This document shows positions 1 to 48,403 of a DNA stretch of 48,403 nt, piece by piece. The translations under genes were made by a program, and so were the position numbers. Within the stretch, counting starts at the first letter, position 1. The number at the start of each line of letters is the position of its first letter. Location: contig JALEZQ010000017.1 in NCBI GenBank assembly GCA_022772475.1, positions 1 to 48,403 of the forward strand. Direction: 5' to 3'. Below the pieces are notes generated by a model. It was not told the origin of the DNA and did not search any database. It saw nothing but the letters and a program-made list of their open reading frames with translations. The stretch comes from Bacteroidales bacterium (GTDB lineage Bacteria; Bacteroidota; Bacteroidia; Bacteroidales; Bacteroidaceae).

Positions 1-24
1 CTGAGCGACAAGATGACGATAGGA

Positions 25-46
25 GGTGCCGTCCATTGACGGCACC
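25..46. repeat. Isolated hairpin of the CATT-loop family
   Basis: A perfect inverted repeat with 9-bp arms (GGTGCCGTC and GACGGCACC) closes a CATT loop. It has the same loop and overall shape as the hairpins in the 189-bp element nearby, but the stem differs in a paired way, so pairing is kept. Function is unknown. Confidence 0.6.
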
Positions 47-101
47 ATGGGACAATCCTGAACGATGAGAATCAGCGCAATAGCGTAGAAACGGCGCTTC
101 C

Positions 102-251
102 GGTGCCATGTCAATGGACATGGCCCTACTAAGCTGCGCCCCGGTGCCATGTCCATTGACGTGGCACTCAGCACGCGTCGCGGCGTCGGCCGCGACACCT
201 ATTCTTTGCCGAAAAAAACGCGGCTACGCCGCAAGTGGCACGTCAATGGGT
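102..251. repeat. Partial, rearranged copy of the 189-bp hairpin element
   Basis: The right half of the element (AATG-loop hairpin from 103, then CTACTAAGCTGCG) is joined directly to a left half (CATT-loop hairpin 144-167, then the GC-rich centre up to about 223). A decayed hairpin arm follows near 233-250. The order suggests two neighbouring copies that recombined or decayed, placed head to tail with the complete copy at 252-440. Confidence 0.6.
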
Positions 252-440
252 GAGGCCGCATAGTAGTGCCATGTCCATTGACGTGGCACTCAGCACGCGT
301 CGCGGCGTCGGCCGCGACACCTATTCTTTGCCGCAAAAACCCGGCTGCGCCCCGGTGCCATGTCAATGGACATGGCACTACTAAGCTGCGCTCCCGGTGC
401 CATGTCTACAGATTTCGTTTTTGTAACGTGGATACATTCT
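252..440. repeat. 189-bp hairpin-rich repeat element, copy 1
   Basis: This block recurs nearly base for base at 33615-33803 with the same 189-bp length. It holds a CATT-loop hairpin (266-289), a GC-rich hairpin with arms GTCGCGGC and GCCGCGAC, and an AATG-loop hairpin (355-378) that is the reverse complement of the first. The outer ends TAGTAGTGCC and GGCACTACTA also pair, so the element is a large nested inverted repeat. No open frame inside looks like a protein gene. It resembles a REP/BIME-type or MITE-like intergenic repeat; which one is not decidable here. The interval 441-605 that follows shows nothing recognisable. Confidence 0.75.
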
Positions 441-605
441 CGGCGCGAAGGTACAACATAAATTCCTCTTCTGTGGGTATTACAAAGGCTATTGGCAAGG
501 ACTATGCAGAGAGTGGGCTTTGTTGCTCAATGTATTGTACATATGAGCGTGGGCAAATCGGGCTGAATGGAGATTGAAAAATAGTATTCAGCGTTGAAGT
601 TGGGC

Positions 606-747
606 TAGACGACAACCTGAACAACTTGTACAACTTTGCTTGTTGTGTCCGTTGTTATTGTTGTCGTGTATATTATTAGACGACAACCTGATCAACTTGT
701 ACAACCTTGCCTGTTGTCTCCGTTGTTTATGTTGTCGTGTATATTAT
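606..747. repeat. 71-bp tandem duplication with paired ends
   Basis: Two adjacent copies (606-676 and 677-747) differ at only a few positions. Each starts with TAGACGACAACCTG and ends with GTTGTCGTGTATATTAT, so ACGACAAC and GTTGTCGT can pair within each copy. The block lies between the hairpin element and the terminator of the SusC/SusD operon. No coding potential is seen, and 748-853 contains nothing else recognisable. Confidence 0.75.
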
Positions 748-853
748 TTGACGGCCCCCCTCGCTCAAATATCTTCATTTTGACACACCCTCCGCGATGC
801 CAATCTTGTCGGTCGCCATTGCTTTATGTTACGGTACACCGAAGTTTTCCCAA

Positions 854-892
854 TAAAAAAGGACGTGCATACCGGGGTGGGCACGCACGTCC
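854..892 (-). terminator. Terminator of the FAS1-SusC/SusD operon
   Basis: On the minus strand an 8-bp stem (GGACGTGC paired with GCACGTCC) is followed by TTTTTTATT. It lies about 36 bases past the stop codon of the last SusD gene, as expected for an intrinsic terminator. Confidence 0.85.
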
Positions 893-927
893 TAAAGGAG
901 TTGTTCGTCTAAGGTATGGACCTTGGA

Positions 928-3150
928 TTAGTAGGCAGGATTCTGGAGGTAACGGTTCTCCTTCACGCTGAGGCGCTGGTAGAGGCCATTATCCTTCTGG
1001 GTGGGATCCTCATAGGGCTTCAGACCGAGGTTGCGGCGGGCAATAAGCCAAGCGAACCAGCTGGTACCGTTGTTGGCGGGACCAAATTCAGCTCTATCCT
1101 TGTGGTTGGCAATACGGTCAAGGTCGAAGAAACGGCTGCCCTGGAAGGCCATCTCAAGGGCCATCTCGTCGGCGATGAGGGTCTCGACGGCGTTGATCTG
1201 CTCCTGAAGGTTCTCGGGGGTGACGGGGTCGAGGGCGGGCTCGGGATCGGGCTCGGGCTGAGGCTCTGAGGGCGTGGTTCCTTCATCCTGGGCTTCAACG
1301 TCGGTAGAGGGCTGTTCCTCATCCTCGGGAACGGCGATTTCTGCATCGAGAGCGGCAATGAGCTCATCTGCGGTAACACCCTCGACTATGTCCATGCGGA
1401 CACGCTCGTCGTACATACGCTGACCGACGATCTTGGCATAGGTATAGACGGTGTCGATTTCGCTGCTGTAACCGCTACCGAGTTCGTGTACGCCACAGAC
1501 GGCATCCCAGTGCGACTCTTCGAAGTCGAGCCAGGGCAGGTCGCTCTTGGCGCGACGCATTTCGTCGATACCGATATAGTCGCAACCATCGGGCTGGTTG
1601 ACGAGGTAGGGGAATACGTGACCATCGCGTACGGAGTCGTTGGCGATGGTGGGCATGGTCTTGCTGGTCAGACCGTCGCGGAGGACGCCGAAGGCATGGC
1701 GGGGATAGCCGGCACGGTTGAGGGCTTCAGCAAAGCGGAGGTAAACCTGATTGACGCGGTAGATGGGGAAGCTGTAGTTGAACTTGAAGCTGCCGGTACC
1801 TACACCGTTGTTTTCAGTGGTATTGTTGCCATTGAAAGCACGGGTGCCAATGAAGGGGATGATGCCTTCGGTGGTCTGCACATAGTTGCGGATACCTTCG
1901 ATACGGCAGTCGCCACAGTCTTCGGCATACTTAATCTGGTTGATGTCTTCATTGGTCTCGTGGTTCTCGTTTTTCTCGGTGTTGACGCAGAAACGATAGA
2001 CCTGAGCCTTGGACAGACTTTCATAGGCGGGCGAGAGGGTCAGCTGACGGTTGCGGTAGTTGGCCGTAACGCTGACTTTACCTGTGGTCGAAACAGTGGC
2101 ATCTTCGGAGGTAGAGGTGTTGGAGGTTGATTTTGCATCGAAGCCATAAATCTGGGCAGGACGCATGAGCACGCTACCAAAGTTGGAGCTGGCAGAGGAG
2201 AGCATGGCGGTGATGACCTGACCATTGCCGGTGATGTTGGCACTGTTGTCGTTGAAGGGTTCAGCCCAATTGCCCTTCTGGGCGAAGAAACTTTCCTCAT
2301 TGTTGATCTGGATGCGATGTGCACTGGCGCGGTTGCCGGCGGTCATACGACGCGCGTTGACACGCGACTCTTCTTCCAAATACTGGTAATAGAGGAAGGC
2401 GGCATTTTGGTAGTCGGCCTTGCTGGCTCCACGGAGCAGATAGAGGTCGGCCATGACCAGACGACCGGGGAAGACCATCATCTGGGCGGGCATGGTGATG
2501 GCGCCATTGTTGAGGGTACCGTAGCTGGGGGTGCCGTAGCCCTGTGCGTACTGATAGTTGTAAGCACGGTCGAGGCCGTCCTCCATGAGGTAGCCCAGGA
2601 GGGTTTCGGCGGTGGCCCACTTGCCACCCTCAGGGTTGGTTTCCCAACCGGTGCCGGCGTTGGCCACGGGCTTGTTGATGTAGGGCACGGTGCCGTAGTT
2701 CTGGACGAGCTGCATGTAGGCCCAGGCGCGGATGAACTGTACCTGCGCAAACTCAGTACGCATGTAGTAGATGCTGTTCTTCTGCGCCATGGTATCTACG
2801 GCTGCAAGATAGTAGTTGCACTGGTTGATAACCTTGTAGTAGGCAGCACGGCTGACGAGGCCATTGTCGGCATCGGCCACGGGCTCGAAGTTGACGATGG
2901 CGGACACCGTGTCGCTGACATATTCGGTGGTCTTCACCAGGTCACTGCGCATGTCGGCAAGGAGGGTGTTGTTTTCTACCATATCCTGCACGTTGGAGAG
3001 GATACCGAAGTAGAAGCTGACCGTATCGCGGCCGGTGAAGCCTTCGGCATAACGATCGACATCCGGTGTGAGCATGTCCTCACAAGAGGTCGTGGCCATG
3101 CCCAGGCTGAGGAGACCGGCGAACAATCCTATAATCGATTTCTTTTTCAT
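928..3150 (-). CDS. SusD/RagB-like outer-membrane lipoprotein (second pair)
   Basis: This is the surface lipoprotein partner of the SusC protein encoded just upstream; SusD proteins form the lid that captures ligand over the TonB-dependent barrel. The start at 3150 (MKKKSIIGLF) gives a clean lipoprotein signal ending in TTSC; an upstream in-frame ATG at 3171 would add seven residues. The SusD repeat-rich N-terminal half and the conserved C-terminal end (EMAFQGSRFFDLDRI) are both visible. About 740 residues is long for the family. Part of the excess is an acidic, proline-rich stretch of about 36 residues (encoded at roughly 1220-1329), placed directly before the conserved C-terminal helix and rich in E, D, P and T. 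The ligand cannot be told from sequence. Confidence 0.9.
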   Translation of the reverse strand: MKKKSIIGLFAGLLSLGMATTSCEDMLTPDVDRYAEGFTGRDTVSFYFGILSNVQDMVENNTLLADMRSDLVKTTEYVSDTVSAIVNFEPVADADNGLVSRAAYYKVINQCNYYLAAVDTMAQKNSIYYMRTEFAQVQFIRAWAYMQLVQNYGTVPYINKPVANAGTGWETNPEGGKWATAETLLGYLMEDGLDRAYNYQYAQGYGTPSYGTLNNGAITMPAQMMVFPGRLVMADLYLLRGASKADYQNAAFLYYQYLEEESRVNARRMTAGNRASAHRIQINNEESFFAQKGNWAEPFNDNSANITGNGQVITAMLSSASSNFGSVLMRPAQIYGFDAKSTSNTSTSEDATVSTTGKVSVTANYRNRQLTLSPAYESLSKAQVYRFCVNTEKNENHETNEDINQIKYAEDCGDCRIEGIRNYVQTTEGIIPFIGTRAFNGNNTTENNGVGTGSFKFNYSFPIYRVNQVYLRFAEALNRAGYPRHAFGVLRDGLTSKTMPTIANDSVRDGHVFPYLVNQPDGCDYIGIDEMRRAKSDLPWLDFEESHWDAVCGVHELGSGYSSEIDTVYTYAKIVGQRMYDERVRMDIVEGVTADELIAALDAEIAVPEDEEQPSTDVEAQDEGTTPSEPQPEPDPEPALDPVTPENLQEQINAVETLIADEMALEMAFQGSRFFDLDRIANHKDRAEFGPANNGTSWFAWLIARRNLGLKPYEDPTQKDNGLYQRLSVKENRYLQNPAY

Positions 3151-3174
3151 TGCGTTGATTCTTTTAAGCATTAG

Positions 3175-3222
3175 GCGAAGGGGAACCGGGCTGTCCGGTG
3201 GGGGAGGTCCGTCCCCCTTCGC
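3175..3222 (-). promoter_or_regulatory. Hairpin between the susC-like and susD-like genes
   Basis: Nine-base arms GCGAAGGGG and CCCCTTCGC enclose about 30 bases, in the gap between the SusC stop and the SusD start at 3150. There is no T-tract, so it is probably not a terminator. It could stabilise or process the mRNA and so set different SusC and SusD levels; this role is inferred. Confidence 0.5.
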
Positions 3223-3244
3223 ATTAAGGCGTAGATTAGCGGGA

Positions 3245-6200
3245 TTACAAGTTGATGGTTACACCGAGATTGTAGTTGCGTGTCTGGTTGAGGAAGCCAG
3301 CGTCGATTCCCTGCTGGAGCACGCCATTGCCGACCGTCGTTTCGGGGTCGTTGCCGGTGTACTTGGAGACGGTGAACACGTTGTTTGCTTCACCCCAAAC
3401 GGAGATACCCTGCAGCCAGCTGAGGTTGACGGGCACCTTGTAGGTGAGGCGTACCTTCTTCAACTTAAGATACGAGCCATCTTCAATCCAACGGTCGGAG
3501 AAGCGTTCGTTGTTGACCCACTCGTCATTGTCGCTTGCCATAGCACGCGGCATGTCGGTTACCTGACCGTCATACTTCCAGCGGTTAACCACGGCCGTGG
3601 TCTGGTTGTAGATGCCATTGGCACCTTCGAGCTGCGAGCGCTGGTAGTTGAAGACGTCGTTACCGAGGCTGTACTTGAAGTCGGCAGCCAGCGTAAAGCC
3701 CTTCCATGTGAGCGAGGTATAGAAGTTGCCGTAGATGTCGGGGTTGGGGTCGCCAATCTTTACCATATCGGCCTCGTTGATCCAACCGTCGCCGTTCTGG
3801 TCAACGAAGTGGACGTCACCGGCCTGGAAGTTGCGGTAGGGCTGAGATACGAGACCCGTCGGGTAACGCAGGTAGCCGTACTTGCCGGCCTGTGAGGCGT
3901 CAGCATCGCTGGCGAAGACGCCGGCGGTCTGATAACCGTAGAAGACGCCTGCGGCCTGTCCTACAGCGGTGAGGATGTTGTTCTGACCGTAAACGGACGA
4001 GGTATAGCCCTGGATGGTCTTGGCAGAGGCAAGATCTTTCTGGCCGTTGGCGTCGAGGGCGTAGGTGGTGATGAAGTTGTCGCTGGTAGCGGGCAGTTTG
4101 GTCACCTTGTTCTGGTAGTGGCCGATGCCAAAGCCAGCCTGCCACTTCCAGTCGCGGAGGTTGAGGAGCACCACGTTCATGTTACCCTCGATACCCCAGT
4201 TACGCAGGGCACCGTCGTTGGCCCACATGTACTTCAGACCCGTGATGTCGCTGACAGCCTTGCGGGTAAGGAGGTTGGTGGTACGCGACCAGTAGTAGTC
4301 AACGCCGAGAGATAAGCGGTTGTTGAACAGGGCCGTCTGGAAACCGACGTTGAAGCGGTGGGTGGTTTCCCACTGAATCTTCGGGTTCTCGATGTTGGCC
4401 AGTTTCAGACCGGTGGCAATCTGGAGGAACTCGGCATTGGCGAAGTAGGTGCGGGCAGCGTAGTAATCTACGTTGTCGTTACCGCTCTCTTCATAACCGG
4501 CGAAGAGCTTCAGGTAGTTGACGGCGGGCACGTTGAACCACTTTTCAGAGGACATCAACCAGCCGAGCTGAACAGAGGGGAAGAGACCCCACTTCACGCC
4601 GGCGAGCTTGATACCGTCGTTGGCTTCCTTACCGAAACGCGAAGACGACTCGGCCGTCGTGGTCAGCGTGAGGAAGTACTTGTTCTGATAGTTATAGTCG
4701 GCATTGACATAGTATGCCAGGTTGACCCAACTGTCGTTCTGACCGCCATACTGCTTGTAGGACTGCGACATGCTCATGTTCGGCATCTTATCCTGGTCGT
4801 TGTTGTAGCCGAGGATGTTGCTGCTGTTATAGTTGAACGATGAGAGGCGGAAGCCGGCAAAGGCATTGAGGTGGTGTGCACCCAACTGACGGTTGTAGGT
4901 GATGCGGAAGTCGTTGAATACGGCGGTCTCCTTGCTGAACTGCGACTGGAGGACGCTCTTCACCGAACCGAGACCTTCTACCGCTTTCGAGGGAGTACCA
5001 TCGTTAGGCAGATAATACTTCTCGTTGTAGCGGTTCATGATGTAGCTGAAACGGTCCGAGAGGGTGAGGTAACGGTTGATGGTGTACTTGGGAGCCACGT
5101 TGATGGCAAACTGGGTCTGCTCAAGGTAGTTCTTGTTGTCACCGTCACCGTTGGTGAGAATCCAATAGGGATTCACATAGCCGGAGTAACCGAATTTTTC
5201 AGCGAAGCGATAGGGGTTGTTATCGCTGTTGTAGTCCTTACCCGAATAGACCTTGTCCGTATGACCTACAGAGAGGCCGTTGGCGGGATCATAGAATACG
5301 TAGTGGGCATAGGGGCTGATGAAAGGCGACTGGATGAGCGAGAGGACATTGGGCGACGAGATGTTCGACGCAGAATAGTCGGGAGCCCAACCGTTGTCGC
5401 GGAGGTTATAGGCATTGCGGACATAGGAGATGTCGAAGCCCGTGGTAAGGCCCTTGAACATGGTGATGTCCGAATTGAAACGGATGTTCAGACGGTTGAA
5501 GTCGTTGGTGCGTGCCACGGCCTCGCCCTGAGTGTAGCCCAGCGAAAGGTTGTACATGGCCACGTCGTCACCACCGGCTACGCTCACGCGATAGTTCTGC
5601 GAGAAGCCCGTGTGATACATGCCATCCTGCCAGTCGGTCTCGTTGTGGTAGATGGGATAGAGCTTGTAGTTGGGGTCGTCGTTCATGAAGGCGGGAACGG
5701 AGGTATTCTTGTCGAAATACTCCTTACCTGTGAGCGTCGTACCAAGGAACTCGCTGACATAGTTGCGATACTGGCTGGCGTTCATCATCTTAACTGACGA
5801 GGGAATCTCTTCGATGCCGCCCCAGGCGCGGATGTTGATTCGCGTCACAAGGCTCTTACCACGCTTGGTGGTAATCTCGATGACACCGTTGCCACCCTTT
5901 GCACCATAGAGAGCGGTACCGTTTTTGATTATCTTGACATCTTCAATGTCTTCGGTATCAATGAGGCTGAAAAGGTTGGCTACGTAGCCGGTGTGGAGGG
6001 CGTTGCGGTCGTACTGCATGTCCCACTCTACGCCATCGACGATGACGAGGGGCTGCGAATTGGTGTTGAGAGAGTTCAGACCATTGATAAACATGGCTGC
6101 GCCCTGACCGGCAAAGCCGCCGCGGTTGATGGTGCGGATGCTGGAGGCCAGTTTGGTTTCGACGTCATTCTCAATGGTAATGGCGCTGCTCTCATTAACA

Positions 6201-6649
6201 TTCATCGAGGGCTGGCTATAGATGGAGGTTCCATCGGCATAGAGGCTCTTGACGGCGGTGGTATAGAGAGAAGTGTTCTGGTCGGTTGCACCCTTAATGG
6301 CGATATGTCCGGGGTTGTAGTCGGGCAGAGCGACATAGAGGGAGGTGACGAAGTCGGGCACCTTGATGGTATAAGCACCCTGATCGTCAGTAAGGGCGGT
6401 ATAGAAGCGGTTGTTCAAGGCCTGTACCTTGGCACCTGCAAGAGGTTGCTTGGTGGCTGCATCGTAGATGAAACCTTTGACCTCCTTCATAACATACTTA
6501 GCGGCAGGTCTAGCCTTGGTCGCGACTGTGGAGCGTGCTTGTGCACCATCAGTCTGTGCCGAAAGGACACAGGTGCCGGAGAGCATGAAGAGGCATACAC
6601 CAGCACGGAGAGCGCCCTGCAACATTTGGTTCTTAATATTCTTACTCAT
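3245..6649 (-). CDS. SusC/RagA-like TonB-dependent receptor (second pair)
   Basis: A TonB-dependent outer-membrane transporter that should import the ligand caught by the SusD protein encoded after it. From the start at 6649 (MSKNIKNQML) it has a signal peptide ending near VLSAQ, a carboxypeptidase-regulatory-like beta-sandwich (VKGFIYDAATKQPLAGAKV), a plug domain with PLVIVDGVEWDM and NGVIEITTKRGK, and a long beta-barrel with the usual late motif DVHFVDQNGDGWINEADM. The plug is unusual: the common phrase around LQGxVAGVxI is replaced by a segment reading TKLASSIRTINRGGFAGQ. It starts about 29 bases after the preceding FAS1 gene, consistent with one operon. An in-frame ATG at 6682 would overlap that gene by four bases. 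Confidence 0.93.
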   Translation of the reverse strand: MSKNIKNQMLQGALRAGVCLFMLSGTCVLSAQTDGAQARSTVATKARPAAKYVMKEVKGFIYDAATKQPLAGAKVQALNNRFYTALTDDQGAYTIKVPDFVTSLYVALPDYNPGHIAIKGATDQNTSLYTTAVKSLYADGTSIYSQPSMNVNESSAITIENDVETKLASSIRTINRGGFAGQGAAMFINGLNSLNTNSQPLVIVDGVEWDMQYDRNALHTGYVANLFSLIDTEDIEDVKIIKNGTALYGAKGGNGVIEITTKRGKSLVTRINIRAWGGIEEIPSSVKMMNASQYRNYVSEFLGTTLTGKEYFDKNTSVPAFMNDDPNYKLYPIYHNETDWQDGMYHTGFSQNYRVSVAGGDDVAMYNLSLGYTQGEAVARTNDFNRLNIRFNSDITMFKGLTTGFDISYVRNAYNLRDNGWAPDYSASNISSPNVLSLIQSPFISPYAHYVFYDPANGLSVGHTDKVYSGKDYNSDNNPYRFAEKFGYSGYVNPYWILTNGDGDNKNYLEQTQFAINVAPKYTINRYLTLSDRFSYIMNRYNEKYYLPNDGTPSKAVEGLGSVKSVLQSQFSKETAVFNDFRITYNRQLGAHHLNAFAGFRLSSFNYNSSNILGYNNDQDKMPNMSMSQSYKQYGGQNDSWVNLAYYVNADYNYQNKYFLTLTTTAESSSRFGKEANDGIKLAGVKWGLFPSVQLGWLMSSEKWFNVPAVNYLKLFAGYEESGNDNVDYYAARTYFANAEFLQIATGLKLANIENPKIQWETTHRFNVGFQTALFNNRLSLGVDYYWSRTTNLLTRKAVSDITGLKYMWANDGALRNWGIEGNMNVVLLNLRDWKWQAGFGIGHYQNKVTKLPATSDNFITTYALDANGQKDLASAKTIQGYTSSVYGQNNILTAVGQAAGVFYGYQTAGVFASDADASQAGKYGYLRYPTGLVSQPYRNFQAGDVHFVDQNGDGWINEADMVKIGDPNPDIYGNFYTSLTWKGFTLAADFKYSLGNDVFNYQRSQLEGANGIYNQTTAVVNRWKYDGQVTDMPRAMASDNDEWVNNERFSDRWIEDGSYLKLKKVRLTYKVPVNLSWLQGISVWGEANNVFTVSKYTGNDPETTVGNGVLQQGIDAGFLNQTRNYNLGVTINL

Positions 6650-6678
6650 GTGTTCGAATTTTAAAGTTAACAAGATGC

Positions 6679-8535
6679 TCATTCGCGCACAGGCTCTACG
6701 ATAACGGACAGGATACTGAGTGCCTTGACCTTACCGGTGCGCTGATAGCTATAGGGCAGGGAGATACGGAGACGGGGGAAACTGTTCTTGCCGGAAGGCA
6801 GACCTTTATAGGTGTAGGGGAACTTGTAGTTTTCCCACAGCGTGATGCGCTCGGCTTTATCCTGGTTGACGGCTACACCCTTCACCTGACTGAGGACCTT
6901 GCCATCATCGTCGTAGAGGGCAGCGTCAAACTTGGGCTTCTCAATGATGGGCTGACCTTTGTCGTCCAGACGGATATTGCTCGTACAGGTCTTGTTGGGG
7001 AGCATGATGATGGAGATGTTGTAGTTGGTACTGTAGATGTTGTTCAACTGGAAGTCAATCATCATCGTGCTGTTACCCGATACGGGGAAGTAGAAGTAAG
7101 TGTTGTCGGGAATAAGGCCGCAGAGGTCGATAGAGTCGCGGGTATTGCCGTCCTCATCGGGCTCGGTCTGAAGCGTGTTGGCGCTGGTCAGGTCGATACG
7201 CTGTCCCCAGTCCTGAGTGGAGCCTTGTACGTCGCAAAGACCACCACGAGAAGCCTTGATCTCGCTGCGCTTTACCAGACCATAGGCAGGATCAATAGTG
7301 TACTCGGGAAGAGCGTAGATATAACCATTGGATGCTTTGATGGGGGAAAGACCGGCAAACATAGGATTGGCTTCACCGGGAGTAGCGTTGTACAGACAGA
7401 TGTTCTTCGTCGTGAAGACAGAGTCGCGAGTAAGGAACTCGTTGAAGACGGCTACGGAGTCGCGGCGCTTGTCTGCAGTGACTACTCGCGATACACTGAC
7501 GGTGGTGGTGGCGAGCAGGTCGTTGAGCATCTCACGCTGCTGGAGCGAGTCGATGGCATTCTGGTCGAGACGAAGAGCGTTAGCGCCTTTATAACTGAAG
7601 TCGTGCGAAGTACTGGAGTACTCGTAGTTGTAAGACTTCTTGAAGTTGTAGAGCGAAGCGATCTTATCCTTGGCGGTCGCGAGGGCTTCGTTGCTGGGGA
7701 AGAAGGAGATGCTCAAGCTGTCCTCATTGGAAAGAACCTTAAGGCTGGCATTGTTGATCATCTCGTTGTCGCTCGAATAAACAGAGTCAACATACTCAAT
7801 CTTGCCAAACTCGTTCATGGCACCAGGCGTGCTGGCAGATTCATTGAACGTGTATTTGCTGTAAGCATCAATCATGGCGAAGATGTCAGAGAATTCAGAG
7901 CGGACGGACAACAGGTCGTAGATGTTGTGCTCGTAAGTGGATTCACCATTGAGGAGATACAGCTGACCATTGGACGAGACGATGGCGCTACCTATAACGG
8001 GGGCACCATTGAAGGTGTGGTTTGACTGACTGAAGGCACATACTTTGCCATTCATCATACGCACATCCTTGTCAGCTGCGCTTCCCTGATTAAAGCGAGC
8101 CATGTGGTTGCGCACGAACTGCGAAGCAATCTGATAGTTCAGACGCATGGCTTCATTGACAGAAGCTGTGGCCGTTGCCTGACAGGTATCTGCGAAGAGC
8201 GAGTCGGCGCGATCGAGGATATCAAGATACTGCTTGGCATTGAACGTGCCGTTCTTGGGGAGCCAAACGGTCATCTCCTGATCGCCGTTGAGGAGACTGG
8301 CAAAGGTTTGCTTTTCGCCCTTGTCAATCTCAGAGTTCATCACCTTGGCACGGCGGAGAATCATGGCCACCGAATCAAGTTCACTGGTAGCTTCGATATT
8401 CTGCCAGATCGTATTCGCGCCGGATGCATCGCTGACGCGAATATCGAAGTGGTCGTCGGTACAAGCTGCAACCGTTGCAGCCAGTGCCGTGCAGAGCATG
8501 CCACCCTTTACAATATTCTGAAATGTCGTTTTCAT
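6679..8535 (-). CDS. FAS1 (fasciclin) domain lipoprotein, 618 aa
   Basis: A probable surface or periplasm-facing lipoprotein with fasciclin-like domains. The signal ends in TVAAC, giving lipid attachment at Cys25. Two FAS1 H1-type motifs are visible: MTVWLPKNGTFN near residues 88-99 and SISFFPSNEALATA near 275-288. Each FAS1-like unit is followed by a segment ending in a NGQLYLLNG- or NGYIYALP-like strand, as at the end of FAS1 domains. Roughly the last 170 residues form a separate beta-rich module with no family I can name. The domains are divergent from textbook FAS1 sequences. FAS1 domains usually mediate adhesion or protein-protein contacts; here the placement between two SusC/SusD pairs suggests an accessory to uptake or cell-surface assembly. 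Confidence 0.8.
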   Translation of the reverse strand: MKTTFQNIVKGGMLCTALAATVAACTDDHFDIRVSDASGANTIWQNIEATSELDSVAMILRRAKVMNSEIDKGEKQTFASLLNGDQEMTVWLPKNGTFNAKQYLDILDRADSLFADTCQATATASVNEAMRLNYQIASQFVRNHMARFNQGSAADKDVRMMNGKVCAFSQSNHTFNGAPVIGSAIVSSNGQLYLLNGESTYEHNIYDLLSVRSEFSDIFAMIDAYSKYTFNESASTPGAMNEFGKIEYVDSVYSSDNEMINNASLKVLSNEDSLSISFFPSNEALATAKDKIASLYNFKKSYNYEYSSTSHDFSYKGANALRLDQNAIDSLQQREMLNDLLATTTVSVSRVVTADKRRDSVAVFNEFLTRDSVFTTKNICLYNATPGEANPMFAGLSPIKASNGYIYALPEYTIDPAYGLVKRSEIKASRGGLCDVQGSTQDWGQRIDLTSANTLQTEPDEDGNTRDSIDLCGLIPDNTYFYFPVSGNSTMMIDFQLNNIYSTNYNISIIMLPNKTCTSNIRLDDKGQPIIEKPKFDAALYDDDGKVLSQVKGVAVNQDKAERITLWENYKFPYTYKGLPSGKNSFPRLRISLPYSYQRTGKVKALSILSVIVEPVRE

Positions 8536-8564
8536 TAGATTTAATTTTATTCTGTTTATGTAGA

Positions 8565-10685
8565 TTACCAGATGTCTTCTGCTACGGCACCATTGTAGAT
8601 GATGGTGGGTACGAACTCATAGTAATCAAGGAAGAGTTGTGCATCGAGTTTCTTCAGTGCCGACTTGAAGCGCAGGTAGTAGGTCTTGTTGGCATCGAAA
8701 TTAGCGACAGTAACAATGCGACGAAGAGCCGCGGCACTACCGCCCACCTCGCGACAAGGCTGGTCGCCCTTACCATTAGTAACGGTAAAATAGCGAGGGG
8801 CTTTCATGTAGCCCTGGTTTCGCATGTTCTTGTCATTCTCAGCGTTCTCTTCTTGGTCATCAGTATCTGCTACCCAAGGTATAGCAACCGTTCCAACCGT
8901 CTGTCGCATATCATAGGGCAAACCTACCGGTGACAGTCGATAAGGGTCAGTACCAAGGTAAATCTGTGCCATTCCTCGCATAGTGTTGTGTGAAGCACCC
9001 ATGCGAAGTTCGTAGGTACCAGACTGTGGAACCGGCGGGAGTTTGACTACGAAATCATATTGGCCACAGGCCATGATTTCATCGCCCTGAAAGTCGCGCC
9101 ATGCTCCACCGTTGGGAGAGTAGGCATCGTGGAGATACAGCATCACGGTGCCGGACGACTCATTGGTGATGTTGTCAAAATAGCCTTCCGGGAAGCGGAA
9201 ATAGCCTTGACCACGAACGCCATTTGAGGCAATCTCAGGCAGCATCGTCGTCATGTCAATGCGTATGCGCTCGCTGCCAAGATTTTTTCGCACCTCAGCA
9301 TCGTACCACAGCACGCCATCAATGGGGAAATAAAAACCATTCTGGGCGCTGTTGTCATACTGTCCATTGCTCGGCAAAATCTTTATACCACGTACTGTGG
9401 CACCTAACTCTTCGTAGTTTCCGGTGGGCGTGTTATTATAGACCGATATGCGATTGATAAAAATCTCATGGTTAATTTGGTCTTCATCACCGTTGCCACC
9501 TTTATCGCCAAGCTGAGTAATCTTCATCAGGCCACGAGACTGTCCTACCGTGGTGTAGTAATCCCACACGTTGGTCGGCATATTGTTAGTCTGAGGGTCT
9601 TTACTCTGACCATACTTGTAGTTGAACTCATTGTAATGGTGTACAAAGCGATTGTATGCTATCTTTCCTTCAAGGATATGATAGGCTACAAAGTAGTTGA
9701 TGGCATTGTCCGCACTTTTCAGGTCGGCATTGCGCAGGTTCGGATACTTGGCTTCTATGTCACGTTTGAGGGTCGGGAAGATTGCATCCCAATTAGAGAT
9801 ATTTCCTTCCTCGTCCTTCTCAACCTGAATATTGAAGGCGCTTTCGTAAACGTCATCTGTTTCAGCGAAAGCCGTGTAACCAAGATAGCGTCTCTGCGGG
9901 ATAGTCAGTGTGCCACCTACACCCGATTGTTTATAAGTCTGTTCACGCGTAACGAGTTCGTACTCAACGTCTCGGTCGGGCAAGGCCATGGTATCAGCCC
10001 ATGAGGTCAGTTCCATGAGTTTGGCAAACACCTTCATATTTCCGGCTTCAGCAATGAGTTCATACACATTGTTGGAAGAAGGAGCGATGACGGCATCCAC
10101 GACATGGAGCATACCATTGGACAACTCGATATTGGTCTTGATGACGCGCGAAGACTTATTGATTACGAAGTAAGCCTGGTCGCCTTCAGTCTGCATTTCG
10201 CAGGGCAGCAGGCGGTCGTTCAGGTTTGACTTCATAAAAGTACCTGGCGTGGGGAAATCGGCCTCCTCATAGGGGCTCTCTTCGCCATTGTCGATGATAC
10301 AACTATAGGCGAGGAGAATAGCATCTTCTTGCGTGAGTTCCTCCACGGTGGCCACACCTTTCTGCTCACAGAAGGCTGCAACGGCAGCGTTGTTGGGGGC
10401 AAATACGGTGTAGTTTCCGCGGGTAGAGAGCACGCTCATCAGTGAGGACGCATTGTCCGACTCGCTAAGATTAACCCTATTAAGCACTGCGGCAAACGAA
10501 GAAAAATCTTCCTTGTTCTCAGTGACATAGTCGGCAACGGTGAGTTCGGACTTGATTGCGAAGTTGCCTTCGTTGATTTCCTCAGAGCACGCCGTGAAGA
10601 GTGTGGGCGCCAGCATGAATACCAGCGCGCCAACACTTCTCAGCACATTATCTTTTATAATTGAATATACTTTCACGGCTTTCAT
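8565..10685 (-). CDS. FAS1 (fasciclin) domain lipoprotein, 706 aa
   Basis: A lipoprotein with signal ending LFTAC (Cys33) and two FAS1 units. The first has a textbook H1 motif (NYTVFAPNNAAVAAF, about residues 91-105) and ends with NGMLHVVDAVIAP. The second is less regular: YTAFAETDDVYESAF near 270-284, a YH motif (YFVAYHILEGK) near 331-341, and an end strand NGFYFPIDGVLW. From about 465 to the end lies a beta-rich C-terminal module with repeated short strands and an aromatic-rich segment, possibly the DUF5108-type region known after fasciclin domains in Bacteroidales; I am not certain of that name. It sits 27 bases after the SusD gene before it and 29 bases before the next FAS1 gene. Its base composition looks more AT-rich than the nuo and pnp regions. 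Confidence 0.85.
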   Translation of the reverse strand: MKAVKVYSIIKDNVLRSVGALVFMLAPTLFTACSEEINEGNFAIKSELTVADYVTENKEDFSSFAAVLNRVNLSESDNASSLMSVLSTRGNYTVFAPNNAAVAAFCEQKGVATVEELTQEDAILLAYSCIIDNGEESPYEEADFPTPGTFMKSNLNDRLLPCEMQTEGDQAYFVINKSSRVIKTNIELSNGMLHVVDAVIAPSSNNVYELIAEAGNMKVFAKLMELTSWADTMALPDRDVEYELVTREQTYKQSGVGGTLTIPQRRYLGYTAFAETDDVYESAFNIQVEKDEEGNISNWDAIFPTLKRDIEAKYPNLRNADLKSADNAINYFVAYHILEGKIAYNRFVHHYNEFNYKYGQSKDPQTNNMPTNVWDYYTTVGQSRGLMKITQLGDKGGNGDEDQINHEIFINRISVYNNTPTGNYEELGATVRGIKILPSNGQYDNSAQNGFYFPIDGVLWYDAEVRKNLGSERIRIDMTTMLPEIASNGVRGQGYFRFPEGYFDNITNESSGTVMLYLHDAYSPNGGAWRDFQGDEIMACGQYDFVVKLPPVPQSGTYELRMGASHNTMRGMAQIYLGTDPYRLSPVGLPYDMRQTVGTVAIPWVADTDDQEENAENDKNMRNQGYMKAPRYFTVTNGKGDQPCREVGGSAAALRRIVTVANFDANKTYYLRFKSALKKLDAQLFLDYYEFVPTIIYNGAVAEDIW

Positions 10686-10712
10686 AGTTTGAGATTCTAC
10701 AATCTAAAGGGG

Positions 10713-12590
10713 TTAGTTCTTACTGTAGCGAGCCCAAACGGGGTTTTGTTTAAGATTACCACCATACTCTTCACCGTTGATCTTATACTCATCCATATGA
10801 ATGGGGTTGTACAGCGAGTACAACTGCTTCAGACGGTTGCGCACAGATGTGGAGAGCGTGATGTAGTTGGTCAGCACGTCAGTTACCGTTTCAGTGGTAG
10901 CCTCGCACTGACGCACGATATCGAACCAACGCTTGCCCTCGGCAACGAATTCACGCTGACGTTCGTTATATACGAGAGTCAGGAGCTCAGCAGCGGTCTT
11001 GGGGCTGTTGGTGTTGGTAGCATAATTTTCCTTCAGACGATCGCTGACCATCTGACCAGCACCTTCGGTACCGGTAGCTTTCAGGCGGGGATTACTGCGT
11101 TCAAAGAGCGTATTGGTCAGTTTGAAGCCTTCAGCCACGAGGGCATTGTCCGTAGCTTTGGTGGTGGAGGCTACCGAGCGTGCAATCGACTCTGCCTTGA
11201 TAAGGAAAATGTCTGCCAGACGATAGATGGGGAAGTTTTGGTCTGCTTGCTGGATGTACTCAAACTTACCACCCTGCGTAAGGTCTTCGAGGTCGTTGAT
11301 AGAAAGACTGGATATCAGGTTTTTGTGAACCTGAGGCAGAGAGGAGGAGTTGGGGTCATAGCGCAGCGTGTGGAGCAGACGGATGTCTGTCTTACCAAAG
11401 CCGCGATCCGGATCGTAAGAGGCGCTTGCAGAACCGGCCAAAAGGCTGCTTGCTACGAGCGATGCCGTGTTGAGCGAGTTACCGCTGGGGCTGGAGCAAT
11501 ACGATTGGAGCGTCGTATTGGTCACACTCTTGTTGGCATCATACTTCAGTTCGAAGATGGCTTCTGTGGCATTGTCCTTGCCCCAAATCGTAGAATATAC
11601 GTCGTCACTGACATTTTCGTTGTTCAGCGACTTCATACGATAGAGATAGGGATAATCAAGATCCGTGTCCTGACCGATTTGTATCTCATTTTCAGCCAAC
11701 TTTCTGTCATACTCGCTCTGGAACCATTCAAGGATGTCATCACAATACTTGATAGACTGCTTGAAGCATTCGGTAGCCAGATTGTTGCACTCGGTAGCAG
11801 TCAGCGTATCGCCTTCTGCCGAAACGACAACATCAGGTTTGGGGTTTGCTGTCGAGCTCTTGAGCATGCAGCCTCTCCACAGATACATATCTGCGAGAAG
11901 TGCCTGTACGCCGCGACGAGTGAAACGGCCGCAGTTTTCGGAAGAGCTACCGAAGTTATTGGCGGCATAGGGAAGTACGGCTTCAACGTCGGCAATAAGT
12001 TTGCCCATAATATTGACACCCTGAGTCTGACCATCAACGCGGGCACGTGCCTCTTCGTCGGTACGAACGGCTTTCGTCACGTAGGGTACGTCACGATAGG
12101 CGCGGACGAGGTAGAAATAGTAGAGCGCGCGGAGGGCAGTGATTTCGGCCTTGATGGGAAGCCAGTCGCTCTGACGGAAACTGGGATCCACCTCATTGCC
12201 GGGCTGCGTCATGGCTTCGCCCTGTTCGAGGACGAGGTTGCAATAGTTGATGCCCGTATAGAAGTCGTTCCACTTGAAGATATTCTCCGTGGGCATCAGG
12301 ATGGCTTGCTGTGCGTGCTTGATGCCATCCTGGGTCTGGTCGAAGAGCGTGAGGTTGTCCGAACGCACTTCACCCCAGTAGAAAATCTTGTTGGTGCAGC
12401 CATTGCCAGCCAACTGACGGTAGCAGGCTGCACGGACGCCCTGAAGGTCGGTTTCTGTTTTCCAGAAGTCGTCCTCAGTGATACGGTCAGAGGGGAGCAC
12501 CGTCAGGAAGTCGTCGCACGAGGTGAGACTGACGCCTGCCAACATAAGGCCGCTGACCAGGAATTTATTGATAAACTTATTTGTTTTCAT
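10713..12590 (-). CDS. SusD/RagB-like outer-membrane lipoprotein (first pair)
   Basis: The lipoprotein signal ends in SLTSC and is followed by DDFLTVLPSDRITEDDFW, a very typical SusD N-terminus. The C-terminal phrase VYNERQREFVAEGKRWFDIV is the conserved end helix of the family. Length (625 aa) is within the usual SusD range. It starts 11 bases after the SusC gene, the standard tight SusC-SusD arrangement, so the two should form one complex. No carbohydrate-active enzyme is encoded in the operon, so a glycan ligand should not be assumed. Confidence 0.93.
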   Translation of the reverse strand: MKTNKFINKFLVSGLMLAGVSLTSCDDFLTVLPSDRITEDDFWKTETDLQGVRAACYRQLAGNGCTNKIFYWGEVRSDNLTLFDQTQDGIKHAQQAILMPTENIFKWNDFYTGINYCNLVLEQGEAMTQPGNEVDPSFRQSDWLPIKAEITALRALYYFYLVRAYRDVPYVTKAVRTDEEARARVDGQTQGVNIMGKLIADVEAVLPYAANNFGSSSENCGRFTRRGVQALLADMYLWRGCMLKSSTANPKPDVVVSAEGDTLTATECNNLATECFKQSIKYCDDILEWFQSEYDRKLAENEIQIGQDTDLDYPYLYRMKSLNNENVSDDVYSTIWGKDNATEAIFELKYDANKSVTNTTLQSYCSSPSGNSLNTASLVASSLLAGSASASYDPDRGFGKTDIRLLHTLRYDPNSSSLPQVHKNLISSLSINDLEDLTQGGKFEYIQQADQNFPIYRLADIFLIKAESIARSVASTTKATDNALVAEGFKLTNTLFERSNPRLKATGTEGAGQMVSDRLKENYATNTNSPKTAAELLTLVYNERQREFVAEGKRWFDIVRQCEATTETVTDVLTNYITLSTSVRNRLKQLYSLYNPIHMDEYKINGEEYGGNLKQNPVWARYSKN

Positions 12591-12601
12591 ATCTGAATGT
12601 C

Positions 12602-15600
12602 TTAGAATCCAATATTCAAACTGAGCGTGAACGAACGCGAGCGAGGCGTCTGGCTCGAGTCGGTACAGGGGCTGAAGCCGTACTGCGAGTGGTCGGGGTC
12701 GGTACCTTTGTACTTGGTCCAGAAGATAAGGTTGTTACCCGAAGCATTCAGACGGAGCGAAGAGATACCGTAGCGCTTGAGTTTCTCGCTGGGGAAGCTG
12801 TAACCAATCTGGAAGTACTGGAAGCGGAGGTAGTCGCCTTTCTCCACATAGCGGTCGGAGATAAGGGCGTTGTAGTTGGCACCACCGGAAACCTTCGTGC
12901 TGAGTGCGCGAGGAATTTCGGTCTCCTGACCGTTGGTACGCCAGCGGTGGTTGACAGCAGCGCTCTGGTTCTTGTTCGTACGCATATCCTCTGCATACAT
13001 GCGGGCGAGGTTGATGATCTTGTTACCGATACGGAAGTTGAAGTTGGTCTTCAGCGTCCAACGGCCGTAGTTGAAGTCGATACCGAAACCACCACTGACT
13101 TTGGGGTTGGAGCTACCGAGGTAAACGATATCGAGTTCGTCAATCTGACCATCGTAGTTGACATCTTCATAGATGACGTCACCACCTTCAAACTTGTGGT
13201 TGATACCACCGTAGTTGTAAACCATCTGGAGGGGGTTACCGTTCTTGTCATATACTACGTTACCCTTAGAGTCGCGTACGATAGGAGCGGTCTTGCCGGT
13301 AGCGGCAGCGGTGTTGCGAGAATATGTACCGTCAGCATTGGGCTCGGACATATAGAACTCGTTCTTCGTGTCGTCGATGAAGTAGCCGTTGTGCTTATAG
13401 TCGTAAGCATAAACGCCTTTGTAGCGGAAACCGTAGATACCACCGAGGGCGTGGCCAATCTGTACGCGCTTGAGCACCTGTTCGTTACCACCGGAGTAGT
13501 CGAAGTCGGAGTTGTTGGCTGCGAGCACAGAGGCATCCATCTCGGTCACCGTGTTGATATTCTGAGCGAAGTTGAAGCGGAAGACGGTGCTGAACTTACC
13601 CACCTTGAAGAGTTCGCGGGTGTTCACATAGAGTTCCCAGCCTTCGTTTTCCATCTTACCGACGTTTGCAGCGCTGAGCGAGGTGTAACCGCTTGTTGAG
13701 GGTACGCTTACCGACGAGTTGATAAGGTCGGTGGTGTACTTGTGGTAGATGTTCAGGTCAAACTTGATAAGGTCTTCGAAGAGGTTGAGGTTGAAACCGA
13801 GGTTCCAAGACTTCGTCTTTTCCCAGCGGATGTTGGTGAGACGAAGGTTGGTGGGCTTCATGGCCGTCGTACCGTTATAAGAGTTGTAGGTACCATACTG
13901 GTTGTAGATGAGACCTTCGCCGAAGTTGGCCAAACCGGTGATACCGTAGCCGGGACGGAAGGCGAGCATGCTGACCACCTTCTTGAGGGGTTCAAAGAAC
14001 GGTTCGTCGCTGATGTTCCAACGAGCGGAGACACCGGGGAAGAAGCCCCACTTATGACCGTCACCAAACTTGGTGCTACCATCGCCGCGGAGGGTAAGGG
14101 TCAGCGAGTACTTCTCGTTGAAGGCGTAGTGTGCGCTACCCGTGAGGGCCATCGTGTGGCTCTTACCGGTAGAGGTGCCGAGGCCGGTGAGGTAACCGGG
14201 AGCCGTAGGATCGGTGATGCCACCGCTGATACCGGACGAGGAGAGGTACTGGTTGGTCGAGGTGGAAGCCGTCGATTCGATGCTGGCGAGGACCTGAAGG
14301 GCATGACGCTCGTCAGAGAAGGCGGGCTTGAAGAGCAACGAGTGCTTGTTCTTGAACGTAAAGTTCTTGTACTCGTTGTTCGACGTGCGGTCAATCTGGT
14401 CGGACCACATCTTCCAGGTTTCGAGGTTGTGGGGATAGTAGCTGTTCTTGGTTTCGGTGTAGGCATTGATATAAACCTCACCGGTATAGTTCAGCTGCGT
14501 TTCGTTATCCTCTTTGCCAAGGAACTTGTACTCAACCGAGAACTTGGGTGTGATGGTGTAGGTTGACCACTTACGCCAAGCATACTCAGCGATAGCCACA
14601 GGGTTACCATTGGTTACCATGTCGCTGAGATAGTAGGACGAAAGGTTGCTGGTGTTGGACACCATACCGGTGGTCGTGGCAGCCTTGGGCATAAGGTAAT
14701 ATTCGCCCGTGTCGAAGTACTGACCTCTTTCGCGGTCATACTCCCAGCGAGTTACAGACATGTTAGGCATGGCCTTGTAGGCGTAGCCCATCAGACCGTC
14801 GTCGTAGTTCTTGTTCTGGTTGGTGTAAACCAGCGAGAAGTTTGACGAGAACTTGATACGGTCAGAAACGTAGTAGTCGAGAGCCAGACGCGTAGTGAAG
14901 CGGTCGAGTGTCTGCTTGATGACGGTACCGATTTCGTGGTCGTAGCTTGCCGATACGCGGAAGGTAGCCTTGTCACCACCACCCGAGAGGCTGACGCTGT
15001 AGTTGTGAGTCTGACCGAACTGCGTTACTTCGTCGATCCAGTCGGTATTCTTATTATAGTTGTAACGATAGGCCGTGTAGGTAGGAAGGTCCTGCAGCTC
15101 GACGATCTGGTCGGCGGGGTTACCGGCTTCGGGGTTGGGGTTGTGATAAGCCTGCTGGAGGAAGATTTTGTATTCGTCACCAGTGAGCATCTTCATACCC
15201 TCGGGCTGCCAAGAGCCGGAGAAGCGGTAGCTAAAGTTGACGCGGGTCTTACCGCGGGCACCACGACGTGTCTTGATTTCGATAACACCGTTAGAACCAC
15301 GGCTACCCCAGATAGCGGTAGCGGCAGCGTCCTTCAGTACGTTAATCGACTGAATGTCTTCGGGGTTAACCTGCAGAAGGCTGGCGAACTTTTCCTCGTT
15401 CATATCGTTGGCATCAAACTCGTCGGTATCATAGTCTTCAAGGATATCGCCATCGACTACGATAAGGGGGTTCTGGTCACCGTTGATGGTGGTCACACCA
15501 CGCAGACGCATGGAGGTACCCGAACCAAGGTTACCGGAGTTTGACACGATGTCAAGACCTGCAATCTGTCCCTGAAGGGCTTCACCTGCCGTTTCGAAGG

Positions 15601-16030
15601 AGAGACCTTGCATTTCATCCATATTAAGGCTCTGCTGAGCCACGGAGATTTCGCGCTCGGGAATGACCATACCGTTCGATTTGGTCTTACGTGTTACCGT
15701 CTTGACCGCTTCGCTGAAGGTACTGTTGTCTACGAGTTCGATACGGAATTTGGTCTGAGTACCAATGGCTTGTCTGACGGTACGATAGCCGATGTACGAC
15801 ACCTGGAGGGTGTTGTTCGGGTTCTTGATGGTCAGAGAGAAGTTACCACTGGCATCCGTTTGTGTTGCTGAAACCGCACGATTTGACTTGTCGATTTCAG
15901 CGACGTTTGCCATGATGACAGGACCTTTGTCAGTGGAGCTCCACACGTGTCCTGTGATGCGCTTCTGAGCGAACGCGACAGCGCAGCAGAAGCACAAGGC
16001 AAGAGTCAAAAGATATTTTATGCTCTTCAT
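12602..16030 (-). CDS. SusC/RagA-like TonB-dependent receptor (first pair)
   Basis: A TonB-dependent outer-membrane transporter. It has a signal peptide (LCFCCAVAFA), a carboxypeptidase-regulatory-like domain (RITGHVWSSTDKGPVIMANV) and a classic SusC plug: GEALQGQIAGLDIVS, then MRLRGVTTINGDQNPLIVVD and GSRGSNGVIEIKTRRG. The barrel carries the late signature DVIYEDVNYDGQIDELD and ends in an aromatic residue (LNIGF). At 1142 residues it is slightly longer than many SusC proteins. It lies 11 bases after the four-unit FAS1 gene and 11 bases before its SusD gene, so translation of the three is probably coupled. Unlike the second SusC in the operon its plug follows the family consensus. Confidence 0.95.
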   Translation of the reverse strand: MKSIKYLLTLALCFCCAVAFAQKRITGHVWSSTDKGPVIMANVAEIDKSNRAVSATQTDASGNFSLTIKNPNNTLQVSYIGYRTVRQAIGTQTKFRIELVDNSTFSEAVKTVTRKTKSNGMVIPEREISVAQQSLNMDEMQGLSFETAGEALQGQIAGLDIVSNSGNLGSGTSMRLRGVTTINGDQNPLIVVDGDILEDYDTDEFDANDMNEEKFASLLQVNPEDIQSINVLKDAAATAIWGSRGSNGVIEIKTRRGARGKTRVNFSYRFSGSWQPEGMKMLTGDEYKIFLQQAYHNPNPEAGNPADQIVELQDLPTYTAYRYNYNKNTDWIDEVTQFGQTHNYSVSLSGGGDKATFRVSASYDHEIGTVIKQTLDRFTTRLALDYYVSDRIKFSSNFSLVYTNQNKNYDDGLMGYAYKAMPNMSVTRWEYDRERGQYFDTGEYYLMPKAATTTGMVSNTSNLSSYYLSDMVTNGNPVAIAEYAWRKWSTYTITPKFSVEYKFLGKEDNETQLNYTGEVYINAYTETKNSYYPHNLETWKMWSDQIDRTSNNEYKNFTFKNKHSLLFKPAFSDERHALQVLASIESTASTSTNQYLSSSGISGGITDPTAPGYLTGLGTSTGKSHTMALTGSAHYAFNEKYSLTLTLRGDGSTKFGDGHKWGFFPGVSARWNISDEPFFEPLKKVVSMLAFRPGYGITGLANFGEGLIYNQYGTYNSYNGTTAMKPTNLRLTNIRWEKTKSWNLGFNLNLFEDLIKFDLNIYHKYTTDLINSSVSVPSTSGYTSLSAANVGKMENEGWELYVNTRELFKVGKFSTVFRFNFAQNINTVTEMDASVLAANNSDFDYSGGNEQVLKRVQIGHALGGIYGFRYKGVYAYDYKHNGYFIDDTKNEFYMSEPNADGTYSRNTAAATGKTAPIVRDSKGNVVYDKNGNPLQMVYNYGGINHKFEGGDVIYEDVNYDGQIDELDIVYLGSSNPKVSGGFGIDFNYGRWTLKTNFNFRIGNKIINLARMYAEDMRTNKNQSAAVNHRWRTNGQETEIPRALSTKVSGGANYNALISDRYVEKGDYLRFQYFQIGYSFPSEKLKRYGISSLRLNASGNNLIFWTKYKGTDPDHSQYGFSPCTDSSQTPRSRSFTLSLNIGF

Positions 16031-16041
16031 AATAATAGATT

Positions 16042-19000
16042 TTACTTAATTCTGTACTTCTTCACAAAGCTTGCTGCCTCGGCGGGCGTTGACCATGCTT
16101 TATCGAAGCGTTCCGTGCTGTACTTCTTGTCGAAGAGAAGGTAGTTGTCAATCTGGTGAACAGTCACGAACGAGGAGTTCTTGATGGAGGTAGCGGTGTT
16201 AGCCGGCGACTTGTCGAAGTCGGCATCGCGTGCCATCAGGTTGTAGGGAGCGATGACGTGAGCGGCCACCTTGCTTTCGTCCACAGAGCCATCGGCATTC
16301 TGAGCCACAGCGTCATAGAGGGTGATGGCGCCATTGGTCTGCTTGACGTTCAGATTGAGGTAAACGTTGTTGATGTTATCGATACAAGAAGTCTGGTAAG
16401 CTTCGTTGCTGGCAACATTATCTACGAAGAGCGATTCATCCTGGAAGTGGTACTTCAGGAAGTTCATCAGCAAGGTAATCATGGCTTTCACCTTCACCTG
16501 TTCGGCTTCGGGCAGCACGCCGGTGCTCTGACCTTCTTCATCCTGAATCATGTGGTTTTCCATGTATTCAATGATCTCATCGTAGGTCATAAGACCGCGC
16601 TGGCGAGCTTCCTGGACCTTCTCATTCGTAGGAATGTAAACCGTGTAGCGGTAGTTGTTGAAGAAGCGGACAACCTTTTCATTGAAAGGAGGATAGATAC
16701 CCTCATCGTTGAAGATGCGGTACTTCTTGACCTCGGCTTTCCACAGGTCGTTGTCGGCCTTCATTTCTTCGGTCTGGAAACCGGCGGCGATGAGCTGGTC
16801 GGCCGAGAAGTTGGCCTGGCAGAGCTGGTAGAACTCGGAGAAGTTGTCCTGATTCTCACGCATGATGGCATAGACCGTCTTGGTGGTAGGCTGCATCGGA
16901 CGGTTGATAAGGTAGGTCATACCGTTACCGTAACCACCATTCTGCTCGGCGGTCATGTTGTAGCCTTCGATAACTTCGCAATCGTGGTCGTTATCGGCAT
17001 ACTCGTCGTTCTTGAGCTGAAGCTGATAGCCACCATCCACAATCATACCAACGCCTGAGGCCTCGGGTGCCACTTTGTGTGCCACATAGACGGGAGCACC
17101 GCCACGCGAGAGGAAGTAGGTACGCTTGCTGTTGACACCTTCGTTATTATCAGCATCTTCCGTATCGTGTACCACGATGTGCTGGTCCATCATGTCGATG
17201 AGCAGCGTACGCTTCACGAGACCGGAACCCGTGGTCAGGGCGCCATTAGGCTCGGACACGTTGGCGGCGTTACCACCGGTGGTCGAGGTCTTGTCGCCGG
17301 CCTGCGGACCTACGCTGATGTCATAGCGGTAAGCCTGTGCACGCACGGGGATAACGGCGTTGGATGTATTCTTATAGGTAAAGCGCCAATACTTATACTG
17401 GCTGGCCTGAAGCACACCCTTGGCGATGGACATAGGATCTACATAACCATACAGACCGAGTGCATCGTCCGTCGGAACGAAGAAGGAGAAGCGCGACTGC
17501 ATAGCCTTGAGGTAGGTGGAGTAGTACTTCTTCAGCGGGGCGTTGTTGTAAGAGGTACCCTCGATGAAGTTGTCGTCAGCACGAGCTACCGACTTCATCA
17601 CCTGCGTGTTGGCGCTGTAGAGCACCGGACCGATAACGGCGGCGTAGTCGGCAGGCGTGATCACGGAGTTCATCACATATACCACACCGTTGTTGGCCAA
17701 CAGACAGGTGTCGATGCCTGCTTTGTAGGCATCCTGGCTGGGATAGTTGTCAGCGGGGAACATCTGGTCCTGAGCATCGTTCATGATGGTCAGATACTTG
17801 CTGGGCACGCTCTCAATGAAGCTGTCCTTCAGCAGGTTGTTGATCAGAGCCTGAATGATGTCGAGAGGAATCTGGTAGATGTTGGTGATGAGGTTGTCCC
17901 AGTTACCGGGCTCGTTGGGCACGTCGGGGAGGGCATAGCGGTTCATCAGACCGCGACCACCACCTTCCCAGAAGTACTTGGCGAGGGCTTCGTCAGTAGG
18001 TACGAAGAAGGCGCCCATGTCGCGCTCCATCGGCGTGGAGCTGCTGATGGCATAGGCATTCCATCCCGGGTCATAGGTAAGGAAGGGGAAGGCACCGAGC
18101 GATTTCTTGTCGGGGCCCTGGGTCATGGCACCATTGCTCGAACGCGAAGAGATATACTTCTTCTCGAACACGGAGTCGTTGCCTATATCATGGAGGGCAC
18201 GGTAGTCGGCGGTGAGTGAAGCGCTGTAGTAGGGTGCGCTGAAGCGGTCGAGCAGACGGCTAAAGAGCTGCGTCTTAGGATTCTGACGGATACACTCGGC
18301 CATGTTGGGCGGCGTAACGAGCACCTTGTCCAAGATATTGAAGTAACCGTTCATACAGGTTACGTCCTGCTTGACAATCTGGGCATCGTAAACGTAAGCA
18401 CGCTTACCACCGGCAGCACCGTTAAGCCAGGGCTTTTCGCCCTTCTTTTCAAGATTAAGAACAAAACTGATATCTTCGTGCGTAATATCCTTGGCCTTCA
18501 TCTGCTCTTCGAGGAAGTGAATCATCGGAGAGGAGGAAGCGTCAAGCGCCATGAGGATACCCTTGGCACCTTCATGGTTGTACTGATCCCAGAAACGCTT
18601 GTCACCCGTTGCGTTGCCCTCGCTGTCTGTGGTAGGAACGTTCAGGTTTACAGGAAGATCCTTTGCTTCCCAGAAGGGCACAGTGTCAACGGCAGAAGCA
18701 GCGGTGCTACGACGCATCGTCAGGTCGCCGCCATCAGAAGAGTAGGTCAACATCTCGAGCACGTCAGCATTGTTAAGCATGCTGCCATAGAAAAGCATTG
18801 CTTTCTGTGCCTGAGTCAACTGAGAATACGAGCGGACAGGATTGCCTTTGGCATCCTTCCACGTTGTTGTAGCGAAGAACTTTTCGAAGGCCGAGTCGGG
18901 CGCGACGAAAAGCGTCTTACTACCAGTCTTAGACAGTACATCCTTGTACTCCAGGTCGTCAATCAACTGTACGGTGTAGTTGAATTGACTGGCTTTCAAC

Positions 19001-19152
19001 TCGTCATAAATACTCCCTTTCAAGAAACTGGGCATGGTCTCGTCGAGATCATAATCGTCTGAACAGGAGTAAGTAAGAGCGCAGGTCGAAAGCAGGCACA
19101 TTGCACCGAGCAATGATTTGCCCATTCTGCTAAAACGGTTTTTCATACGCAC
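16042..19152 (-). CDS. Large lipoprotein with four FAS1-like units, 1036 aa
   Basis: First gene of the operon. The lipobox is LTYSC (Cys30); the start at 19152 (MRMKNRF) is used, with a second ATG two codons later. Four H1-type FAS1 motifs can be read: TLFVAPDSAFEKFF (about 80-93), GAFFVPTDEALAKYF (380-394), FSFFVPTDDALGLY (556-569) and YTVYIPTNEKVQEA (836-849). End strands of the FAS1 fold follow, such as NGYFNILDKVLVTP and NGVVYVMNSVITP, and a YH motif (LKYHFQDESLFVDN) lies in the fourth unit. Several units hold large inserts. Four FAS1 units in one Bacteroidales lipoprotein, translated 11 bases ahead of a SusC, suggests a stalk-like or adhesive partner of the transporter. The function itself is unknown. 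Confidence 0.85.
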   Translation of the reverse strand: MRMKNRFSRMGKSLLGAMCLLSTCALTYSCSDDYDLDETMPSFLKGSIYDELKASQFNYTVQLIDDLEYKDVLSKTGSKTLFVAPDSAFEKFFATTTWKDAKGNPVRSYSQLTQAQKAMLFYGSMLNNADVLEMLTYSSDGGDLTMRRSTAASAVDTVPFWEAKDLPVNLNVPTTDSEGNATGDKRFWDQYNHEGAKGILMALDASSSPMIHFLEEQMKAKDITHEDISFVLNLEKKGEKPWLNGAAGGKRAYVYDAQIVKQDVTCMNGYFNILDKVLVTPPNMAECIRQNPKTQLFSRLLDRFSAPYYSASLTADYRALHDIGNDSVFEKKYISSRSSNGAMTQGPDKKSLGAFPFLTYDPGWNAYAISSSTPMERDMGAFFVPTDEALAKYFWEGGGRGLMNRYALPDVPNEPGNWDNLITNIYQIPLDIIQALINNLLKDSFIESVPSKYLTIMNDAQDQMFPADNYPSQDAYKAGIDTCLLANNGVVYVMNSVITPADYAAVIGPVLYSANTQVMKSVARADDNFIEGTSYNNAPLKKYYSTYLKAMQSRFSFFVPTDDALGLYGYVDPMSIAKGVLQASQYKYWRFTYKNTSNAVIPVRAQAYRYDISVGPQAGDKTSTTGGNAANVSEPNGALTTGSGLVKRTLLIDMMDQHIVVHDTEDADNNEGVNSKRTYFLSRGGAPVYVAHKVAPEASGVGMIVDGGYQLQLKNDEYADNDHDCEVIEGYNMTAEQNGGYGNGMTYLINRPMQPTTKTVYAIMRENQDNFSEFYQLCQANFSADQLIAAGFQTEEMKADNDLWKAEVKKYRIFNDEGIYPPFNEKVVRFFNNYRYTVYIPTNEKVQEARQRGLMTYDEIIEYMENHMIQDEEGQSTGVLPEAEQVKVKAMITLLMNFLKYHFQDESLFVDNVASNEAYQTSCIDNINNVYLNLNVKQTNGAITLYDAVAQNADGSVDESKVAAHVIAPYNLMARDADFDKSPANTATSIKNSSFVTVHQIDNYLLFDKKYSTERFDKAWSTPAEAASFVKKYRIK

Positions 19153-19214
19153 TAATTACTGTTTGATATTTGTTTTTCGGTTTGTTCGTCTTAGAGATAT
19201 ACAGTTAGTTGCAG

Positions 19215-19250
19215 CAAAATTAATAGAATTTTGTAATCTGAGCATACAAA
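19215..19250 (-). promoter_or_regulatory. Promoter of the FAS1-SusC/SusD operon
   Basis: On the minus strand TAATTTTG (19222-19215) fits the Bacteroidota -7 element TAnnTTTG, and TTTG (19250-19247) is a possible -33 element. The spacing of 24 bases is a little longer than the usual 19-21. It implies a leader of about 55 bases before the start at 19152. Confidence 0.5.
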
Positions 19251-19275
19251 ATCGCGATTAATAAGGGGGCAATTA

Positions 19276-19476
19276 AACTTTTTTAAGAAAGTATAACATA
19301 GAAAATGTTAAAAAGAAAAGGCCATTTAGGGGCGGGTGCTGTAAGTGAGGGACTTGCAATTTTTAGTAAAATCGAGGGTTATTTTTCGTCCCAAAGCCCG
19401 GTTCATCACATTCGTACTGCGTGAAGTTCCGAAAGGGAGATTTTAAGAATAAATAACTTTTCTAAGAAAGTTTAAC
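19276..19476. repeat. Pair of 22-bp partly palindromic direct repeats
   Basis: The units at 19276-19297 and 19455-19476 match at 20 of 22 positions (AACTTTTYTAAGAAAGTW, then TAAC). The core AACTTT-6-AAAGTT is symmetrical. The second unit runs into the perfect 14-bp palindrome GTTTAACGTTAAAC. They lie upstream of the FAS1 operon promoter, so operator sites are possible. Confidence 0.45.
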
Positions 19477-19829
19477 GTTAAACAAAGATGCCGAGGACCG
19501 AAGGCGGGTATGGAGAAGACCAGATCAACGACCGCGACAACCCGTGCAGCGCGGCGTGAAATGGATACAGAATGAGGGGCGCTAAGAAGAGAGCACACGG
19601 ATAGTGTGCAACACGTTTCTTAACATCGCTTAACATCGAGAAGGGCCGCGAAAGTCACCGCCGGACAAGCGGTCGTAAATATCGCAAGCACGGCGCTTTT
19701 GATTTTGTTGGAAAGTGGCAGGATCGGGTTTCTATCGCAAAGGTTTGGTTAATGTTTATAAAATAATGCTTGCTTTTCGCTAAAAAAGGGCATCGGGATA
19801 GCGCGAAAGGGGGCGTGATTCGGCGCGCA

Positions 19830-19865
19830 CTGTAAGCGTTACAGGAAAATCTGTAACGCTTACAG
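19830..19865. promoter_or_regulatory. Double palindrome, candidate operator pair or hairpin
   Basis: Two 15-bp units, CTGTAAGCGTTACAG and CTGTAACGCTTACAG, start 21 bp apart. Each is itself a palindrome (CTGTAA, 3 bases, TTACAG), and the two are reverse complements, giving a perfect 15-bp stem with a GAAAAT loop. Two dyads two helical turns apart look like sites for a dimeric regulator; a transcript hairpin followed by GATTTTCTG is the alternative. Confidence 0.5.
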
Positions 19866-20489
19866 GATTTTCTGTCGCCCAAACTGTGGTCGCCGCATGC
19901 ACTTTTCGCCCGCCGTCGCGCTTTTTCGCTTCTATTTGCATGGTCGAGGCCGTTCACGTTGTTGGTCGCAAAACTCACGTTTTGCGCATAGTGTGCAAGA
20001 ATCTGGCTTACGATTATTGCGAAAGGCCGAAGATGGCGGTTTGCCTTGTCGCGGCCTGTGGGAAGTCATCGACGGACGGGGCTACAGAGGGAATAGCGAA
20101 AGTAGGGCGGAACTGTAGCGTCAACGCGGAAAATAAGCCGGCCGGATGGCAGGACAAAATAAAAAATCGTAGAAATGGGGATAAAAAATGGATGGAAGAG
20201 GGTGTGGGAAGTAGGGGGCGAAAGAAAAATCTGGATTTTCCGGACAGGCCGAAAAGGCCGTCATTGTCTGTGCATCATTTTGTATTCTTGGTAATTAGCC
20301 TACACAATCCGTTACGATGGCATCGCGCAAAGGAAGCCGCATGAAGTATCTTTGGAAAAGAATTGGGTAAATAGTTTTGACAAAGCAGGCTTTGCAAACC
20401 AGAAAAAATGGGCACGAACTTGGTCTTTATACACGGGGGGAATCGGTAAAATTGGCAAGAAGGCCGGAGAGGCACCGGGGGCATGGGGG

Positions 20490-21620
20490 TTAATGACTCC
20501 AGAAGGTAGATGGCGACCATTCGTCGCGCCACTCGACGACGGGGCGGCCATCGCGGAAGGTGATGGGCAGCCAGACATAGCGTGCATCGATGGGGTGCTT
20601 GGGCCGCCATACGTCGGCCATGAAGATGAAGGCTTCGGGACGACCGGCCACGGGTAGCACGAAGGTGCCCTGACCGCCGAAGGTCTGTTTGGCCTGCGGG
20701 CCACGACATGGCGAGGGCCACTGTGTCCATTCTCCTGTCAGGCTGTCGGCACTGAACATGCGGGCCTCGTTGGGTGCCCAGCCGGTGCAGCCGCTTGTGA
20801 TGAGCCAATAGCGGCCGTGGTATTTGAAGAGCGTTGGTGCTTCGTTTTGTCCGCCGGGGGCAATGCGCCAATAGCGGCCGGTATGATAAGTGAAGTCGGT
20901 AGAGAGTTCGGCCAGATGGAGCGTGAGGTTGTCTTCTGAGGAGAAGAGATGGTAGGCGCGGCCATCATCATCGACGAAAAGCGTCATGTCGCGAGCCATC
21001 TGTCCGCCATCCTTTTCGCGCTTGAGGAAGAGTCCCTGACGTATGGCATCGCGCCATGGGGCGGTCCACCATTGGCTATAGTGGGCAGCGTTGAGGGTAT
21101 CGCAGCGTTGGCGGTCGGTATCGGTCCAATTAGCGGGATAGCAGTAGGGATTGACACGACCGGAGCGGAGATAGGTGAAGGGGCCGGTGGGTTTGTCGGC
21201 GATGGCGACGGCGGCACGCGCGGCGGCATAGCCACGGCCTTTGAGTTCGAGATGGAACCAAAGGACGAATTTCTTCGTGGCAGGGCAATAGACCACTTTA
21301 GGGCGCTCGATGGTGCAGCCACGTTCTATGTCGCTGCCACGCTGAGAATCGACGGGTAGTGCAACGCCACGATAGGTCCAGTTTACCAAGTCTTTAGAAC
21401 TATAGCACGTGATGCCGACGAGCGCTGCGGAGGTATGTTCAGCCTTGTGCTCGCCATACCAGTAGTACGTACCTTTATGATAGAGTATGCCGCCGCCATG
21501 GGCATTGATGTGCACGCCGTGGTTGTCAGGCCAAAGTTCGCCGGGGCGGATGGTACGCTGTTGGGCCTGAGCATCAAAGAAAAAGAGGGGGAGGAGGAGG
21601 ATGAATATGCGCTTCAACAT
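20490..21620 (-). CDS. Secreted glycoside hydrolase family 43 protein
   Basis: A five-bladed beta-propeller glycosidase of family GH43, exported by a signal peptide (FILLLPLFFFDAQAQ). The N-terminal phrase HGVHINAHGGGILYHKGTYY and WYGEHK resemble the exo-beta-1,3-galactanase branch (subfamily 24 or a relative) rather than classical arabinanases. Candidate active-site residues by motif are Glu105 (IERPKV), Glu260 (NEAPTLFKYHGRYWL) and Gln317 (FGGQGTFVLP). In the known galactanases of this branch a glutamine takes the place of the usual aspartate base; equating Gln317 with it is my inference. The protein is a single catalytic domain of 376 residues with no carbohydrate-binding module. It stands alone, not in an operon, and no promoter or terminator is clear. 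Confidence 0.85.
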   Translation of the reverse strand: MLKRIFILLLPLFFFDAQAQQRTIRPGELWPDNHGVHINAHGGGILYHKGTYYWYGEHKAEHTSAALVGITCYSSKDLVNWTYRGVALPVDSQRGSDIERGCTIERPKVVYCPATKKFVLWFHLELKGRGYAAARAAVAIADKPTGPFTYLRSGRVNPYCYPANWTDTDRQRCDTLNAAHYSQWWTAPWRDAIRQGLFLKREKDGGQMARDMTLFVDDDGRAYHLFSSEDNLTLHLAELSTDFTYHTGRYWRIAPGGQNEAPTLFKYHGRYWLITSGCTGWAPNEARMFSADSLTGEWTQWPSPCRGPQAKQTFGGQGTFVLPVAGRPEAFIFMADVWRPKHPIDARYVWLPITFRDGRPVVEWRDEWSPSTFWSH

Positions 21621-21682
21621 ACGATATAAGGAATAGCGGGTGTACCGTTAGCGGAAAAGCCGGTGAGGATTGAAGGGCAAGA

Positions 21683-21718
21683 CGCAAAGCGCCGGCCTCA
21701 TGCGTGATGGGCCGGCGC
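21683..21718 (-). terminator. Terminator of the tmRNA gene
   Basis: A 9-bp GC-rich stem (GCGCCGGCC with GGCCGGCGC) lies 18 bases past the tmRNA 3' end on the minus strand and is followed by a weak TTTGCGTC tract. Confidence 0.6.
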
Positions 21719-21735
21719 TCAATGGGTTGTTGCTG

Positions 21736-22135
21736 TGGACCAGGAGGGTATCGAACCCTCGTCCGAACAGGGACGCACTAAGTTTTCTACATGCTTATCT
21801 CTGCCTAAGTTTTTCGGGCCAGGCGCGGACCAGAGCCACCGCGCAGGGCCTTATCCTCTAAGAATGTCCCTCCGGACGCGAGGCCGTCCAAAGGTATCTC
21901 CGATGTTTCCGGCACCACCTGATCAAGACGCTTCGGAGCCACAGCGCTTGGGTGATGTCTCGTCCCCACACATCTGCGGCGGGGATTAAGTTGATGTACT
22001 AAACTTCGATCAAGCAGCGAGAGCGAGTTTGTTTTCGCCAATTAAATTTTCGAGAGCCGAGATTAGAGTGCCCACCCTCAGGCGCACTGCATGCTTGCTT
22101 ACCACCTCTGCCTGCCGTCAAATCCAGTCTGGCCC
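21736..22135 (-). ncRNA. ssrA: Transfer-messenger RNA (tmRNA)
   Basis: The ribosome-rescue RNA that tags stalled proteins for degradation. The 5' end GGGCCAG (from 22135) pairs over seven bases with CTGGTCC at the 3' end, and a T-arm reading GGGTTCGATACCC lies next to it. The tag frame is at 22039-22010: GGC GAA AAC AAA CTC GCT CTC GCT GCT TGA, that is GENKLALAA. The terminal CCA is not encoded (discriminator A is followed by CAG), so it must be added after transcription. Total length of 400 bases fits a one-piece tmRNA. Confidence 0.95.
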
Positions 22136-22146
22136 AAGATGTTCTG

Positions 22147-22154
22147 CAAAGTTA
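22147..22154 (-). promoter_or_regulatory. -7 element of the tmRNA promoter
   Basis: TAACTTTG on the minus strand matches the Bacteroidota -7 consensus and lies 12 bases before the mature 5' end of tmRNA. No good -33 element is seen at the usual distance. Confidence 0.55.
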
Positions 22155-22266
22155 CGGGTTTATTTTCAAACAGCGGGCTGTGTTACTGTAAAAAATGTTT
22201 CTTCAGTCTTCTTGCGTCTTGCGTCGTGAAATGGACTGGCAGAAAAGGGTGGCGCAGGGTTAACGT

Positions 22267-22312
22267 AAGGCGCGTCATCTGTTGCGAGGAGCACAACAAG
22301 ATGACGCGCCTT
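22267..22312 (-). terminator. Hairpin at the end of the nuo operon
   Basis: A perfect 14-bp stem (AAGGCGCGTCATCT with AGATGACGCGCCTT) lies about 38 bases after the nuoN stop codon. There is no T-tract, so it may end transcription poorly or protect the mRNA 3' end. Confidence 0.6.
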
Positions 22313-22350
22313 GGAGAGTGTATATATAGGTAGGACTATATACTATGGTG

Positions 22351-23862
22351 TCAGAGCGTTATACCTGCGAGGTGCGACAGACCATCGTAGAAGGCGCTGA
22401 CGATGCCGAGGAGGATGACGCCGATGGTGCAGAGCACGAGGGCTGCACGGGTACCACAGTCGCTGGTGAAGGTGGCGATGGGGGCATCGTTCTTCTGGAT
22501 GTACATGGCCTTGACGATGAGCAGGTAGTAGTAGAGCGAGATGACGGTGTTGACCAACGCGATGAAGACGAGCAGGTAGTAACCGGCATTGAAGGCTGCC
22601 ATGAAGACGAAGAACTTGGAGAAGAATCCGGCGAAGGGCGGAATACCAGCCAAGGAGAAGAGGCAGAGGGTCATGAGGAAAGCCAGTTTGGGGTTGGTCT
22701 GGTAGAGGCCGTTGTAGTCGTCTATGCCTACCTTACCGCTGTTCTGCTCGATCACATGGATGACGGCGAAGGCGCCGAGGTTGGCTGCGAGATAGACCAG
22801 GAGGTAGAAGACGAGTGCGGCCATGCCCTGCTCGGTGACGCCCATGACGGCGAGAACAAGGTAGCCGGCCTGGCTGATGGCGGAGAAGGCCATGAAGCGT
22901 TTGAGGTTCTTCTGACGGATGGCAAAGAGGTTGGCCACGGTGATGGACACAACGATGATCCAGAAGAAGCCGACGCTCCAGAGACCGAAGAAGCCGCTAC
23001 CGGCGCCAAAGACCTTGGCGAGGATGGTGAACAGCACGAAGGCGGCACTACCCTTGGAGATGACGCTCAGGAAGGCGGTGACGGGAGTGGGGGCGCCTTC
23101 GTAGGTGTCGGCGGTCCAGAGGTGGAAGGGCACGAGGGAAATCTTGAAGCCCATACCGGAGATGAAGAGGACGAGGCCGAGGATGCTGAGCAGATTGACG
23201 GGCATGGAGGCCATCTTGCTGAAATAGAGCGTGCCGGCAGCGCCATACAGCAGGGAGATGCCGTAGAGCAGGAGGGCGGCGGAGAAGAGGGCGAGGAGGA
23301 TGAACTTGGCGCCGGCTTCTGCGCTCTCGGTGCGCTTCTTGTCGTAGGCGATGAGGGCCGTCATGGGGATGGAGGCGAGCTCAAGGCCGATGAAGAACAT
23401 CAGGAAGTGGCCGCTGGAGATCATGAAGTACATGCCGAGGAGGGTGAACAGCGTGACAGTATAGAACTCGCCCTGCTTGATACGGTTCTCGGCGGCTCCG
23501 AGCCACTTGGACGACATGAGGAAGACGATGATGGCGCCGACATTGAGGGTGGCCTTGAGGGCGGTCATCATGCCGGTGCTCTCGTACATGCCACCGAAGG
23601 CCGTGTTGACGGCCTGAGCGTCGGTGCTGATATTGCAGAGGATGAAGATGGTCTGGGCCAGCAGGAGCACTACGGGAAGCAGGGCACGCATATGGCCGCA
23701 GCAGGAGCAGCCGCAGGCTTCAGCGCCATCGGCTGTAGCGCAGGCCAGGGCGCGCTCTTCTTTACCGCAGGTAAAAAGGTCGGCGATGAAAAGCACCAGC
23801 ACGACGGCCAGCAGACTCACCTCTTCGCTCATGCTCAGAAATTGGGAATAGTCGATTGTCAT
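22351..23862 (-). CDS. nuoN: NADH-quinone oxidoreductase subunit N
   Basis: Membrane-arm subunit of respiratory complex I and one of its three antiporter-like proton channels. The sequence is a run of hydrophobic helices with the conserved antiporter core [20 protein letters not shown], preceded by [11 protein letters not shown], whose lysine belongs to the proton path in the family. The length of 503 residues is normal for NuoN. It is the last gene of the operon, 29 bases after nuoM, and a stem-loop follows it. A cysteine cluster (ACGCSCCGH) sits in the loop near residue 50, which is not typical of NuoN. Confidence 0.95.
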
Positions 23863-23891
23863 TATTCTTTATTCTATAAGAGGTTAGTTAA

Positions 23892-25430
23892 TCAGAGACC
23901 GGCCACCACCTGCGCCGTGGGCAGGATGTGCTCCACCACGGGGGCTACGCCGGTGTGAATCATGTTGCTCACCCAGAGGGGTGCCAAACCGAGACCGGCT
24001 ACGCTGACGATGAGGCAGACGACGGCGACGCGCTCGTCCCATGTAGCGTCGGTGAGCTGCAGGTGATGCTCGTTGGTGCAGGTGCCGTAGAGTATCTTAC
24101 CTACCACACGGAGGATATAGACGGCGGTGATGACGATGCTGCAGCAGGCGGTGATGGTCAGGATGCGGTGGAAGAGGTCGGCATTCTCGAAGGAGCCTAC
24201 GAAGATGGTCATCTCGGCGATGAAGCCGGAGAAGCCCGGCAGACCGAGGTTGGCCAGACCGGCGATGATATAGCCCACGGAGAGGAAGGGCATGATGCGC
24301 ATCAAGCCGTTGAGCTCGCGGATGTCACGGGTGTGGGTGCGGCCGTAAATCATACCGATGAGGGCAAAGAAGAGGGCCGTCATCAGACCGTGCGAGAGCA
24401 TCTGAAGGATGGCACCGGTGCAGCTGGTCTGCGTAAGCATGAGGATGGCGAAGAGCACGAGACCGCAGTGGGACACCGAACTGTAGGCGTTGATGTACTT
24501 CAGGTCGGTCTGCACGCAGGCGGAGAAGGCACCATAGACCACGGAGATACCGGTGAGGATGAGGAAAATCCAACCGAGTTCCTGAGCGGCTTCGGGCATG
24601 AGGTACATGGCGATGCGGAAGCAGCCGTAGCCACCGAGCTTCATGAGTACGCCGGCGTGGAGCATGGACACGGCGGTGGGCGCCGAGGCGTGACCGTCGG
24701 GACTCCATGTGTGGAAGGGGAAGAGGGCACCGAGGACGCCGAAGCCGACGAAGGTCATCGGGAACCAGATGCACTGCATACCGGTGTCGATGGCGTGGGC
24801 ACCGTTGGTGTGGTTGGCAATGTCGATGATGTTCATCGTGTTGCCGCCGGCACCGTAGAAGATACCGAAGATGCCGCACATGAGGAAGGCCGAACCGCCC
24901 ATGAGCATGAGGGTCAGCTTCATAGCGGCATATTCCTTCTTACCGCTACCCCAAACGCCGATGAGGAGGTACATGGGGATGAGGGCAATCTCGTAGAACA
25001 TGAACATGGCGAACATGTCCACGGTGATGAAGAAGCCGAACACACCCATGGAGAGGAGGGTGAACCAGAGGAAGTATTCCTTGGTAAGAGGCTTGAGTTT
25101 CCAGGAGGCGAAGGTACCGGTGAAGACGATGATGGCGGAGAGCAGGAGCATGGCTACGCTGATGCCATCGACGCCGACGGAGTACTTGATGTGCAGTGCG
25201 GTGAACCAGTCGATATGGCCCGTGAAGAGCATTTCGCTCGTAGGGTCTGCGGCGCGCGCTCCGAGGAAGTCAAACACGAGTTTGACGGCCAGGAGGAGCA
25301 GGACGCTGCTGCCTGCCACCATCACGCCACGTACCTGATTGATGTTGCGCGCCAGCCAGAGGCCGAGGAGCATCACCATCGGTACGAAGACGAAGGACGA
25401 AAGATAGAGGACGTTTTGTATATTTTCCAT
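23892..25430 (-). CDS. nuoM: NADH-quinone oxidoreductase subunit M
   Basis: Second antiporter-like proton channel of complex I, in the inner membrane. The family motifs are present: MFMFYEIALIPMYLLIGVWG (with the conserved membrane glutamate), FPFHTWSPDGHASAPTAVSM and LAGVLMKLGGYG-like segment HAGVLMKLGGYGCFR. At 512 residues it is full length. It lies 33 bases after nuoL and 29 bases before nuoN on the same strand. GC content is high and even with the rest of the operon. Confidence 0.96.
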   Translation of the reverse strand: MENIQNVLYLSSFVFVPMVMLLGLWLARNINQVRGVMVAGSSVLLLLAVKLVFDFLGARAADPTSEMLFTGHIDWFTALHIKYSVGVDGISVAMLLLSAIIVFTGTFASWKLKPLTKEYFLWFTLLSMGVFGFFITVDMFAMFMFYEIALIPMYLLIGVWGSGKKEYAAMKLTLMLMGGSAFLMCGIFGIFYGAGGNTMNIIDIANHTNGAHAIDTGMQCIWFPMTFVGFGVLGALFPFHTWSPDGHASAPTAVSMLHAGVLMKLGGYGCFRIAMYLMPEAAQELGWIFLILTGISVVYGAFSACVQTDLKYINAYSSVSHCGLVLFAILMLTQTSCTGAILQMLSHGLMTALFFALIGMIYGRTHTRDIRELNGLMRIMPFLSVGYIIAGLANLGLPGFSGFIAEMTIFVGSFENADLFHRILTITACCSIVITAVYILRVVGKILYGTCTNEHHLQLTDATWDERVAVVCLIVSVAGLGLAPLWVSNMIHTGVAPVVEHILPTAQVVAGL

Positions 25431-25463
25431 TGTATCTGCTTTTTAGGAATGGTGAGAGGTTGT

Positions 25464-27410
25464 TCAGGCAAGCAGGAACATGAGGGTCAGTGCCAGGATG
25501 CCCAGGAAGAACACGAAGGCATACTTCTGTACGGCACCGCTCTGCAGACCACGGATGCGATAGCCCAGGGCATTGGCACCCCATGCCAGGAAGTCGAAGA
25601 AGCCGTCGATGATGTGGCGGTCGAACCAGGCGATGGGCTTGGAGATATGGGCAAAGATGATGCGGTGGGTGACGTACTGATAGACCTCGTCCATATAGAA
25701 GCGCTTGTAGGCCCAGCGGTGCAGGCCGGAGAACTTCTCGGCCATGCTGTCGGCCACGGGCTGACGCTTGCGGATATAGATGAAGGTGGCCAGGAGGATG
25801 GAGCAGACGGCGATGACGATGCTCGTGCCGGCTACGCCCCAGTCGAGGTGGATGTCATAGGCCTGACCGTCGGCGCTGACGAAGTGGCCGAAGGGGATAA
25901 AGCCGGCGGCGCAGGTCACTACAGCGAGGAAGATGAGCGGCAGGGTCATCACCAGCGGAGCCTCGTGGGGCGTATGGTGGGCGTGGAGCTCTTCGTTCTC
26001 CGTTCCCCAGAAGATGCCGTAGTAGAGGCGGAACATGTAGAAGGCGGTCATGGCGGCGATGGCGGTCATGAACCATCCTACGAAGGGACTGTAGGCGAAG
26101 CAAGCCGTCAGAATCTCATCCTTCGAGAAGAATCCCGAGAAGGGCGGTATGCCGGCGATGGCCAGACAGGCGATAAGGAAGGTGATGTGGGTGATGGGCA
26201 TGTACTTGCGCAGGCCGCCCATGGCCGACATCTCGTTGCTGTGCACGGCGTGGATGATGCAGCCGGCGCCGAGGAAGAGAAGGGCCTTGAACATGGCGTG
26301 GGTGAACAGGTGGAACATGGACGCCATGTAGCCCAGCGAGCCGACGTGGTGATGGCCGGTAGGCAGTTCGGTGCAGACGCCGAGGGCCACCATCATGAAG
26401 GCAATCTGCGAGATGGTGGAGAAGGCCAGCACGCGCTTGATGTCGCTCTGGGCACAGGCCACGGCGGCGGCATAGAAGGCGGTAAAGACGCCCACCCATA
26501 CCACGATGCCGAGGACGGTGTGGCCGCCGATGGTGCCGAAACTCTGGAGCAGGGGCATCATACGGGCGATGAGGAACACGCCGGCGACCACCATCGTGGC
26601 GGCATGGATGAGGGCGCTGACGGGCGTCGGGCCTTCCATGGCGTCGGGCAGCCAGATGTGGAGGGGGAACATGGCACTCTTACCGGCACCACCGATGAAC
26701 ATCAGACCGAGGGCGACGGGGATAAACTTGGCCGCGTCGGCATCGAAGCCGCAAATCTGTCCCATGGTGTCCACCACCTGGCCGTCGGCGCCAGCCTCAA
26801 CAAAGTTGAACGTGCCGGCAAAGTAGCCATAGATAAGGATGCCGATGAGGAAGAACATATCGGCGAAGCGGGTGACGATGAAGGCCTTCTTTGACGCGGC
26901 GATGGCTGCGGGCGAGGTGAAGTAGAAGCCGATGAGGAGGTAGGACGAGACGCCCACGAGTTCCCAGAACATGTACATCTGGAAGATGTTGGTGGCCACG
27001 ACGAGTCCGAGCATCGACATGGTGAAGAGGCTGAGGAAGGCGTAGTAGCGCTGGAAGCCGCGTTCGCCGTGCATATAGCCGAAGGAGTAGATGTGCACCA
27101 TGAGCGAGACGGTGGAAATGACGATGAGCATCATGACGGAGATGGGGTCGAGCATGATACCCAGGTCGAAGTGGAGGTTGCCCATGGGGAGCCATTCAAA
27201 GTTGTATGGCAGGAGCGTGGCGAAGGTGCCGTCCTCGCCGCGGGGCGCGGTGAAGTAGGCATAGGCCGTCATATAGGACAAGATGGTGACGATGCCGAGT
27301 ACGGAGGTACCCACCAGGCCGGCCGTCTTGTGGCTGAGCCATTTTCCGCATATTCCGAGGAAGAGGAACGAGAAGAATGGCAGCAGGAGGATTAATAATG
27401 TGTATTCCAT
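25464..27410 (-). CDS. nuoL: NADH-quinone oxidoreductase subunit L
   Basis: The distal proton channel of complex I. The protein has the long helix bundle of the family, with MYMFWELVGVSSYLLIGFYF, the channel motif FPLHIWLPDAMEGPTPVSAL and IHAATMVVAGVFLIAR. The C-terminal extension with the long lateral helix is expected in the last 120 residues. 648 residues is full length. It follows nuoK by about 63 bases, a slightly wider gap than the others in the operon but still compatible with one transcript. Confidence 0.96.
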   Translation of the reverse strand: MEYTLLILLLPFFSFLFLGICGKWLSHKTAGLVGTSVLGIVTILSYMTAYAYFTAPRGEDGTFATLLPYNFEWLPMGNLHFDLGIMLDPISVMMLIVISTVSLMVHIYSFGYMHGERGFQRYYAFLSLFTMSMLGLVVATNIFQMYMFWELVGVSSYLLIGFYFTSPAAIAASKKAFIVTRFADMFFLIGILIYGYFAGTFNFVEAGADGQVVDTMGQICGFDADAAKFIPVALGLMFIGGAGKSAMFPLHIWLPDAMEGPTPVSALIHAATMVVAGVFLIARMMPLLQSFGTIGGHTVLGIVVWVGVFTAFYAAAVACAQSDIKRVLAFSTISQIAFMMVALGVCTELPTGHHHVGSLGYMASMFHLFTHAMFKALLFLGAGCIIHAVHSNEMSAMGGLRKYMPITHITFLIACLAIAGIPPFSGFFSKDEILTACFAYSPFVGWFMTAIAAMTAFYMFRLYYGIFWGTENEELHAHHTPHEAPLVMTLPLIFLAVVTCAAGFIPFGHFVSADGQAYDIHLDWGVAGTSIVIAVCSILLATFIYIRKRQPVADSMAEKFSGLHRWAYKRFYMDEVYQYVTHRIIFAHISKPIAWFDRHIIDGFFDFLAWGANALGYRIRGLQSGAVQKYAFVFFLGILALTLMFLLA

Positions 27411-27473
27411 GCTTTCAAGTTAATGGATGACTGGAAGTTCGGTGTAAGGTTGTGGTCTTTGAGGAGACGCTAA

Positions 27474-27782
27474 TCAGCCCTTCATTTTCTCCAACTTGTC
27501 CACCTGTATGCCCTTGAGCATGCGGTAGATGTTGATCATGATGGCAATGGCGACGGCGCTTTCGGCGGCAGCAATAGCGATGGCGAAGACGGAGAAGAGG
27601 TAGCCCTCATTGCCTCCGAAGTTGCACATGCGGTTGAAGACGGCGAAGTTAAGGTCGGCCGAGTTGAGCATGAGTTCGATGGAGAGGAGCACGGCCAGCG
27701 TGCTGCGGCGTGTGATAAAGCCGAAGATACCGGCGCACATCATCACGGCCGAGATAATAAGCATATATTCTATCTGTATCAT
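27474..27782 (-). CDS. nuoK: NADH-quinone oxidoreductase subunit K
   Basis: A small three-helix membrane subunit of complex I (102 residues, the usual size). The diagnostic segment LAVLLSIELMLNSADLNF carries the conserved glutamate of the proton path, and AAAESAVAIAIMINIYR holds the second one. It lies 21 bases after nuoJ. Confidence 0.96.
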   Translation of the reverse strand: MIQIEYMLIISAVMMCAGIFGFITRRSTLAVLLSIELMLNSADLNFAVFNRMCNFGGNEGYLFSVFAIAIAAAESAVAIAIMINIYRMLKGIQVDKLEKMKG

Positions 27783-27803
27783 AGCGTTGAGGATGTGTGT
27801 GGT

Positions 27804-28334
27804 TTAGCGCTTGCGTGCGATGAGCAGACCAGCCACGATACATGCCAGCAGGAGTACGCTGACGGCCTCGAAGGGGAGCAGGTGTCCGCCCTCGCCCGAG
27901 GAGAGGAGGGTGTTGCCGATGCTGTCGATAGAGGTGGCTGCGGCATTGACGGGCTCTTGGGGTGCGTCGAGTGTGGCGATGTTGGCGAAGAGGTTCTGCT
28001 TGAGAAGCATGAAGAGGAAGACGAGGAAGCCGACGAGTGCGAGGATGAATCCCCACGAGGCGTCCTTGATACGTGCCTTGGTGTCCTGGCCTTTTGCTCC
28101 GTCGGTGAGGAGGATGGCAAAGACGTAGAGCACGATGATGCCGCCGGCATATACCATGGTCTGGACGGCGCCGAGGAAGGTATAGCCCATCAGGAAGTAC
28201 ATGCCCGCCGTACCGAGGAGCACGAAGAGCAGGTAGGTGGCCGCACGGATGACGCTCTTCGTCGCCACGGTGGCGATGGAAGAGAGGATGATGATGGCGG
28301 CCAAGATGACAAACATGATATTTTGCGAATTCAT
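27804..28334 (-). CDS. nuoJ: NADH-quinone oxidoreductase subunit J
   Basis: A membrane subunit with five predicted helices (176 residues). The segment ATYLLFVLLGTAGMYFLMGY is the conserved transmembrane helix 3 region of NuoJ, and VQTMVYAGGIIVLYVFAIL follows as in other family members. It lies 18 bases after nuoI and 21 before nuoK in the standard order I-J-K-L-M-N. Confidence 0.95.
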   Translation of the reverse strand: MNSQNIMFVILAAIIILSSIATVATKSVIRAATYLLFVLLGTAGMYFLMGYTFLGAVQTMVYAGGIIVLYVFAILLTDGAKGQDTKARIKDASWGFILALVGFLVFLFMLLKQNLFANIATLDAPQEPVNAAATSIDSIGNTLLSSGEGGHLLPFEAVSVLLLACIVAGLLIARKR

Positions 28335-28352
28335 TTGCTTGTTTGTTAGAGA

Positions 28353-28880
28353 TTAAGCGTTGGCTTCGCCGGCCTTTGCCGTGGGAGCGGCGGGGGCGGG
28401 TTTCTTGACGACGGGCTTTTCGGCCACGTGGCTGCCGGGCTGGTTGAGTACGCGAACCAAGCGGGCGCGGTCGAAGACGGCGTTTTCAAAACTCTGGTCG
28501 AAGGTGATGGCGCCGTGGGGGCAGGCCCGGGTACAGAGCTGGCAGAACATGCACGAGCCCAGGTTGTACTCGTAGCGCGTCAAGCGCTTTTTCTTCTTGC
28601 CGTCGGCGTCTTCATAAAATTCGCTCTCTACCTTGATGGTGTCGTTGGGGCAGGCCATCTGGCAGAGTCCGCAGCCTACGCACTTATGCTCGTTGTTCTC
28701 GTTGTGTGGCATGACAAGGCTGCCGCGGAAACGGTCGAACATCTGCAGCTCGTTGCGGTTTTCGGGATACTGCTCGGTAATTTTCTTGGTGAAATACTCG
28801 CGCATGGTGGTCTTGAGGCCAACGCAGAGGCTCTTCACGCCGCCGAACAGTCCGCTGAAATAATTATTGTCGTTGTTCAT
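28353..28880 (-). CDS. nuoI: NADH-quinone oxidoreductase subunit I (two 4Fe-4S clusters)
   Basis: Peripheral-arm iron-sulphur subunit that passes electrons to NuoB. Two ferredoxin-type motifs are intact: CVGCGLCQMACP (Cys67, 70, 73, 77) and CMFCQLCTRACP (Cys110, 113, 116, 120). The C-terminus ends in a tail of about 20 residues rich in Pro, Ala and Lys (PVVKKPAPAAPTAKAG), which is not part of the folded family core. A similar Ala/Pro-rich tail sits at the N-terminus of NuoCD in this operon. Since NuoE, F and G are missing, this subunit and NuoCD form the exposed electron entry face. Confidence 0.96.
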   Translation of the reverse strand: MNNDNNYFSGLFGGVKSLCVGLKTTMREYFTKKITEQYPENRNELQMFDRFRGSLVMPHNENNEHKCVGCGLCQMACPNDTIKVESEFYEDADGKKKKRLTRYEYNLGSCMFCQLCTRACPHGAITFDQSFENAVFDRARLVRVLNQPGSHVAEKPVVKKPAPAAPTAKAGEANA

Positions 28881-28911
28881 TGATTCGTTGGATGGATGGT
28901 TGGCAGTTTAC

Positions 28912-29997
28912 TTAGAAGTGCAGTCCGTAGGCCACGACGAGGGCCATGAGGATGAGGTTGACCATCGATATGGGCACGAGGTACTTCCACTCGAGCGAGA
29001 GAATCTGGTCGATTCGCAGACGGGGGAAGGTCCAGCGGAGCCACATGAGGAGGAACACCACGAAGACGGACTTGCCGATGAACCACACGAAGCCGGGGAT
29101 ATAGGCCATGACTTCGTTGAAGCCGTCCAGCCCGGCGATGGTCAGGGGTGCCCAGCCGCCGAGGAAGATGGTGGCGGCCATACCGGCGCAGATGAAGAGG
29201 TTGAGGTATTCGGCCAGATAGTAGTAGCCGAAGTGCATACCGGAGTATTCGGTGTGGTAGCCGGCGGTCAGTTCGCTCTCACTCTCAGGCAGGTCGAACG
29301 GGCCACGGTTACACTCGGCATTGCCGGCGATGAGGTAGATGATGAAGGCCAGGACGGCGGGCAGGTGTCCGCGGAAGATGTTCCAGCCGTTGGCGGCCTG
29401 ATCGGCGCAGATTTCGCTGAACGACATCGTACCCGTCAGGCAGATCATGGTGAGCATGGTCATGCCGATGGAGAGTTCGTAACTGATGATCTGTGCACCG
29501 CTACGCATGGCGCCGATGAGCGAGTACTTGTTGTTACTACTCCATCCGGCCAGCAGGATACCCACTACGCCGAGGCTCGATACGGCGAGGAAGAAGAAGA
29601 CGCCGACGTTGAAGTCGATGATGTGGGCGCCCATGTTCCAGGGCAGGCAGGCGAAGGTGAGCATGGAGGCGGTCACCACGAGGAAGGGCGCCATGTTGTG
29701 CAGGAAGCGGTCGGTCTGGCGCAGGTCGATGATTTCCTTGGTGAGCATCTTGAACACGTCGCTGAACACCTGGAGCGTACCCCACGGACCGACGCGCATC
29801 GGGCCGAGGCGGCACTGGAAGAAGGCACAGACCTTACGCTCCATGTAAATCAGGAAGATGGCGAACACGGCGTAGAGGGTGATGACGGCCAGCGCCACCC
29901 CGATGCTCTCGGAGAGGATGGCGGCCCATTCGGGCAGACCAAGGGTACCGGTGAGCATACCGTGAATCCATGTCGTTATGTCTTGGAAATTGAACAT
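28912..29997 (-). CDS. nuoH: NADH-quinone oxidoreductase subunit H
   Basis: Membrane subunit at the junction with the peripheral arm; it helps form the quinone-binding chamber. The family signatures are clear: YMERKVCAFFQCRLGPMRVG near the N-terminus and DLPESESELTAGYHTEYSGM, the acidic loop that couples quinone reduction to proton flow. 361 residues is full length. The gap to nuoCD is about 105 bases and holds GC-rich inverted segments (around 30055-30100), wider than elsewhere in the operon; a processing site there is possible. Confidence 0.95.
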   Translation of the reverse strand: MFNFQDITTWIHGMLTGTLGLPEWAAILSESIGVALAVITLYAVFAIFLIYMERKVCAFFQCRLGPMRVGPWGTLQVFSDVFKMLTKEIIDLRQTDRFLHNMAPFLVVTASMLTFACLPWNMGAHIIDFNVGVFFFLAVSSLGVVGILLAGWSSNNKYSLIGAMRSGAQIISYELSIGMTMLTMICLTGTMSFSEICADQAANGWNIFRGHLPAVLAFIIYLIAGNAECNRGPFDLPESESELTAGYHTEYSGMHFGYYYLAEYLNLFICAGMAATIFLGGWAPLTIAGLDGFNEVMAYIPGFVWFIGKSVFVVFLLMWLRWTFPRLRIDQILSLEWKYLVPISMVNLILMALVVAYGLHF

Positions 29998-30102
29998 GAT
30001 TCTATACTATATATATATGAGTGTTTCTGTCTGTCGTCGTCTGCTGCGGTGTGGCGGGTGGAAACTGTCCCTACCCCGCCCGCCGGCTGGCAGACCGGCT
30101 GT

Positions 30103-31773
30103 TTATCTGTCAATATCGGGCACGACATAGTCCACCGTACCGCCGATGGTGATGAGGTCGGCAATCATGTTGCCGCGGCAGGCGGTGTCCATCACGGCCA
30201 CGAGGGGCAGACCCGTCGAGCGGTAGTGCAGACGGTAGGGGCTCTTGTCGCCCTTGCTCTCGAGGAAGACGCCAAACTCGCCACGGCTGCCCTCTACGGA
30301 GGAGTAGTACGTGCCGGCGGGCACCTTGATGATGGGCTTGGTCTTCTCCTGGAAGGGACCTTCGGGGATATTGTCGATGAGCTGCTCGATGATGTTGAGG
30401 CTCTCCAGAATTTCGTCCAGACGTATCATGTAGCGGGCGAAGCTGTCGCCTTCGGTGCGGAGCACTTCGTTGAAGTTGACCTTTCCGTAGGCGGCATAGG
30501 GGTGGTGCTTACGCACGTCGTTGCTCCAGCCTGCGGCACGGCCTGTACCGCCGGTACAGCCGAAGGATATGACCTGCTCGCGGGTGAGCACGCCGACGCC
30601 CTTGGCACGGTTCTGGAAGATGACGTTGCCGGTGAAGATGTCGTGATACTCCTTGATATTCTTCCGCATGTAGGGGATAAACTCCTTGACGCGCTTCTGG
30701 AAGTTGGGATGGATGTCGGCCATCACACCGCCGATGGTGTTGTAGTTGAGGATAAGGCGTCCGCCGCAAGTCTCCTCGAAAATTTTGAGGATTTCCTCGC
30801 GGTCACGGAAACCGTAGAGGAAGGCGGTGGTGGCGCCCATGTCCTGGCAGAGGCAGGAGAAGAAGAGGATGTGGCTGTCGATACGCTGCAGCTCGTCCAT
30901 GATGGTACGGATGACCTGTACGCGCTCGCTCACCTCGATGCCCATAGCCTTCTCGATGCACATACACAGGGCGTGGCGGTTCTGCATGGCGCCGAGGTAG
31001 TCCAGACGGTCGGTCAGGGCGAGGGTCTGCGGATAGGTCATGTTCTCGCTGATCTTCTCTACTGCACGGTGGATGTAGCCCAGGATGGGGTCGATCTTGC
31101 GGATGCGCTCACCGTCGAGCGACACGCGGAAGTGGAGCACACCGTGGGTCGAGGGGTGCTGCGGACCGATGTTGACCACATATTCGTCCTCGTCGAAGAT
31201 GTTGTGCGTCTCCTTGGTGATGGTACCGTCCTGCTGCAGGATGTACGAATCGGTGGTGTCGGCCAGGGGCTCGTTGGTCATGCGCAGGGGGTTGTTCTTC
31301 TCGGTCTCGTCGTCCTTGCGGAAGGGGTAGCCCACCCAGTCTTCGCGCATGAAGATGCGGCGCATGTCGGGGTGTCCGGTAAACTTGATGCCGTAGAAGT
31401 CGTAAACCTCGCGCTCGTAGATATTGGCGATGTCCCACAGGTCGCTCACGGAGGGGAGGAAGGGGTTTTCGCGGTCGGCGGTGAGGGTCTTGATAGCCAC
31501 GCGCTGGTGCGTGGTGGTGTTTTCGAGCTGATATACTACGCCCAGTCCTTCTTCTCCCCAATCTACGCCGGTGAGGTTTTCAAGGTAGTCCATGCCTTCC
31601 TTCTCTTTGAGGCGCACCAGTTCGGCGCGTGCCTCAGCGGGAGCGAGCACACGGGGCTTGATTTCGTTTTCGGCGGGTTTGGCCGGTGCGGCGGGAGCGG
31701 CAGCGGGGCGTGCGGCAGGTGCCGGCTTGGCGGCAGCGGCCTGCGGCTTGCTTTGTTCGTTCTGTTCGGTCAT
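30103..31773 (-). CDS. nuoCD: NADH-quinone oxidoreductase subunits C and D, fused
   Basis: One protein carries both the NuoC domain (about residues 45-165, with [20 protein letters not shown]) and the NuoD domain (about 195-556), which binds quinone next to NuoB. The NuoD quinone loop HPSTHG is at 206-211. Fused NuoCD is known in several bacterial groups. The first 37 residues are an Ala/Pro/Lys-rich low-complexity extension ([20 protein letters not shown]) in front of the NuoC fold. The start at 31773 overlaps the nuoB stop codon by four bases (ATGA), so translation is probably coupled. Confidence 0.95.
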
Positions 31774-32405
31774 GCCTGTTCCTCCTGTTGGTATAGGGCT
31801 TCGGCGCGCTGTTCAGCCTCTTCGCGGTAGGGGTCTTTCTGCTTGCGGTTGGTGGTGCCGAAGAAGTTTTCTACTTTCACAATTCTCTGCAGCTGCATCA
31901 TGCCGTAGAGGAACGACTCGGGGCGCGGGGGGCATCCGGGCACATATACATCTACGGGGATGATCTGGTCCACGCCCTTGACGACGTGGAACGACTTGGT
32001 GAAGGGTCCGCCCGAGATGGCGCAGCCGCCAACGGCCACGACATACTTGGGGTCGGCCATCTGGTCGTAGAGGCGGCGGAGCACGGGGGCCATCTTGGTG
32101 GTGATGGTGCCCGACACCAGGATGACGTCGGCCTGACGCGGACTGTTGCGCGTCACCTCGAAGCCGAAGCGGGCAATGTCGTAGCGGGCGGCGCAGACGG
32201 CCATAAACTCGATGCCGCAGCAGCTGGTGGCGAAGGTCAGCGGCCAGAGCGAGTTGGAGCGGCCCCAGTCGATGAGTTCGTCCAGTTTGCGAACTATCAC
32301 ATTGGTACCCTTGGCGTTGAGTTCAGCGACGAGTTTCTCAAAGGTCTCGTTGTCCTTAAATTCCTCGTAGGGAATGTTCTTGATTTTGGGTCGTTTCATT
32401 GCCAT
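31770..32405 (-). CDS. nuoB: NADH-quinone oxidoreductase subunit B (cluster N2)
   Basis: Carries the terminal 4Fe-4S cluster N2, which reduces quinone. The ligands are present: the adjacent pair Cys62-Cys63 ([10 protein letters not shown]), Cys128 (VGGCAISGG) and Cys158 (VPGCPPRPE). The C-terminal 40 residues are charged and go beyond the minimal family core. Two starts are possible: 32405 (MAMKRP), overlapping nuoA by ten bases, or 32399 (MKRPKI), which gives a four-base ATGA overlap with the nuoA stop. Confidence 0.95.
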
Positions 32406-32746
32406 TTCAAAGCTCCTTTCCTCCAGGCGTAAGCAAGGCCCAGAACTAAGATAAACAGGAAGAAGATCACGCTCAGCAGTCCGCCGGGGCCCATGGCTTT
32501 CATTACCGTGGCCCAGGGGAAGAGGAACATGGTCTCGACATCAAACATCAGGAAGAGGATGGCAAAGAGATAGTAGCCTACGCGGAACTGCATCCACGAG
32601 CGGCCACGGGTGGGAATACCACACTCATAGGGCTCTTCCTTCTGTGCGTTGAAGCTTCGGGGCGCTATCAGGCGGGCCAACAGCGTCACGATGGCAACGA
32701 ACAAGATACCTGTCAACGCTACGGTGACAAACAAGGTAAAGTTCAT
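32396..32746 (-). CDS. nuoA: NADH-quinone oxidoreductase subunit A
   Basis: First gene of the operon. A small membrane subunit with three helices (116 residues, normal size). It shows the conserved loop [12 protein letters not shown] with its cysteine, and [20 protein letters not shown], the helix with the conserved acidic residues. No -7/-33 promoter is evident in the 160 bases directly upstream. The nearest minus-strand promoter is at 33091-33121, and a terminator lies in between, so expression could depend on read-through. Confidence 0.95.
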
Positions 32747-32909
32747 AGCTCTTTGTTGATGTGAGGGTTATTATAAAATGTTATTGTTGTTTTGTGAGGA
32801 CGCACCTACCCTACCCGTCACCAACGACACCTTACGGGGCATCGGAAGCAGGCAGGAGGTACAGCGTGAGCGGGGCTTTCACACAGGCCGTGAAGGGGGT
32901 GTGAAGAAG

Positions 32910-33084
32910 AAAAAAATCCGCAGTCAACCAAGGCAAGGGCAAGCCTTCGTGACATGCGGATATGGCAACAGGGCAGGGAAGCTTTGGCGCTTCTCAGCCT
33001 TCTTACAGCATTTGACGCCGAGCCACAGCATCTGCTGCTCGGCACACGATGTATGATTGCCCTTTTTCACACTGTTCGTCTTAC
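32910..33084 (-). ncRNA. Probable small RNA or attenuated leader upstream of nuoA
   Basis: A transcript of about 175 bases is bounded by a good promoter (33091-33121) and an intrinsic terminator: stem ATCCGCA/TGCGGAT (32916-32922 with 32955-32961), inner stem AAGGC/GCCTT, then seven T on the minus strand. Inside, GCCGAGC and GCTCGGC form a hairpin, and AGGGCA near the 5' end can pair with TGCCCT further on, giving a closed rod. A 35-codon frame ends inside the terminator, but its composition is Cys/Lys-rich and unlike the proteins here. It could be a 6S-like RNA or a leader that attenuates nuo; I cannot assign it to a family. Confidence 0.6.
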
Positions 33085-33090
33085 GAGGGG

Positions 33091-33121
33091 CAAAGTTATG
33101 AATTTTTGTAAAGACAGGAAA
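33091..33121 (-). promoter_or_regulatory. Promoter of the small RNA upstream of nuo
   Basis: The minus strand reads TTTC, 19 bases, TAACTTTG. The -7 element is a full match to TAnnTTTG and the -33 element differs from TTTG by one base. It would start transcription near 33084. Confidence 0.65.
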
Positions 33122-33310
33122 GCCTTTGCTACCCAAAAATGCGAAGACCAAAGCAAAGTGTGCAGTTTTCTGTAACTTCAGACCGACGACATGTCCTGCA
33201 GGAATCACCGTGGACGCGGCGCACTGCAAACGGGCCATCATGCGACGATGGTTTAACAAACATTTACAAGCGTCCCTTATACCTCAAATGTGAACAGAGG
33301 TGAAATAACA

Positions 33311-33342
33311 TTTGCTTTTGCCTCGCCGGCGTTGTATCTTTG
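33311..33342 (+). promoter_or_regulatory. Strong-consensus promoter, plus strand
   Basis: TTTG at 33311-33314, a 20-base spacer and TATCTTTG at 33335-33342 match the Bacteroidota promoter very well. No convincing gene lies downstream; a terminator-like hairpin begins only about 17 bases later. Confidence 0.65.
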
Positions 33343-33359
33343 TATAGTTAGTAGAGACA

Positions 33360-33381
33360 GGGGCCACGGAGCCCCTTTTTT
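33360..33381 (+). terminator. Short intrinsic terminator right after a promoter
   Basis: GGGGC and GCCCC pair around a six-base loop and are followed by TTTTTT. A transcript from the promoter at 33311-33342 would be only about 30-35 bases long unless it reads through. Confidence 0.55.
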
Positions 33382-33400
33382 CGTGTCTTTTCGTGCCCCA

Positions 33401-33454
33401 ACGCCTTGGGCGACCGTTTTTTCTGTCGCCCAAGGCGTAAATTCTGTCGCCCAA
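33401..33454. repeat. Perfect 14-bp inverted repeat and repeated 13-mer
   Basis: ACGCCTTGGGCGAC (33401-33414) and GTCGCCCAAGGCGT (33425-33438) are exact reverse complements around a T-rich ten-base loop. The 13-mer TTCTGTCGCCCAA occurs at 33421 and again at 33442, 21 bp apart, and a third time at 19870 in the other large intergenic region. Confidence 0.55.
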
Positions 33455-33614
33455 GTCGTGTCTCGCGTAGCCCGTACCGTCCATTTTCTCCCGGCTTCGC
33501 CCTTGAGAAACGTTAATACGCTCTTAAATAATCCTAAAATTTATTAAACAAGACTGGGCCCAAGGGATGTTCAGGGGAGCCCAAATAGGTCGATTTCTGT
33601 CGCGATTTGAGGGA

Positions 33615-33803
33615 GAGGCCGCGTAGTAGTGCCATGTCCATTGACGTGGCACTCAGCACGCGTCGCGGCGTCGGCCGCGACACCTATTCTTTGCCGAAAA
33701 AAAACGCGGCTACGCCCCGGTGCCATGTCAATGGACATGGCACTACTAAGCTGCGCCCGGTGCCATGTCTACACATTTCGTTTTTGTAGCGTGGATACAT
33801 TCT
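33615..33803. repeat. 189-bp hairpin-rich repeat element, copy 2
   Basis: Same orientation and same 189-bp length as the copy at 252-440, with only scattered differences. The CATT-loop hairpin is at 33629-33652, the GC-rich central hairpin near 33662-33681 and the AATG-loop hairpin at 33720-33743. It lies downstream of the DUF5686 gene, just as copy 1 lies downstream of a SusD gene. No coding potential is seen. Confidence 0.75.
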
Positions 33804-33921
33804 ACAACGCGGTTTGAGGCGCAGGATGGCTGAAGGCCATCCCAAACCCGACGAAGGCGGGTTTGTCCATAGCCCACGGGCAAGCGACCGTAGTGATCAT
33901 TGCTGCCCGTGGGCCTCGTCG

Positions 33922-36543
33922 TCAGAACGTCACGCGGAACATGAAGCGGATGCCCCACTTGTTGGTCTCCGGATTTTCCGTGTAGGTCAGACGGCGGACG
34001 TACTCGATGTGGAACAGCTTGAAGATGTTGTGTATGCCCGCGATGGCCTCGACGTAGGGCGTCTTGGCGTCCATCGTGCGCGAGAGATACTGAAACTCGC
34101 CGTTGGGCTGGAAGCGGCCGGGGAAGTAGTAGAGGCGGTGGTCGTTGGCATTCTGCGGCAGGAAGGGGTTGCTCTTGTCCGTGAGCGTGCCCCAGAGCAC
34201 GTTGCAGCCGATGTATTCGCGCCACTTCAGGCGGCGGATGAGCGGGATGCGGTTCAGGATTTTGCCGTTCATATCCCACGACACCATGAGCGAGGCGTAG
34301 CGGTCGTTGAGAAACTCCATGTTGTCGATGAGGTTGAAGGTGTAGTCCTCCATGATGTACGACAGGTTGGCCGCCGGCATGATGAGCAGGGGGAAGGGCA
34401 CCTTGTTCCACTGTATGCCGCCGCGCAGGTAGGTGTCGATTTTACCCCACGAGGCCAGCCAGAAGCGTTTGTAGATGCCCGCCTCGGTCAGGTTGTAGGT
34501 GTAGTTGCTGCCCTGCTCCTCGTAGATACCCGTGGTGTGCGAGAGCGAGTAGATGGGCGCGTCACAGTTGACGGCGATGCGTCGCTGCTTGGTGTTGATC
34601 CACGTGGCGCCGGGCTGGTAGGTGATGCCGGCGGTGAAGTCGGACGTGCGCAGCTGTTTGCGGTTCATGGCGGGGTCGGCCGAGGGCGTCGGACTGCCGT
34701 TGAGCGGCTGGTAGAAGAGAGCCGCTGTGCCCTCGTCCTTCTCCGTGCGGAGCTGCAGTTTGAGGCGCAGGCCGTTGGCCCACTCGCGGTCCCAGAGCAG
34801 CTTGATGGTCTCGTAGTACATCATGTGGTCCACGGTGGTCCACTTGAACGAGGTGAAGACGTTGTCCTTGTCCGTAGGCAGGAACTTGTCGCTGGGCGAC
34901 ATGACGTCGTTGTTGTAGCTCAGGGTGAGGTTGTTGACGGGAAATTCGCGGGGCAGGTAGGCCTTCTTGTCGAACGAGTAGGTCACCTCGGCCAGTCCCT
35001 TCCATCGGTGGTCCTTAAATCCGTAGGCGGTGTAGCCCTTGAGGAAGAGGTTGGGGTTGAAGTTGGCCGTGGTCTGTGCCGAGGCACGCAGGCGCAGACC
35101 GTCCACCTGGTTTTGCGAGATGGTGGTGTTGACCGGGCCGATGTCCACCTTCGAGGGCTTTTCGGGGTTGGTGCTCGTCTCGACAAAGTTTTCGATGAAG
35201 GCCTTGGCCGTGAAGAGCACCAGTTTGAAGCCCTTGAGCTCCTGCAGGCGCTTGATGAGCAAGTCCATGCGGTCCTCGCTGGTGGTGAGCGAGTCGGCGC
35301 GGTGCTCGGCCCAGAAGGTTTCGTCGCGCATTCGCGAGTTGGTGTCCTCCATCTTGTCCCCCTTGAAGCGGAAGGTCTTGTCGGGGATTTCGGCGAAGGA
35401 GAAGCGGCTGTATTCGGTGGTGCGCTTCACCTGAAATTTCTGTAGATACTTGGCCAGCGACAGTTGGACAATCATGTCGTCGCGCACGAGCACCTGCTCG
35501 CCGCCGGGCAGACTGTCGAACTGCTGGATGATGCGCATGTTCTCCACGAAGTTGACGTCGGAGCGGCGGGGAATGCCCAGGTCGGCGCGGAACACGCGGT
35601 AGGTGCTGTCGGCAGGGATGAAGAGTGAGCCGCTGAAGCCGAAATCCTGCGGGTTGTTGGGCGTGAAATCGACGCGTATGCACTTGACGCCATCGACCAT
35701 GGTGGTGTCTTCGATGAAGAAGCGGTAGAAGTTGATGGCCGAGCGCGAGGAGATGGGGCTGATGAAGGGGTATTGCAGCAGGCGAATCTCGTCGTCGTAG
35801 ATGTTGACGTCGGTGAAGCAGTCGTTAAGCAGGGTGCTGAGGATGTCGCCCGTGTTGAACAGGTCGTTGACGCCGTTGCTGCGGTGGCCGGTGACGATGC
35901 TCTTTTCCGCTTGCGGACGTTTGCGGAAAATCTCGTGCGTCACCGTTTCCTCCACGGAGATGGGCAGGATGCGCTTGCCCGTCTCGTTGCATATCTCGAC
36001 GTGGTCCTTGAGGAAAGGCATCTTCTTGAACGTGCCCTCCTCGAACATGCGGTCCGTCACGTCGTTGATGGCGAAAGTCAGTTTGGAGTACTTGTCGAAA
36101 CTGTAGTAGTCGTTCTGCTTGAGGTCGCTGCGTCGCTTGGCGTCGATGACCTTGCGCATGAGTTCGACGGCGGGGTTGTTCTTTCGCGAGTACTTTGTTC
36201 GGCGTCGTGTGACGGTGGCCTCGCCCAGTGCATCCTTCAAGCCCTCGAGCCTGATGTTGTACGTCCCCGCCTGCGTGACGCGCAGGGTCTTGGTGGTGTA
36301 GCCGATCATAGACACCCTGAGCTGTCCGGCGCGGAACGGCAGGGCGTAGCGGCCGGCCTCGTTGGTGCGCGTGATGGCGCCCCCTTCGACGAGGACGTTG
36401 GCAAAGGGCAGAGGCTCGCCCGTCTGGGCGTCGGTGACGGTGCCCGTCAGGCGCTGGGCCACGGCCTGCACCATGCAGCACAGGAAGAGCAGCACCAGGG
36501 CGGTGGCGCGGCGTGAGGAATGGAGAGGAGTGGGGAGAAGCAT
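33922..36543 (-). CDS. DUF5686 outer-membrane protein with carboxypeptidase-like domain
   Basis: A predicted outer-membrane beta-barrel protein of unknown role, common in Bacteroidota. The signal peptide ends near VQAVAQ. Residues about 31-115 form a carboxypeptidase-regulatory-like domain (LTGTVTDAQTGEPLPFANVL, then MIGYTTKTLRV). The rest (about 130-873) matches the DUF5686 pattern, starting with NPAVELMRKVIDAKRRSD and ending in strands that close with the aromatic terminus FMFRVTF. Length is typical. It is a single gene: a -7 element lies at 36612-36619 and a GC hairpin in the leader. It has no TonB-dependent plug. Confidence 0.9.
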   Translation of the reverse strand: MLLPTPLHSSRRATALVLLFLCCMVQAVAQRLTGTVTDAQTGEPLPFANVLVEGGAITRTNEAGRYALPFRAGQLRVSMIGYTTKTLRVTQAGTYNIRLEGLKDALGEATVTRRRTKYSRKNNPAVELMRKVIDAKRRSDLKQNDYYSFDKYSKLTFAINDVTDRMFEEGTFKKMPFLKDHVEICNETGKRILPISVEETVTHEIFRKRPQAEKSIVTGHRSNGVNDLFNTGDILSTLLNDCFTDVNIYDDEIRLLQYPFISPISSRSAINFYRFFIEDTTMVDGVKCIRVDFTPNNPQDFGFSGSLFIPADSTYRVFRADLGIPRRSDVNFVENMRIIQQFDSLPGGEQVLVRDDMIVQLSLAKYLQKFQVKRTTEYSRFSFAEIPDKTFRFKGDKMEDTNSRMRDETFWAEHRADSLTTSEDRMDLLIKRLQELKGFKLVLFTAKAFIENFVETSTNPEKPSKVDIGPVNTTISQNQVDGLRLRASAQTTANFNPNLFLKGYTAYGFKDHRWKGLAEVTYSFDKKAYLPREFPVNNLTLSYNNDVMSPSDKFLPTDKDNVFTSFKWTTVDHMMYYETIKLLWDREWANGLRLKLQLRTEKDEGTAALFYQPLNGSPTPSADPAMNRKQLRTSDFTAGITYQPGATWINTKQRRIAVNCDAPIYSLSHTTGIYEEQGSNYTYNLTEAGIYKRFWLASWGKIDTYLRGGIQWNKVPFPLLIMPAANLSYIMEDYTFNLIDNMEFLNDRYASLMVSWDMNGKILNRIPLIRRLKWREYIGCNVLWGTLTDKSNPFLPQNANDHRLYYFPGRFQPNGEFQYLSRTMDAKTPYVEAIAGIHNIFKLFHIEYVRRLTYTENPETNKWGIRFMFRVTF

Positions 36544-36565
36544 AGGGTAATGTCGCGGGGAAAGG

Positions 36566-36619
36566 GCGGCGGCTGTCAGGGTGCTGAAGCCGCCGCGTTG
36601 AGAATACGCCGCAAAGTTA
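36566..36619 (-). promoter_or_regulatory. -7 element and leader hairpin before the DUF5686 gene
   Basis: TAACTTTG (36619-36612, minus) is a full -7 match without a clear -33 element. Between it and the start codon GCGGCGGCT (36566-36574) pairs with AGCCGCCGC (36588-36596). The hairpin could also end transcripts coming from the DUF4435 gene, though it lacks a T-tract. Confidence 0.5.
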
Positions 36620-36651
36620 CTCAGTTTTCATGACATGCGGGCACGCGCGCG

Positions 36652-37746
36652 CTATAAATCTGTGTTAACGGCGGGGGCGGGTGATGTTCCGGGGTTCTCG
36701 GGTTTTCCGGAATTTCCGGAATCTCCGGAAATTCCAGCATTTCCGGCTGCGGCCGCCTCGACGATGCGCCGGCGTATATCCTGCTGTATGCGCTGATACA
36801 GCGGGCAGTCGGTATAGCCCGTGTGCTTGCGCAGCATCTCCTCGACGGGTGCCACGGCGTGGTGATAGGCCGCCAGTTCGTTTTGGTGCTGCGTTTCGTG
36901 GACGGCCAGGCGGCGTATCTCGTGCTCGCGCTCGCGGCGCAGCGCCTCACATACCGTGCCGAGCATGGGCGCCACGATGCCGTCGAAGAGGTCGTGGCCG
37001 CGCATATAGAGATAGGTGGTCTGCGGTGTGAGCCCCAGGGTGCGCAGCTGGGCGTCGAGCGGTTTGTAGGTGGTGCGGGCCTGCGGAAACTGGCGTTGCA
37101 GGCGGCTCACCTTGGCGTTGACGCGGTGGCGCAGACTGCTGAGCGTGGTTTCGGGGTGGTAGAAGTTGAGCTGGTCGATGGCGATGATGTGATACATGTC
37201 CAGCATGGAGAACGTCGTGTAGTGGCCGTAGCGGTAGGCCCATACGTTCCAGACGAAGAGCGGCCAGATGGTCTCGGAGTAGCTGGCGAGGAAGGCCTCG
37301 AAGTTGAAAAGGCGGTGGTCGTTGAGCGTGGCCATGACGCAGACGCCGTCCAGCGCCGGCGCGTAACACTGGAAACTCTCTATGGCATAGACATAGGTGT
37401 GGAAGACGTAGGGATTGCGGCACACCTGGCGCGACGTCTCCGTGACGCCCTGCAGCAGGTAGTCGTAGTCGGCATCGACGCAGGCTATCATCCACTCGCC
37501 CAGGCGCTCGCCCAGGTCGTTGGCCAGCGCAATCTTCTTGCCCTTGCACAGCGAGGTGCGCGAGGGCAGCATCACCTCGAAGCGCAGGTCGGGCGTTTCG
37601 AGGGAGCGCAGCAGCCGGCTCCAGAAGAGGACGTCGTCGTAACTCTCGACGTAGGCCACTACGCGGCGCTGCGCACGGCGTCCCGCCAGGCGGTTGGCCG
37701 CCGCCACATACTGCGAGTTGAGGTTTTGGGAGAGGCGTTTCGACAT
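36652..37746 (-). CDS. DUF4435 (TOPRIM-like) protein, PARIS AriB-like
   Basis: DUF4435 proteins have a TOPRIM fold and act as the effector nuclease (AriB) in PARIS anti-phage systems. Visible family signatures are VAYVESYDDVLFWSRLL (Glu34, Asp37, Asp38), the acidic motif VDADYDYLL (Asp91, Asp93, Asp95) and TYVYAIESFQCY (Glu123), so the presumed metal-binding residues are intact. It lies 33 bases after an ABC-type AAA ATPase on the same strand, the order seen in PARIS. The last 35 or so residues form a Gly/Ser/Pro/Asn-rich tail (GISGDSGNSGKPENPG) encoded by repeated TTCCGGAA-like DNA. A housekeeping or overcoming-lysogenization-like role remains possible. Confidence 0.8.
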   Translation of the reverse strand: MSKRLSQNLNSQYVAAANRLAGRRAQRRVVAYVESYDDVLFWSRLLRSLETPDLRFEVMLPSRTSLCKGKKIALANDLGERLGEWMIACVDADYDYLLQGVTETSRQVCRNPYVFHTYVYAIESFQCYAPALDGVCVMATLNDHRLFNFEAFLASYSETIWPLFVWNVWAYRYGHYTTFSMLDMYHIIAIDQLNFYHPETTLSSLRHRVNAKVSRLQRQFPQARTTYKPLDAQLRTLGLTPQTTYLYMRGHDLFDGIVAPMLGTVCEALRREREHEIRRLAVHETQHQNELAAYHHAVAPVEEMLRKHTGYTDCPLYQRIQQDIRRRIVEAAAAGNAGISGDSGNSGKPENPGTSPAPAVNTDL

Positions 37747-37779
37747 GGCGTGGGCTGATTAGAGGGGCGTTCCGTGCGG

Positions 37780-38610
37780 TCAGAGCGTGATGTCGCTCAC
37801 CTCCGTGACGGCATCTTCCCATCCGTCCATGATGACCGCCGGCGAGTGGGTGGTGAGGATAATCTGCGCGTTGGGGTTGATGTCGCGCACCATGGTGATG
37901 AGGCGCTTCTGCCACTCGAAGTGCAGACTGGCCTCGGGCTCGTCCATAAAGAGGACGTAGGGCTGGTGGTCCTCGCAGAGCGCGGTGAGCAGGATGACGA
38001 GCATCTGCTTCTCACCGCTGGAGAGGAGGTAGGGCTGAAGGTGCTCGTCGTACTGAATAAAACTCAGTTCGTTGCTTCGGCGGTCAATCTTCTTCCCCGT
38101 CTCGCTGAATAGGTCATCCACAAGGTCCTGGAAGCGCGTTTTGGTCGCTGCGGCCGTGGCCGCCTGCCGGCGCACATCCTCGTCGTTGCTCTGGAGCATC
38201 TCGATGATGCGGTTGGCCACGTTCACCTGGTAGTCCAGATAGCGGCGCTGGAGGAGGTAGAGCTGCCAGTCGAGCTCGGTGTTGACGCGCATGTCCGTAA
38301 TCTGGTGGAGTTTGTCGCCCGGCACGAAGTGGCGGTCGAAACTGCGGATGATGTCGTAGCGTATGCCGTCGGCGTCGGACGGCTGGAAGTCGATGGTCAC
38401 GCCCAGCCGTATGCCCTCGTCTGTGATTTCGCCCGACGACGGCAGGGCGCGCAGGTGCTGCACCATACGGTTGATGATGGTGCTCTTGCCGGCGCCGTTG
38501 CTGCCGGAGAGGACGTTGACGTCGGGCCGGAGGGTCCATACGATGTGCTTGTGTCCGCTCCACAGGCTGCTAATCTCGATGCGCCGGATGTAGTTTGCAG
38601 GATGTTTCAT
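37780..38610 (-). CDS. ABC-type AAA ATPase, PARIS AriA-like
   Basis: A compact ATPase of the SMC/RecF/ABC type. It has Walker A GSNGAGKS (36-43), the ABC signature LSSGEKQ (196-202), Walker B YVLFMDEPEAS (218-228) and the switch histidine in TTHSPAVI (His255). About 100 residues between Walker A and the signature (with QRRYLDYQVNVANRI) could form a short helical insert. At 276 residues it is clearly shorter than the AriA proteins I know of, which carry a longer insert. It is first in a two-gene unit with the DUF4435 protein and has a -7 element upstream at 38700-38707. Together the pair resembles PARIS, where the ATPase holds the nuclease until a phage protein triggers release. Confidence 0.85.
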   Translation of the reverse strand: MKHPANYIRRIEISSLWSGHKHIVWTLRPDVNVLSGSNGAGKSTIINRMVQHLRALPSSGEITDEGIRLGVTIDFQPSDADGIRYDIIRSFDRHFVPGDKLHQITDMRVNTELDWQLYLLQRRYLDYQVNVANRIIEMLQSNDEDVRRQAATAAATKTRFQDLVDDLFSETGKKIDRRSNELSFIQYDEHLQPYLLSSGEKQMLVILLTALCEDHQPYVLFMDEPEASLHFEWQKRLITMVRDINPNAQIILTTHSPAVIMDGWEDAVTEVSDITL

Positions 38611-38699
38611 GGTCGTTGGCGTTGCTTGAGGGGGTGGGGGTGGAAAAGGAGAATGGCGGGTGTGCGGCGGCTCAGTCGTCGCCCCACTGCCCTATGCCA

Positions 38700-38707
38700 C
38701 AAAGGTA
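38700..38707 (-). promoter_or_regulatory. -7 element before the ATPase-DUF4435 pair
   Basis: TACCTTTG on the minus strand matches TAnnTTTG, about 90 bases before the ATPase start. No good -33 element is seen. The leader would be about 84 bases. Confidence 0.45.
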
Positions 38708-38816
38708 CGGACATTTGGCCGGCGGCGGAAGCGAAACGGCGGCAACTTTCGCCCCATTTCCTTCCATTTTTTCCTTTATGCCTCTCGCCGGCCGGTCACT
38801 GTGCCGTACCTGAGGG

Positions 38817-40172
38817 CTACAGGTCGGAGAGGTCAAGGCGGAAGGTCTGGTCGGGCACCTGCTCCTTCTGCAAGAACATGAGCATGTAGATGGGCATATA
38901 GACCACGCGGCCTTTCGTCTCGACGTTGCCGTTGCAGAGCACGAGGCCCTCGTCTATATCATATTCGGTCGAGGCCATGACGTTCGACAGGGCGTGATGG
39001 CGCTCATAGTCCTTGCCCGACTTCACCTCGATGGGCAGGATCTTGCCACGGTGCTCCACGACGAAGTCCAACTCGCCCTGCCGCTTACTGTTATAATAAT
39101 ATAGGTCAAAGCCGTGCGCCTTCAGTTCCTGTGCCACATAGTTCTCGTAGATGGACCCGAAGTTGATGGCCTGCTCATCGTTGAGCAGCTGCAACTGGAT
39201 GCCCCCGGCACACTGGCAGGAGAGCAGTCCCACGTCGCTTTGGAAGAGTTTGAAGAGGTTTCGGGTCTTGGCCAGCAGCAGAGGCAGTTTGGGCTCCTCC
39301 ACGTTGTAGGTGGGCAGGGCCACGCCGGCATCTCTGAGCCAGAGGAAACTGTTTTCGTAGGAGGCAAAGCGCGCTTTCTCGTTCAGGTTCTTGAGGATGA
39401 AGCGTTTGTTTTTCGCGTTCAGTTCGGAGGGGATGAGTTGGAAAACCTCGTCGATGTACAGTTTCTGACTGTTGTCGCCCGTCTTATACTTCATGATGTC
39501 GCGCTGATACTCTCGGAGCACGCTTTTCTGTATGGCCACCACCTCCTGCAGGTTGTTGGTGTCGAGATAGGTCTGCACGGCCTGAGGCATGCCCCCTACG
39601 ATCAGATACAGGCGGAAGGCCTGCATCAGCCGCCGGTGCACAAAACTGTCCACGGCGGTCCGTTCCGTCCAGTTGCGGCGCAGGGCCTCCACCACGGTCT
39701 GCGACATGCCCACCGCTGTGAGAAATTCCTGCAGGTCCATGGGGTACATGTCCTTGACGTCCATATAGCCCACGGGCTCCGAGCGGAGGTTGTTGAGCTC
39801 GATGCCCAGGAGCGAGCCGCTCAGGGCATAGCGATAACTGCCCTCGTCCACAAGGCTCTTGATAAGGGTGACCACGTCGGGATAGACCTGCACCTCGTCA
39901 AAGAACACCAGGGTGCGGCCTTTGACAAGCGGTTTGTTGACGAAGGCCGACAGTCTGAAGAGCATGTCCTGCGCATCGCGGGCACCCCGGAAGATGCCGA
40001 CAGCCTCGGGCGAGGTGATAAAGTTGACCTCCACAAAGTAGTCGAAATTGCGCCGTGCTGCCGCGCGTATAGAGTAGGTTTTCCCTATCTGCCGGGCGCC
40101 CGTCACAAGCACGGCCTTCTTCGTGCGTTTGAAGAAGCGGTCGAAGTATGCGTCTATCTTTCTGTCTATCAT
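38817..40172 (-). CDS. AAA_14 / DUF4143 ATP-binding protein
   Basis: A member of the large family of ATPases with an N-terminal AAA_14 domain and a C-terminal DUF4143 domain, often patchily distributed among related strains. Walker A is GARQIGKT (25-32), Walker B TLVFFDEVQ (87-95), and a sensor-like YALSGSLLG follows (115-123). The C-terminal part has a PD-(D/E)XK nuclease-like pattern: Glu343 region (IYENYVAQEL), Asp369 (GELDFVV) and Glu382-x-Lys384 (LPIEVKSGK). The cellular role of the family is not established. Three copies of a 14-bp sequence spaced 33 bp apart lie right upstream of the start and may control it. No standard promoter is clear. Confidence 0.9.
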   Translation of the reverse strand: MIDRKIDAYFDRFFKRTKKAVLVTGARQIGKTYSIRAAARRNFDYFVEVNFITSPEAVGIFRGARDAQDMLFRLSAFVNKPLVKGRTLVFFDEVQVYPDVVTLIKSLVDEGSYRYALSGSLLGIELNNLRSEPVGYMDVKDMYPMDLQEFLTAVGMSQTVVEALRRNWTERTAVDSFVHRRLMQAFRLYLIVGGMPQAVQTYLDTNNLQEVVAIQKSVLREYQRDIMKYKTGDNSQKLYIDEVFQLIPSELNAKNKRFILKNLNEKARFASYENSFLWLRDAGVALPTYNVEEPKLPLLLAKTRNLFKLFQSDVGLLSCQCAGGIQLQLLNDEQAINFGSIYENYVAQELKAHGFDLYYYNSKRQGELDFVVEHRGKILPIEVKSGKDYERHHALSNVMASTEYDIDEGLVLCNGNVETKGRVVYMPIYMLMFLQKEQVPDQTFRLDLSDL

Positions 40173-40191
40173 ATTGCTGTGTCTTTCGCGT

Positions 40192-40271
40192 TACACTTTT
40201 CCAAGGCAAAACCGCGGGGATTCTTACACTTTTCCAAGGCGAAAATAGGCATTTCTCTACACTTTTCCAAG
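40192..40271. repeat. Three 14-bp direct repeats at exact 33-bp spacing
   Basis: TACACTTTTCCAAG occurs at 40192-40205, 40225-40238 and 40258-40271. The first two copies match further on both sides. The 33-bp period is about three helical turns, which fits stacked protein sites in front of the AAA_14 gene, 20-100 bases from its start. Three units with 19-base gaps and no conserved hairpin do not make a CRISPR array. Confidence 0.7.
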
Positions 40272-40388
40272 AAGACGGCAACAAAAATGCGGGCGACGGG
40301 GCGGCGAGGGCGGCGGCACACTCGCGCGACGGGGCGGCGGCATTCGTCGTGAAAAAGTGCCCGTTGGTCTATTCCCGGCCGAAGGGGC

Positions 40389-40419
40389 TTGGAGCGGCCA
40401 TATAAAATGCCTAACTTCG
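40389..40419 (+). promoter_or_regulatory. Promoter of the outer-membrane barrel gene
   Basis: TTGG, 19 bases, TAACTTCG: each element differs from the TTTG / TAnnTTTG consensus by one base and the spacing is ideal. Transcription would start about 30 bases before the ATG at 40457. Confidence 0.6.
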
Positions 40420-40456
40420 CCGGCGTAAACAAAAAACACTCTCCTAAAGTATCATC

Positions 40457-43400
40457 ATGAGCATTACCCTCCCCTCCTTCCTGCGTAAGGCCGTGGCCCT
40501 CGCGGCCCTCACAGCCGCCGCCGTGGCTCCCGCCGTGGCCCAGCGCTTCGTCGTCACAGGTCAGGTGCGCAACGCCCAGACCAAGGCCCCCGAAGAGTTT
40601 GTCTCGACAGTCCTGCTGCGTGCCGACAGCACCGCCATCGTCGGCGCCATGACCGACGAAAAGGGTCGCTTCACCCTGATGGCACGCCAGGCCGGCCGCT
40701 ATATTATTAAGGTGTCGTCTGTGGGCAGCCGCACGGTATATACCAACGTGGCGCTGACGGCACAGGCCGACTCGGTCAACGTCGGCACCATCACCCTGCA
40801 ATCGGCCGACCACCAGCTGGGTACGGCCGTCGTCACGGCCACCGTGGCTCGCGTGGAGCAGGTCAACGACACGACCCAATATAACGCCTCAGCCTACCGC
40901 GTGCCCGAGGGCTCGACGCTCGAGGCCCTGGTGGAGCAGCTGCCGGGTGTCGAGGTAGATGACGACGGCACCATCAAGTGGAAAGGCAAAGCCGTCACCG
41001 AGTTTCTCATCAACGGCAAAGACTTCTTCAAGGGCGACACCAAGACGGCCATGAAAAACCTGCCCGTGGAGATTGTCAACAAGATCAAGGCCTATGACAA
41101 GAAGAGCGACTACACCGAAATGACGGGCATCGACGATGGCGAGGAGACCACCGTCCTGGACATCGTCACCAAACGCGCCCTGAACGAGTCGTGGATAACG
41201 AACGTCGACCTGTCGATGGGCTCGAAAGACCGCTACTCGGCCAAGTTCTTCCTCACCCGCTTCACCGACCGCTCGCGCATCTCGGCCTACGGATCGGCCA
41301 ACAACATCAACGACCGCGGCTTCGGCTCGCGTGGTCGTATGGGCGGCGGCAGCGGTCTGGTGGCCACCAAGAGCGGCGGCCTCGACTTCTCATGGGAGAA
41401 CGGTCGCAAGAAGCGTGAAGCCGGACGCTTCGAGGTGGGCGGCAACGTCAACGCCAGACACACCTCGTCCGACGCCATCACGCGCACCTCGTCCGAGACC
41501 TTCCTCACCCAGGGCCGCTCGGGCTCGTTCGGCGAGAGTTTCTCGCGCTCGGGAAGCAGCAGCACCAGCCTCAACTCGCAGCTGCGCCTGCAGTGGAACC
41601 CCGATACGATGACCAACATCTCCTTCCGCCCCTCCTACTCCTACAGCGAGAGCAAGGGCAACAGCATGAGCCGCTCGGCCACCTTCAACGACGACCCCAA
41701 CCAGATTGACGGCATGTACACGCCCCTCGACAGCATGTTTGTCGATGCCCTGGCCAACAGCGCCATGGCAGCCATCAACCCCGAACTGCTCGCCATCGCC
41801 ATCAACCGCAACCAAAACTACTCCCTCTCCGACAGCAAGAGCCATAACGTCTCGGGCAACGCCAACTTCACCCGCCGCCTGGGAAGCAACGGCCGCAACG
41901 TCTCCCTCCGTCTGCAGGCCGGATATCAGAAGAACGAGAGCAACAGCTACTCCCTCTCCGATATCAAGTACTTCAGCGGCAACCGCGACGGGCAGTTCAT
42001 CAACCAGTACTCCACCTCGCCCGTGAAAAACTGGAACTACGGCGTCCGCCTGGGCTACGTCGAGCCCCTGGGCAAGCAGTGGTTCGCCGAACTCAACTAC
42101 AACTACAACTTCCGCTATCAGGACCGCGACCGCGGACGCTACCGCCTCGACAGCCTCGGCGGCGCATGGGCCGACATGGTGCAGAGCCTCGCCATGTTTG
42201 GCACGCTGCCCACCATCGACGACTGGATGAACATCGCCCGCGACGACTACAACTCGCAGTACGCCACCTACAAGTACTACAACCACTCCATCAACGTCGG
42301 CGTGCGGTATAACACCGAGACCGTGCGCTTCAACGCCGGCGTGGCCATCAACCCCGAGAAGACCAAGATGGCCTACAACCGCCCCGGACAGCACATCGAC
42401 ACCCTCATCACCCGCGACGTCTTCACCATGAGCCCCCAGGTGCGCCTGCGCTACCGCTTCTCACGTACCACCAACCTCGACATCAACTACCGCGGCTCGT
42501 CGTCGCAGCCCTCGATGACCGACCTGCTGGCCGTCGTCGATGACACCAATCCCCTGAACATCTCCATGGGTAACCCCGGCCTCAAACCCTCCTGGACCGA
42601 CAACATGGACCTCAGCTTCAGCACCTACGACGAGGACACACAGCGTACCATGGCCGTGCGCGTCAACGGACAGATGCGCCGCAACGCCATCTCCAACCGC
42701 ATGATCTATGACGACAAGACCGGCGTCAGCTACCGCCGCCCCGAGAATATCAACGGCAACTGGAGCACCAACGCCAACTTCATGATCAACACGCCCTTCA
42801 CCTGGGCCCCGACCTTCAGCATCGCCTCACACACCGACGTGGGCTACTCTAACGAGGTGGGCTACATCTCCCGCCTGTCCGACTCGCAGGGCAACATCTC
42901 CGGCGCCGTGGCCGCGCTCGACGGTACCTACGAGGGCTACGACCGCATCTTCGCCGCTGCCAACTCGGCCAAGAACACCACCAAGAACCTCCGCCTGAAC
43001 GAGAACCTCACCCTCACCTATCGCCACGACTGGTTTGACATCAACCTCAACGGCCGCGTCAACTACCAGCACGCCCGCGCCACGCTCCAGGAGAGCGCTA
43101 ACATGGACACGTGGAACTTCTCCTACGGCGGCAGCTTCAACCTGCGCCTGCCCTGGAACATGACCATCTCCTCCGACATGCGCATGAGTTCGCGCCGTGG
43201 CTACGCCTCATCGACGATGAACACCAACGAACTGCTGTGGAACGCCCAAATCGCCCAGAGCTTCCTCAAGGGCAACGCCGCCACCATCAGCCTGCAGTTC
43301 TTCGACATCCTCCACAACCAGAGCAACGTGTCGCGCGCACTCAGCGCCACCAGCCGCCGCGACTCGTGGAACAACTCCATCAACTCCTACTTCATGCTCC

Positions 43401-43558
43401 ACTTCATCTATCGCCTGCGCATCTTCCCCGGCACCAAGTCCGGCAGCAGCTCGAGCGAACAGTCCGGCGAGCGCCAGCGCGGATGGGGACGCGGACAGGG
43501 CGGCTCCATGCCTGCCATGCCCATGGGCGGCGCCATGGGCGGACACGGCGGATTCTAA
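40457..43558 (+). CDS. Outer-membrane beta-barrel protein with carboxypeptidase-like domain
   Basis: A large outer-membrane protein related to TonB-dependent receptors (outer-membrane beta-barrel family 3 type). The signal peptide ends near VAPAVAQ. A carboxypeptidase-regulatory-like domain covers about residues 33-115 (VTGQVRNAQTKAPEEFVSTV). A plug-like segment follows, with STLEALVEQLPGVEVDDDG and VTEFLINGKDFFKGD, then a barrel of about 800 residues rich in Asn, Ser, Tyr and Arg. No SusD gene accompanies it, so a nutrient role is uncertain. The C-terminus runs on past the last strand into a Gly/Met-rich tail (GGSMPAMPMGGAMGGHGGF), odd for a barrel. It reads away from the AAA_14 gene and is followed by a hairpin. 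Confidence 0.88.
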   Translation: MSITLPSFLRKAVALAALTAAAVAPAVAQRFVVTGQVRNAQTKAPEEFVSTVLLRADSTAIVGAMTDEKGRFTLMARQAGRYIIKVSSVGSRTVYTNVALTAQADSVNVGTITLQSADHQLGTAVVTATVARVEQVNDTTQYNASAYRVPEGSTLEALVEQLPGVEVDDDGTIKWKGKAVTEFLINGKDFFKGDTKTAMKNLPVEIVNKIKAYDKKSDYTEMTGIDDGEETTVLDIVTKRALNESWITNVDLSMGSKDRYSAKFFLTRFTDRSRISAYGSANNINDRGFGSRGRMGGGSGLVATKSGGLDFSWENGRKKREAGRFEVGGNVNARHTSSDAITRTSSETFLTQGRSGSFGESFSRSGSSSTSLNSQLRLQWNPDTMTNISFRPSYSYSESKGNSMSRSATFNDDPNQIDGMYTPLDSMFVDALANSAMAAINPELLAIAINRNQNYSLSDSKSHNVSGNANFTRRLGSNGRNVSLRLQAGYQKNESNSYSLSDIKYFSGNRDGQFINQYSTSPVKNWNYGVRLGYVEPLGKQWFAELNYNYNFRYQDRDRGRYRLDSLGGAWADMVQSLAMFGTLPTIDDWMNIARDDYNSQYATYKYYNHSINVGVRYNTETVRFNAGVAINPEKTKMAYNRPGQHIDTLITRDVFTMSPQVRLRYRFSRTTNLDINYRGSSSQPSMTDLLAVVDDTNPLNISMGNPGLKPSWTDNMDLSFSTYDEDTQRTMAVRVNGQMRRNAISNRMIYDDKTGVSYRRPENINGNWSTNANFMINTPFTWAPTFSIASHTDVGYSNEVGYISRLSDSQGNISGAVAALDGTYEGYDRIFAAANSAKNTTKNLRLNENLTLTYRHDWFDINLNGRVNYQHARATLQESANMDTWNFSYGGSFNLRLPWNMTISSDMRMSSRRGYASSTMNTNELLWNAQIAQSFLKGNAATISLQFFDILHNQSNVSRALSATSRRDSWNNSINSYFMLHFIYRLRIFPGTKSGSSSSEQSGERQRGWGRGQGGSMPAMPMGGAMGGHGGF

Positions 43559-43602
43559 CCTCGACCCCATTCCCATTTACATCACACCACACATTCACCC
43601 CC

Positions 43603-43642
43603 GACATGCCCGGCAGACCAACCATCGTCTGCCGGGCATGTC
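43603..43642 (+). terminator. Hairpin after the barrel gene
   Basis: A perfect 16-bp stem (GACATGCCCGGCAGAC with GTCTGCCGGGCATGTC) closes an eight-base loop about 45 bases after the stop codon. It is followed by CCCTTTCC, only a weak T-tract, but the stem is very stable. Confidence 0.65.
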
Positions 43643-43774
43643 CCCTTTCCACCATTAGGGAAAAACGGCCGTCTCACAGCCCGAAGCCCGGCATAAAGCC
43701 CATAAATAACCTTAAATACAGCGCTGTGGGGAAAGATTCTCGGTTTGTAAAGCCAACGTTCCAAAATAAATGGG

Positions 43775-43782
43775 TAATTTTG
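43775..43782 (+). promoter_or_regulatory. -7 element before pnp
   Basis: TAATTTTG matches the -7 consensus, 46 bases before the pnp start. The only TTTG upstream is at 43744-43747, too far (27 bases) for the standard spacing. Confidence 0.45.
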
Positions 43783-43827
43783 CGCGAATTATTGACGAAC
43801 TATAAGAAATTGTAAAACAACAAACCG

Positions 43828-46044
43828 ATGAACGTGATTACGAAGACCGTCGCCCTGCCTGATGGACGCACCATCAGCATCGAGACCGGCAAACTGGCCA
43901 AGCAGGCCGACGGCGCCGTCATGCTCCGCATGAACAACACCATGCTCCTCGCTACCGTCTGTGGAGCCAAAGAAGCCAACCCCGGCACCGACTTTATGCC
44001 GCTGCAGTGCGACTACAAAGAGAAATACTCCGCTGTAGGCCGCTTCCCCGGTGGCTTCACCAAGCGCGAAGGCCGCGCCTCCGACTACGAAATCCTCACC
44101 TCGCGCCTCGTTGACCGCGCTCTCCGCCCCCTCTTCCCCAGCAACTACCACGCCGAGGTCTTCGTGAACATCACGCTCTTCTCGGCCGACGGCATCGACA
44201 TGCCCGACGCGCTGGCCGGCTTCGCCGCTTCGGCAGCCCTCGCCTGCTCCGACATCCCCTTCGACGGCCCCATCAGTGAAGTGCGCGTGGCTCGCATCAA
44301 CGGCGAGTATGTGGTCAACCCCACCTTTGCACAGCTCGAGCAGGCCGACATGGACATCATGGTCGGCGCCACCGAGGAAAACATCATGATGGTAGAGGGC
44401 GAGATGAAGGAAGTGCCCGAAAGCGCCCTGCTCGAAGCCCTCAAGGTAGCCCACGAGGCCATCAAGCCCATGTGCCGCCTGCAGAAAGAACTCTCTAAGG
44501 AACTGGGCAAGGACGTCAAGCGCGAATACTGCCACGAGGTCAACGACGAAGAGCTTCGCGAGCAGGTGAAGCAGGAATGCTACGCCCCCGCCTATGCCAT
44601 CGCCGAGGCCGGCGACCACGACAAGCACCAGCGCGAAGACGCCTTCACGCAGATTCGTGAGGACTTCAAGGAGCGCTATGCCGCCGCACACGCCGAACTC
44701 ACGCCCGACGAACTGGAAGAGAAGAACACCCTCATCGACCGCTACTACCACGACGTAGAGCGCGACGCCATGCGCCGCTGCATCCTCGACGAAGGCAAGC
44801 GCCTCGACGGACGAAAGACCACCGACATCCGCCCCATCTGGTGCGAGGTAGAGCCCCTGCCCGGACCCCACGGCTCGTCCATCTTCACTCGCGGCGAGAC
44901 GCAGAGCCTCTCCACCTGCACCCTCGGTACCAAGCTCGACGAGAAGCTCGTCGATGACGTCCTGGACAAGAGCTACATGAAGTTCCTCCTCCACTACAAC
45001 TTCCCGCCCTTCTCCACCGGCGAAGCCAAGGCACAGCGCGGCGTAGGCCGTCGCGAGATTGGCCACGGCCACCTGGCATGGCGCGCCCTCAAGGGTCAGA
45101 TTCCTGCCGACTTCCCCTACACCGTCCGCGTCGTGAGCGACATCCTCGAGAGCAACGGCTCGAGCTCCATGGCCACCGTATGCGCCGGCACACTGGCCCT
45201 CATGGACGCCGGCGTGCCCATCAAGGCCCCCGTCAGCGGTATCGCCATGGGCCTCATCAAGAACCCCGGCGAAGACAAGTATGCCGTCCTCTCCGACATC
45301 CTCGGCGACGAAGACCACCTGGGCGACATGGACTTCAAGACCACCGGTACCCTCAAGGGTCTCACCGCCACCCAGATGGACATCAAGTGTGACGGCCTCT
45401 CCTACGAAATCCTCGAGAAGGCCCTCATGCAGGCCAAGGCCGGCCGCGAGCACATCCTCGGCAAGATGCTCGAGACCATGTCCGAGCCCCGTGCCGACTT
45501 CAAGCCCCACGTACCCCGCATCGTCGCCTTCGAGATTCCGAAGGAGTTCATCGGCGCCGTCATTGGCCCGGGCGGAAAGATTATTCAGGGCATGCAGGAA
45601 GAGACCGGCGCCACCATCACCATCGACGAAGAAGACGGTGTGGGCAAGGTTCAGGTCAGCGGTCCCGACAAGGCCAGCATCGACGCCGCCGTGGCCAAGA
45701 TTCGTGCCATCGTGGCCATCCCCGAAGTGGGCGAAGTCTATGAAGCCCGCGTCGTGAGCATCATGCCCTACGGCTGCTTCGTCGAGTTCATGCCCGGCAA
45801 GGAAGGCCTGCTCCACATCAGCGAGATCGCCTGGAAGCGCCTCGAGACCGTCGAGGAAGCCGGCATCAAGGAGGGCGACACCATCAGCGTCAAGCTCCTC
45901 GAGGTAGATGAGAAGACGGGCAAGTTCCGCCTCTCCCACCGCGTCCTCGAAGAGAAGCCCGAAGGCTGGGAAGACCGTCCCGCACGCCGTCCCCGCCGCG
46001 AGGGTGGCGAAGGACGTCCCGCACGCCGCGAGCGCCGCGACTAA
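43828..46044 (+). CDS. pnp: Polynucleotide phosphorylase
   Basis: Degrades RNA from the 3' end with phosphate, releasing nucleoside diphosphates; a core component of RNA turnover. Domains in order: first RNase PH domain ([20 protein letters not shown], then GGFTKREGR), a helical linker, second RNase PH domain ([19 protein letters not shown], later [16 protein letters not shown] with the catalytic acidic residues), KH domain ([15 protein letters not shown], near residue 580) and S1 domain (about 635-705, [20 protein letters not shown]). It ends in an Arg-rich tail ([19 protein letters not shown]). 738 residues is normal with that tail. It is a single gene between hairpins. Confidence 0.97.
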
Positions 46045-46084
46045 CTGACGCCGCACCGCCCGCGCCGCGACTAACTGACGCCGC
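46032..46084 (+). repeat. Short tandem duplication across the pnp stop codon
   Basis: The 23-base segment starting GCGCCGCGACTAACTGACGC occurs at 46032-46054 and again at 46062-46084, 30 bp apart. The first copy holds the stop codon of pnp; the second is downstream, non-coding and identical. Confidence 0.7.
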
Positions 46085-46123
46085 GGCCCGCAAGGGCTAC
46101 ACCCATATCGCATACATACAGAA

Positions 46124-46156
46124 GGCTGCAGCGCCCCCTTGGCGCCGCAGCCTTTT
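46124..46156 (+). terminator. Terminator after pnp
   Basis: GGCTGCAGCGCC pairs with GGCGCCGCAGCC (one non-standard pair) around a short loop and is followed by TTTT, about 80 bases past the pnp stop codon. Confidence 0.75.
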
Positions 46157-46189
46157 GGCGTTATGGCGCCCTCGGCGCCGAGTAAGCAC

Positions 46190-46235
46190 AAAAAAAGGAG
46201 GCCGTGCACGCGGTGTGCATTGGCCTCCATTTTTA
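46190..46235. terminator. Bidirectional terminator
   Basis: GGAGGCC (46197-46203) and GGCCTCC (46222-46228) form a stem with an A-tract before and ATTTTTA after, so it can work on both strands. It would back up the pnp terminator and also stop minus-strand transcripts from the sigma factor operon. The interval 46236-46418 holds nothing else apart from a short CGGCCG-rich hairpin near 46373-46391. Confidence 0.75.
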
Positions 46236-46418
46236 TTGTTGGTAGGTTATCCCGCTGGATAATGGGTGGTGAGAGAACTGAAACCTGACGCGGCGGGCCG
46301 CTGTGGCGGCGATGCCGTGCTGTTCAGCGTGTGGGGTGTTTTAAGAAAGCGAGCGACGTTTCACTCTTGGGACGGCCGCGTTTCGGCCGCGGGGGTATGT
46401 GGATATTCTGGTTTTCTT

Positions 46419-46457
46419 GGGGGAGTGGGGGAGTGGGAGGGAGTGGGGGAAGTGGGG
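46419..46457 (+). other. G-run cluster, possible G-quadruplex
   Basis: Six runs of three to five G (at 46419, 46427, 46434, 46439, 46444 and 46454) lie within 39 bases, separated by 2-5 bases. This meets the usual pattern for a DNA G-quadruplex on the plus strand. It sits just past the 3' end of the DUF4252 gene. Confidence 0.5.
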
Positions 46458-46472
46458 CGCGGTGCGCGCGGC

Positions 46473-46952
46473 CTATCGGCTGAGGCGCTGCAGGAAGTCG
46501 TCGCCGAGGCGGCCGGTGAAGTCGGTCAGGACGAAGGTGCCGTTGGGCTTGAGGCTGAGGATGACAATCTCGAGCGTGTTCTTGCCGCGGCGTCGGCGGT
46601 AGATGGCGCTGTCCTGTCTTTCGACGATGGGGATGTAGCGCTTGTTGTTGCGGTGTGCCAGGTCCTGTGCCAGATTGAAGAGGCTGGCTCCGCTGCTGTC
46701 GCCCGGCGGCGTGGTGACGATGCGCAGGGTGCGAATCTCGCTGAGCAGTTGTCGGCGCTCGGTGTTGTCCTCGCAGGCCGGCAGTTGGAGCACGCGCTCC
46801 ATCATGGCAGGGCTCACCGTCTTGCACGTCAGGCTGTAGCGGTCCTGATGCAGCGAGAAGAAGCGCGAGGCGAAGTCTTGCTGCTGCTGTCCTTTGGCGT
46901 CGGTGACGACGGCGACGAGGAGCATGACGATGATGACGAGGCGTGCTTTCAT
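46473..46952 (-). CDS. DUF4252 family protein
   Basis: A small exported protein (159 residues) of the DUF4252 family, common in Bacteroidota and of unknown function. It has a signal peptide (LVIIVMLLVAVVTDAKG) and no lipobox. The family features are the pattern LSEIRTLRIVT in the middle and the C-terminal strand LEIVILSLKPNGTFVLTDF, followed by TGRLGDDFLQRLS. Its start overlaps the stop codon of the putative anti-sigma gene by four bases, so the two are translated together. Members are often found next to ECF sigma factor genes in this phylum, as here. Confidence 0.8.
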   Translation of the reverse strand: MKARLVIIVMLLVAVVTDAKGQQQQDFASRFFSLHQDRYSLTCKTVSPAMMERVLQLPACEDNTERRQLLSEIRTLRIVTTPPGDSSGASLFNLAQDLAHRNNKRYIPIVERQDSAIYRRRRGKNTLEIVILSLKPNGTFVLTDFTGRLGDDFLQRLSR

Positions 46953-47485
46953 TTTCTTGTCGCAGGTGTGGCGTTGTGGCTGCTGTCGGCGGCTACGCTG
47001 TCGGTCTGTGCGGCGTCTGCTGTGGCTTCGCGGTAGGTGTGGCGGATGTCCTGCAGCACGTTGTCGATGACTTCGAAGGCCTCTTCGGGCGAGGAGTAGG
47101 TGTCCTGATAGGCCGCGGCGTTATAGTCCCACAGCGGTTTCTCGGGCGTGCCCTGTGCGATGTGGTTCACCACCGAGCCGATGGTCACTGCCACGCCGAT
47201 GACGGCGGCGGCGTGCATCAGCGGTCGCAGGCGCACCATGAAGGGGCGTCGGCCGTGGTGCTGCTCGTCCTTCATGCCTATGCGGGCCAGGACGCGCTCG
47301 TCGAAGCGGGCATCCAGATGGGTCTGTGCCTCCTCCTGCATGGTCTGGAAGAGCGGGCGGTAGGCGGCGAACGCCTCCGGCAGTTCGCGCTGGGCGAAGA
47401 AGGCGCGGAGCACGGCTTCCTCGTCGGGGCTTGTCTCGGCCGCCCAGTAGCGTTCAAGGAGTTGTTCGATATACTTATAATCCAT
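46949..47485 (-). CDS. Putative anti-sigma protein, one membrane span
   Basis: No firm family is recognised. The layout is that of an anti-sigma factor: a cytoplasmic N-terminal part of about 85 residues (YIEQLLERYWAAETSPDEEA resembles the N-terminal helix of such proteins), one membrane span (about residues 88-106, LMHAAAVIGVAVTIGSVV) and a periplasmic tail of about 70 residues rich in Ala, Asp, Ser and Thr. The gene overlaps the sigma factor gene by 11 bases and the DUF4252 gene by four. It has no zinc motif HxxxCxxC, so it would not be a ZAS-type anti-sigma factor. Confidence 0.7.
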   Translation of the reverse strand: MDYKYIEQLLERYWAAETSPDEEAVLRAFFAQRELPEAFAAYRPLFQTMQEEAQTHLDARFDERVLARIGMKDEQHHGRRPFMVRLRPLMHAAAVIGVAVTIGSVVNHIAQGTPEKPLWDYNAAAYQDTYSSPEEAFEVIDNVLQDIRHTYREATADAAQTDSVAADSSHNATPATRK

Positions 47486-47987
47486 GGTGAATGTGCTTGG
47501 TGATGAAATTTTTGAGGGCCTGTCGTGCGCGGTGTGTGAGCACCTTGACGTTGTCCTCGCTGAGGCCCGTGATGGCGGCGGTCTCGGCCACGCTGTGCCC
47601 TTCGATGTCGCGCAGCTGGATGATGGTGCGCTGTGGCGGCGGCAGACTGTCGATGCACTGCCTGAGGCGCTGTCGCCGTTCGTCGTCTTCTATCTGCTGC
47701 TGCACGTCGGGCGTGCTGTCGGGGCGGTCGTCGCGGTCGTCGTCCAGGCTTTCGTTCTGCCGCTCGCGCTGCCGCAGGTGGTCGATGGCCAGGCGGTGTG
47801 TGGCGGTGAGCACCCAGGCTTCGATGGAGCGTACGCCGGCGAGCATCTGCCGCTGTTCCCATGCGCGGACAAGGATGTCTTGCGTGATGTCCTCCGCTTC
47901 TTCGCGATTCAGACACACGCGCAAGGCCAGACGGAAGATTTTGTCTTTGAGTGGCAACAGGTCTTGTCTGAAATCTATTGTTTCCAT
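47475..47987 (-). CDS. ECF-type RNA polymerase sigma factor
   Basis: A two-domain alternative sigma factor of the ECF group (170 residues). Region 2 covers about residues 12-82, with NREEAEDITQDILVRAWEQR and EAWVLTATHRLAIDHLR. Region 4 covers about 112-165, with LPPPQRTIIQLRDIEGHSVA and the helix-turn-helix ETAAITGLSEDNVKVLTHRA. The linker is very acidic (ESLDDDRDDRPDSTPD). It is first in a three-gene overlapping unit with the putative anti-sigma and DUF4252 proteins, so it probably responds to an envelope signal and may control its own operon. Confidence 0.93.
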   Translation of the reverse strand: METIDFRQDLLPLKDKIFRLALRVCLNREEAEDITQDILVRAWEQRQMLAGVRSIEAWVLTATHRLAIDHLRQRERQNESLDDDRDDRPDSTPDVQQQIEDDERRQRLRQCIDSLPPPQRTIIQLRDIEGHSVAETAAITGLSEDNVKVLTHRARQALKNFITKHIHHGL

Positions 47988-48030
47988 GGGCTTCTATTGG
48001 TAAGACGAATGGGCCGGGCGAAAGGTTACA

Positions 48031-48038
48031 CAAAAATA
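48031..48038 (-). promoter_or_regulatory. -7 element before the sigma factor operon
   Basis: TATTTTTG on the minus strand fits TAnnTTTG and would give a leader of about 37 bases. No TTTG is present at the -33 position, which would be consistent with use by an alternative sigma factor or with a weak promoter. Confidence 0.45.
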
Positions 48039-48131
48039 CCACTTTTTTTCTCTCCTCGCCGCCGTTGCCACATCGGGGCGCCGCGGTCGCCACCTCGGGC
48101 GTGCTCTTTTTGCGAAAAACGGGGAAAAGGC

Positions 48132-48162
48132 TTTGTCATGCCGCAGGATAGGCGTAACTTTG
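48132..48162 (+). promoter_or_regulatory. Consensus promoter at the right edge, plus strand
   Basis: TTTG (48132-48135), 19 bases and TAACTTTG (48155-48162) are exact matches to the Bacteroidota consensus with ideal spacing. It points out of the window. Confidence 0.75.
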
Positions 48163-48403
48163 CAGCCGAAAACGAACGAGGACAGATTTGCCTGCTTGCA
48201 ACCTCAAGAAAAAATGCTAAAATGCCAGAGCCTCTTACGGGCCGCGCCGATGGGATGTCTTCCCTGCGTGCGGGCTGCCGCGGGGGCCGCCACATTGCCG
48301 CAATGCTGCCCGCCGCCATGCCGCGGGTGTGCGCTCTGTCCTGACGTTCTGCTTCAGCACAGCCCACCACCACAAGGGTGAGGGCCGCGGGGCAGATTTT
48401 TTT
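48163..48403 (+). other. Transcribed edge region without a clear gene
   Basis: Downstream of the plus-strand promoter the sequence is very GC-rich. Two short frames begin with ATG at 48213 and 48222 and end at 48381 and 48344; both have Cys/Pro/Arg-rich compositions unlike real proteins. The third frame stays open to the window end but has no ATG. The window ends in a T-run (from about 48397). This may be a leader, a small RNA or the start of a gene beyond the edge. Confidence 0.4.

Follow-up and report, generated by a model that had tools for sequence, protein, structure and literature searches.

Gene content and organization of the locus

Investigation of the window, the whole analysed stretch of 48,403 nucleotides from a Bacteroidales bacterium, revealed a cassette of seven genes on the minus strand in the order FASa-SusC1-SusD1-FASb-FASc-SusC2-SusD2, with intergenic gaps of -4 to 73 bases and with each SusC gene directly followed by a gene encoding a SusD lipoprotein. 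The cassette and its flanking features are:

20490..21620, minus strand: GH43-family glycoside hydrolase gene, 376 aa, upstream neighbour; PF04616 64.5 bits (cut-off 32.2)
19215..19222, minus strand: TAnnTTTG box, 76 bp 5' of the FASa ATG
16042..19146, minus strand: FASa, lipoprotein of 1034 aa with four FAS1 domains, first gene of the operon
12602..16030, minus strand: SusC1, 1142 aa; TIGR04056 644.9 bits and TIGR04057 signature 54.9 bits, both above cut-off
10713..12590, minus strand: SusD1, 625 aa; PF07980 E 3.3e-15, PF14322 E 5.4e-13
8565..10685, minus strand: FASb, FAS1 lipoprotein of 706 aa; PF02469 E 2.4e-13, profile search and hhalign
6679..8535, minus strand: FASc, lipoprotein of 618 aa with two FAS1 domains and a carbohydrate-binding-module (CBM)-like beta-sandwich
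3245..6682, minus strand: SusC2, 1145 aa as called; TIGR04056 560.1 bits, TIGR04057 signature 32.8 bits
928..3171, minus strand: SusD2, 747 aa, final gene; PF14322 E 4.7e-8, PF07980 E 2.7e-5, both above cut-off
860..893, minus strand: terminator-like hairpin, 14 pairs followed by TTTTT, 34 bp 3' of the SusD2 stop

The true start of SusC2 more likely lies at 6649 than at 6682. An earlier sequence-only reading had grouped three FAS1 lipoproteins with two SusC/SusD pairs, all read in one direction, in a single operon. Gene order and short gaps bear this out, and separate promoters and terminators do not split the genes: a promoter-like box lies before FASa only and a terminator-like hairpin after SusD2. 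An operon-like unit of seven genes is supported. The TAnnTTTG box, which we take to be the Bacteroidota-type -7 element, is the sole one within 200 bp of the start of any of the seven genes, the 200 bp upstream of the inner cassette genes containing none, and a box was detected at 66-147 bp in all 14 further loci of the same genus that have an intact FASa. Since 18 hairpins of this kind occur in the 20 kb scanned against 18.1 expected, the hairpin alone is weak evidence; sigma-70-like promoters in the same 20 kb were likewise at background level (14 against 14.4 in shuffled sequence). A twin palindrome 5' of the operon was considered as an operator and rejected, being absent before FASa in every other cassette examined; one further copy is intergenic on another contig (L189).

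No carbohydrate-active enzyme was detected within the operon by Pfam scan, so that the earlier statement that glycoside hydrolases are lacking holds within 928-19152 but overlooks the GH43 gene 1.34 kb upstream, which, 1343 bases from the cassette, is likely a separate unit.

The SusC proteins and the TonB box

Both SusC1 and SusC2 are full-length matches to TIGR04056 (cut-off 368.25), and for the TIGR04057 SusC/RagA signature (cut-off 46.2) SusC1 scores above and SusC2 below the cut-off. Regarding the TonB box, a motif resembling it was found in the aligned stretch of 0 of 85 SusC2 proteins versus 27 of 38 ordinary SusC proteins, and in 1 of 85 SusC2 proteins when searched without alignment. 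Where other SusC proteins carry the TonB box, 43 of 57 SusC2 proteins have a conserved stretch, LYs..f...Y. As a group, SusC1 proteins have a TonB-box pattern in 66 (strict) or 95 (loose) of 139 cases; SusC1 of the window fits none of the three patterns used. Because the TonB-box comparison is a motif test only, SusC2 is filed here by its family match and not as a proven TonB-dependent transporter.

The FAS1 lipoproteins

All three FAS1 proteins, already called lipoproteins in the earlier reading, have a lipoprotein cysteine followed by acidic residues, and the FAS1 fold anticipated there is present in the models of FASa, with four FAS1 domains, and of FASc. In FASc the two FAS1 units described earlier were modelled; a C-terminal sandwich resembling CBMs had been missed. 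Its fold matches include several CBMs, among them 7zvo, a CBM of Bacteroides thetaiotaomicron BT0996, a likeness of fold and not proof of sugar binding. For FASb the assignment is based on PF02469 and on a profile (A3) that matches TGFBIp among PDB sequences (E 2.4e-13); its first FAS1 domain is sure, while the second and the C-terminal domain are uncertain. Profile comparison revealed no similarity between the C-terminal domains of FASb and FASc.

The human adhesion proteins TGFBIp and periostin have four consecutive FAS1 domains with the fold seen in FASa, at approximately 11-18 percent identity in the alignments; however, they are eukaryotic secreted proteins without a known lipid anchor, whereas FASa is a bacterial lipoprotein. 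Entries 8c18 and 22iy were also among the fold matches of the FAS1 models; FAS1 proteins can bind carotenoids.

Recurrence of the cassette

The conserved order in other Bacteroidales that the first reading had proposed to look for was found: the cassette occurs in the genus of the window, across 14 genera of its family and ten further families of the order, and outside the order. Of 17 same-genus loci with conserved order, 10 were full, 4 lacked FASb and 3 were cut, and for 20 family loci the corresponding numbers were 15, 4 and 1, as scored by HMMs whose training set included most loci of the genus, the family and the order. All 8 loci from outside the order keep the arrangement as well; these were excluded from training, as were the 17 SusC1/SusC2 loci fetched regardless of FAS1, where FAS1-type genes fill the slots in 17 of 17 pairs. 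FASb is the variable member, sometimes absent or moved in relatives. Counts from the profile-found and genome-search collections were not summed, the two being overlapping.

A test independent of FAS1 detected 34 SusC1 and 34 SusC2 genes among the candidates scored in 13 genomes (58 or 61 candidates in large genomes), and all 34 were paired; the 17 pairs fetched regardless of FAS1 come from these. The lowest SusC2 score was 671 bits, 64-66 bits over the next rows (607, a SusC1; 606, another SusC). Up to nine copies were present in one genome, among the candidates scored. Distances of SusC1 and SusC2 were correlated over 52 cassettes (r 0.97, the highest of the pairs tested); the nearest-neighbour locus was identical for both in 35 of the 52, a result counted against a joint machine.

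Within the window's genus the cassette is near-constant and shares a chromosomal place. Many genomes are without it as judged by FASa profile match. These tallies are lower bounds: a SusC1 of at least 1074 bits was found in three genomes whose FASa match was weak or missing, and the locus fetched from one of them contains all seven genes. Recurrence in nearly the same order among such distant relatives points to what may be one old machine.

Enzyme genes near the cassette

Plant-glycan enzyme genes adjoin 9 of 13 order-level cassettes and 4 of 5 cassettes outside the order, in neighbourhoods picked by eye for scanning. The families found beside cassettes elsewhere are GH43, GH51, GH67, GH115, GH2, GH28, GH88/105-type, GH95, GH106 and PL11, and one such cassette is adjoined by genes for the rhamnose symporter RhaT and an aldolase/dehydrogenase. 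Four genes regarded by eye as pectate lyases (L235:16916-18181, L235:18234-19901, L257:856-2520 and L267:17621-19294) had no Pfam match and were discarded. Among ten scanned cassette neighbours in the window's family none was a plant-glycan enzyme; no linked set of enzymes turned up in the genus, PL11 is absent from all nine same-genus genomes, and GH43 genes number 0-3 per genome. Because such enzymes adjoin it in other families, the cassette would act as the import component does in a polysaccharide utilization locus (PUL). The earlier view that it is not a standard PUL thus applies to the operon itself, which has no enzyme inside, and less to the cassette at large, which often lies among plant-glycan enzymes in other families.

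Proposed function and alternatives

SusCD importers are the main route of fibre feeding in Bacteroidota, and the usual model is a homodimer with lid, binding proteins and enzymes. We consider it somewhat favoured (probability about 0.6) that the products of the seven genes form a single machine importing large glycan fragments, with plant cell wall oligosaccharides the likeliest cargo, across the outer membrane. Two non-equivalent SusCD pairs would cooperate in it. SusC1 would be the TonB-driven barrel and SusC2, with no recognizable TonB box, its partner barrel. FASb and FASc, in the positions taken in ordinary loci by surface glycan-binding proteins, may fill that role, the CBM-like tip on a FAS1 stalk catching the glycan, and the rod-like FASa with its four FAS1 domains could be a scaffold or an additional binder. 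The cargo is probably pieces of plant fibre, most likely oligosaccharides of the pectin or substituted xylan type, and the reading would extend to the window's own genus. Counting against it are the lack of a TonB-box pattern in the window's SusC1, the patchy occurrence of such patterns among SusC1 proteins, and the scarcity of plant-glycan enzymes near the cassette in the window's family and in genomes of its genus.

A stricter version, possible but tentative, makes the two barrels obligate, with a heterodimer of SusC1D1 and SusC2D2 replacing the usual homodimer of the SusC2D2 type. The plug of the TonB-blind SusC2 would be held by its stretch LYs..f...Y in place of a TonB box, FAS1 rods would bridge both barrels, and one barrel would receive and hold a large branched glycan that the other, TonB-driven, pulls in.

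Alternatively, the cargo, in the window's genus if not elsewhere, could be a non-glycan ligand such as peptides, a lipid or a FAS1-bound cofactor, the enzyme neighbours elsewhere then reflecting a different use. This is unlikely: the few plant-glycan enzymes in the genus and the entries 8c18 and 22iy, given carotenoid binding by FAS1 proteins, are in line with it, but the CBM-like domain of FASc and the GH43 gene adjoining the window's cassette are not. Import of peptides by RagAB-type SusCD systems, as described in PMC11817032, also fits such a cargo. An attachment machine, the proposal of the first reading, in which the FAS1 lipoproteins bind a partner (host, matrix or bacterial) and the SusCD pairs import released material or serve as anchors, would agree with the resemblance of FASa to TGFBIp and periostin in domain number and fold and with the lack of a linked enzyme set in the genus; it is nevertheless improbable in view of two full-length members of a transporter family, enzyme-rich neighbourhoods in other families, and the CBM-like tip of FASc. 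The first reading also offered extra lids on the two transporters as a role for the FAS1 lipoproteins, one neither supported nor contradicted by the present results.

That two ordinary, independent SusCD loci stand in chance tandem with FAS1 genes as passengers is close to refuted. Other loci do have tandem SusCD pairs, and a contig with two pairs is reported in PMC10199937, but SusC1 and SusC2 were paired in 34 of 34 cases among the candidates scored in 13 genomes, on which ground this explanation is set aside, and identical order in distant lineages and inner genes without a promoter-like box also count against it. A role in envelope biogenesis instead of import is suggested by the common chromosomal location of the cassette, by its nearly constant occurrence in the genus and by lpxD, lpxC and lpxA near it in several family genomes (names assigned by eye); with many genomes lacking the cassette, several copies in others and enzyme neighbours elsewhere, we give it hardly any credence. 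A link to the Bacteroidota BAM complex through SusCD or FAS1 subunits was also rejected, BamG being FadL-like and BamH and BamM surface lipoproteins in the text seen of PMC12611786, where neither 'FAS1' nor 'fasciclin' occurs.

Comparison with known systems

For levan and dextran, SusCD and surface lipoproteins are described as forming one stable complex in PMC7618045. According to PMC7618045 and PMC7782687, these B. thetaiotaomicron utilisomes resemble the cassette in the SusCD core and in extra surface lipoproteins encoded alongside; the likeness would extend to SusC dimers and to a surface glycan-binding protein whose sugar-binding tip is mobile. They differ in having one SusCD type, as a homodimer, in place of two, and a surface glycoside hydrolase and an Ig-like stalk in place of FAS1 stalks and no operon enzyme. 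B. thetaiotaomicron Bt2261-64 likewise has one SusCD pair, unlike the cassette with two (same sources). One published enzyme-bearing locus, going by its legend, has a FAS1 gene and SusD together, as here; the legend does not mention two SusCD pairs or a trio of FAS1 genes. Searches of the literature on FAS1 or fasciclin with SusCD or PUL, which left subscription papers and preprints mostly uncovered, found no publication describing these seven genes as a set.

With its two non-equivalent SusCD pairs and its three FAS1 lipoproteins, the cassette would be a second SusCD architecture. Bacterial FAS1 domains gain a defined context from it, the part played by the TonB box in paired barrels becomes open to experiment, and such loci can be recognized by a sequence mark.

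A candidate member of the cassette is BT1024-BT1030, which we take to be the end of the B. thetaiotaomicron rhamnogalacturonan II locus and to encode two SusC/SusD pairs and three further lipoproteins. The rhamnogalacturonan II locus as a whole is given as BT0977-BT1030 in PMC3243724.

Organization of the cassette

The seven genes of the cassette lie at 928-19146 of the window, every one on the minus strand, and are transcribed in the order FASa, SusC1, SusD1, FASb, FASc, SusC2, SusD2 (FASa, FASb and FASc being the FAS1 lipoproteins), with intergenic gaps of 11, 11, 27, 29, -4 and 73 bases along the direction of transcription. Both SusC proteins passed the SusC model and both SusD proteins passed a SusD model, while Pfam matched PF02469 to FASa and FASb and returned no match for FASc. 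In all five lipoproteins the signal peptide ends at a cysteine, followed by acidic residues. A TAnnTTTG box is found 76 bp upstream of FASa, and none is present within 200 bp upstream of the remaining six cassette genes in the window. The box was also detected 66-147 bp before FASa in 14/14 further same-genus loci with an intact FASa (among L014-L030), and in the two other same-genus loci, L050 and L049, its distance is 76 bp and 228 bp, respectively. Behind SusD2 lies a hairpin ending in a run of T (893-860), although sites of this type are not above chance frequency in the scanned stretch. Residues about 618-655 of SusD2 (window about 1205-1320) form an acidic, proline-rich insert that is poorly conserved among relatives.

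Recurrence and pairing

Matches to a FASa profile built from the genus were present in 198/299 genomes of the family (17/27 genera) and in 17/294 genomes of the order, and a wider FASa profile matched 8/392 genomes of the phylum, the latter two counts including the window's own genome and all of these tallies being lower bounds; no FASa-profile match was obtained in G079, a same-genus genome that is 99 percent complete. Relatives of FASc were detected in 17/24 same-genus genomes, own genome excluded, and in 7/7 of the same-genus genomes at least 90 percent complete, and a single-sequence FASc search of other families gave no match in any of 16 genomes.

Regarding gene order, 10 of 17 same-genus loci have the full arrangement, four are without FASb, and three are truncated at a stretch or contig end yet consistent with it, while 20 loci of the family (14 genera, the window's own included) comprise 15 full cassettes, four without FASb, and one both cut and without FASb. 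Among loci of the order, drawn from ten families besides the window's own, the full order was found in L132, L134-L137, L139, L140, L144, and L147, and in L138 with an additional FASb piece behind; FASb is missing in L143 and placed before FASa in L141 and L148, and L133, L142, L145, and L146 are cut but fitting. Contig G414:C7 (L130, L131, L149) carries two cassettes in a row, one ending with FASa and the other with FASb, which flank a single gene of 1457 aa; by eye, this gene resembles a hybrid regulator. All eight loci outside the order have the complete arrangement (8/8); they belong to two families whose sole label is "same class", and are therefore placed outside the order. On named GTDB contigs, including those of Prevotellamassilia timonensis and Alloprevotella rava, SusC1 adjoins FASa in 78/78 FASa loci, wherever the loci end beyond. 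Identity to the closest of these contigs reaches 90 percent, which places the window in that part of the Bacteroidaceae. In one more family genome, where the FASa match is only weak, the seven genes are likewise present and are flanked by housekeeping genes.

FASb is the member lost or moved in other cassettes, and the window's own genome has a second, orphan FASb gene on contig C59 (L031, 421-2529), which shares 54 percent identity with the operon copy. Genes resembling lpxD, lpxC, and lpxA were noted by eye near the cassette in G054, G100, G020, G066, G192, and G049, from several genera of the family, which suggests an old shared chromosomal place.

Profiles of SusC1 and SusC2 were run on 13 genomes each holding at least one cassette, and yielded 34 SusC1 (at least 994 bits) and 34 SusC2 (at least 671 bits). 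Each of the 34 SusC1 is accompanied at 6.4-9.8 kb by a same-strand SusC2. G414 accounts for nine of these pairs, G417 for six, G514 and G503 for four each, G446 and G855 for two each, and the remaining seven genomes for one each. When 17 previously unseen pairs were fetched, seven genes occupied the canonical slots in 15, including L262, whose protein in the first slot did not match FASa and scores 37 bits to FASc only; L259 has FASb in front and L253 has no FASb. Over 52 cassettes, the correlation between SusC1 distances and SusC2 distances is 0.97, compared with 0.71-0.93 for other protein pairs, and both proteins agree on the nearest locus in 35/52. Gene content, order, folds, and pairing of the cassette are established.

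TonB box

In B. thetaiotaomicron, growth on levan requires the box VDEVVV of a SusC, according to PMC7782687. Frequencies of such boxes in the three groups of SusC are given in the table.

TonB-box patterns in ordinary SusC, SusC1 and SusC2
Strict pattern, aligned stretch: ordinary 27/38; SusC1 66/139; SusC2 0/85
Loose pattern, aligned stretch: ordinary 30/38; SusC1 95/139; SusC2 0/85
Six-residue pattern without alignment: ordinary 25/38; SusC1 26/139; SusC2 1/85
Four-residue pattern without alignment: ordinary 23/38; SusC1 58/139; SusC2 1/85
Smaller first run: ordinary 12/15; SusC1 37/58; SusC2 1/57

At the place of the box SusC2 has its own stretch, LYs..f...Y (43/57 SusC2, 3/15 ordinary SusC, 1/58 SusC1); SusC2 might still possess a non-canonical TonB box. 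The SusC1 of the window fits none of the TonB-box patterns; thus, the difference between SusC1 and SusC2 for the window copy rests on relatives.

Genes around the cassette

At order-level loci, 137 neighbouring ORFs were listed and 40 picked by eye for Pfam. Plant-glycan enzymes were found among the picked neighbours of 9/13 sampled cassette regions, with GH43, GH51-type arabinofuranosidase, GH2, GH16, GH67, GH115, GH95, and PL11 represented, and none among those picked at G414:C7, G575, G381, and G602. In L135, L136, and L137, from three families, the gene before FASa encodes a secreted protein that combines a glycosyl-hydrolase core (PF11790) with an H-type lectin domain and also has a type IX sorting tail. 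Outside the order, where 20 proteins were picked by eye from five regions, enzymes (GH2, GH28, GH88-type, GH95, GH106, PL11, and an esterase) lie beside 4/5 cassettes and none was among those picked at G855:C9; a rhamnose symporter and an aldolase/dehydrogenase adjoin one of these cassettes. Ten further neighbours, from the 17 additionally fetched cassettes, included one GH43 and one DUF4450.

In the window's family, none of ten scanned cassette neighbours (0/10) was a plant-glycan enzyme. The window has the following gene near the operon:

20490-21620, minus strand: GH43-family gene, 1343 bases upstream of the operon and downstream of the tmRNA gene

This gene looks by eye to be of the same kind as L158:7453-8607, which adjoins a cassette of another family. 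PL11 is absent from nine same-genus genomes, each of which has 0-3 GH43; the comparison genomes G417 and G637 have six PL11 matches with 23 GH43 and one PL11 with 19 GH43, respectively. The window's own genome has five SusC above the cut-off, two of them in the operon. Because of these neighbour scans and the low GH43 and PL11 counts, the cassette seems to be kept in the window's genus though linked enzymes are few.

Proposed function and relation to known systems

The cassette would best be read as a glycan importer, with two unlike SusCD pairs probably working together and with FASb and FASc probably standing in for surface glycan-binding proteins; we infer complex formation, the substrate, and the roles of the proteins. 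A cassette member may also be present in the rhamnogalacturonan II locus of B. thetaiotaomicron. The nearest known machines are the utilisomes (PMC7618045). According to one figure legend in PMC4891872, a hemicellulose-like PUL includes a FAS1 gene, and PMC10199937 describes a mussel symbiont in which one contig carries two SusCD pairs and a FAS1 gene is highly transcribed, their linkage being unstated there. Our literature search found no paper on the seven-gene set.

Repeats and palindromes

Two TGTAASGSTTACA palindromes are located at 19831-19843 and 19852-19864, between the GH43 gene and FASa. The looser form of this pattern is expected 0.02 times in the window, and in 270 loci it is present nowhere but in this stretch and at L189 361-373, an intergenic site with similar surrounding sequence before another SusC of the window's own genome. 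Dispersed GACAAC...AACTTGTACAAC...GTTGTCGT repeats follow the operon at about 607-750 and appear again at L189 1-190, on another contig, before a SusC gene. The hairpin GTCGCGGCGTCGGCCGCGAC is present in two identical copies at 177-196 and 299-318, in the repeat-rich contig end of the window.
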